The notes under the pieces were generated by a model, which worked only from the letters and a program-made list of their open reading frames with translations, did no database searches and was not told where the DNA came from. A DNA stretch of 35,480 nt, taken from positions 1 to 35,480 of the forward strand of contig ONND01000019.1 in NCBI GenBank assembly GCA_900319105.1, in the 5' to 3' direction. Of the stretch, positions 1 through 35,480 are shown piece by piece; within the stretch, counting starts at the first letter, position 1; every line of letters starts with the position of its first letter. A program made the translations under genes and the position numbers. Source of the stretch: an uncultured Bacteroidales bacterium. GTDB taxonomy: Bacteria; Bacteroidota; Bacteroidia; Bacteroidales; Paludibacteraceae.

Positions 1-99
1 CGCCATAGGCGGAGCGTCCTTCCGCTTTCGGAAGGAGCGGCTTCCGCCGAGGATGGCAACTCTCCACCCTCCACGCTGCCTGCCTTCTATCTGTCCGTC
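1..99. repeat. Left 99-bp inverted terminal repeat
   Basis: Bases 1-99 are the exact reverse complement of 35382-35480; identity stops abruptly at base 100 (A-run here, T-run in the other copy). The repeat contains a perfect hairpin, CCTTCCG (18-24), loop CTTT, CGGAAGG (29-35), plus overlapping alternative pairings with the following GGAGCGG/CTTCCGCC. It may be a genomic repeat present in opposite orientations on both sides of this segment, the end of a linear element, or an assembler overlap; 99 is a commonly used k-mer size, so the last is a serious alternative. Confidence 0.9.
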
Positions 100-277
100 A
101 AAAAAAAGAAAATTTTGCGGAGCAAAGACACAGACGTGAGGTTTACCGAACTCCTTATTGGGGGGGGAAAAGAAAAAAATACCGATATAGACCGTGAACG
201 TAGTGAAATAATCGACAGAGCGTAGCGGCGGAGATCACCATATTAAAACAATACGTCAAAGATCGCTTGTGAAGATT
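100..277. other. Gene-free left flank
   Basis: AT-rich runs (101-116, 172-180), an eight-G run near 160-167 and unremarkable sequence. I see no open frame with coding character, no tRNA fold and no insertion sequence. Together with the repeat at 1-99 and the hairpin at 278-309 it makes up the gene-free first 323 bases. Confidence 0.6.
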
Positions 278-309
278 CCCCACGGACGCGGGATTTTACG
301 TCCGTGGGG
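278..309 (-). terminator. Perfect 11-bp stem-loop after the lysis-like cassette
   Basis: CCCCACGGACG (278-288) pairs perfectly with CGTCCGTGGGG (299-309) around a 10-base loop. It lies 14 bases past the stop of the last gene of the minus-strand cassette (324). The minus-strand transcript has no strong U-run after the stem, so it is either a weak terminator or an mRNA 3'-end stabilising structure. On the plus strand it is followed by only TTTCGG. Confidence 0.55.
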
Positions 310-323
310 TTTCGGCTGTTGCT

Positions 324-710
324 TTAGCTACGCGGGTGTTGTGCATCGTACTCCTGACCGCAGATGTGCCAATAATATGCACGCATCGTCTTGATACCAC
401 GTGGATTGTTGCGTTGAGCAATGAAATCCATCTGGTCTTGTGTCAATTTGGAGAGATCCATACTACGCTGGCGAACCATCCCTGCAACCGTCTTGAACCG
501 TTGACGTGCCCAAACAGAGTCCGCGCTGTTTGATATTTGGATGTTCGTCTCGTCACGCAGATAGATGCGGTTGCATGAGTCACTTGTGGTCGCAGCGCGA
601 CGGTGCGTAGCCAGCAACATTCGACCGTGTTTGTGCGGTTCTTTCTTCCCGCACTTGCATAATGCGCCGGATACATATTCGATACCGGATTGCCATACTA
701 CCTTAGCCAT
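324..710 (-). CDS. Conserved small protein of the lysis-like cassette (128 aa)
   Basis: I do not recognise a named family. The protein starts MAKVVWQSGIEYVSGALCKC and has a Cys/His-rich N-terminal part (CKCGKK...HKHG, residues about 18-30). A basic C-terminal half has the pattern QRFKT...D...Q..F..Q, ending YYWHICGQEYDAQHP. It resembles, at low identity, the first small protein of the same cassette (1842-2153): both open with an IE-x-x-SG-x-LC motif and both carry a QR-x-x-F helix region followed by Q-rich and aromatic residues near the end. It is the last gene of the cassette, 51 bp after the spanin-like gene and 14 bp before a stem-loop. There is no signal peptide or membrane segment. A DNA/RNA-binding or structural role is possible but unsupported. 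Confidence 0.7.
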   Translation of the reverse strand: MAKVVWQSGIEYVSGALCKCGKKEPHKHGRMLLATHRRAATTSDSCNRIYLRDETNIQISNSADSVWARQRFKTVAGMVRQRSMDLSKLTQDQMDFIAQRNNPRGIKTMRAYYWHICGQEYDAQHPRS

Positions 711-761
711 TTGATTCAGACCATGCTTTACCTCCGGTCTGCGTAGAGGGGTTAAAAGTTG

Positions 762-1211
762 TTATATATAAAATCGTTTCTTAATGTATAGTGCCAGTTT
801 GACAAGCCAGTACAGCGCAAACAGAATGGCGAGGGATGCACAATACTTGTAAAACGAAGGCACATAAGGTTTCTCAACCGTTTCTGTCTTGGTTTCCGTC
901 AGGGTGATAGTGTCCGTCTTGACGGTCTCGCGGTCACGCCAACGGGTGTGCCATTTCTCCAGATAGACCGTGTCGGGCGGAAAGCCTACCCCCGCCCCCT
1001 CCCTGTAGGGAAGGGAGATTTTTGCAGGGCGGTAGGTATATGACACACTATCATGCAGATAAATGCTGTCACGTTGGATGTGAGTGGAGAGTTGGGTGTG
1101 GTTACTCTCCGTCGAACTGCGCACCGCGGAGCAGGCCGGCAAGAGCATCCACAGAACTGCAATGCTCAGTAAAAAAGCGTTCGGGTGTGGTGATTTCGAT
1201 ATAGTTCTCAT
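762..1211 (-). CDS. Spanin-like lipoprotein with C-terminal membrane segment (149 aa)
   Basis: Residues 12-27 form a signal peptide ending in a lipobox (LLPAC, Cys27). A polar middle follows with repeated RDS/HDS and RWRDRETVKTDT elements (residues 47-112), then a hydrophobic segment at about 121-143 and a basic tail (KKRF). A lipidated N-terminus plus a C-terminal membrane helix is the architecture of unimolecular spanins, which join outer and inner membranes during phage lysis. That assignment is inference from architecture and from the neighbouring holin-like and DUF5675 genes. Its first 110 bases overlap the end of the DUF5675 gene in another frame, as lysis genes often do. Residues about 64-80 are encoded by a GC-rich palindromic repeat (985-1018), an apparent in-frame insertion. 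Start chosen because it precedes the lipobox directly. Confidence 0.75.
   Translation of the reverse strand: MRTISKSPHPNAFLLSIAVLWMLLPACSAVRSSTESNHTQLSTHIQRDSIYLHDSVSYTYRPAKISLPYREGAGVGFPPDTVYLEKWHTRWRDRETVKTDTITLTETKTETVEKPYVPSFYKYCASLAILFALYWLVKLALYIKKRFYI
985..1018. repeat. GC-rich palindromic repeat inside the spanin-like gene
   Basis: A C-rich run followed by a CTCCCT-GTA-GGGAAG stem-loop. In frame it encodes LPYREGAGVGF. A sequence of the same style lies in the BspA-like gene at 13770-13807. REP-like palindromes yielding peptides such as PLGEGRGE are known as interspersed elements in several bacteria; membership of one family here is inference. Confidence 0.5.
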
Positions 1212-1572
1212 GATCGGGGTGTTTTTGAAGTTTGGTCACCAAGTCGCGTTCGGTCTGTCGGGAATGGAGCAGCGTGTTACCGCTGAGCCGTCCGACGAGG
1301 ATGCAGCCTGCGGTGTGGTCTTTGTTATTGCCTGCATGAATGCGGATACCCTCGAAGCCGGGTACATAGTTGACCAGCGGTAGCACGCGACCGAACTTGG
1401 GAGACCGGGTGAGCGTCAGTTTGTACCAGCCGAGGGGGATTGCTCCTTGGGGATGGGTGGCGTTAGGGACGGTGGGCGGTTCAAGAGTACCGCAGAAAGG
1501 TTTGCCTCCGATGAGGAGGATGCCTGTGGTCTCGTTCGGAGACTCGTTGATACGAATAAGAGATAATACCAT
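1102..1572 (-). CDS. DUF5675 family protein, endolysin-like position (156 aa)
   Basis: The sequence matches my knowledge of DUF5675: an N-terminal beta segment (VLSLIRINESPNETTGIL), a GxIPLGWYKLTLTRSPKFGRVLP stretch (about 43-65) and the core FEGIRIHAGN...DHTAGCILVG with His79 and Cys90, reminiscent of L,D-transpeptidase-like catalytic motifs. The family is common in Bacteroidota phage and cassette lysis regions, but its enzymatic activity is not established to my knowledge. The conserved domain ends near residue 130 (IEITTP); the remaining 26 residues lie within the 110-bp overlap with the spanin-like gene. It starts 37 bp after the holin-like gene. Cytoplasmic, with no signal peptide; export would need the holin-like protein. 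Confidence 0.85.
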   Translation of the reverse strand: MVLSLIRINESPNETTGILLIGGKPFCGTLEPPTVPNATHPQGAIPLGWYKLTLTRSPKFGRVLPLVNYVPGFEGIRIHAGNNKDHTAGCILVGRLSGNTLLHSRQTERDLVTKLQKHPDHENYIEITTPERFFTEHCSSVDALAGLLRGAQFDGE

Positions 1573-1580
1573 AATCTTAT

Positions 1581-1615
1581 ATTTATGATTTAGTCATTTA
1601 GACATTTGGCTATTT
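1581..1615. repeat. 7-bp tandem repeat between cassette genes (ATTTATG type)
   Basis: Five degenerate heptamers related to ATTTATG/ATTTAGT/CATTTAG. They cover the junction between the stop of the holin-like gene (1610) and the DUF5675 start (1572). This is one member of the window-wide set of heptamer repeats. Confidence 0.6.
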
Positions 1616-1804
1616 ATGACGATAGCGATAGTGATAATCCACTCCGATGAGGGCACCGGCGAAGGTGAGGGTTTCGCCGTAGGCTACGAGGAGCGAGGAA
1701 TCAATGATGCCGGCAGGGGGAAGTGCCAGCCCTGCTACAAGCAAGGCGCACCCGAAGATGCACATTGCTGTAGCGAGGATCAGTTGCAAAAGAGACTTTT
1801 TCAT
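1610..1804 (-). CDS. Holin-like small membrane protein (64 aa)
   Basis: Short protein with a basic start (MKKS), a hydrophobic helix at about residues 6-28, a Pro/Gly turn (PPAGIID), a second hydrophobic stretch at about 38-56 (LLVAYGETLTFAGALIGV) and a positively charged tail (YHYRYRHK). Size, two membrane segments and charged C-terminus fit holins. Similar proteins with the PPxGxID...AFGExxTFAGxLIG pattern are familiar from Bacteroidales beside amidase/lysis genes. It sits between the 103-aa gene (37 bp upstream) and DUF5675 (37 bp downstream). The holin role is inferred from architecture and context. Confidence 0.75.
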   Translation of the reverse strand: MKKSLLQLILATAMCIFGCALLVAGLALPPAGIIDSSLLVAYGETLTFAGALIGVDYHYRYRHK

Positions 1805-1841
1805 TGTACTGGACTTTTAATCCGCCATATATTGCTGATGC

Positions 1842-2153
1842 TTAATCTCCGAGTTTGGCATACTCCATTGCGAAGACGTATCCGCTGAAATCGCTGTACT
1901 TCTTCTGGCTCTTGAAGGCAGTGAGATACGCTGCTTTCTGGTCCGGGTCAGCGAGGGCGGTCTTGGCGTTGGCTCTGGCGGTGGCGAACTTGGTGCGCTG
2001 TGCCTGTTGGGCGGCAGTTGGTTCTTTGGTGGAGGGGTTACAGATCTTGCCAGAGAACACCTTGCCGTTCTTGCGGAAGAAATACATGTCGGAGTGGCTA
2101 CAGAGTTTGCCGCTCATGGACTCAATAAGTCCCATCGGTTTTACTTGTGACAT
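1842..2153 (-). CDS. Conserved small protein, first gene of the lysis-like cassette (103 aa)
   Basis: I recognise this as a recurrent Bacteroidales hypothetical but know no function. The N-terminal part reads GLIESMSGKLCSHSDMYFF; the middle is K/N/G-rich with a second Cys (GKICNP, near residue 38); the C-terminal half is helical and Ala/Gln/Lys-rich (AAQQAQRTKFATARANAK...), ending in an aromatic GYVFAMEY. It shares an overall plan with the last cassette protein (324-710), so the two may be distant paralogues bracketing the cassette. No signal peptide. It has a long leader: the likely promoter -7 box is about 250 bp upstream at 2401-2408. Confidence 0.8.
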   Translation of the reverse strand: MSQVKPMGLIESMSGKLCSHSDMYFFRKNGKVFSGKICNPSTKEPTAAQQAQRTKFATARANAKTALADPDQKAAYLTAFKSQKKYSDFSGYVFAMEYAKLGD

Positions 2154-2217
2154 TACTTTAGTTTTTTAGGGGCATCTACTGCCGCACCGTTCAGGGTCAC
2201 AAGTCAGTATGTGTGAC

Positions 2218-2236
2218 TAACAAACACGTTTGTTGT
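2218..2236. promoter_or_regulatory. Palindromic motif AACAAAC-AC-GTTTGTT
   Basis: Perfect 7-bp arms with a 2-base spacer (2219-2234), in the 5' leader of the cassette. An 18/19 identical 19-mer occurs at 28158-28176, just upstream of the NagZ-like gene. Possible shared operator or transcript structure; function unknown. The rest of 2154-2400 shows nothing else I can support. Confidence 0.35.
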
Positions 2237-2400
2237 AAAACACCTTCTGACCCGTTTCCCCTGCACTCAATCTCAGTCATTATGTCCACATAACTCCTTC
2301 AATTGTGCGTTGTATCTGCTCCCTAAAAAATCTAAAGAGCAAGGCGGGCGTAAATGCAGGTTAATACTTAAAATTAATTCTTAGATTTCGAAATCGAGTG

Positions 2401-2408
2401 CAAAGGTA
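2401..2408 (-). promoter_or_regulatory. -7 promoter element (TACCTTTG) for the lysis-like cassette
   Basis: On the minus strand this is TACCTTTG, matching the Bacteroidota primary-sigma -7 consensus TAnnTTTG. I see no good -33 TTTG at 19-21 bases upstream. Instead the 10-bp-phased array at 2431-2490 begins 22 bases upstream, which suggests activator-dependent transcription. Confidence 0.45.
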
Positions 2409-2430
2409 CTACATTTGAGAGGGGCTCTTT

Positions 2431-2490
2431 CCCGATGCTTCCCACTAGTTCCCAATAATGCCCAATAATTCCCACTCCTACCCACATGGC
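2431..2490. repeat. Six 10-bp repeats phased on CCC (GGG on minus strand)
   Basis: CCC occurs at exactly 2431, 2441, 2451, 2461, 2471 and 2481. The central units are CCCACTAGTT, CCCAATAATG, CCCAATAATT and CCCACTCCTA, so the minus-strand consensus is about AATTATTGGG. A spacing of one DNA turn puts every GGG on one face of the helix, immediately upstream of the cassette -7 box. Likely a cooperative protein-binding array; the adjacent HTH protein is the obvious candidate binder (inference). Confidence 0.7.
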
Positions 2491-2575
2491 AAATTGCAGG
2501 AAGGAGTAAAAACGCGTGTCCATATGTCAGGTATCAGAGGCGGAGCACGCGGTATAAAAAGAAACTGACTGCTTA

Positions 2576-2773
2576 TCATTCTACCTCAATGCAGAATGTT
2601 TCGCAGATATAACGCACGGCGGCGGGCGGCAATGCCTTGGCATGAGAGGTCACGCCCAATGCCTGTAACTTGTTATAATGTCCGTAGGCATGCAGCCAAT
2701 TATACAACGTGCGACGGCTGACACCGGCACGTTCCGCCAACTGGGTATAAGTCATTGATTGATATTTAGCCAT
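2576..2773 (-). CDS. Small HTH DNA-binding protein (65 aa)
   Basis: Start placed at the ATG giving MAKYQSMTYTQLAERAGVSR; upstream in-frame codons would add an implausible Cys/Phe-rich stretch. Residues about 7-27 (YTQLAERAGVSRRTLYNWLHA) form a clear helix-turn-helix. The C-terminal half (LPPAAVRYICETFCIEVE) resembles the second half of DUF4248-type Bacteroidales small DNA-binding proteins, which commonly precede HU/amidase cassettes. It probably regulates itself and/or the downstream cassette: a palindrome (2832-2852) and paired direct repeats (2866-2904) lie upstream, and the phased decamer array (2431-2490) lies just downstream. Which of these it binds cannot be told from sequence. Confidence 0.75.
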   Translation of the reverse strand: MAKYQSMTYTQLAERAGVSRRTLYNWLHAYGHYNKLQALGVTSHAKALPPAAVRYICETFCIEVE

Positions 2774-2831
2774 AGTATTTGCTTGTTTGGGCGGTCGATA
2801 GAATCGACCTGAAATAAACATAGATTTTAGA

Positions 2832-2852
2832 TGTCCACATCCGATGTGGACA
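2832..2852. promoter_or_regulatory. Perfect 9-bp palindrome upstream of the HTH gene
   Basis: TGTCCACAT, spacer CCG, ATGTGGACA, located 59-79 bp upstream of the HTH start. It has the form of a dimeric operator and no T-tract that would make it a terminator. Confidence 0.5.
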
Positions 2853-2865
2853 CAATAAACAAAGA

Positions 2866-2904
2866 AAAAAAATAGACAAGCTATATAAAAAAATAGACAA
2901 GCTA
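2866..2904. repeat. Two 18-bp direct repeats spaced 21 bp
   Basis: The same 18-mer, seven A followed by TAGACAAGCTA, occurs at 2866-2883 and 2887-2904, a start-to-start distance of 21 bp (two helical turns). It lies 93-131 bp upstream of the HTH gene. It could be a tandem binding site or A-tract-bent promoter DNA. Confidence 0.55.
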
Positions 2905-2976
2905 AAACCAGACAACAATGGGGGAGCGCGAGGCGGTTTAGAACCGAGCAGGACATGCCATGCGGAGTGTAGACAC

Positions 2977-3014
2977 AAAAAAAGAGACGGGGCACGATGA
3001 ACGTGCTCCGCCTC
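2977..3014 (-). terminator. Rho-independent terminator of the giant-protein operon
   Basis: Read on the minus strand, a 13-bp stem (3002-3014 with 2984-2996, one G-U pair and one mismatch) with a 5-base loop is followed by seven T (2983-2977). It lies 25 bp after the last stop of the lipoprotein gene (3039), closing the block that starts at 25374. Confidence 0.8.
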
Positions 3015-3038
3015 TCGGAGAATAAATAGAAATGCTAT

Positions 3039-3418
3039 TTACTTAACTTCTACCAATGTCGGCACAAAGGGTTCAGCGACGGTGCCGAGGTGGGCGTCGT
3101 TGGCGAAGGTGAAGGCATCCTTCGCCTCGAAGAAGTTCTTGTAGTGCGCGGAGTAGTAGCGGAGTGTGACGGCGCCTTCCGTTCCTGCTATATACAGGAA
3201 GAACAATTCAGTTGCCAATCGGAAGCCTTTTCAGGGTACTGTGCCTTCATATCCACCTTGACCACAGCGGTCATTGACGAGGTCATGTCGCCCGCTTCAG
3301 GTGCCGTCCACGTAGGACGCGCTTGGTCCGAAACAAATGTTTCCGGTTCGTCTTTCTTGCAGCCTGCTGCCAGAAGCAGCAAACCGCAAGAAACGATTAT
3401 CCATAATTTCTTAGTCAT
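3039..3418 (-). pseudogene. Small lipoprotein copy 1, internally deleted and frameshifted
   Basis: The start MTKKLWIIVSCGLLLLAAGC is a signal peptide with a lipobox. The frame continues through WTAPEAGDMTSSMTAVVKVD to ASDWQLN and then runs into a stop at 3188-3190. From about 3200 the homologous C-terminal half continues in a different frame (LFFLYIAGTEGAVTLRYYSA...AEPFVPTLVEVK) to a stop at 3039. From related Bacteroidales lipoproteins, and from the same domain in the adjacent giants, a segment of roughly 20 residues with an AAFxxGECxGxA signature should lie between DWQLN and LFFLY. It is missing. The gene begins 13 bp after the giant B stop and precedes a strong terminator. Copy 2 (13178-13543) is broken at the same point. 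As it stands, a secreted 77-aa lipoprotein fragment could still be made. Confidence 0.75.
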
Positions 3419-3431
3419 ATTTGTTGAATTA

Positions 3432-6400
3432 TTATTTAAGTTTCTTTCCCGTAACATCATATTTCTCATTGTTGCGAATTATTACTACATGGTCATTTTC
3501 GATAATCTTATACGGACAGTTATCGCCGGGTTTGAGGATGACCGGCACCTTGAGCGAGCCATGGTGAGCATCTGCTACATAGCTAATCGGCATCTCACTC
3601 ATTAACGGCGTACCGTCTTCGGTCTCGAAGCGGAGTTCGCCAGCGTAGTCGCTTTGGATGGTCAGGAAGTAGAGGCTGTCTATCTTCGTCGCTACACCAA
3701 CTAATTCATCACCGATGTAAGCATTCACCTTTGTACATTGTACCTTGTCACTTTGTACTTTCGCTATCATCGTCATGTTAGTTGCCGCGTTTCCATGGAA
3801 AGCCGGTGCTTGCTTCGGAGCGTTAGCAGCTTTATTGTAGAAGTTGATAGTGACAGAGTCGGCACCCATGCGGCGGAAGAGATATCCTTCTCCCGGACGG
3901 AAGGCGGTGAGGTCACCTACCCATTTCTTATCGGCAGAGAAGTACGCGAAGCGGTCGTGTGCCTTGATCAGGTCACCCACAGACGCATGATCGTAATAGT
4001 CTGCTAAAGCCTCTGTGACAGGTGTCGATTGGTTGAGCAGACATGGGAGCGGACTCCATTGTCCGTTTCCGCGGAGCGTGACATGCATGTCTTTCTGCTC
4101 CAAAGGATCACCGCCGATGCGCAGGATATTACCGTTCTTGGCATATACCATGTACATCTGCTGATAGTCGAAGGCGGTGAGCGTACCCATAAACGCATCT
4201 TTCACTTCCGAATAGGTGCAGAACTGCTGTGAAGCGGGGTTCTTGATGAGGTCCCCTTCCGCCCAAGGTCCTTCAGCAGACATGTGGTCATTGATGAGCG
4301 TCGAATCCGGCAGGAGATTCAGGTTGAACGATATCCAGTTCCATCCGGTATTGAGCGCGATGTTCTGCGTCTGAGAACCGGAGGTTGTGAAGACGAGCGG
4401 TGTCGGATCACCACAACCATAGACGGCACCATGTGCGAAGGTAATCTTGCGACTCGGAGCGAGTTCAAGTATCTTGCCGGTTGATGCTTGCCAGAGTTGG
4501 AAGCGTATCTCCTTTTGATTCATGGCTTCGTTGCCGTGAACAGTCAGGAAGACTTCGGTCTTGCTGGTCAGTGCATCGAAGGCGATGTTCGCCATGCCAA
4601 CGCACTCGTTACGATAGAGGGCAATGACCTTGTCGTTGGCATCCGTATCGTAAATATTGCCAATCTTCACTTCACCGCATACGGACATATTAAGCGGATA
4701 GTTGTTCTTGTCCACCTCGTCGTACGGGCAGATAGCGGTTACGGTATATTCCACCAGCAGCGGTTCGCTCAGTCCGTTCTCGTCGGTGAGGTAGATATAG
4801 TCGGAATAAACACCCACCGGCATCTGTGCGTTGAATGTGAAGCGAACATTCTTGCTACTGATGGCATTGATAGCACCGTACGCTTCGCTGACCGTGAGCC
4901 AATCCGGCAGGGACTCGATGACGAACTGATGCCGGAGTCCGGTCTGGTTGAAGAAGGCGAAGTCAACGTTATAATTCGGTTCGGATGCTGCGTTACCGGT
5001 GATGGGGTACAGAGCCTCGAACGCCAGTTCGTTGTCGTACCACTTGAGGGCATTGCGATCGACCGTAGCCATCCACATGACGGGTGACGGCATGGGGTTG
5101 CCGTTGAGGTCCTCTACATCGCGCACAGTCACGAGAACAGGTTGATGGTTGATTTCGTAGTCCGCCATGTTGAGGTTGACAAGCAGTTCCTCGTTGTTAT
5201 ACGTCCAGTTGAACTTCAGCTTGCTGAGCAGACCGATGCCGCTGACCGGAGCGTAGCTTGCCTTATCGGCCATGCTTTCGACTTTCGACTTTTGACTTTC
5301 GACTACCAAAGGCACCACTTTGTCCACTATGTTACCGTTTGCATCTTTGAAGATACGCTGGTCATTGACGGAGAAGACGAGTTCGAGTACACCGTTGGGG
5401 TTCTGGATCTGCTCTTCGAACGGCAGGTATGCCATCAGACCCATCTCATCACCAAGCGGTTTGCGTGAGCCGAACTCGGAGATGAAGGTCTTGGGCAGTG
5501 CTTGCTCGAAGACGATGAACTCGTCGATGTTTCCTTCAAAGCCGTCGCCACCGAAGTACATATCGCCGGCTATACCTGTCAGACGGTCCGCAGCAAAAGT
5601 GACTGTCAGTTGGTTGTCCAGATAGACGGCGATGTTGTTATACGTGCGGTTAACAACAAGCACGAGGTGATGCCAAGTTCCATTTATGATTTGACGATTT
5701 ACGATTGACGACTGATCTCCGTAGTAGAAGATGAGTTTGCCTTCTTCGAGGGCGAAGCGTTTGTCGCCGGCACGGAAGATCGTACCATTGCTGCTCGTCG
5801 GGCGGAACCATAACAAGTAGGTGGCGTCGTATGCGGCAGAGCGGGACAGTTTGTTGCGTTCAAGCGTTACGGTGTCGTTCTTGGTGAGGGCGAGCGAGAT
5901 ACCCTTCGGCAGGTTCCACGAAGCATTGTGCATCGTTAGCGTAGCACCGGAAGCACGGTCACGCAGTGTTGAGCCGGTGCCTTCGTTCATGCGGTAGTAA
6001 GCCATCAGTTCGCGTTCGTAACCGGTGAGGTAACGCTGGTTGGTAACGGTGATCTCTTCCTGCGTCAGCGCCTTGGTCCAGATACGGGCTTCCAGGATGT
6101 TCCCTTCCAAACCGCGACCAAAGAAGAGTTGGGCGTTGCTGATAGCTGATAACTGATAACTGATTACTGACTGCGCTGCTGTCACGTCGAGTGTGCCGGC
6201 GTAGAAGCGGACGGCGCTGGAGTCGTTGTTGTAAGTGACAGCCACGCGTGTGAACTCAAGCATCCTGTCAGGTAACTGTTTAGAATAGACGGTGCCGGAG
6301 TCACTCTGGAGGTAGAGACGGTTGTCGGCAGTCATACCGAAACGCAAGCCGTTCTCTCCATACGTAAAGAAGACGGCGGCCGCATTCGGGTTAGTCGGCT

Positions 6401-9400
6401 TAACCATCAGGTCGATGGTGAAGGAGCGGTTGGCGAGACTGCGGTTGACCATCGAAGCGGCGTATGAGTCGGCTGTGCCGTCGAAATGCGGCGAAGCGTC
6501 GGTAGTCGGACTGGTCTCATTGGTGATACCGATGAGTTGGAAGTTATTATCCTCGTCCAGCCAGTTACCGGCTATCGGTTCGCTGAAGCGCAGCTTGAGA
6601 TGATCGCCAATACCTAAGATACTGTTGGCAGGTTCAGGACTGCCGAACACTACCGGCGGACGGGTATCCTTGACACCACTCATCACAGGCGAAGCTTTCG
6701 TGACAAAGCCCGAGCCGAAGCGGCAGAAAGTCACGGCACGCAGGTCATAGTTGAGTTCCTTCGGGTCGCGTTCACCGTAGAAGCGGAACGGTACGATGCG
6801 TCCGTTCTCGATCATGGCTTTGTTGCCCGAAGCGAGGTTGTACAGGCTGTCGTCGGCATAGAACGAACACTGATTCACCCATGCGTCATCGCTCTCCGTG
6901 GAGAGTTTGTACTGGAACTCGATATGGTCGAAGTTCTTATGGTGAATATCAAATCCGTCAATCTCAACAGGCAGGTAATAGCCGATAGAGTCATGCGGCG
7001 AGAGGGTGTTCATCACCCAGTTCTGACGCGGCGAAGTGATTTCTACAGGACTGGAAACCGGCAGGAAATGGACGGAGAAATTGAGGTTGGCGAACGTGAT
7101 GGGACAATCGGCAAGGCCGAGGTTAAGCGTCAGGTTCTCATAGTCATCCACTGTTCCCCGCTCCACCTCCAGGGTCTTGGTGACAGGCACGCCCGGCGTG
7201 AGGAAGAAGCCTATCGACTGCGTGAGCGGCTGACCGTCCATGGTGATACGTGCGCCGTTGGGGTTGGAGTTCGGATTGATGGACAGGTCGAACTGGTTAC
7301 CCATAGCGGCACGGCCGGTCTGGAGCGAGGAGTTGTTCATCAGCGTCACATGGAAGACGGCGCGTTTATCCGGCATGACGGCACTCTGCTCGTAGGTATC
7401 GATCGTCATTTCGGGCTTGCATACCCACTGGGTCTCATTGCTGATGACCGTTCCGGGGTTGTAGAATGTCGTTTTCTGTTCGTCCTCATGCGGGCAGTAG
7501 GTCGAACCGGCTACGGTATAGAACACATACGAGCCGTAGAGCAGGTCCGGATCATTGCTCGGTACACCCACCTTGTCACGTGTCACTGCCGTGGTGTCGC
7601 GCCAAACGCTGTCGGTGCGAGCACGATAGACAGCTACGGTCAGGTCACCCATGTTATCCGAATTGAGCGAGAAACCGCAGTTCTTCGTGACGGTCTTGGC
7701 ATGGTTCTTGTCGTAATTAGGCATATAATACGTAGTGGGTTCGATATTGAACATGAACTTCGACGCGTTGGTCTGCGAACCCATCTCCTGTATCTGGTTC
7801 TCTCTGGTGCGAGTTTGATCGCCCGGATCGTCCTGGATCTGCGATATATCCCCTATCTTATCCAATGCCGACTCCACCGTCTCGCCTATCTTATCCTTAC
7901 CCATCGTACCGAAGAAATTGGCGATGCTCTGCCAGCTGGACGCTAATTGCGAAGCAGCTAACGTAGCGCTGGAGGCTTGCTGCTGACCCCACAGTTTGGC
8001 GGACTGCGGCAGTTCGTTGTAGGCTGCGGTGGAAGCATATACATCGGAATGTGTGAAGCTGGCTCCGGCACTGATAGAATAGGTGCCTACCTCCGTACTC
8101 GAACCCGCCATACGGGCGTGTACTTTCTCCTTCTCGTTGCCGTAGAGTATAGCTATCCACTGGTATATCATGTTATCCAGCGCAGCAATACGGTTGGTAT
8201 AGACTTGGTCGTTATCCGGACAGATCATCTTGTACGAACCTTTCTTGATGGAATCGGTAGCAGCCGTCCGGTCGACGTTGCCGATATTCCAATAGACGGG
8301 TTCTTCCGTAGCGTTCGCATAAGCCTGTGCCTCCGCCGAGTCAGCGAAGTTCATCAGCAGGTTGCTGCGCTCGATAGCCAGTTTCGGAATGATACTGTTG
8401 ATCACGTAGTCCTGCGTGTAGGCGAAAGTATTGTTGACCTTCGATCCTAAGGCAGTCTTTTGTCCGGTGACAAGGTAATACTGCTTGCCGTCAGCGGCCG
8501 CACCCGAACCGAGCACCTTCATGATGCTGGCGTTGATAGCCGGTTGACGCACCTGGAAGAGGCTGTCGGAGATGACGGCTACGGCGTTGAACCGACCGGC
8601 CAACTGACTGATAGTCGTTCCGTAGAACACATCGGCGGGGGCACCTACATCCTGCGGCATCATACCCGGAGAAGTGGAGATACGGTTGTCGGTAGTGACG
8701 GTGTAGTTGTACATATATCCCCAACTCCAGTCATGACTGATAGGAATAGGAATAGAGAGCAGACGCGAGGTCTCGAAATTCGAACCCAGGTACGTACCGG
8801 CTCCTTGAGGAGCGGACACTGTACCTATATTCTGCGTCACCTTGACTCCTCTCATCAGTGTGATGTCTACACCCATATTCCAGTAGAAACTTTCACTATA
8901 GCCGAAGGTGTATGTCGAACCGGCATCTACCCAGGCTGTCGAACCCATACCGGCAGGGTCACGGATGATATCGAGCAGTACGATGGAACTCTCTGTATCG
9001 GTGAGGTTACCGCTCTCGAAGTCCACACCGCTGACGAAGGCGCTGAAGACGGTGGTCTCTACGGCCGTTCCTTCTGTTTTGAGCAGTGTGCTGACGTTGC
9101 GTAGGGCATTCGTGCCGCTGTTGTTGACGTCTATCTGATCTACCGTAAGCCATACAGCGCGGTTCTCACCTTTCTCGTCGAGCGCGAACTGCAGCGTGTC
9201 CATCTGGCTATGCAGACCATTATGGATAGTCACTTCGCCGCCGCGTTGTGCCACGCGATCGACGACGCCGCCGTTGCGGTTGTTGTTATAGAAATACTCT
9301 TCATACGCCCGTGCCACGAACTGGTACTTACGTCCGCTGAGGAAGACCGGATAACCCATCAGGTAGTTGACCGTACCGTCCGACTGCTCGGTGTACATCG

Positions 9401-12400
9401 CCACTTTGTCGCTCTGCGAACGGATAGAACTGAACTCCATTTCCGCTTCGCCGTAACCCTTACGCTCGATGCCGTAGAGGATCTGCGACAGGCCTACCAC
9501 TACCGGGTTGTGGTAGATACGGTCATAGACGGCGTTATAAGCGGTGGTGTATTGCTTATTGCTGTTCGTATTGGTCGTCAAGGTATCATGGATAATAGTC
9601 AGCGGTGCGTTCGTCAGGTCGAAAGTCTCAGCGCCTTGACCGGCGGCAAAGAGCGTCGCGTAACCCGTAGCTGTGGCTTGTACCACTTTGTATTTCGTCG
9701 GGAACAGATCCACGGCGTATTCACCCGTCCTGGGGTCGGGCTGGAGAATGATACGTTTCTTCTCGAAGAGGGTGTTGGTCACTACCTGTTTAGCGTTGAT
9801 ATCCGTATAGGAAACCTGCTGCTGCATCGTATCACGCGACAGATCATCGGGGTCGTGCACGAGTTGGGCGGTGTTGTCGCCTTCCAATTGGAGCACCAGT
9901 TGCAGGTTGTCACCGAGGTTGTTCTTGCCCAAACCGAAGCCGTGCTGCAGGTCACGCTGGTCGTTACCTCCGGCTACGCGGCCGACGAGACGTACCTTGG
10001 TCTGGTCGTAGAACCGTACACCGTCTAAGGGCTTGGTCAATGCAAAAGTATCTTTTCCTTGCTCCACATGCAGGATACCGTCACCTTCGAAGCTGTGCCC
10101 GGGCTTGAATACCTGCAGTTTGCAAGGCTGGCTGAGCGGCAGCACGAGTTCGAAATTACCGTCCGTACCAGTGGTGACAGGTGTGTTGTCGCGACGAACA
10201 GTATCGCCGTTCAAGAGGAACATCGCACCCGGCACAGGTATCGTACTCAGTTTATAGAGCACGCGACCGGAGAGGCGTGTGGAGGACGTGTTTACGAAGT
10301 CTATCACACTGCCAACTGCCTCAGCTACTGTCAGCGAGACGGTAGCCGAGACGGCAGAGGTGTTGTTATACGAGAATTTTCCGTATTGCGAAGTCGGAAT
10401 GATTGCGAAGTCCGTTCCGGTCGCACCATCGTAGGTCAGGCTGTCGAAGCGATAGAAACCGCTGGCATTGGTGATCATGCTATCCAGCACGTTGCCTGCT
10501 GCGTCCTGCAACACCACTTTGACGCCTGCCATGCCGCTGTTGTCGGTCATGCGGATGGTACCGGATATCTCGCCGTAAGGCGTACGCCAGCCTTCGGTGG
10601 TAGCGGCGTTGGAGGTCTTCTTTCCGTTGCAGGAGTAACTGGTCGCCACCGTGTAGTCGTAGTGCACATTGGGAAGAGCTGTGCGGTCGAAATAATCGGT
10701 GTTATCACCACGATAGAGCGTATCCGGACTGGCGTCACTGCCTTTCTTGACACGCGTCAGTACGTAACTGTCCACCGCTTCGCTATTCACCTGCCAGCGC
10801 AGCAGCACGCCGTTCTTCATCGCCGTCGAGGCATCGCCCTTCGTAGCCGTGAAGCGGGTGATGGTAGCCGACTCGTCAAAATAGAGATCCGGACCACTGA
10901 TGGTCTTCGGCTGCAGTTGCAATGAGTCGAACACATGCAGATCGGCTTCGCTCTGGTCAATGCGTACGTTGTACGAATAGTGCGAGCAGGCACGGTCGGC
11001 TACATCGCTGAACGTAGCTATCCACGAGCCATCCTCCTGACGACGGATACTGTCGGGCGGAACGATGAACTCCATCTCTTGCCCCGTCTCCTGTATCGTA
11101 CGCGTCACAACCAGCTTCGCCGAGTTGTCCCACATTGCCTTGGCGCCTTGGTACTCCTGCTGGTACTTAGCAGTAAGCAACGGTTTAAGGCTGTCAATCA
11201 AGTATTGTTGAAGTGCCGGAGTATAGGGATAAGAGGCCATTTTTGAACTCTCTTCTACGAATCCGTACCAACCTCTACTATCTTTTTCTATCCTATATTG
11301 GGTGTCATGATTAAGATAAATAGTCAAATGTTGGTTCCAGCCATCATCGAAGTACAATTCGGTACCTTTGGGCACTTTAAATTCTTGGTCTCCACTAAAG
11401 TATCCATACCTTTTTATGAACTTCATATCGGGTGCGCGCAAACTATAGCGGGGAGCAAACCAGCTCTCAGAGGGACGACCGGGATAGTCAATGATTCGAA
11501 AAATCACGGAGTCCTCAAACGTTTCCCATTTTTTCAGCTGCAGCGTATAGGCATCATCGTCGAAAGAGGCGGGAGGCGTACTACTGTTCTCTATCTTAAA
11601 GCGGAAATTAACCTTATGATTGTTCTCAAAGTCCGCATCCTTGGCATAGTTATCCTGCGTAGCAGCAAGCGGAGCCAGATAGTTGGCGTTTTGCAGCATT
11701 GTTGTTTTCACCAACTCGTTATTCCATCCCCAAACAGATGCAGACGCACGGCGGATACGGTAATACACCGGTACAGAAGATACTTGTACTTTTTCGTTGG
11801 TAAGCTCAACATCGATGCTGTACTTGGCGTTTCCATTCTGGTCATAGATGACATGGCTCTCATTCGGTGTATAGGTCGCATGATAATCGAACGTTTCCGT
11901 TTGTCCATGGGCATTTCCCGTCCAAGTGCTGCGGTTGTTGTCCACAAACTTGTAAGTACCCTTGTTGCGGGTCATGTTGGTAACTGTTACTTGCTGTGCG
12001 TCCGAGAAATCGGATTTCAGCGCCCGCTGGATCTCGAACATATCACCGTCCAGCAAATCGGCTAGTTGCGGGTTCTTGATATTCCAGGTCAGCACATGGT
12101 TGCCGGTATAGGTATCCGTATTATCCGTCTCAGCCGTTGCCGTAAAATCATAGATACGATGGTAAGGCAGAATATTGACCGTATTGGAATTGAGTTGCAC
12201 GCGCTCATGGGTCGTCGCATTGCGCTCCAGATCAAACTTAGCCGAGAAAGCCGGCTGCACGGTGTCGGTTGTCTCCACATAGATCATACCCGAACGCTCC
12301 TTTACCGGGATCAGCTTGCTTGAATTCAACGAACTATAGTAGCCATACACGTTCTGGAACGTCATATACGGCACTGCCGCTGCACCAAAGCCTGCTGCTG

Positions 12401-13136
12401 CACCCGACTCGCTCACCGTATAGAGGAACGGAGTCATCAGCTGCGGAGCTACCATGTTATCGTTGCTGGTGAAGTTCTGACCGCTGTTGTCGAAATGCCA
12501 GTCGAAGGTGTAGGACTGGTTGTTGTCCTTCGGGTCGGCTTGGTTGCGGTAGAGATAGACCTTCAGGTTGATACGGAACTTCTTTTGGTTCAACTCCGTA
12601 GGAGGATACCAGTCGAACTCGAGCTTCGTCACATGGTCGCAACCGTCGTCCTCTACGGTACGAATGAGCATCTTACCCGAACTTTCACCTTCGTTAACCA
12701 CCTCGTTGATACCGCTGTAGGTAGAGGTGACGATGGCTTTACCTTTCTTCATCTCCACATAAGCCGAGCCTTTGCCACCGGAGTAATCTTTGTTCTCCGA
12801 ATCATCGGCACTGCGCTTGGAATACGCCTTGGCTATCGTTACTGTTCCACTCTCGGAGACACCATTCTTTGTGATGTTGTCGATGTAGATGTAACTCGTC
12901 TTGTGCACATAGTAGTCATTACCCTTGCCATAGGCATAGACGGGCACCACAAAGTGAATCACATCCTGCCCGGTGGCCATCACCGAGTAGTGGTTCTGTT
13001 TCTCCAGATAGTCATTCGCCTTCAGAGGTGATGATTGCAAAATGAAGAGTGCCAGGACCATCATCCCCGCCACTCTCAAGCCACTCTCGCGCCACTGTGC
13101 GAGTTGCTTGATAAAAAGATTAAGTTTGTTTTCCAT
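3432..13136 (-). CDS. Giant secreted multidomain surface protein B (3234 aa, LamG/FN3/CarboxypepD_reg)
   Basis: The signal peptide ends near residue 40 (LKA-NDYLEK). By sequence pattern the order is: a unique beta-rich N-terminal region; an Fn3-like domain (about 765-860); carboxypeptidase-regulatory-like repeats (GEISGTIRMTDNSGMAGVKV from about 860, and SSTRLSGRVLYKLSTIPVPG near 960); a large central region with the motif GSYVFYTVAGSTYCPHE; an SbsA-type Ig-like domain (DTRPPVVFGSPEPANSILG, about 2155-2190); two LamG/jelly-roll domains (about 2213-2573); a BACON-like domain (about 2732-2798); and a C-terminal region with two copies of an ECxG/DELxG beta domain. It ends in the shared tag VVIIRNNEKYDVTGKKLK. 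No catalytic motif was found; an adhesin or glycan-binding role is likely but inferred. It is a paralogue of giant A, from a tandem duplication. Four 7-bp tandem repeats lie within it in frame. A lipoprotein copy precedes it by 41 bp and another follows by 13 bp. Confidence 0.9.
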   Translation of the reverse strand: MENKLNLFIKQLAQWRESGLRVAGMMVLALFILQSSPLKANDYLEKQNHYSVMATGQDVIHFVVPVYAYGKGNDYYVHKTSYIYIDNITKNGVSESGTVTIAKAYSKRSADDSENKDYSGGKGSAYVEMKKGKAIVTSTYSGINEVVNEGESSGKMLIRTVEDDGCDHVTKLEFDWYPPTELNQKKFRINLKVYLYRNQADPKDNNQSYTFDWHFDNSGQNFTSNDNMVAPQLMTPFLYTVSESGAAAGFGAAAVPYMTFQNVYGYYSSLNSSKLIPVKERSGMIYVETTDTVQPAFSAKFDLERNATTHERVQLNSNTVNILPYHRIYDFTATAETDNTDTYTGNHVLTWNIKNPQLADLLDGDMFEIQRALKSDFSDAQQVTVTNMTRNKGTYKFVDNNRSTWTGNAHGQTETFDYHATYTPNESHVIYDQNGNAKYSIDVELTNEKVQVSSVPVYYRIRRASASVWGWNNELVKTTMLQNANYLAPLAATQDNYAKDADFENNHKVNFRFKIENSSTPPASFDDDAYTLQLKKWETFEDSVIFRIIDYPGRPSESWFAPRYSLRAPDMKFIKRYGYFSGDQEFKVPKGTELYFDDGWNQHLTIYLNHDTQYRIEKDSRGWYGFVEESSKMASYPYTPALQQYLIDSLKPLLTAKYQQEYQGAKAMWDNSAKLVVTRTIQETGQEMEFIVPPDSIRRQEDGSWIATFSDVADRACSHYSYNVRIDQSEADLHVFDSLQLQPKTISGPDLYFDESATITRFTATKGDASTAMKNGVLLRWQVNSEAVDSYVLTRVKKGSDASPDTLYRGDNTDYFDRTALPNVHYDYTVATSYSCNGKKTSNAATTEGWRTPYGEISGTIRMTDNSGMAGVKVVLQDAAGNVLDSMITNASGFYRFDSLTYDGATGTDFAIIPTSQYGKFSYNNTSAVSATVSLTVAEAVGSVIDFVNTSSTRLSGRVLYKLSTIPVPGAMFLLNGDTVRRDNTPVTTGTDGNFELVLPLSQPCKLQVFKPGHSFEGDGILHVEQGKDTFALTKPLDGVRFYDQTKVRLVGRVAGGNDQRDLQHGFGLGKNNLGDNLQLVLQLEGDNTAQLVHDPDDLSRDTMQQQVSYTDINAKQVVTNTLFEKKRIILQPDPRTGEYAVDLFPTKYKVVQATATGYATLFAAGQGAETFDLTNAPLTIIHDTLTTNTNSNKQYTTAYNAVYDRIYHNPVVVGLSQILYGIERKGYGEAEMEFSSIRSQSDKVAMYTEQSDGTVNYLMGYPVFLSGRKYQFVARAYEEYFYNNNRNGGVVDRVAQRGGEVTIHNGLHSQMDTLQFALDEKGENRAVWLTVDQIDVNNSGTNALRNVSTLLKTEGTAVETTVFSAFVSGVDFESGNLTDTESSIVLLDIIRDPAGMGSTAWVDAGSTYTFGYSESFYWNMGVDITLMRGVKVTQNIGTVSAPQGAGTYLGSNFETSRLLSIPIPISHDWSWGYMYNYTVTTDNRISTSPGMMPQDVGAPADVFYGTTISQLAGRFNAVAVISDSLFQVRQPAINASIMKVLGSGAAADGKQYYLVTGQKTALGSKVNNTFAYTQDYVINSIIPKLAIERSNLLMNFADSAEAQAYANATEEPVYWNIGNVDRTAATDSIKKGSYKMICPDNDQVYTNRIAALDNMIYQWIAILYGNEKEKVHARMAGSSTEVGTYSISAGASFTHSDVYASTAAYNELPQSAKLWGQQQASSATLAASQLASSWQSIANFFGTMGKDKIGETVESALDKIGDISQIQDDPGDQTRTRENQIQEMGSQTNASKFMFNIEPTTYYMPNYDKNHAKTVTKNCGFSLNSDNMGDLTVAVYRARTDSVWRDTTAVTRDKVGVPSNDPDLLYGSYVFYTVAGSTYCPHEDEQKTTFYNPGTVISNETQWVCKPEMTIDTYEQSAVMPDKRAVFHVTLMNNSSLQTGRAAMGNQFDLSINPNSNPNGARITMDGQPLTQSIGFFLTPGVPVTKTLEVERGTVDDYENLTLNLGLADCPITFANLNFSVHFLPVSSPVEITSPRQNWVMNTLSPHDSIGYYLPVEIDGFDIHHKNFDHIEFQYKLSTESDDAWVNQCSFYADDSLYNLASGNKAMIENGRIVPFRFYGERDPKELNYDLRAVTFCRFGSGFVTKASPVMSGVKDTRPPVVFGSPEPANSILGIGDHLKLRFSEPIAGNWLDEDNNFQLIGITNETSPTTDASPHFDGTADSYAASMVNRSLANRSFTIDLMVKPTNPNAAAVFFTYGENGLRFGMTADNRLYLQSDSGTVYSKQLPDRMLEFTRVAVTYNNDSSAVRFYAGTLDVTAAQSVISYQLSAISNAQLFFGRGLEGNILEARIWTKALTQEEITVTNQRYLTGYERELMAYYRMNEGTGSTLRDRASGATLTMHNASWNLPKGISLALTKNDTVTLERNKLSRSAAYDATYLLWFRPTSSNGTIFRAGDKRFALEEGKLIFYYGDQSSIVNRQIINGTWHHLVLVVNRTYNNIAVYLDNQLTVTFAADRLTGIAGDMYFGGDGFEGNIDEFIVFEQALPKTFISEFGSRKPLGDEMGLMAYLPFEEQIQNPNGVLELVFSVNDQRIFKDANGNIVDKVVPLVVESQKSKVESMADKASYAPVSGIGLLSKLKFNWTYNNEELLVNLNMADYEINHQPVLVTVRDVEDLNGNPMPSPVMWMATVDRNALKWYDNELAFEALYPITGNAASEPNYNVDFAFFNQTGLRHQFVIESLPDWLTVSEAYGAINAISSKNVRFTFNAQMPVGVYSDYIYLTDENGLSEPLLVEYTVTAICPYDEVDKNNYPLNMSVCGEVKIGNIYDTDANDKVIALYRNECVGMANIAFDALTSKTEVFLTVHGNEAMNQKEIRFQLWQASTGKILELAPSRKITFAHGAVYGCGDPTPLVFTTSGSQTQNIALNTGWNWISFNLNLLPDSTLINDHMSAEGPWAEGDLIKNPASQQFCTYSEVKDAFMGTLTAFDYQQMYMVYAKNGNILRIGGDPLEQKDMHVTLRGNGQWSPLPCLLNQSTPVTEALADYYDHASVGDLIKAHDRFAYFSADKKWVGDLTAFRPGEGYLFRRMGADSVTINFYNKAANAPKQAPAFHGNAATNMTMIAKVQSDKVQCTKVNAYIGDELVGVATKIDSLYFLTIQSDYAGELRFETEDGTPLMSEMPISYVADAHHGSLKVPVILKPGDNCPYKIIENDHVVIIRNNEKYDVTGKKLK
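3729..3763. repeat. 7/8-bp tandem repeat in giant B (CTTTGTA type)
   Basis: About five degenerate units around CTTTGTAC/CTTGTCA, read in frame as KVQSDKVQCTKVN (residues about 3125-3136). The same position in giant A (about 15187-15220) has an eroded form (QVASDDVQCTKVN), which suggests it predates or decayed after the duplication. Confidence 0.6.
5275..5305. repeat. Exact 7-bp tandem repeat in giant B (CTTTCGA type)
   Basis: Four consecutive heptamers (CTTTCGA three times, CTTTTGA once) plus CTA. In frame it encodes VESQKSKVES (residues about 2611-2621), in the linker after the LamG domains. At the homologous place giant A carries a different repeat (16723-16763). Confidence 0.75.
5681..5715. 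repeat. 7-bp tandem repeat in giant B (CGATTTA type)
   Basis: Five heptamers (CATTTAT, GATTTGA, CGATTTA and two variants), in frame within the second LamG domain (SSIVNRQI, about residues 2474-2485). It shares a 19-bp core with the repeat at 32784-32811 upstream of the subtilase. Confidence 0.7.
6139..6173. repeat. 7-bp tandem repeat in giant B (CTGATAA type)
   Basis: Five consecutive heptamers beginning CTGA (CTGATAG, CTGATAA twice, CTGATTA, CTGACTG), in frame as SVISYQLSAIS (residues about 2322-2333) inside the first LamG domain. Giant A has unrelated sequence (KLPAGTTYDVSA) there. Confidence 0.75.
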
Positions 13137-13177
13137 ATATGTGTTGTTTTTTATTTCCTGTCAATCTTATAGGGTTG

Positions 13178-13543
13178 CTATTCCCATACAGGAACGAAAG
13201 GTTCGGCGACGGTGCCGAGGTGGGCATCGTTGGCGAACGTGAAGGCATCCTTCGCCTCGAAGAAGTTCTTGTAGTGCGCGGAGTAGTAGCGGAGTGTGAC
13301 GGCGCCTTCCGTTCCTGCTATATACAGGAAGAACAATCAATCGGAAGCCTTTTCAGGGTACTGTGCCTTCAGATCCACCTTGACCACAGCGGTCATCGAG
13401 GAGGTGAAGTCATTGTCCGCAGGAGCAGTCCAAACAGGACGCGCTTGGTCTGAAATAAATGTTTCCGGTTCGTCTTTCTTGCAGCCAACTAAAGTACAAA
13501 GGGACAAAGTACAAAGTACAAAGATATACAAATGTTTTTTCAT
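13178..13543 (-). pseudogene. Small lipoprotein copy 2, interrupted by an in-frame TGA
   Basis: The start MKKHLYIFVLCTLSLCTLVGC has a lipobox; the hydrophobic core of the signal peptide is encoded by a 7-bp tandem repeat (13491-13525). The product is nearly identical to copy 1 (CKKDEPETF, SMTAVVKVD) up to KASD, followed by TGA at 13337-13339. The next codon continues in the same frame with LFFLYIAGTEGAVTLRYYSA to a stop at 13178-13180. The central ECxG-containing segment is absent, as in copy 1, but the junction differs by 8 bp. It lies 41 bp before giant B and 145 bp after the BspA-like gene. The TGA appears to be created by the deletion joint; stop-codon recoding is not supported elsewhere in the window. 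A 68-residue lipoprotein fragment could still be made. Confidence 0.75.
13491..13525. repeat. 7-bp tandem repeat encoding a signal-peptide core (CAAAGTA type)
   Basis: Five heptamers (AAAGTAC, AAAGGGA, CAAAGTA twice, CAAAGAT). On the minus strand it is read as YIFVLCTLSLCTLV, the hydrophobic core of lipoprotein copy 2. Copy 1 has an unrelated signal-peptide sequence. Confidence 0.7.
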
Positions 13544-13688
13544 ATTCTTGTTGTTTTTATGGGTCACCAGGCATCTACTTGATTTGCACCATTATTGTCA
13601 ATGTGCATGTTATTGTTTCCACTGGTGCTGAGAATGGAAACAGACGGAAGTACAGGCAGCACTTCTACACGGGGTGAAATATACTTTC

Positions 13689-14918
13689 TCATAACTTCTG
13701 ACCATTTATGGAGTATTTTTCTCCGTTGCGAATAATGATTAACTGACCGTCGCGCAGCACTTTTTCGGCAGCCTCACCCCGTCCCTCTCCTAAAGGCGAG
13801 GGGGATTCTATTCCTGTTGGTGTGGAGTTGATGCGCAGCGCAGCCGGCATACCGCGATAAAGCGGTGCCGATGACGGACTGCTTGTATTCACATGGAAAT
13901 ACGCACGGAAGCCCAACATGCTGGAATCATCGTCCTCAGCCGGCCAATAAAGTGTATTATTGCCTTTCAGAAAGAGATTGCTATGGTTGGCATCATCGTC
14001 GATATGCGTTCTGCCATAGAAACCGATGTATCTCACATCGTCCGTTCCTGCCTCATCCGCTGATTGGTCTGCATCCCATGTGATGTCGGTGAATGTCATT
14101 CGGTTAAGTACCGCACCAGTGTTATCCCATTGGATGAGGTATGGTGTGCCTGCCGAGAGATTATTGGATACCACCTTCTCGATATTAAGCACCAGCGTGC
14201 CGTCTTCGACGGTGGCGGAAGAGAAGGTATATACTTCCACATTATCCCCACCAAGCGGTGACGCAGCGAGATCCGGTACATTAAACGGCAAGGTCAGCGT
14301 GTTAAAACAACCTGCCTTGCGCAGCGTACGGAAGATGTCGATGGTGGTTTTGGGAGTACCACTGCTGAATTCTGTTATCTTACCTGCTGTAACCGACTGT
14401 TCATCGTACTCGTCAAGATGGCAGGACTGGAACTTTTCTTCATCATAAAAACTCCAACCTGTTGTGGATTTGTAATTAAGTTTCGACACGCAGAAGACCA
14501 GATCATCCGCGCAGCCGACGAATATATTTCCCGACGGATCGAGTGTCGGCGGCGTTTGCGGACGACAATACACCCGATGAAGACTACTACACCCATTGAA
14601 AGCATAGTTTCCGATACTTGTTATCGAAGGAGGAAGAATCACCTCCGTAAGTGCCGTACAGCCATAGAAGGCGTAGGAACTGATTTCCGTCACATTGTCC
14701 GGGATGAGCACATCCGTAAAGTCCGTACGGTCCTCGAATGCCTGCGAATAAATCGTAGCACTTACTGTCGGATCAGGCGAGGTGAGCACGAGCGTAGTAC
14801 CGCTCAGTTCATACTCCAGATTCGTGCCGCAGGGCGTTCCTGCAAGGGCTATGCCTGCCGCCCCGATGAGCAGGGCGGCAAGCAGCAGTTTATTGAAGTT
14901 TTTTACCGGTAACATCAT
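13689..14918 (-). CDS. Secreted BspA-type leucine-rich repeat protein (about 409 aa)
   Basis: The signal peptide is KNFNKLLLAALLIGAAGIALA. ATGs occur at 14927, 14918 and 14915; the 14918 or 14915 start gives the more usual signal peptide length, and all overlap the end of giant A by 26-38 bp. Residues about 55-110 carry LRR_5/BspA repeats (LIPDNVTEISSYAFYGCTAL, ILPPSITSIGNYAFNGCSSL). BspA-like repeats occur in surface and host-binding proteins. The C-terminal half is a beta region (TLPFNVPDLAASPLGGDNVEVY...) ending in the shared tag GQLIIIRNGEKYSINGQKL. A palindromic repeat (13770-13807) is inserted in frame just before the tag and gives SPSPLGEGRGEAAEK. It sits between giant A and lipoprotein copy 2, splitting the duplicated giant+lipoprotein unit. 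Role beyond surface binding unknown. Confidence 0.85.
   Translation of the reverse strand: MMLPVKNFNKLLLAALLIGAAGIALAGTPCGTNLEYELSGTTLVLTSPDPTVSATIYSQAFEDRTDFTDVLIPDNVTEISSYAFYGCTALTEVILPPSITSIGNYAFNGCSSLHRVYCRPQTPPTLDPSGNIFVGCADDLVFCVSKLNYKSTTGWSFYDEEKFQSCHLDEYDEQSVTAGKITEFSSGTPKTTIDIFRTLRKAGCFNTLTLPFNVPDLAASPLGGDNVEVYTFSSATVEDGTLVLNIEKVVSNNLSAGTPYLIQWDNTGAVLNRMTFTDITWDADQSADEAGTDDVRYIGFYGRTHIDDDANHSNLFLKGNNTLYWPAEDDDSSMLGFRAYFHVNTSSPSSAPLYRGMPAALRINSTPTGIESPSPLGEGRGEAAEKVLRDGQLIIIRNGEKYSINGQKL
13770..13807. repeat. GC-rich palindromic repeat inside the BspA-like gene
   Basis: Contains an imperfect stem CCCTCTCC-TAAA-GGCGAGGG, read in frame as SPSPLGEGRGEA. It has the look of a widespread REP-like interspersed palindrome. 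It lies between the folded domain and the C-terminal tag, a place where a short insertion is easily tolerated. Confidence 0.6.
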
Positions 14919-17900
14919 ATCTCTCATTATTTCTGATTATTACTACGTGGTCATTTTCGATAATCTTGTACGGACGGTTATCGCCTGGACGCAAGATAAT
15001 CGGTGCCTTGAGCGAACCATGGTGAGCATCCGCCACATAGCCAATCGGCATTTCACTCGTTAACGGTGTACCTTCTTCGGTCTCAAAACGGAGCGTACCG
15101 GCTGCATCGGACGAAACCGTCAGGAAATACAGGCTGTCTATCTTCGTGGCTACGCCAACGAGTTCGTCGTCGATGTAAGCATTCACCTTTGTACATTGTA
15201 CATCGTCACTCGCAACTTGACAGATCATCGTCATGTTGGTAGCAGCATTGCCGCTGAACTTCGGTGCGTGTTGCGGAACTGCATTAGTGACCTTGTTGAA
15301 GAAATTGATCTCCACATCACCGGTGCCGAGGCGTTTGAAGAAGTATCCTTCGCCCGGGCGTAGCACAGTGAGGTCACCTTCCCAATGCTTGTCAGTGGAG
15401 AAGACGGCGAACCGGTCATGACTCTTCAGCAGGTCGCCTACTGTAGCATGGTCGTAGTAGTCTGCCATAGCTTCTGTAATCGGTGTGCTCTGGTTGAGCA
15501 GACATGGCATCGGGCTCCATTGACCATTGCCGCGCAGCGTCACGTGCATCGAGTCTTCCGGCAGTCGGTTGCCACCGAGCCGCAAGGTGTTGCTTGAGGC
15601 GGTATAGACCATATATACCTGCGTATAATCCCACGCGGAGAGTGTACCCATGTACATATCCATCGTTTCGGAATAGGTGCTGAACTGCATCGTCGCGGGG
15701 TTCTTGATGATGTCGCCTTCTTTCCACGGTTCAGCCGCCGTCATGACGCTGTTGAGTGCAGCCGTTGCGGGTTGCAGGTTGAGATTCGTGGATATCCAGT
15801 TCCATCCGGCATTAAGGGTGATGTTTTGCGTCTCTGACCCCGATGAGGTAAAGACTACAGGTTGTTCTTCACCGCATCCATAGACATATCCGTGTGCAAA
15901 GAGTATCTGACGGTTCGGCGCAAGCATCAGCACCTTACCGGTAGAAGCCTGCCATAGTTGGAAGGTAATTGCCTTGTTGTTCATAGCTTCGTTACCATAG
16001 ACAGTCATATAAACCTCCGACTTGTTAGTTAGATTGCTAAATGCCACATTCGCCATACCGACGCACTCGTTGCGGTAGAGGGCAATAACTTTGTCATCGC
16101 TGTCTGTGTCGTAAACGCCGTCAATGATAACTTGTCCGCAAATGGACATGTTGAACGGATACCTGTTCTTGTCCGGTTCCTCGTACGGGCAAACGGCAGT
16201 AACATGATAGGTCACTTTCAGCGGTTCGGAGAGTCCGTTCTCGTCGGTTACATACACCATATCGGTATATTCGCCCACCGGCAAAGTGGTGTCGTAATAG
16301 AATCTCACGGTGTAGTCATCGATAGGCTGAATAGTGCCATATTGCTGCTCAACGGTGAGCCAGTCGGGCAAGGACTCGATGGTGAACTGGTGGCGTTTGC
16401 CGCTGTTGTTGACGATGCGCATATCGCGATAGTTGTAGTTGTCAAACTCCGAACCATAGGTTTGCCATAATTCCATTGTCCGGCTATCCCAAGTCAGACT
16501 GTTGCGGTCCACGTATGCCACCCACGTTACCGGCGAAGGCATCGGGTTACCGTTGAGATCCTCTACATCGCGTACGGTGACATAGACAGTCTGCTTGTTA
16601 ATTTCGCGGTCATGCATAAGCAGGTTGATGAGCAGTTCGTCTTGGTTGAATGCCCAGTCGAAGTTGAGTTTCGAGAGCAGTGCGTTGCCTGCCACAGGAG
16701 CATAGTTTGTCTTGTCAGCCAATTCATTTACCATTTTACCATTTACCATTTTCTCATTTATGAGCGGCACCTCTTTGTCCACTATGTTCCCGTTCGGGTC
16801 TTTGAAGACTCGTTGGTCGTTGGGACTGAATACCAATTCAATGACACCGTTGGCGTTCTGCTTCTGCTCTTCAAAAGGCAGGTATGCCATCAGACCCATC
16901 TCGTCGCCTACCGGTGAATGGTTGCCGTATTCCTCAACAAGCGTCTTTGGCAGAGCCTGCTCGAAGATGGCGAACTCATCAATGTTTCCTTCAAAGCCGT
17001 TTCCGCCGAAGTACATTGCTCCGGTGATACCAGCCAGTTCGATGGCAGCAAAGGTGGCAGTCATTTTGCCGTCAAGGAATACTGACACGTTATTATAAGT
17101 ACGGTTAACAGAGAGCGCAAAGTGGTGCCATTCGTTATCCTTTATTTGCCCGACAGAGGTTATCAATTGGTCGGAGTGCAGCACGAGGTTTCCGTCCACT
17201 AATGTCAGCAGTGTACCTATTGAGTCATTGGCTCTTCCGGCGGAGAAGATGTCTCCTGTATTGCTTGTTGGGCGGAACCAAAGCATCAGCGTCTCGTCAT
17301 AAACCTTAGAGCGTCCGAGCAGGTTACCGTTGAGTTGAACGCGCTCTCCGCTATTGATGGCAAGTGAAATGCCTTTGGGCAGATTCCACGTGGCGCCATG
17401 TAATGTGAGCGTAGCACCTCCGGCTTTGTCGGTAAGTTGCGTCCCATGCCCTTCAGCCATCTGATAGTACGCCACGAGTTCGAGCTCGTAGCCGGTGAGA
17501 TAGTGCATGTTGGTGGCGGCTACTTCTTCCTGTGTGAGGGCTTTCGACCACAGACGCAGTTCGAGCATGTTTCCGTCAAGTCCACGTCCGAACACGAGCG
17601 GTGCGCTTACATCATACGTCGTACCTGCCGGCAACTTAGCGGCATTAGGGTCAGTCATATCCATCGTACCGGCGAAGAAGCGTATCTCGTTGGTCTCGTT
17701 GTTATAAGTGACGCACACGCGGGTGAAGTCGAGCATCGTATCGAGCGGCTTGGAGTAGATTTGCAACGTACCAAAGCCGACCATTAGGCGGTTGTCGGCG
17801 GTCAGTCCGAAGCGCACGCCTGTGCCGTCAGTACCATGTTCAAAGAAAGTATGTTCTCTGTTGGCGGCTGTTGGTTTGACGAGCATATCGAGCGTGAACG

Positions 17901-20900
17901 AGCGTCCGCTGAGCGAGCGGCTCACTTGCGAGATAGCATAGGACTCTGCAGTGCCGTCGAAGTGGACAGACGCAGCGGTGGTGATACCCGTGGCGTTCGT
18001 CACACCTTTGATTTGGAAGTTATTGTCGGGATCAAGGTAGTTGCCGGCAATTGGTTCGTTGAAGCGTAGCTTGAGGTTGTCGCCCACGCCAAGGATGGCA
18101 TTCACCGGTTCGGGTTCGCCAAAGACGCGCGGCGGACGGGTGTCTTTCGTTCCGCTGATGACAGGTGATGACTTGGTTACGAAGCCCGACCCGTAGCGGC
18201 AGAAGGAAACGGCGCGCAGGTCGTATTGTTGCTCCATCGGGTCACGCTCGCCATAGAAACGGAAAGGCTCAATGCGTCCGTTGCGTATCATTGCCTTGTT
18301 ACCTGTTGCAAATTGATAGAGACTATCGCTTGCGTAGAATGAACATTGGTTAACCCAATCGTCTTCAGATTGTGTTGAGAGTTTGTATTGGAACTCTATA
18401 TGGTCGAAGTTCTTATGGTGAATATCAAACTCGTCGATTTCCACAGGCAGGTAGTAACCAACAGAGTCGTGTGCGGAGAGGGTGTTCATAATCCAGTTCT
18501 GGCGCGGCATAGAGATAGACACATCGCTGGAAACCGGTAAGAAATGAACAGAGAACTTCAGCCTAGTATTGGTCTTAGGACAGTCTGCTAACGAGAGTGC
18601 GAGTGTGAGGTTGTCGTAGTCATCCACCGTTCCGCGCTCCACTTCAATGGTTTTTACAACTGCTTGTCCGGGAACCAAGAACACCGGTATAGCATTGATA
18701 AGCGGTGCACCGTCCACGTACACTTTTGCGCCATCGGGGTTGGAGTCCGCCCACAGTGCAAAGTTAAACAAAGTGCCGCTCGCGCCTAATCCCGTCTGCA
18801 CTTGTCCTTTGTCCATCAGCGTAACACGGAAAGTGGCTCGCTTGTCAGGTTGAACGCCGGTTTGCTCGTATGTATCGATGGACATCTCAGGTTTGTCAAC
18901 CCACTGTGTTTCGTTGTTCAGTATCGTACCCTCGTTGTAGAACTGCGTTTTCTCTTCTGCCTCGTGTGGACAATAAGTACTTCCTGCTACGGTATAGAAT
19001 ACGTACGAGCCATAGTGGAGATCATCGTTATCGGCTTCGCCTACATTCTCACGAATAAACTCTGTACGCGTGTCCCATACACTGTCGTATGGCGCGCGAT
19101 AAACGGAAACGGTGATGTCGCCGTGACTATCTGCTCCAAGAGTGAAACCACTCGTCTTCTTGACCGTCTGCTCTTGTGCCGAATTCATATTGTTATCATA
19201 GGAGAAGATAGGATTGTAGTCTAGTGAGAACTTTGACGTGTTGGTTTTTGTGCCGAGCGACTGCTGTTCTTCTCTGTCGGTCGGGTCTGCTCCAACACCT
19301 TGTCCTTCCGGACGTGCTAAACCGTTGATGGCTTGTGCAACCGTGGTACCAATCTGGTCTTTGCCCATGTCTTTGAAGAATTTGACTATGTTCTTCATAT
19401 CTTTGAGCAGTTTCTGTCCGACTTTGGCGCTGTTGCTTGACCAATAAGACCCCACAAGGTCACCGCCTTGTGGCATCTCATTGTATTGCGCAGAAGCGTT
19501 ATAAGTATCAGTGTGAGTGATGGTTGCACCACTGCTTACTGACCATGTACCAACCTCTGAACCAGCCATACGTGCCATCACTTTCTCTTTCTCGTTCTGA
19601 TAGAGAATAGTAACCCACTGCGTAATCATATTATCCAATGCTGCAACGCGATTGATATAGGCATGGTCGGAATTGGTTGGTGTCAACATCTTGTAGGTGT
19701 TGTATGGCAGAGAGTCAATAAGACTTACCTTGTCGTCAGACGAGTAATACCAATACACAGGCTCGCCTGTTTGGTCGGCATAGGCTTGAGCTGCCTCTTC
19801 GCTGTCAAAATTCATAAGTAGGTTTTGACGCTCTAATGCAAGTTGAGGTATGAGAGTATTAAGGATATAATATTGTGTATAGACGAATGTGCCTGCCACA
19901 AGTGAACCGAGCACAACCTTCTGACCTGTAACCAAATAGTAGTGTTTGCCGTTGGAGTCTGTACCCTGTGAGAGTATTTTCATCAGTCCGGCATTGAAGG
20001 CAGGCTGACGTGCGATGAACATACTATCGCTGATGATGCTGACTGTCTTGGCTTTACCGGCTAACTGTCTTATGGTAGTGCCGAGGAAGACATCGCCATT
20101 ACTGCTCACATTATCTTTGGCTTTGCTACTGCTGGTTGAGATACGGTCGGTGGTGGTAAAGGTATAGTTGTATTTATACCCCCATTTCCATTCATGCGTG
20201 ATAGGAAGTGTGAAGCTTAGTTGGCGGCTGCTCTCGTATGTTGAACCAATATATGAACCTGCGCCTTCGGGTGCTGCCACAGCACCAATGTCCTGCGAAA
20301 CGTTCACACCCCATTTGGGGGTCAGTTCGACACCTATTTTCCAATCGTAAGTTTCGGTGTATGTGTAGTTGTAGGTTGTACCGCTTTCGACCCATGCTGA
20401 CGAGCCGTTTCCTCCCGGGTCGCGAACTATATCGAGTAACACTACTTCACTATCTGCTGAGGTCAGGTCGCCGTTCTGTATGTCAGTGCCACTGACAAAG
20501 GCTTGGAACACTTCTGTTTCCACATAGTTGCCTTCCACTTGCAGGGCGGTACTGACAGTTCTGAGAGCGCTCTCGCCACTATTCTCCGTGTCGATATCCT
20601 CTACTTCGAGTATAACCGACTTGTTCTGTCCTTTGCTGTCGAGGGTATAGTCTTGATAGGTGGTTGCAGATTTGAGTCCGTTATGCACTCTGACACTTCC
20701 GCCACGCTGCGGCACTTCGTCTAAAACACCCGACAGCGGGTCGTTGTTGTAGTAATAACGCTCAAACGCCTCTGCTATAAACTGATACTTACGATTAGCA
20801 ATGAAAACAGGGTGTCCAAGCAGGTAAGTAACCGAGCCATCCGACTGTTTTTCATATAGACTTACTTTCTGTTTGTCCTGCAGGTTCAGACTGCTCACTT

Positions 20901-23900
20901 CCATCTCTTCCTCACCGTAGCCGGCTTTGTCCAAACCATACAGCACCTGCTTGAGAGTTACTACTACGGGCGAGTGATAGATGCAGTCATAGACAGCGTT
21001 GTAGTGTATTGAATCACCATCTAACAAGCCTCCTTGAGAGGCAATACCGCCGGTATAAGGATAGTTAGAAACAAATTGCTCGTCGTTTGATTTTTGTACC
21101 ACTGTTATTGTTTCGGCTGTCTTATTGCAATTGCCTATATATTCGGTCAGAGGCGCATTAGTGAGGTCGAAGGTCTCGGAGCCTTGTCCGGTACCAAACA
21201 ACGTAGCATAGCCGGTGGCTGTTGCCTGAATGACTTTGTATTTTACAGGGAAAAGGTCCACTTCAAACTCACCCGTTTCCGAGTCAGGGTGAATAGTGAT
21301 GCGCTTTTTCTCAAAGAGCGTGTGGGTCGTACCGACTATGCGTTCTTTGTTAACTGCGAGCGAGTCGGTCAGATAGACGATGTGGGAAATGGTCTGTTGT
21401 ATAGTGTCTCGTGAGAGGTCATCAGGGTCGTGGACGAGTTGCGCTGTATTGTCGCCCTCGAGTTGCAGCACGAGTTGCAGGTCGTCTCCGAGGTTGTTGG
21501 TTCCTAAACCGAAGCCGCGAGGCAAGTCGCGCTGGTCGTTACCGCCGGCTACGCGTCCTACAAGTCTAACTTTGGTCTGGTCGTAGAAACGCACACCGTC
21601 AAGTGCTTTAGCAAGCGCAAACTCTTCTTCTCCATCTTCCACTCGCAGGATACCATCGCCCTCGAACACGTGTCCGGGTTTGAACACTTGCAGTCGGCAA
21701 GGTTGGTGCAATGGCAGTATCAACTCAAAATTTCCGTCAATACCACTTGTAAGCGGCGTGTTGCCACGACGCACCGTGTCGCCGTTTAGCAGGAACATTG
21801 CTCCGGCAACAGGGATAGTGCTGTTTTTGTATAACACTCTACCTGTGAGCCTCGTGGAAGAGGTGTTCATAAAGTCTATTCCCGAGGCGACAGCATTGTT
21901 TGTAGATAGCGAAATGCTTGCCGTTCCGGCAGAGGAGCTGTTGAAAGAGAATGTACCATACTGGTGTGTCGGTACTACAACATAACCGGATAGGTCGGTG
22001 TTTGTGCATTGACATTCGGTTGGTTCAGTAGCAGTTGCACTGAAATTGATTTGATTGAGTATTCCTATTTGATAGTGGGTATATGAGCAGTCAATGGAGA
22101 AATGTCCAGTTACGGTAAATGAACTGATGGCACTGGAACAAAGAGGGGAAATGGATTGCACTTGCAAGACCGTACCTACCGCATATTCGTAAGTACCTTC
22201 ATTCTTGCTATTCCAATCTTCCAACACATTGCCGTTCGCATCTAACACACGGAATTGAGTTTGTTTCTCGGGGGTATTCATGCCGAAATTGGAAGAGTAT
22301 GTGATTTTGACCTTAGCCTTTTCGCACTCCAAGGCGGCGTACTCCAAACTATCGAACTTATATGCTCCGCTTGCGTTGGTAGTCATGGTGCGTATTGTAT
22401 TGCCGCTGCCGTCTTGCAGTGCGACCGTTACGCCTGCCATGCCGGTGTTGTCGGGCATAAGTATAGTACCGCTTATTTCTCCGTATGGAGTGCGCCAGCC
22501 CTCTGCAGTAGCGTAGTTGCCTGTGCTCTTGCCGTTGCACACATACTGCGTCTGTATGGTATATTCGTAGTGAGTATTAGGCATTGCGCTACGGTCAATA
22601 TAACTATTGTCGGTACCGTGATAGATCGTGTCAGCAGCCTCGTCGCTACCCACTGCCTTGCGCAGTAGTATATATTCGTCCACTGCATTACTGCTTGCCA
22701 GCCAACGCAGAAGCACACCTGCTTTCATTGCTGTTGTGGCATCACCCTGTGAGGCTACAAAACTTGTTATTGTGGCAGCCTCGTCGAAATAGAGCGACGG
22801 ACCGCTTATCTCTATCGGACGTAAAGAAGCAGAGTCTTGCACGTGCAGGTCAGAACGCGATTGGTCAATTCGAATACTATATTTATAATGTGAGCACCCT
22901 TGGTTGGCAATGTCGCTATAGGTGGCAATCCATGAGCCATCAGCCTGACGGCGAATGCTGTCCTGAGGAATGATGAACTCCATCGTCTGCCCTGTTTCCT
23001 CGATTGTGCGCAGAAGGATGAGTTGAGCCGTCTTGTCCCACATACAACGACCATAATCTTCCGGTTTAACCTCACGAGGCATCAGTTTAATCAAGCTGTC
23101 TTTAACAGTGTATAAGAGGTTGCGTATCTCTGTTGCCACATTTTCGTCAACTTGCGATTGCGATGCTTTTACCATTTGGGCATCTAATTTGCGCTTGCCG
23201 CTTTGCGGATAGGCGTAGATGGTTATCTCGCACGATTCAGTGAGAATAAACGGCATGTAAAAAGTCCACTCAAAGTTTCCGTCTTCGTTGTTGTAGATAT
23301 CCATACGACTGTTTTTCGGGAACTGGTACCAACCCGACAATAAGTACCTGCCTTGTGTATAATTCTTACCGTCTTTGGTGACAGAATAAGTAGTTCCGTT
23401 TTCCGGACTTGCCACATCGCCTTGCACTACATACTTAACATATACCTCCACATATTCGGAATCGTCAGTAGTAATAGAGGCTACGGTGTTTGATGATTGC
23501 ACCGTGAATGTTGCTTCGAACATCGATGCGCCATGTGCAAAAGGTTCTGTCGAACAATCAATTACAGTATTACCGGTCAAGGTGTGTCTGCTTTCTTCGC
23601 CATTGTTGTAGCAATAGCCGTGAGTGTTTTTTACCTGTACGGTACTGTTCATCGGGAATTGATAAGTACCGGCATTAAGATATGTCCAATCTTGATACAC
23701 ACTACCATTTGCCGTTACCACTCGAAAACAAGTACTTCCTTCGGGATTAACCTTGTTGTAATCAGCTTCCAACATTGAGTATTTGATGGTTACGTTAACC
23801 ATAGATTCTCTGAGCACTTTGTTGATATAGCACGACAATGTACAGTCATCTTTGTCGATAACGGCTCCGGTCGGTTCTTTATTCTCTATCTTGAAACGGA

Positions 23901-25374
23901 AATTAACCCTGCGATTATTTTCATAGTCAGCATCGAGGGTATATGGCTCTTGATTGTCAGCAAGCGGTGCAAGGAAATTCATATTCTGAAGCGTAGCCGT
24001 ATGCACAAATTCGCTATCCCACCCCCATACAGATGCCGAAGCCCGGCGCACACGATAGAAAACGGGAACGGACGGCATCAGGATATGGTTAGACATCAGC
24101 TTGACGCTCAATTCAGCCAGTGGCTCATTGTTGGTATCATATAGCGTATAATGTGGGTCTGATACATTGTAATACCTTTCATCATACACCACATCCTGCG
24201 ACTGAGCGTTGCCCGTCCAAGAACTTCGGTCGCTGTCGGTGTAGGTATAAACGCCCGATGAGTCGCGCTTCATCTGCACAATACTGATACGCTGTGCATC
24301 GCTAAAGTCGCTCTGCATAGCGCGTTGCAACTCAAAATAGTCACCATCTAAGATGTCTTTCAAGAAAGGATTTTTGATTGACCACCGAAGGATATTATTG
24401 CCGGTGAAGGTTCCGGTGCTGTCTTTTTCTGTCCTTGCAGCAAAGTTATAAATGCGGTGATAAGGCAGAATATCAACATCGGTGGTGGTTACCTCCATCG
24501 TTGATTCAGTGTCAGCATTGCGCACCACGGTGAAAGTGGCAGTGAGGTTTTTCTGCACCGTGTCGTTGGTCGGTATATAGATAGTACCAGAACGCTCAAC
24601 ATCCCTTGACACCACTTCTGACGGATTGAACGAAGTGTAGTAACTGACGGGGTCTTGAAACACCATATACGGCACTGCTGCATAGCCATAACCAGCCACA
24701 CCCTTCTCGTTAAAAGTATATAGATATGGGGTGTATAATTGCGGTGATATAGTGTTTGTCTTACATGTCAGGTTACTTGCAAGCGTCCAAGAATAGTTAT
24801 ACCATTCATTCTTAGACTTCGACCAGCGAATAGACACTGTTATACCTACGCTGAAAGTATCTTTTTCTAAAGATATAGGCGGATACCAATCCAACTCAAG
24901 GAAGGTAACATGGTCGTTGCCGTCTGCCTCTTTCTGAACTACTATCAGCTTGTCAGACATAGTGCCATTGTCGTGAATATGATGGTTGACACCATTTGCC
25001 ATCGAGGTAACGATGATGTCGCCCATGCCGTTTAATAGTTTGACGTGGGCTGTACCTTTGTCAGAGTCTTTCTCGTTTTCGTCATACGGGTCGGAGCAGA
25101 AATTGGCAAAGGTAGTTTTGGTATCACTACCTTTTTTTTGATACCAGATGGTACTTGACTCGTGGATATAGAAGTCGTAACTCTTTCCATACGCCCATAC
25201 CGGCAGGACGAAATGTACACGATCTACTCCGGTCGGGTAGGCTTTGTAATGATCCTCTTTCTCCAAATAGTCATTAGCATACGCACCCTGCGGAGTGAAC
25301 CACAAGGCACATAATATCAGCAGTGCGCCACATCCCTGTAGCCACCGACTTTTGGTGTTCGATAATAGTTTCAT
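14890..25374 (-). CDS. Giant secreted multidomain surface protein A (3494 aa, LamG/FN3/CarboxypepD_reg)
   Basis: The signal peptide is cleaved near AYA-NDYLEK (residue 33). The plan is that of giant B: unique N-terminal region, Fn3-like domain, carboxypeptidase-regulatory-like repeat (GEISGTILMPDNTGMAGVTV, about 962-1010), a second one near 1150, central region with GSYVFYTVAGSTYCPHE, SbsA-type Ig-like domain (about 2408-2450), two LamG domains (about 2466-2833), BACON-like domain (about 2991-3058), AGWNWISTNLNL region (about 3183) and two ECxG-type beta domains. The C-terminus is VVIIRNNERYDVTGKKLQ. It exceeds B by 260 residues, mainly from Cys-containing modules at about 500-732 (CFRVVTANGSVYQDW..., YSVTKDGKNYTQG...) and about 1010-1125 (FRVLDANGNVLEDW...), the latter inserted into the carboxypeptidase-regulatory domain. 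No enzymatic motif was seen. It starts 105 bp after preA; whether it has its own promoter is unclear. Confidence 0.9.
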   Translation of the reverse strand: MKLLSNTKSRWLQGCGALLILCALWFTPQGAYANDYLEKEDHYKAYPTGVDRVHFVLPVWAYGKSYDFYIHESSTIWYQKKGSDTKTTFANFCSDPYDENEKDSDKGTAHVKLLNGMGDIIVTSMANGVNHHIHDNGTMSDKLIVVQKEADGNDHVTFLELDWYPPISLEKDTFSVGITVSIRWSKSKNEWYNYSWTLASNLTCKTNTISPQLYTPYLYTFNEKGVAGYGYAAVPYMVFQDPVSYYTSFNPSEVVSRDVERSGTIYIPTNDTVQKNLTATFTVVRNADTESTMEVTTTDVDILPYHRIYNFAARTEKDSTGTFTGNNILRWSIKNPFLKDILDGDYFELQRAMQSDFSDAQRISIVQMKRDSSGVYTYTDSDRSSWTGNAQSQDVVYDERYYNVSDPHYTLYDTNNEPLAELSVKLMSNHILMPSVPVFYRVRRASASVWGWDSEFVHTATLQNMNFLAPLADNQEPYTLDADYENNRRVNFRFKIENKEPTGAVIDKDDCTLSCYINKVLRESMVNVTIKYSMLEADYNKVNPEGSTCFRVVTANGSVYQDWTYLNAGTYQFPMNSTVQVKNTHGYCYNNGEESRHTLTGNTVIDCSTEPFAHGASMFEATFTVQSSNTVASITTDDSEYVEVYVKYVVQGDVASPENGTTYSVTKDGKNYTQGRYLLSGWYQFPKNSRMDIYNNEDGNFEWTFYMPFILTESCEITIYAYPQSGKRKLDAQMVKASQSQVDENVATEIRNLLYTVKDSLIKLMPREVKPEDYGRCMWDKTAQLILLRTIEETGQTMEFIIPQDSIRRQADGSWIATYSDIANQGCSHYKYSIRIDQSRSDLHVQDSASLRPIEISGPSLYFDEAATITSFVASQGDATTAMKAGVLLRWLASSNAVDEYILLRKAVGSDEAADTIYHGTDNSYIDRSAMPNTHYEYTIQTQYVCNGKSTGNYATAEGWRTPYGEISGTILMPDNTGMAGVTVALQDGSGNTIRTMTTNASGAYKFDSLEYAALECEKAKVKITYSSNFGMNTPEKQTQFRVLDANGNVLEDWNSKNEGTYEYAVGTVLQVQSISPLCSSAISSFTVTGHFSIDCSYTHYQIGILNQINFSATATEPTECQCTNTDLSGYVVVPTHQYGTFSFNSSSAGTASISLSTNNAVASGIDFMNTSSTRLTGRVLYKNSTIPVAGAMFLLNGDTVRRGNTPLTSGIDGNFELILPLHQPCRLQVFKPGHVFEGDGILRVEDGEEEFALAKALDGVRFYDQTKVRLVGRVAGGNDQRDLPRGFGLGTNNLGDDLQLVLQLEGDNTAQLVHDPDDLSRDTIQQTISHIVYLTDSLAVNKERIVGTTHTLFEKKRITIHPDSETGEFEVDLFPVKYKVIQATATGYATLFGTGQGSETFDLTNAPLTEYIGNCNKTAETITVVQKSNDEQFVSNYPYTGGIASQGGLLDGDSIHYNAVYDCIYHSPVVVTLKQVLYGLDKAGYGEEEMEVSSLNLQDKQKVSLYEKQSDGSVTYLLGHPVFIANRKYQFIAEAFERYYYNNDPLSGVLDEVPQRGGSVRVHNGLKSATTYQDYTLDSKGQNKSVILEVEDIDTENSGESALRTVSTALQVEGNYVETEVFQAFVSGTDIQNGDLTSADSEVVLLDIVRDPGGNGSSAWVESGTTYNYTYTETYDWKIGVELTPKWGVNVSQDIGAVAAPEGAGSYIGSTYESSRQLSFTLPITHEWKWGYKYNYTFTTTDRISTSSSKAKDNVSSNGDVFLGTTIRQLAGKAKTVSIISDSMFIARQPAFNAGLMKILSQGTDSNGKHYYLVTGQKVVLGSLVAGTFVYTQYYILNTLIPQLALERQNLLMNFDSEEAAQAYADQTGEPVYWYYSSDDKVSLIDSLPYNTYKMLTPTNSDHAYINRVAALDNMITQWVTILYQNEKEKVMARMAGSEVGTWSVSSGATITHTDTYNASAQYNEMPQGGDLVGSYWSSNSAKVGQKLLKDMKNIVKFFKDMGKDQIGTTVAQAINGLARPEGQGVGADPTDREEQQSLGTKTNTSKFSLDYNPIFSYDNNMNSAQEQTVKKTSGFTLGADSHGDITVSVYRAPYDSVWDTRTEFIRENVGEADNDDLHYGSYVFYTVAGSTYCPHEAEEKTQFYNEGTILNNETQWVDKPEMSIDTYEQTGVQPDKRATFRVTLMDKGQVQTGLGASGTLFNFALWADSNPDGAKVYVDGAPLINAIPVFLVPGQAVVKTIEVERGTVDDYDNLTLALSLADCPKTNTRLKFSVHFLPVSSDVSISMPRQNWIMNTLSAHDSVGYYLPVEIDEFDIHHKNFDHIEFQYKLSTQSEDDWVNQCSFYASDSLYQFATGNKAMIRNGRIEPFRFYGERDPMEQQYDLRAVSFCRYGSGFVTKSSPVISGTKDTRPPRVFGEPEPVNAILGVGDNLKLRFNEPIAGNYLDPDNNFQIKGVTNATGITTAASVHFDGTAESYAISQVSRSLSGRSFTLDMLVKPTAANREHTFFEHGTDGTGVRFGLTADNRLMVGFGTLQIYSKPLDTMLDFTRVCVTYNNETNEIRFFAGTMDMTDPNAAKLPAGTTYDVSAPLVFGRGLDGNMLELRLWSKALTQEEVAATNMHYLTGYELELVAYYQMAEGHGTQLTDKAGGATLTLHGATWNLPKGISLAINSGERVQLNGNLLGRSKVYDETLMLWFRPTSNTGDIFSAGRANDSIGTLLTLVDGNLVLHSDQLITSVGQIKDNEWHHFALSVNRTYNNVSVFLDGKMTATFAAIELAGITGAMYFGGNGFEGNIDEFAIFEQALPKTLVEEYGNHSPVGDEMGLMAYLPFEEQKQNANGVIELVFSPNDQRVFKDPNGNIVDKEVPLINEKMVNGKMVNELADKTNYAPVAGNALLSKLNFDWAFNQDELLINLLMHDREINKQTVYVTVRDVEDLNGNPMPSPVTWVAYVDRNSLTWDSRTMELWQTYGSEFDNYNYRDMRIVNNSGKRHQFTIESLPDWLTVEQQYGTIQPIDDYTVRFYYDTTLPVGEYTDMVYVTDENGLSEPLKVTYHVTAVCPYEEPDKNRYPFNMSICGQVIIDGVYDTDSDDKVIALYRNECVGMANVAFSNLTNKSEVYMTVYGNEAMNNKAITFQLWQASTGKVLMLAPNRQILFAHGYVYGCGEEQPVVFTSSGSETQNITLNAGWNWISTNLNLQPATAALNSVMTAAEPWKEGDIIKNPATMQFSTYSETMDMYMGTLSAWDYTQVYMVYTASSNTLRLGGNRLPEDSMHVTLRGNGQWSPMPCLLNQSTPITEAMADYYDHATVGDLLKSHDRFAVFSTDKHWEGDLTVLRPGEGYFFKRLGTGDVEINFFNKVTNAVPQHAPKFSGNAATNMTMICQVASDDVQCTKVNAYIDDELVGVATKIDSLYFLTVSSDAAGTLRFETEEGTPLTSEMPIGYVADAHHGSLKAPIILRPGDNRPYKIIENDHVVIIRNNERYDVTGKKLQ
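16723..16763. repeat. 7/8-bp tandem repeat in giant A (TTACCATT type)
   Basis: About five units of ATTTACC/ATTTTACC, read in frame as NEKMVNGKMVNE (residues about 2871-2884). It occupies the same linker as the CTTTCGA-type repeat of giant B, so the two paralogues hold unrelated heptamer repeats at one site. Confidence 0.7.
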
Positions 25375-25436
25375 ATGTTTATTTCTTTTTTGTTTCGCAC
25401 ATAAATCCGCACTTCACTGCACGCTTTTGTTCCGCT

Positions 25437-25456
25437 GTCGTGCCGAAGTCGTGCCG
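25437..25456. repeat. Two 9-bp direct repeats spaced 11 bp upstream of giant A
   Basis: GTCGTGCCG at 25437-25445 and 25448-25456, in the 104-bp gap between preA and giant A. It may be a regulator site. No TAnnTTTG -7 box was found in this gap, so an internal promoter is not supported. Confidence 0.35.
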
Positions 25457-25478
25457 GTAATCCTGTGTTAATGCTGTG

Positions 25479-26939
25479 TTATCTTGTTTTCTTTATACGT
25501 TTGGCAAGGCCGATAGCGCCGGTGGGGCAGACGAGGCGGCAAAGATGGCATCCGACACATTTGGAGCCGAGGATGCGCGGCTGGCGGTCCGCATCAAAAC
25601 TGATTGCTTGGTGGCCGCCGTCCATACAAGAGACATAGCATCGCCCGCAACCGATACATTGCTTGCGGTTAACCATCGGATAAACCATCGTCTCGCGGTC
25701 GAGGTCGGAGGGCAGAACGATATTCGGCAGTTCCTCGCCTACAAGTTTTTTCAACTCCGTAATGCCGCGGGAAGCCATGTAATGCTGCAGCCCCAGGGTC
25801 AGATCATCAATGATCCGGTAGCCGTACTGCATCACGGCGGTGCAGACCTGCACGTTTCGGCAACCGAGCTGGATGAACTCTAGTGCGTCGCGCCAAGTCT
25901 CAATGCCTCCGATACCGCTGATATCCATGTGCTTCTCAATGCCGGCTTTTTGCAGAATCGGATTGCCTGTCATCTCATGGATCATCCGAAGGGCGATAGG
26001 TTTGACTGCCTTGCCCGAATAGCCGGATACCGTCTTTTTCTCGCTCACCTCGGCATCGTGACTCATGGTGATCGATTTGATTGTATTGATAGCACTGATG
26101 CCTGACGCTCCGGCATAAAAGCAAGCAAGCGCAGGAGAGGTCATTGACATCACATTCGGCGTTATCTTCGGGATAACAGGTATCTTCACCGCATCGCGTA
26201 CGTACGAGGTATAGAATAGAATCAGTTCGGGGTTCTGTCCTATATCGCTTCCAAGCCCCGTGAGCCGCATCTGCGGGCACGAGAAATTCAGTTCCACAGC
26301 ATCGCAACCTGCCTCCTCCGCCATCTTTGCCAACTCAATCCACTCCTCCTCGGTCTGTCCCATGATCGAAGCGATGATGCGTTTGGCAGGATAGTTCTGT
26401 TTCAAACGGCGAAGAATATCAAAATCCTCTGTGTACGGGTTCTCGCTGAGCTGCTCCATGTTGCGGAAACCGACAAAAGGCGTTCCCTCTTTGCGGACAG
26501 CATCGAAGCGCGGCGAGACTTCACGTATATCCGCCTTGGTGATGGTCTTGTAGAACACACCCGCCCATCCGGCTTCCAACGCGCGCGCCACCATGTCGTA
26601 GTTGGTGCAGATAGCCGATGAAGCCAGGAAGAACGGATTCTCGCAGATCATGTCGCAGAAATTGAGTTTCAGCGAAGGCAACTCCGACGGCTGATGGCTG
26701 AATTCTGACGGCTGACAGCTGACGGCGTTCGCCAACTCCGCAATTCTTATCGGTTTGTCATAATGGATACAGGAAGCCTCGGCATGAGCCAATTCTTCGT
26801 CGCTCATGGCGTTGAATAGCTTAGCCGCCGTCCAGAGATTATCAAACCGTGCCGCACGGATTGCGCGTGCTACTTTAGCGCCGCAGGGTGCATCGTGGCA
26901 CAGGAGGCAGCGAGCCGCTTCTTCATTGATGTGTAACAT
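25479..26939 (-). CDS. preA: PreA-like NAD-dependent dihydropyrimidine dehydrogenase subunit (486 aa)
   Basis: The protein has three parts. Residues 1-70 contain CLLCHDAPC, the first half of the N-terminal Fe-S motif typical of the partner subunit PreT, but without the usual following ACP cysteine. Residues about 90-400 are a dihydroorotate-dehydrogenase-like FMN barrel (CENPFFLASSAICTNYDM, ELNFSCPQMRLTGLGSDIGQ, ISGIGGIETWRDALEFI). The C-terminus has two 4Fe-4S clusters, C428/C431/C434/C438 and C461/C464/C467/C471. In E. coli PreAT reduces uracil and thymine with NADH; no preT is present in this window, so electrons must come from elsewhere or the role differs. A 42-bp heptamer repeat encodes a linker (residues 72-86) between the first two parts. 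It starts 7 bp after the NagZ-like gene, so the two are probably co-transcribed. Confidence 0.88.
   Translation of the reverse strand: MLHINEEAARCLLCHDAPCGAKVARAIRAARFDNLWTAAKLFNAMSDEELAHAEASCIHYDKPIRIAELANAVSCQPSEFSHQPSELPSLKLNFCDMICENPFFLASSAICTNYDMVARALEAGWAGVFYKTITKADIREVSPRFDAVRKEGTPFVGFRNMEQLSENPYTEDFDILRRLKQNYPAKRIIASIMGQTEEEWIELAKMAEEAGCDAVELNFSCPQMRLTGLGSDIGQNPELILFYTSYVRDAVKIPVIPKITPNVMSMTSPALACFYAGASGISAINTIKSITMSHDAEVSEKKTVSGYSGKAVKPIALRMIHEMTGNPILQKAGIEKHMDISGIGGIETWRDALEFIQLGCRNVQVCTAVMQYGYRIIDDLTLGLQHYMASRGITELKKLVGEELPNIVLPSDLDRETMVYPMVNRKQCIGCGRCYVSCMDGGHQAISFDADRQPRILGSKCVGCHLCRLVCPTGAIGLAKRIKKTR
26684..26725. repeat. Exact 7-bp tandem repeat in preA (CTGACGG type)
   Basis: Six uninterrupted heptamers (CCGACGG, CTGATGG, CTGAATT, CTGACGG, CTGACAG, CTGACGG). 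Reading a 7-bp repeat in frame gives a heptapeptide period, QPSEFSH then QPSELPS. It lies precisely in the interdomain linker of a metabolic enzyme. Confidence 0.8.
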
Positions 26940-26946
26940 AGTGTGG

Positions 26947-28143
26947 TTATCTATTTTGTATTATTTGATTTTTCATTTCTAATATACGGCGTACGCTCCG
27001 GTCTATGCGCTCTTCAGCAAGCATACCGTCCTCCACCGCCTTGACCACGGCATCGAAGGCTTCGACGAAGTTCTGCGGACCAAGGATAATGTCTGCGCCT
27101 GCCAGGAGTGTGCCCACGGCAGCCTCCGTATTGCTATATTGCTGCGTAATGGCACCCATCTCCATGCCATCGGTAATGATAATGTTCCGGTAGCCCAGTT
27201 CTCCGCGCAGTTTGTTCTGCAGGAGGAGTGACGACATAGTGGCGGGGACATCCGAGCCCGTAACATTAGGTGCAGCTATGTGCGCCGTCATAACCAACTG
27301 CGTGCCCCACAGGATTCCTGCTTTGAAGGTAATCATCTCACAATCCAGCATCTCGTCCCATGTTTTCAGACTCTGTGCGTAGCCGAAGTGGGTGTCTGCC
27401 TTGGTATCGCCGTGTCCGGGGAAATGCTTGACACAGCCCGTTACACCAGCATCTTTCAGTCCCTGTAGATAGCTGGTCACCATTGATGCCGCTACCTGCG
27501 GGTCATCACTGAAGGCGCGGGCTCCGATGACGACGTTATCCGGATTCGTATTCACATCTGCCACGGGGGCAAAATCGATGTCGAAACCGTAGCGGTGCAA
27601 GTAGGAGCCGATAGTGTAGGCGCAGTAGTAAGCATTCTGCGGGTCGCCTGTAGCACCGATGGCACCCATTGACTCGAACTTCTCCACAGTGAAGTTCTCG
27701 TTATTGGCGATGCGGGCGACACGGCCTCCTTCCTCGTCAATGCAAAGCAGCGGCGAACCATTCAGAGCACGTATTTGAGGGATGAAGGCTGCGAGTTGTG
27801 CTTCGTCCTCTATGTTGTGAGCATAGAGGATGATGCCGCCTACAGGATATTTCTCATTCACTCTCTTCATGGTGGCGTTCACAGCTTGCAGTTTAATCTT
27901 AGTGATGTCGTCAGAACTGACGTCAATGCCGCCTGACCTGTTAAAGTGAATGGTGGTGTCAAGACACTCGGGGCGCACGAAGAACAACTGTCCCACCTTT
28001 TCACGCAATGTCATCCGCTGCAGTTGTGCCTCTATATCGTCAGTTGGCACGACAGGGTTGTTGCCATCGCCGGACTTACACGATGCCATACCCAGCAGCA
28101 GCGGAAAGGTCAGCAAAATCCATAGTTTTTTTGTCTTTTTCAT
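26947..28143 (-). CDS. NagZ-like GH3 beta-N-acetylhexosaminidase, lipoprotein (398 aa)
   Basis: The signal peptide ends in a lipobox (LLLGMASC). A single GH3 catalytic barrel carries the NagZ signature KHFPGHGDTKADTH (residues 239-252), whose D250/H252 pair is the acid/base dyad, and the nucleophile Asp325 in IITDGMEMGAI. R-x-A...EGGRVARI (about 142) is the usual substrate-site motif. Family members remove N-acetylglucosamine from muropeptides or glycans; lipidation puts this one in the envelope rather than the cytoplasm. It lacks the C-terminal GH3 domain of larger glucosidases. It begins 37 bp after the decayed M15 peptidase gene, with the AACAAAC palindrome-like motif 15 bp before its ATG, and ends 7 bp before preA. 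Confidence 0.9.
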   Translation of the reverse strand: MKKTKKLWILLTFPLLLGMASCKSGDGNNPVVPTDDIEAQLQRMTLREKVGQLFFVRPECLDTTIHFNRSGGIDVSSDDITKIKLQAVNATMKRVNEKYPVGGIILYAHNIEDEAQLAAFIPQIRALNGSPLLCIDEEGGRVARIANNENFTVEKFESMGAIGATGDPQNAYYCAYTIGSYLHRYGFDIDFAPVADVNTNPDNVVIGARAFSDDPQVAASMVTSYLQGLKDAGVTGCVKHFPGHGDTKADTHFGYAQSLKTWDEMLDCEMITFKAGILWGTQLVMTAHIAAPNVTGSDVPATMSSLLLQNKLRGELGYRNIIITDGMEMGAITQQYSNTEAAVGTLLAGADIILGPQNFVEAFDAVVKAVEDGMLAEERIDRSVRRILEMKNQIIQNR

Positions 28144-28157
28144 ATTTTGTTGCTATT

Positions 28158-28176
28158 TAACAAACACTTTTGTTGT
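28158..28176. promoter_or_regulatory. Second copy of the AACAAAC...TTTGTT motif
   Basis: A near-palindrome that matches 2218-2236 at 18 of 19 positions. It lies between the M15 remnant and the NagZ-like start. Possible common operator or leader hairpin; function not known. Confidence 0.3.
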
Positions 28177-28180
28177 CAAT

Positions 28181-28617
28181 TTATGGTTCTTCCGGCTCAA
28201 TCAGTTCAAAATGTTGAAAGTCCTTGCAGGAAGTCCAGTCGCCTCCCCACTCGAAGCCTGCTTCGGTGAAGAGTATGAAGCAGAGATCGTCATGGTCAAT
28301 CTTGTAGGAGAAATCCCATGTGCGGTCGCAATAGTCAGCCGCCGTGGCGGGCTGGATGAAGCGTGTTCCATCTTCACGGTCTTTGTAATAGGGGTTGTAG
28401 AGCGTGTTGATATCTATAGCCAGTCCGCGTGCATGCTTCGATAGTTTTAGATCATTTCGCCCACGTGCATCTTGTTGTCATAGTCCCAGTGCAGAACACG
28501 CACATGGCGCAGGTCATCGCGCCCGATATAAGGGTTCTCAATATAGGTCTTTCCTTGCATCCGCTGCCATACTCTGTCCGGTATCGGGTCGGCGGAGTTT
28601 GTCTGGTGTTCAACCGG
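28181..28617 (-). pseudogene. Decayed M15_4 (D-Ala-D-Ala carboxypeptidase/endopeptidase family) gene
   Basis: Translating the minus strand by hand gives two homologous blocks in different frames. Block 1 (about 28600-28447) reads IPDRVWQRMQGKTYIENPYI...RVLHWDYDNKMHVGEMI and ends at a TAA (28447-28449). Block 2 (about 28446-28181) reads LSKHARGLAIDINTLYNPYY..., then WDFSYKIDHDDLC...GFEWGGDWTSCKDFQHFELI and a stop at 28181. Block 2 holds the M15 zinc site: His and Asp in SKHARGLAID, and the His of DFQHFE. Missing are a signal peptide and the 40-50 residues that normally separate HVGEMI from LSKH. The block starts directly after the stop of the FISUMP gene in the same frame. No intact product is possible. 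Confidence 0.75.
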
Positions 28618-29102
28618 TTATTGGACAAGGCGTACGGAAAGGCGGTTGCAAAAAGCGCAGTCTGCCCGACAAAGATGTCATCGTCCGTGAAACTGAAGCC
28701 CCAGGATGTGTCTTCGCCATCGAGCGTAGAAGCCCAGTAGTTGCCTTCGGTGTCCACGTTTTGTACTAATCCTTCGCAATCGCAGTAGCCTTCTGCCGGC
28801 AAGTCGATGGTCTTTTTGTTCGGGCCTGTTGCACGGTAGCCTTTGCCTGTCCAAGTCCAGGTACATTGGTCTAATAGCTCCTGCCACTGCTCTTTGGTAG
28901 GAACGTTTTGTCCGAACTGCGCCATCGTCTCCTCGTAGTTGTAGAACCCGTTCGGGTCCTTCGGGTTCGATTCGTTGAGGCTCTTCCATTTGGTGCCGGA
29001 AGTCAAGCCCAGATCCACAAACTCGCTCTCAGCCGGCGCATTCTTTTTCTCGCAGGCTGCAAAGCATAAGACTGCCAGCAACAGATACAATCCTTTTTTC
29101 AT
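28618..29102 (-). pseudogene. FISUMP-domain lipoprotein with a frameshift near its end
   Basis: The start MKKGLYLLLAVLCFAACEKK has a lipobox. The body matches the FISUMP domain (Fibrobacter succinogenes major paralogous domain): VDLGLTSGTKWKS, VPTKEQWQELLDQCTW, GYWASTLDG-like block (GNYWASTLDGEDTSWGFSF). The family usually ends in SVRLV; here the 0 frame passes VGQTALF and goes on out of family into the M15 remnant (to 28452). The expected ending CNRLSVRLVQ-stop (28618-28620) is present in another frame. The shift lies at a five-A/T run (28650-28654). Either a real frameshift or a homopolymer error is possible. Function of FISUMP proteins is not established. A -7 box lies at 29137-29144. Confidence 0.7.
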
Positions 29103-29136
29103 ATGCTTTGATATTTTAATTTTAGTTATTTGCGTG

Positions 29137-29144
29137 CAAAGGTA
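29137..29144 (-). promoter_or_regulatory. -7 promoter element (TACCTTTG) for the FISUMP lipoprotein
   Basis: Minus-strand TACCTTTG, 35 bp upstream of the ATG at 29102, fits the Bacteroidota -7 consensus TAnnTTTG. The -33 position has no clear TTTG, so strength is uncertain. It probably drives the set 29102-25479. Confidence 0.5.
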
Positions 29145-29203
29145 CTGCATTTTGAGCAGAGTATGCGGGCACGATTATGCCCAAAGTATTTTTTTAGAGA
29201 AAA

Positions 29204-31291
29204 CTACTGCAATTTTTGTCCTTGAATAGTATAAATATTCTCTCCGCGTTGGATGAGTATTTGTCCGTTACGGATATACTTATTGGCATAAGAAGCATCT
29301 GACACTCTATCCAGAGCCGTAGGCAAAAGATTATCTCCCACACCTACTGCATACCAAGCATTTACCACTGCTTGTACTTCATGAGAATTTCTGCCATATA
29401 AATCAGTAGCAGCCATAATAGAACCATTTCTTGCAACTTCAAAAGTTGCCTCTGGCGTAAGATAATAAATGAGATTGCGGTATGCTATTTGTGCAGCTTT
29501 GTCTATGCCTATTCCTATTACGTTATATTGGTTATTCAGGTCATTTGTTCCTGTGCCACCTTCCGAAAGGAGATAGAACCAGTAGTTTTGCACACCGCTA
29601 TTGGTATGTACCCCACCATTATCATTTGATATATCAGCAGGATCAGACCAGTATTGTCCCCCATAAGTATCCGGTTGCGGTCCAGACAAAGCCCCATTTA
29701 TTCCATCATTACTATTCTTCGGATTCTTCATAGATCGCATATTAGAGAGATATATCATAACATTATTGCCAATGAGCCAATCGTTACTCCCCATTGCATA
29801 CTGCTTAACGGAAATGCCCATAATATCAGAAAAGCTTTCATTCAACGCTCCTGATTCTCCCTGATATTCCAATCCTCCATTTCCATTATTATTCGTAACC
29901 AGATGTGAGAATTCATGTGCCAATATGTCTATTGAGACAAAAGGTTTTGTACATACTGTCGTTGTCTCCGAAGAATTCATGCCCATACCATAAACCATAG
30001 GATATGGCGCTACCGGTATTGCGCAAGCATTTATCGGGAATGAAGATAATCCCTCTGTGTCCCTATGCGGATTTACAATATTGTAAACAATAGATCCTTG
30101 ATTGTCGAAACTGTTCCTGCTAAATTTCTGTTTATAGAAATCTAATGTTTTCCCCATGCCCCAATGAGCATCCAACAATGGTTGTTTCCCATCAGACTTT
30201 ATATTGATTTCTCCGAAAGCTACATTACTAAACGAGGTAGCCCTATTCTCACCTGATATAGTCGCAATCGGTATAGTTTTTATTAGATCATCTTCTCCAA
30301 CAGCATCATAGTCGTAAATTTCCACATAATACGGAGGGGCTGTTAAATTGACAGGAGTAGTTAGAACTATCTCGACAGGGAAAGTAGGATCATTATAATA
30401 CTCAGATGTATACAAAACGGCTCCAGAAGCATTTTTTACCTTAATATATACATCTGCAGTACCTTCCCCCACCGTGTACCAATTTGCATTCTGGATAATG
30501 CTATCAATTTTCACAGATGTAAGTTGCATGTTCCATGATGAGTTCCAATTTGTAGAGGTATTATGAATATAAGCACATCCATTTATCAGATTAACAATTT
30601 CTTCTGATAAAACAGAGTCTGCTTCTGCCTTCGTGGCGTACTGATTAACTTTTGTATAATCAATCTGATATACATTGTCCGTTGCATCCAAAGTAATAAT
30701 GCCTCGCTCGTCATCCATCAGGAAATACAATCCCTCATGCTCATAGCAAGTAATAGGTTGCGTTCCTGCATACATGGTAGTGGCGGTTCCTGCAACATCT
30801 GCATTATATACAAGCGGTACTGTTTTAATAATTTCTCCTGTTTGAGCATCAATGTAAATTTTTTTCGTATGATCGTCTGTAGTTTTTTCAAAGGCATAGC
30901 GAGTAGAAACCGTATTCCCATCTTTGACTCTGACAATTAGTGATTTTGGATGTTTAGTGGACATCATTTGTACTTTTTCAGACAATATATCCCCATTCAC
31001 TGAAATCACTTTATTATCTTTAGCATGAACTAACACAACGGCATTCAACACCTTTATACCATCAATATATTGTTGATATGATTGATGTCTTATACCCAAA
31101 TCATCCGTTTCGTCACGAAACATAACGAAATTAGTGTTTTCAGGCAAATCCAGCCATGCACTGAATTTGCTTTCTACTTCTGACAAATTAACATTTTCTT
31201 CCTCAACAATATGGGAAAAATGTCCTTGTGCACAGAGTTGCCCTGCCAGCCCGATAAGGGAACAGATAAAAAAGAGAAAAAATCGTTTCAT
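29204..31291 (-). CDS. Secreted M4 (thermolysin-like) metallopeptidase with inserted C2-like domain (695 aa)
   Basis: Signal peptide at residues 1-21. A propeptide (about 30-165) includes an FTP-type block (HQSYQQYIDGIKVLNAVVLV). The catalytic domain has the zinc motif HEFSH (459-463), third ligand Glu485 in GALNESFSD, and the transition-state His562 in GGVHTNSG, so it should be active. Between propeptide and catalytic domain, residues about 257-365 look like a C2-type beta sandwich (W-x-x-x-G-x-x-D-V-Y-I-K-V...YYVEIYDYD...EDDLI), an uncommon insertion in M4 enzymes that may bind calcium or membrane (inference). The C-terminus GQILIQRGENIYTIQGQKLQ is the shared tag. It lies 55 bp downstream of the subtilase gene, probably in the same operon. 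Confidence 0.9.
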   Translation of the reverse strand: MKRFFLFFICSLIGLAGQLCAQGHFSHIVEEENVNLSEVESKFSAWLDLPENTNFVMFRDETDDLGIRHQSYQQYIDGIKVLNAVVLVHAKDNKVISVNGDILSEKVQMMSTKHPKSLIVRVKDGNTVSTRYAFEKTTDDHTKKIYIDAQTGEIIKTVPLVYNADVAGTATTMYAGTQPITCYEHEGLYFLMDDERGIITLDATDNVYQIDYTKVNQYATKAEADSVLSEEIVNLINGCAYIHNTSTNWNSSWNMQLTSVKIDSIIQNANWYTVGEGTADVYIKVKNASGAVLYTSEYYNDPTFPVEIVLTTPVNLTAPPYYVEIYDYDAVGEDDLIKTIPIATISGENRATSFSNVAFGEINIKSDGKQPLLDAHWGMGKTLDFYKQKFSRNSFDNQGSIVYNIVNPHRDTEGLSSFPINACAIPVAPYPMVYGMGMNSSETTTVCTKPFVSIDILAHEFSHLVTNNNGNGGLEYQGESGALNESFSDIMGISVKQYAMGSNDWLIGNNVMIYLSNMRSMKNPKNSNDGINGALSGPQPDTYGGQYWSDPADISNDNGGVHTNSGVQNYWFYLLSEGGTGTNDLNNQYNVIGIGIDKAAQIAYRNLIYYLTPEATFEVARNGSIMAATDLYGRNSHEVQAVVNAWYAVGVGDNLLPTALDRVSDASYANKYIRNGQILIQRGENIYTIQGQKLQ

Positions 31292-31346
31292 CGTATATAA
31301 ATTTAAATTTTTTACAAAATCACAATAATGAAATTATCCTATGACC

Positions 31347-32780
31347 CTAGTGCCCTAGTTCTTTTCCCAATAGATCATACCTCTTTCCGCCGCGGAGGAT
31401 GTAGATCTGTCCGTCTATGAGCATTTTTACTCCCTCTTCCGGTGCAATGGCAGGGGTGAGGTTGTCTGTATCCTCTCCCAAGCCCATCGTGTATGCAACC
31501 CAAGCATTGGGAATACCGAAGCCCATCTGGTTATTCGGGTCATAACTCGGGTATAAATGTGCCGATTGAATAATCAGGTCGCGTATCTGCATCGCGTTTT
31601 TGTCCGGCAGTGCGGACCATAGGCTGGCAGCCATGCCGGCTAACAGAGGCGTAGCAAAACTGGTTCCGTTGCTGCGCTCAATCGCGTTGCTGAACGGATT
31701 GATCAGAACGGACTGCACACCTACTGCGCACACTTCCGGTTTGATACGTCCGTCCGACGAAGGACCGTAACTGGAGAAGTCGGCAGCGACGCTGTCGGTT
31801 CGTACGGCTCCGACGGTCAGAATACTGTCTGCGTCTGCCGGAACACTAATCGTGCGCCATGCGACATCGCCTTCATTGCCGGCTGCGACGCAGACCAACA
31901 TACCTTTGCGTGCAGCAATAGTGGCTGCGCGGCTCACGCGCGTCGTTTTGCCGTCTAAATCATTCCATTTGTTCAAATCCCATATCGGGTTGTCGAATTG
32001 TGCGTAACCGCCCGAGAAGGAGAACACATTGACGCCTAATGAATCGGCTTTCTCCAGTGCCGCCACCAGATTGTCCATTTCTTTGGGGCTCTCGGTGGCG
32101 TATTCTTCGGAGCGCATCAAGTAATAATCGGCTTTTGTCGCTGCGCCGTAATAGCCGTCTTGTATGCCGCTGATGGCGCTCAGGCACTCGCTGCCGTGAT
32201 CTCCGGTATTACCATAGAAATCATCGGTGTCGTCCGTGAAATCGAAATGCCCCAATTCCTGTGTCTGCCGGAAACATCCCATGGTGTTGGCATTGGTAAA
32301 CCCGCCGTCGCAAACGGTCATCAGAATCCCTTGTCCTTCGTATCCTAAATCGTGCAGCGGCGTGAGGTTATAGAGCGCTAATTGTTGGTCCGTGTAGCGG
32401 ACATTGATGGATGATTGGTGATGGGCGATGGGTGATTGGTGACGGCTAAGGGCTCTTTTGCGCTGGCTATAGAGGGAGCCGCTTTCGTCTCGTGTCAACT
32501 CGACGGCGGTGACGAAACTTAAACTCTCCACCTCGGCAACTTTGGCGCTATCCATCTCTACCGTGGCGCCGTTGAACCAGCGGCTCGTGTGGTGGATCTT
32601 AATGTCTCTTGCGCGCAGACTGTCCAAATAAGCGGCACATACGGGATAATCCATCTCGTCCGTCGGAATATGCCATTTGGCGCGTTGCTCTACGGCGCGT
32701 GGCGATAAAGCCGGTGCACTCTTCTCCGGCTTGTCCAAGAAGGACACAAAATAGATATATAAAATTACTAACAAATACAT
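31347..32780 (-). CDS. S8 subtilisin-like serine peptidase (477 aa)
   Basis: The full catalytic triad is visible: Asp158 in VCDGGF, His195 in DHGSE, Ser374 in GTSFATP. The DGGF form is typical of a Bacteroidota branch. The propeptide-like N-terminus (VSFLDKP...LSPRAVEQRAKW...YPVCAAYLDSL) is followed by a linker made of a heptamer repeat (SRHQSPIAHHQSS, residues about 112-125), then the protease. The C-terminus GQIYILRGGKRYDLLGKEL is the shared tag. The annotated ATG gives a hydrophobic MYLLVILYIYFV, a poor signal peptide. A good one is encoded upstream in the same frame (32873-32802) but is separated by two in-frame stops within a heptamer repeat. Export of this enzyme may therefore be impaired, or the short hydrophobic start may serve. 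Confidence 0.9.
   Translation of the reverse strand: MYLLVILYIYFVSFLDKPEKSAPALSPRAVEQRAKWHIPTDEMDYPVCAAYLDSLRARDIKIHHTSRWFNGATVEMDSAKVAEVESLSFVTAVELTRDESGSLYSQRKRALSRHQSPIAHHQSSINVRYTDQQLALYNLTPLHDLGYEGQGILMTVCDGGFTNANTMGCFRQTQELGHFDFTDDTDDFYGNTGDHGSECLSAISGIQDGYYGAATKADYYLMRSEEYATESPKEMDNLVAALEKADSLGVNVFSFSGGYAQFDNPIWDLNKWNDLDGKTTRVSRAATIAARKGMLVCVAAGNEGDVAWRTISVPADADSILTVGAVRTDSVAADFSSYGPSSDGRIKPEVCAVGVQSVLINPFSNAIERSNGTSFATPLLAGMAASLWSALPDKNAMQIRDLIIQSAHLYPSYDPNNQMGFGIPNAWVAYTMGLGEDTDNLTPAIAPEEGVKMLIDGQIYILRGGKRYDLLGKELGH
32406..32447. repeat. Exact 7-bp tandem repeat in the subtilase gene (GATTGGT type)
   Basis: Six uninterrupted heptamers alternating GATTGGT, GATGGGT/C and GACGGCT. In frame it gives a heptapeptide-period linker between the propeptide and the catalytic domain. 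Confidence 0.8.
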
Positions 32781-32783
32781 GAT

Positions 32784-32811
32784 GATTTACGATTTGACGA
32801 TTTACGATTTT
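32784..32811. repeat. 7-bp tandem repeat between signal-peptide ORF and subtilase
   Basis: Four heptamers (GATTTAC, GATTTGA, CGATTTA, CGATTTT), ending 3 bp before the subtilase ATG on the minus strand. It shares 19 bp with the repeat at 5681-5715 in giant B. In the subtilase frame it contributes two TAA stops. Confidence 0.75.
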
Positions 32812-32873
32812 TTCGATGCATAAGTTGCGGCGCATAGAAGCGCAGCAACAAAAAGTGAGAAAATCTTTTTCAA
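32802..32873 (-). pseudogene. Severed signal-peptide fragment of the subtilase gene (23 codons)
   Basis: From a TTG at 32871-32873 the minus strand reads KKIFSLFVAALLCAATYA followed by SKKS and TAA. This is a textbook Sec signal peptide with an A-x-A-type cleavage site. It is in the same reading frame as the downstream subtilase (93 bases between start codons) and stops inside the heptamer repeat. I infer that it was the original N-terminus of the subtilase. A real short secreted peptide started at TTG is the alternative but less likely. Confidence 0.6.
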
Positions 32874-32914
32874 TTTTTTTTGTACATTAAATTAATTAAG
32901 TTAAACAATTGTAT

Positions 32915-34585
32915 CTAGTTTTTATTCTGGCGGTACTCGGTAGGAGTGATGCCGTATTGCTGGCGGAAGAGACGGAGAAAGTTATTCGGTGTGAGACCAA
33001 CTTCCTCCGCAATGTCCTTGATGGGCTTGTCCGGCTCGTTTTGCAACAGCGTACAAGCCCGCTCCAGACGGATATTATTGAGCCACTGCGGGAATGAAAG
33101 TCCGTCCGTATTGGCGGAAAGGAGGTCATTCAACTCATGGCGCGAGATGTTCATTTGTGCGGCAAAATTCTCCCGATTCATGTGTAGGTCGGCATATAGT
33201 CGTTCGGCGAACGTCCTTTCCAATATCTGCCGATATATCTCTTTGGAGTCCTTGTTCTCCGCAGGAATAAGCGTTTTTCGTTTGCGTGCGTTCAGTTCGT
33301 TGATCATCTTTACCATCGTACGGTTTTTCTCCTTTATCCGTCGTTTGGTGATGATGGAGTAGGCCGCGATAATACTGATGATAATAGTGACGAAAATGAC
33401 CAATATCAAAATCACAATAATGAAATGTGTGCGTGCATGCTCGCGCTCGCGCGCCAACTTTTCGTTATGGAGCTCATAGAGTGCCATCTGTTCGGCTATA
33501 TGCTGCTGCATCTGTTGATCAGCCAAATCGTGTTGCATCGAAAGAGCTCTGCGGCAGAAACCCAATGCCTCGTCATACCGTCCTTGTTGACGGGTCGCCT
33601 GCATGCGTAGGAGTAGAAAACGGATGAAATTGTAATTGAGCGTGTCGGTCAGTTGCATCGCGTCCGCCTTTTCGAACACACGCTCTGCCTCTTCCCATTC
33701 ATGCAACTCAATATACATCGGCAGGATGGTAAAATCAAATGAGGGCTTCTGCGCCCAGATGGAATGTTTCGCCTGCGCCAGATACCGGTGCGCCTCTGCC
33801 GGTTTATGTAGCCCGCCGTACGCGAGCGCCATATGCGTGTACAACTGTCCGCGGCTGTAGTCCACAAACTCGGTGGTGTTGAAATTCTCTGGCAGGTCGG
33901 TACATTGTTCCGGATGCACTTCGAAACGTGCCAACTCTGCCAGCGTCTCTTCTGCCAAAGACAGAATCTCGTCATATCGTCCTGAATCATACAGAATATG
34001 CATCAGCGATTTAACGACCGATATGTACGTCATTTCCCCTCCAAGGGTGTGAAGCACAAGTGCTTGTCTGCGGAATTCTTCCATTCGGACGATAGCACTA
34101 TCTATATCTCCTTTATGTGCCATGGAGAGGGTGATGTAACTTGCCATTTGGACGGCATCGTCCTCAAAACCCAGTTTGAGAGCCAGTTCATAAGCCTGAG
34201 TCGCGTATTGCAAGACATTCAGATCATTGCTCTCCGCATGGGCTATGATGGCAAGCAGTGTGTAAATCTGCTCATGCAGCAAGTCCTCGTTCTCCACGTC
34301 ATCCCGCATCAACAGCTTGTAGCACGCCGTCTTCGCCTTCACGGGTTCGTGCAGACCTCCGTAATAAACTACCGCACGCAGGTAGTCGGCTTTGTCCGGG
34401 TCAATGTTCCCGGCAATGACCGCTGAATCAATGATCGTGAGGGCGCGTTCCGGCTCCTGCATATACACGCTCATTGCAGCGGACTCGGTGTACTGCTCTA
34501 ATGTCTTGGAACTCTCTTGGAGATTGTTTTTGCAGGATGTTATACACGTCGCTGCAAGGATTATAATTAACAATTCTTTTCTCAT
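32915..34585 (-). CDS. Membrane-anchored TPR-AraC hybrid transcriptional regulator (556 aa)
   Basis: The signal peptide has a lipobox-like end (ATCITSC, Cys18). Residues about 25-380 are helical TPR-like repeats (YTESAAMSVYMQEPERALTI, QGRYDEALGFCRRAL). A strong membrane helix lies at about 388-412 (FIIVILILVIFVTIIISIIAAYSII), then a basic coiled linker, then a C-terminal AraC-type double HTH (about 455-556: ADLHMNRENFAAQMNISRHELNDLL, IKDIAEEVGLTPNNFLRLFRQQYG). TPR-TM-HTH regulators are a known Bacteroidales plan: the periplasmic part senses and the cytoplasmic part binds DNA. A lipid anchor as well as a TM helix would tether the sensor at both ends. It has its own well-formed promoter and a nearby palindrome, and probably controls the downstream secreted proteases and surface genes (inference). 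Confidence 0.88.
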   Translation of the reverse strand: MRKELLIIILAATCITSCKNNLQESSKTLEQYTESAAMSVYMQEPERALTIIDSAVIAGNIDPDKADYLRAVVYYGGLHEPVKAKTACYKLLMRDDVENEDLLHEQIYTLLAIIAHAESNDLNVLQYATQAYELALKLGFEDDAVQMASYITLSMAHKGDIDSAIVRMEEFRRQALVLHTLGGEMTYISVVKSLMHILYDSGRYDEILSLAEETLAELARFEVHPEQCTDLPENFNTTEFVDYSRGQLYTHMALAYGGLHKPAEAHRYLAQAKHSIWAQKPSFDFTILPMYIELHEWEEAERVFEKADAMQLTDTLNYNFIRFLLLRMQATRQQGRYDEALGFCRRALSMQHDLADQQMQQHIAEQMALYELHNEKLAREREHARTHFIIVILILVIFVTIIISIIAAYSIITKRRIKEKNRTMVKMINELNARKRKTLIPAENKDSKEIYRQILERTFAERLYADLHMNRENFAAQMNISRHELNDLLSANTDGLSFPQWLNNIRLERACTLLQNEPDKPIKDIAEEVGLTPNNFLRLFRQQYGITPTEYRQNKN

Positions 34586-34629
34586 TGTTTTTAGCCATGC
34601 TACTTCCTAATATCGCACAAAAAGTCGTG

Positions 34630-34661
34630 CAAAGGTACGAATTTTTCTTCAAATGAGCAAA
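34630..34661 (-). promoter_or_regulatory. Full Bacteroidota-type promoter (TTTG-N20-TACCTTTG)
   Basis: On the minus strand, TTTG (34661-34658), 20 bases, then TACCTTTG (34637-34630). This matches the -33/-7 consensus TTTG-N19-20-TAnnTTTG. Its -7 box ends 45 bp upstream of the regulator ATG, so the leader is short. It is the best promoter in the window. Confidence 0.75.
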
Positions 34662-34675
34662 AAAACTGACCTCTG

Positions 34676-34695
34676 ATTTGGGATTTAGCCCAAAT
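34676..34695. promoter_or_regulatory. Palindromic operator candidate upstream of the regulator promoter
   Basis: ATTTGGG, 6-base spacer, CCCAAAT: perfect 7-bp arms, 15 bp upstream of the -33 box at 34658-34661. Position suits an activator or autoregulatory site. No T-run, so it is not a convincing terminator. Confidence 0.45.
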
Positions 34696-34839
34696 GGACG
34701 AGTGCAAGAGGGCAATATACACCATCTGACAGACAGTGCAACCGCTAACGCGATGATATGAAACTAAGCACCACGCAGAGAGTCATTGTTCAACCAAAGC
34801 ACAGTTCGTATTTGCAGCAAAGCCGCTGATTACGTATAG

Positions 34840-34872
34840 CAAGGGTATAGCAAGGGTATACGATTAGCACGA
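34840..34872. repeat. Compound 11-bp-period repeat, copy 1
   Basis: CAAGGGTATAG, CAAGGGTATAC, then GATTAGCACGA. Matches copy 2 (35062-35105) in period, order and final GATTAG-x-ACGA. Confidence 0.65.
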
Positions 34873-35061
34873 GGTTGACCGGCTTTGGATACACCCGCAT
34901 TTAGCGTGTGTCGGGCAGACCTTCGGCGTTTGTGACCTTGTGCAGAACATACCACAAAGACGAAGGGCGATGCGCAATAACAAACGTCCTATCGCAAAGA
35001 GAGGACAGCGCAGCGGTAATCTGCCTACACCGCAAGCCCCACCCTATAGGCAAAAGAAGCC

Positions 35062-35105
35062 CAAGGGTAGCGCAAGGGTAACGCAAGGGTAGCCGATTAG
35101 GACGA
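35062..35105. repeat. Compound 11-bp-period repeat, copy 2
   Basis: CAAGGGTAGCG, CAAGGGTAACG, CAAGGGTAGCC, then GATTAGGACGA. It has one unit more than copy 1, from which it is separated by about 190 bp. Confidence 0.65.
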
Positions 35106-35381
35106 TGCAAAAATGAGGCAAAGAGGCAATAGAAAAGACATATTTTTTCGACATTGGCATTAATATTGCCAACGTTGCCAATCTCAACTTCGGCGAGTTG
35201 CGCAAGCAAGCTTGCACTCGCACTTGTGAGAGATTTCTTTCCCCCCATTTTTCGCGAAGCGAGATAAAAAGCGAGGGTTATGGCGTGGATGCGCTGGACG
35301 GTGGGATGAGGGGTGGTGGGTTCGGGTACTAAAAGGCGGCTAACAGACGCGGCCTTATGAAGCGAAGCGACCAATTAAAAA

Positions 35382-35480
35382 GACGGACAGATAGAAGGCA
35401 GGCAGCGTGGAGGGTGGAGAGTTGCCATCCTCGGCGGAAGCCGCTCCTTCCGAAAGCGGAAGGACGCTCCGCCTATGGCG
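35382..35480. repeat. Right 99-bp inverted terminal repeat
   Basis: Exact reverse complement of bases 1-99. Similarity ends sharply at 35381. See the left copy for the hairpin and the possible origins. Confidence 0.9.

Follow-up and report, generated by a model that had tools for sequence, protein, structure and literature searches.

The window, a stretch of 35,480 nucleotides from an uncultured Bacteroidales bacterium (contig ONND01000019.1), carries, among other genes, two very long open reading frames (ORFs), a DHO_dh/Fer4 protein and a subtilase, and short tandem arrays with a unit of 7 bp are found within or directly beside these genes. An earlier note on this DNA had listed ten such heptamer arrays, described their units as unrelated to one another and placed eight of the ten in genes. 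The listed sites are as follows:

1581..1615, no strand assigned: marginal, closer to period 8 and excluded from the period-7 count (lag matches, TRF)
3729..3763, minus strand: array with coding unit AAAGTAC/GTACAAA in a 3234-aa ORF (AKVQSDKVQCTK) (TRF period 7)
5275..5305, minus strand: array AGTCGAAAGTCAAAAGTCGAAAGTCGAAAG, peptide VESQKSKVES (TRF; 234 exact copies in the genus)
5681..5715, minus strand: array with coding unit ATCGTAA and 7/8-bp spacing (TRF)
6139..6173, minus strand: array with coding unit TTATCAG (the published TAACTGA unit), peptide QSVISYQLSAIS (TRF)
13491..13525, minus strand: array coding for the hydrophobic portion of MKKHLYIFVLCTLSLCTLVGC, at the start of a 68-aa ORF (13543-13337) (TRF)
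16723..16763, minus strand: array with coding unit ATGGTAA in a 3494-aa ORF (TRF)
26684..26725, minus strand: array CCGTCAG in a linker of the DHO_dh/Fer4 protein (486 aa) (TRF)
32406..32447, minus strand: array CCCATCA/CCAATCA in the linker preceding the subtilase domain (TRF)
32784..32811, minus strand: array TCGTAAATCGTCAAATC, directly upstream of the subtilase start codon (TRF; below the threshold of the self-match detector)

At a minimum score of 30, TRF (Tandem Repeats Finder) reported period 7 at nine of the ten sites (3729, 5275, 5682, 6139, 13491, 16725, 26686, 32405 and 32784), while the remaining one, 1581-1615, is marginal, with 13/28 matches at lag 7 against 19/27 at lag 8, a weak period-8 TRF row alone, and a best match elsewhere of 26/35 (shuffle maximum 25). 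An additional short period-7 row, at 15189-15203, was absent from the earlier list. A self-match detector, which omits the listed sites 1581 and 32784 (7/8 spacing below threshold), counted eight period-7 arrays over the window, where 200 dinucleotide shuffles averaged 0.17 and never exceeded 1, so that the shuffled control named beforehand as a potential refuter fell far short of the observed count. Similarly, seven period-7 arrays lie in ORFs, where 200 codon shuffles of the window gave 0.1 on average and at most 2; these seven, together with 13491-13525 in the 68-aa ORF, bear out the placement of eight arrays in genes. Other periods also exceeded the shuffles in the window, more weakly (period 11, 5; period 14, 4; period 15, 3; period 6, 3). 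Across 435 kb of the same genome, TRF returned 50 period-7 rows and, for three shuffles, 0 each time; the second-ranked period was 11 (19 rows). The arrays of the window are thus confirmed as a real period-7 population.

The claim that their units are unrelated holds for part of the list. Reverse-complementing the unit CTTTGTA (3729) gives that of 13491, ATTTACG is common to 5682 and 32784, and CATTTAC (16725) is one base off ATTTACG. Furthermore, 3729..3763 matched a different locus of its own genome at 32 of 35 positions (maximum of 24 in 15 shuffles), and 13491..13525 matched another at 33 of 35 (shuffle maximum 27). For 32406..32447 the best match elsewhere, 30, is no higher than the best of the shuffles, and a stretch next to it reached 35.

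In five sampled genomes of the genus, arrays occur at a density of one per 4-9 kb; four of the five (G035, G026, G032 and G001) were chosen for pattern hits and, since these genomes and the 30-mer-type copies described below were selected by sequence pattern, statements of frequency are limited to that extent. Pattern hits per genome ran from 0 to 183. Period 7 is the commonest period in each of four genus genomes scanned, with none in shuffles; in the sample drawn from the order, 2 of 20 stretches consisted of N throughout. The 166 arrays collected carry 76 different consensus units, and 117 of them span 28-40 bp. Two arrays from the same genome share a unit in 3.2% of cases and two from different genomes in 1.0%, compared to 0.1% for random genomic 7-mers. 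Additionally, the end phases of the arrays lay above all 2000 random draws and the start phases nearly so. Among 132 arrays, 87 are situated in stop-free frames 150 or more codons long (mechanical calls), 28 at ORF edges and 17 in intergenic DNA. The constancy of the period across so many units supports, in the sampled genomes, the suggestion that one generating process is common to them. A genome-wide autocorrelation aimed at decayed arrays gave a signal dominated by codon periodicity.

Ten pairs of arrays with dissimilar flanks agree at every base over 28-35 bp, and eight of these pairs consist of imperfect arrays. Exact copies of the imperfect 30-mer of the 5275 site number 234 (columns summed by hand) and come from 57 of 178 genus genomes, and its reversed control is absent from all 178; for degenerate patterns the reversed control was at times nonzero (17 against 36 hits in G007, a few hits in other scans). 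The occurrence of exact imperfect arrays in many species, at loci without similarity in their flanks, indicates that particular array sequences spread or regenerate. The earlier contrast with a single mobile sequence is therefore drawn too sharply. Around 30 distinct copies of the 30-mer, neither conserved flanks nor terminal repeats nor target duplications were seen; flanking base frequencies were mostly 0.3-0.6, the highest being T at -1 (57%), A at -16 (63%) and C at the base after the array (73%). The peptide VESQKSKVE(S/R) is read in frame in 24 of these 30 copies, in hosts that include MutY, HisRS, LeuRS and MurF-Alr. A G/A variant within the array tracks the codon frame, with A in 33/48 cases at the CRA codon and in 4/63 and 10/47 at the other two positions, and such frame-locked variants suggest that verbatim copying is insufficient by itself.

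Of 37 T-rich arrays, 13 fall within the first 40 codons, compared to 3 of 58 A-rich ones (Fisher p = 3.6e-4), and the mean hydropathy of T-rich N-terminal arrays is 1.82 as opposed to -1.3 for A-rich arrays elsewhere. In the window, the start of the 68-aa ORF at 13543 looks like a lipoprotein signal peptide, judged from its sequence. The codon-frame-tracking variants and the N-terminal bias of T-rich arrays point to selection acting on the peptide.

Comparison between relatives revealed that the linkers of one protein hold different heptamers, or none, across species. At the place of 5681..5715, locus L006 (~81% identical over the gene) carries an equal-length AACGGCC/AACGGCT-type array, and at that of 6139..6173 a CAATCAG-type array. 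Another array occupies the 6139 site in L007; it lies in a homologous recombination tract and was rejected as an instance of array turnover, and several further allele differences between relatives are ordinary tracts of this kind. The position of 16723..16763 is homologous to the 5275 site in a paralogue, and G175 has an ATTGGTG-type array there, the adjoining sequence being diverged. At 26684..26725, a heptamer array of the same or another type was present in 8 and none was clear in 21 of the 29 loci (of 30 in the genus) that could be aligned, as assessed by eye. Different heptamers precede the subtilase ATG (32784 site) in more distant species. In the subtilase linker, alleles with 96-98% protein identity differ in unit type and also by one unit; G175 differs from G176 and G160 by -7 and +1, with the frame preserved. 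An in-frame stop lies eight codons before the array in G176 (one of 30 subtilase loci) and, as the array there equals that of G160 in length, this stop is not due to unit number; no stop was found in HisRS across 30 loci. From species to species, the arrays in the HisRS loop belong to several unit families (by eye), and the array there substitutes for loop sequence with a net gain of 12 nt over the common length; the assignment of arrays to loops is a prediction from sequence alignments. An array near 16118 in G160 is absent from the window, and its surroundings are diverged as well. In HisRS, the 16118 region and the relatives compared, no site was found where a whole array had recently been gained cleanly and the empty counterpart was otherwise identical. 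The search for near-identical pairs yielded G031/G035 (96% over 863 bases at one contig end, 66-81% over 20 kb) and G004 (99.7% along 13 kb shared with the window, 72-78% in long matches to L023).

To account for these features, we favour, at a probability of about one half, a self-renewing population of arrays, in which copying in a 7-nt register and copying from array to array are combined, with peptide selection acting as a filter. We infer that arrays are made and rewritten by such 7-nt-register copying during DNA synthesis: the nascent strand would slip by one 7-nt unit and would occasionally switch template from one array to another. A step of this size would escape mismatch repair. New arrays would persist where the frame remains intact and the peptide is tolerable, the purine-rich orientation giving hydrophilic segments and the pyrimidine-rich orientation hydrophobic segments suited to N-terminal signal peptides, while spacers before start codons would tolerate several kinds of array. 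The frequent in-frame arrays in genes such as aminoacyl-tRNA synthetases suggest that 7-base copying keeps rewriting small parts of proteins. A bolder version is put forward only tentatively, namely that a dedicated DNA-writing process takes units from a common stock and writes them as ~33-bp heptamer cassettes into enzyme loops, signal-peptide cores and pre-start spacers, and so may continually supply new protein segments throughout the genome, which selection then sorts by frame and hydropathy.

Plain replication slippage, by which the polymerase slips by 7 nt and heptamers grow locally with no copying between loci, seems unlikely. An excess of heptanucleotides and a polymerase-footprint idea have been published (Mrazek 2007, as relayed in the accessible portions of PMC4679880 and PMC4692102), the ATTGNAN arrays of HisRS continue into a TTGAATATTGAATTGG-like stretch of the conserved part, and G175 displays a whole-unit difference. 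However, unit reuse within a genome is some 30-fold higher than for random local seeds (3.2% as opposed to 0.1%), arrays share their end phases, and identical imperfect arrays stand at unrelated loci, one 30-mer 234 times across the genus. It is rather improbable that selection on peptide or RNA repeatedly builds working linkers, signal peptides and pre-start sequences, of which the DNA repeat would be a by-product. The frame-specific variants, the N-terminal bias and hydropathy contrast, the arrays immediately before start codons and MacGregor's proposal of translational regulation for TAACTGA (accessible portions of PMC4679880) are in keeping with it, but a constant DNA period is not predicted across many different peptides, in many species the equivalent place has no clear array, and 17 of 132 arrays are intergenic with a further 28 at ORF edges.

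Distinctly improbable, too, is a very small mobile element, consisting of ~33-bp cassettes inserted by a dedicated enzyme in the manner of Rickettsia palindromic elements. The same sequence and peptide in unrelated enzymes, the narrow span (117/166 at 28-40 bp) and a separate 84-bp hairpin element with inverted heptamer arrays on either side would fit such an origin; set against these are the 30 copies without recognisable conserved flanks, terminal repeats or target duplications, the 76 units among 166 arrays, and HisRS, where replacement rather than block insertion is seen. Rfam returned two hits for the 84-bp element, both far below gathering scores. The loosest threshold gave 204 arrays, of which 38 pairs are no more than 400 bp apart; eight are above the similarity cut and four of the eight are inverted. 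With four inverted pairs only, we rejected the proposal that arrays are for the most part the ends of a composite inverted element. Chance or composition, finally, is already refuted as the cause of the population as a whole: short degenerate repeats are readily over-read, as at 1581, and reversed controls are sometimes nonzero for degenerate patterns (17 against 36 in G007), but the shuffle and codon-shuffle controls and the absence of the reversed exact 30-mer from 178 genomes speak against it.

If the self-renewing population is real, tandem copying at the DNA level is, in one lineage, a constant source of peptide segments in housekeeping proteins. This would offer a natural system for watching the origin of loops and signal peptides between close relatives and would turn the dominance of 7-bp units among long bacterial simple repeats into a directly testable question.

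Tandem 7-bp units in several types per genome and in short arrays are known from the cyanobacterial STRR heptamers and from heptanucleotide long simple sequence repeats, the heptameric STRRs being mainly intergenic. The genus arrays resemble these as tandem 7-bp units in excess of chance and differ in not being mainly intergenic, 87/132 lying in stop-free frames (at least 150 codons). The heptameric phase-variation repeats of Haemophilus HMW1A reportedly change by whole 7-bp units, whereas the genus alleles compared keep frame across the array and lend no support to phase variation through unit number. In contrast to MITEs and transposons, no terminal inverted repeats or target-site duplication were seen around the 30 copies. 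Rickettsia palindromic elements also stand in frame in unrelated housekeeping genes; they are described, in the accessible portions of PMC10969869, as ~150 bp, palindromic and encoding a conserved peptide, whereas the genus arrays are ~33 bp, tandem, non-palindromic and of many unit families (30 copies with flanks). No account of such arrays in this genus was found in openly accessible literature, and in-frame use in housekeeping enzymes, signal-peptide-like segments and identical arrays across many species are features of the genus that go undescribed, for STRRs or long simple repeats, in the accessible portions of PMC4679880 and PMC4692102. The earlier statement that there is no named Bacteroidales equivalent is correct only in part, as TAACTGA, the unit of window site 6139, has been published for five Bacteroidetes including Paludibacter propionicigenes (MacGregor 2015, PMC4679880). 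The accessible portions of that paper place some copies in ORFs, as LSVISYQ repeats, and mention other heptamer repeats beside TAACTGA in Gramella, Aequorivita and Elizabethkingia; in BOGUAY, the principal genome of that paper, a single unit is described, mostly intergenic before start codons and with related heptamers rare. Here, conversely, 166 arrays carry 76 units and most arrays lie inside stop-free frames. Heptamer arrays as such are therefore known, from TAACTGA and STRRs, while the diversity of units and their use inside genes look new.

Ten degenerate period-7 arrays were claimed for the window in the earlier note; nine of these sites gave a period-7 row with Tandem Repeats Finder, while the array at 1581-1615 was weak and nearer period 8. 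A separate self-match detector identified eight period-7 arrays (those at 1581 and 32784 not among them). In 200 dinucleotide shuffles it averaged 0.17 and never exceeded 1, which bears out the claimed periodicity. Within ORFs, seven period-7 arrays were found, whereas 200 codon shuffles yielded 0.1 on average and 2 at most. Periods 11 (5), 14 (4), 15 (3) and 6 (3) also exceeded shuffles in the window, more weakly than period 7. When 400 kb of the same genome (2.26 Mb) was added to the window, 50 period-7 rows were obtained as opposed to 0, 0 and 0 in three shuffles, with period 11 the runner-up at 19 rows. Seven of the ten sites are located in ORFs; the array at 13491 codes for part of MKKHLYIFVLCTLSLCTLVGC at the N-terminal start of a 68-aa ORF which looks like a lipoprotein. 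An alignment of five sequences of the LamG region is well conserved overall, with the three array positions belonging to its most variable columns. The window encodes two giant ORFs:

3432-13136, 3234 aa, paralogue of 14890-25374, with Laminin_G_3 and CarboxypepD_reg matches
14890-25374, 3494 aa, paralogue of 3432-13136, with Laminin_G_3, CarboxypepD_reg and SdrD_B matches

SdrD_B scored above cut-off in the 3494-aa ORF only. A 436-aa LamG fragment has relatives in 77 of the 178 genomes of the genus, many within open frames of >3,000 codons.

The pattern RTCAGNNRTCAGNNRTCAG matched in 31 of 61 genomes (the window's own and relatives). One genome had 183 matches, while several others of the same genus, though nearly complete, had none; the reversed pattern mostly gave zero, although in G007 it reached 17 against 36 matches of the pattern itself. 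In 1,035,480 bases from five genus genomes, of which four had been chosen for their pattern hits, 166 arrays were counted, at a density of one per 4-9 kb, and the span was narrow (28-40 bp in 117 of the 166). At a stricter threshold, scanning four genomes by period gave 37 arrays in 435 kb, 51 in 200 kb, 14 in 120 kb and 10 in 80 kb. The same stricter threshold gave 6 arrays in 261 kb from other families of the order (20 stretches, two of which read as N), four of the six coming from two stretches chosen for pattern hits.

The 166 arrays comprise 76 consensus units, and the probability that two arrays share a unit is 3.2% for the same genome and 1.0% for different genomes, compared with 0.1% (in either case) for random genomic 7-mers and 0.6% and 0.15%, respectively, for base-shuffled units. 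In pyrimidine-rich orientation, the first 132 arrays display a common skeleton, YYNKYMA, with an information content of 3.37 bits against 2.49 +/- 0.07 bits (maximum 2.59) in 20 column-permuted sets. Phase concentration was 0.563 for starts and 0.625 for ends; the null mean was 0.396, and 2000 random draws reached at most 0.568 and 0.563, respectively.

Different heptamers occupy the same site in different alleles, as judged by eye. In the DHO_dh/Fer4 linker (29 of 30 loci aligned), eight loci carry CCGTCAG, AAGTACC, ATCCTAA, AGCTAAC or GCAATCA types, and 21 have no clear heptamer array. In the subtilase linker (29 of 30 loci measured), CCCATCA, TCAGCAT, CTGTCAG, TCAGGAG, GGCGAAA and ATGGCGA types were seen in 12, the other measured loci having no clear array. 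The HisRS loop (30 loci out of 57 matching genomes; segment length 42-57 aa) is of a plain type like IEATGVKLN in 13 loci, holds arrays of AGTCRAA, ATTGNAN, TTTGTCA/TCAATTG or ACTCTCA units in that position in nine, and is ambiguous in eight. Among relatives at 96-98%, half of the subtilase array is of one unit type in genomes G000 and G157 and of another in G176 and G160, while G175, compared with the latter two, lacks one unit and has one extra G (net -6). The spacer directly before the subtilase start bears other heptamers in more distant species, and several species lack it. The G176 subtilase (locus L205), in other respects ~97% identical to the window's allele, has an in-frame stop eight codons upstream of the linker array. 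Between locus L007 and window positions 5850-6500, which are otherwise nearly identical, the allele of the 6139 array is replaced by a recombination tract of ~200-300 bp.

Array sequences also recur at unrelated loci. Among the 166 arrays, 68 pairs matched at >=93% over >=28 bp, and ten pairs were identical over 28-35 bp, eight of which were imperfect arrays; flank similarity was absent from the 60 matching pairs listed. For nine of the ten window sites the best match elsewhere beat all 15 shuffles, with a margin of at least 2 in eight; the site at 1581 barely did so (26 versus 25), and that at 32406 tied at 30, with an adjoining non-array stretch scoring 35. The exact imperfect 30-mer at 5275-5305, which includes one deviant unit, occurs 234 times in 57 of the 178 genus genomes, and its reversed pattern gave zero in these 178. 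With R allowed at four positions it is present in 83 of the 178 (a few genomes also matching the reversed control) and in 4 of 393 genomes of the wider order, two of these belonging to the same genus. Some viral contigs carry such arrays too, of AGTCRAA type in 36 stretches and of RTCAG type in at least 120.

Thirty distinct copies of the 30-mer (that of the window and those of fetched loci, one per genome) were read. In 24 of these the array's strand carries an open frame of >=120 codons, always in the single frame giving VESQKSKVE followed by S or R; two of the 24 (L277 and L281) are apparently one site in two genomes. Of the remaining six, one begins right after a stop in a different frame, two are open on the opposite strand only, and three lie in no open frame. 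Family searches on 13 of the 15 listed host ORFs identified MutY, HisRS, LeuRS, a Mur ligase, a PotC-like permease, an MFS transporter, an ABC-transporter subunit, two hydrolase-like proteins and MurF-Alr, the last bearing the 30-mer in two genomes, at a different place in each; the L263 and L267 hosts had no family match (L267 being searched against NCBIfam only). Among unambiguous coding copies retrieved by pattern, the deviant A tracks the reading frame, occurring in 33 of 48 cases at the middle of a CRA codon, 4 of 63 at the first codon base and 10 of 47 at the third. At the middle position it places Gln instead of Arg in a unit otherwise read CGA, and since CGA makes up 10% of Arg codons, codon rarity alone is a weak explanation. 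There are thus signs that the peptide is under selection.

The existence of the arrays, their density in the sample, their reuse and their whole-unit differences with the frame preserved are established, and they may have arisen through slippage by whole units combined with template switching between arrays. As the variants are frame-locked, verbatim copying would require selection alongside. Part of the allele differences reflects ordinary recombination, and a clean gain of a whole array was not found among the alleles compared.

Orientation is linked to position within the gene. Among arrays in ORFs after the first ATG (thus excluding 16 upstream of it and 55 without an ORF), 13 of 37 T-rich arrays lie within the first 40 codons as against 3 of 58 A-rich arrays (Fisher p = 3.6e-4). 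Mean hydropathy is 1.82 for the T-rich N-terminal arrays and -1.3 for A-rich arrays elsewhere, and by eye ~10 of those 13 T-rich arrays resemble signal peptides.

Other repeats were noted as well. An ~84-bp dispersed element (CAAAGGGCT...AGGACGCTTTGT) is flanked by NNACAAT-type heptamer arrays in inverted orientation (L023:12146-12280, same genome as the window), with copies in that genome, two in L129 and others in the 18 stretches of G083 and G085 (L149-L166) fetched for this element; because the search query included arrays, their presence beside the copies is partly ascertained. The arrays lengthen the hairpin in three of four folded copies, and Rfam gave no near-threshold match for the element. 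The window also has a tandem repeat with an 11-bp unit (GTATAGCAAGG) at 34834-34860, which is longer by one unit in G160 and G004. GC-rich repeats whose units resemble GGTCTGTCAGCNNAGC occur at L015:7252-7331, at L023:620-700 and inside the preA linker of one species (L087), and represent a second kind of repeat within genes. The window is 96-99% identical to a G175 contig over most of its length, whereas L023, another stretch of the window's genome, shares only ~72-77% identity with the genome of L005, whose RUG14447 contig has the same length as that G175 contig; the contrast points to mosaic inheritance or a mis-binned contig.

Our literature search on such arrays in Bacteroidales returned nothing closer than the following repeats. 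PMC4679880 describes TAACTGA repeats in Beggiatoaceae, in Cyanobacteria and in five Bacteroidetes (Paludibacter among them), accompanied by other heptamer repeats in some Bacteroidetes, and PMC4692102 describes GGGNATC heptamers in Xanthomonas and Nostoc; Thiomargarita and RPE provide further known context. Both papers cite the polymerase-footprint hypothesis of Mrazek 2007.
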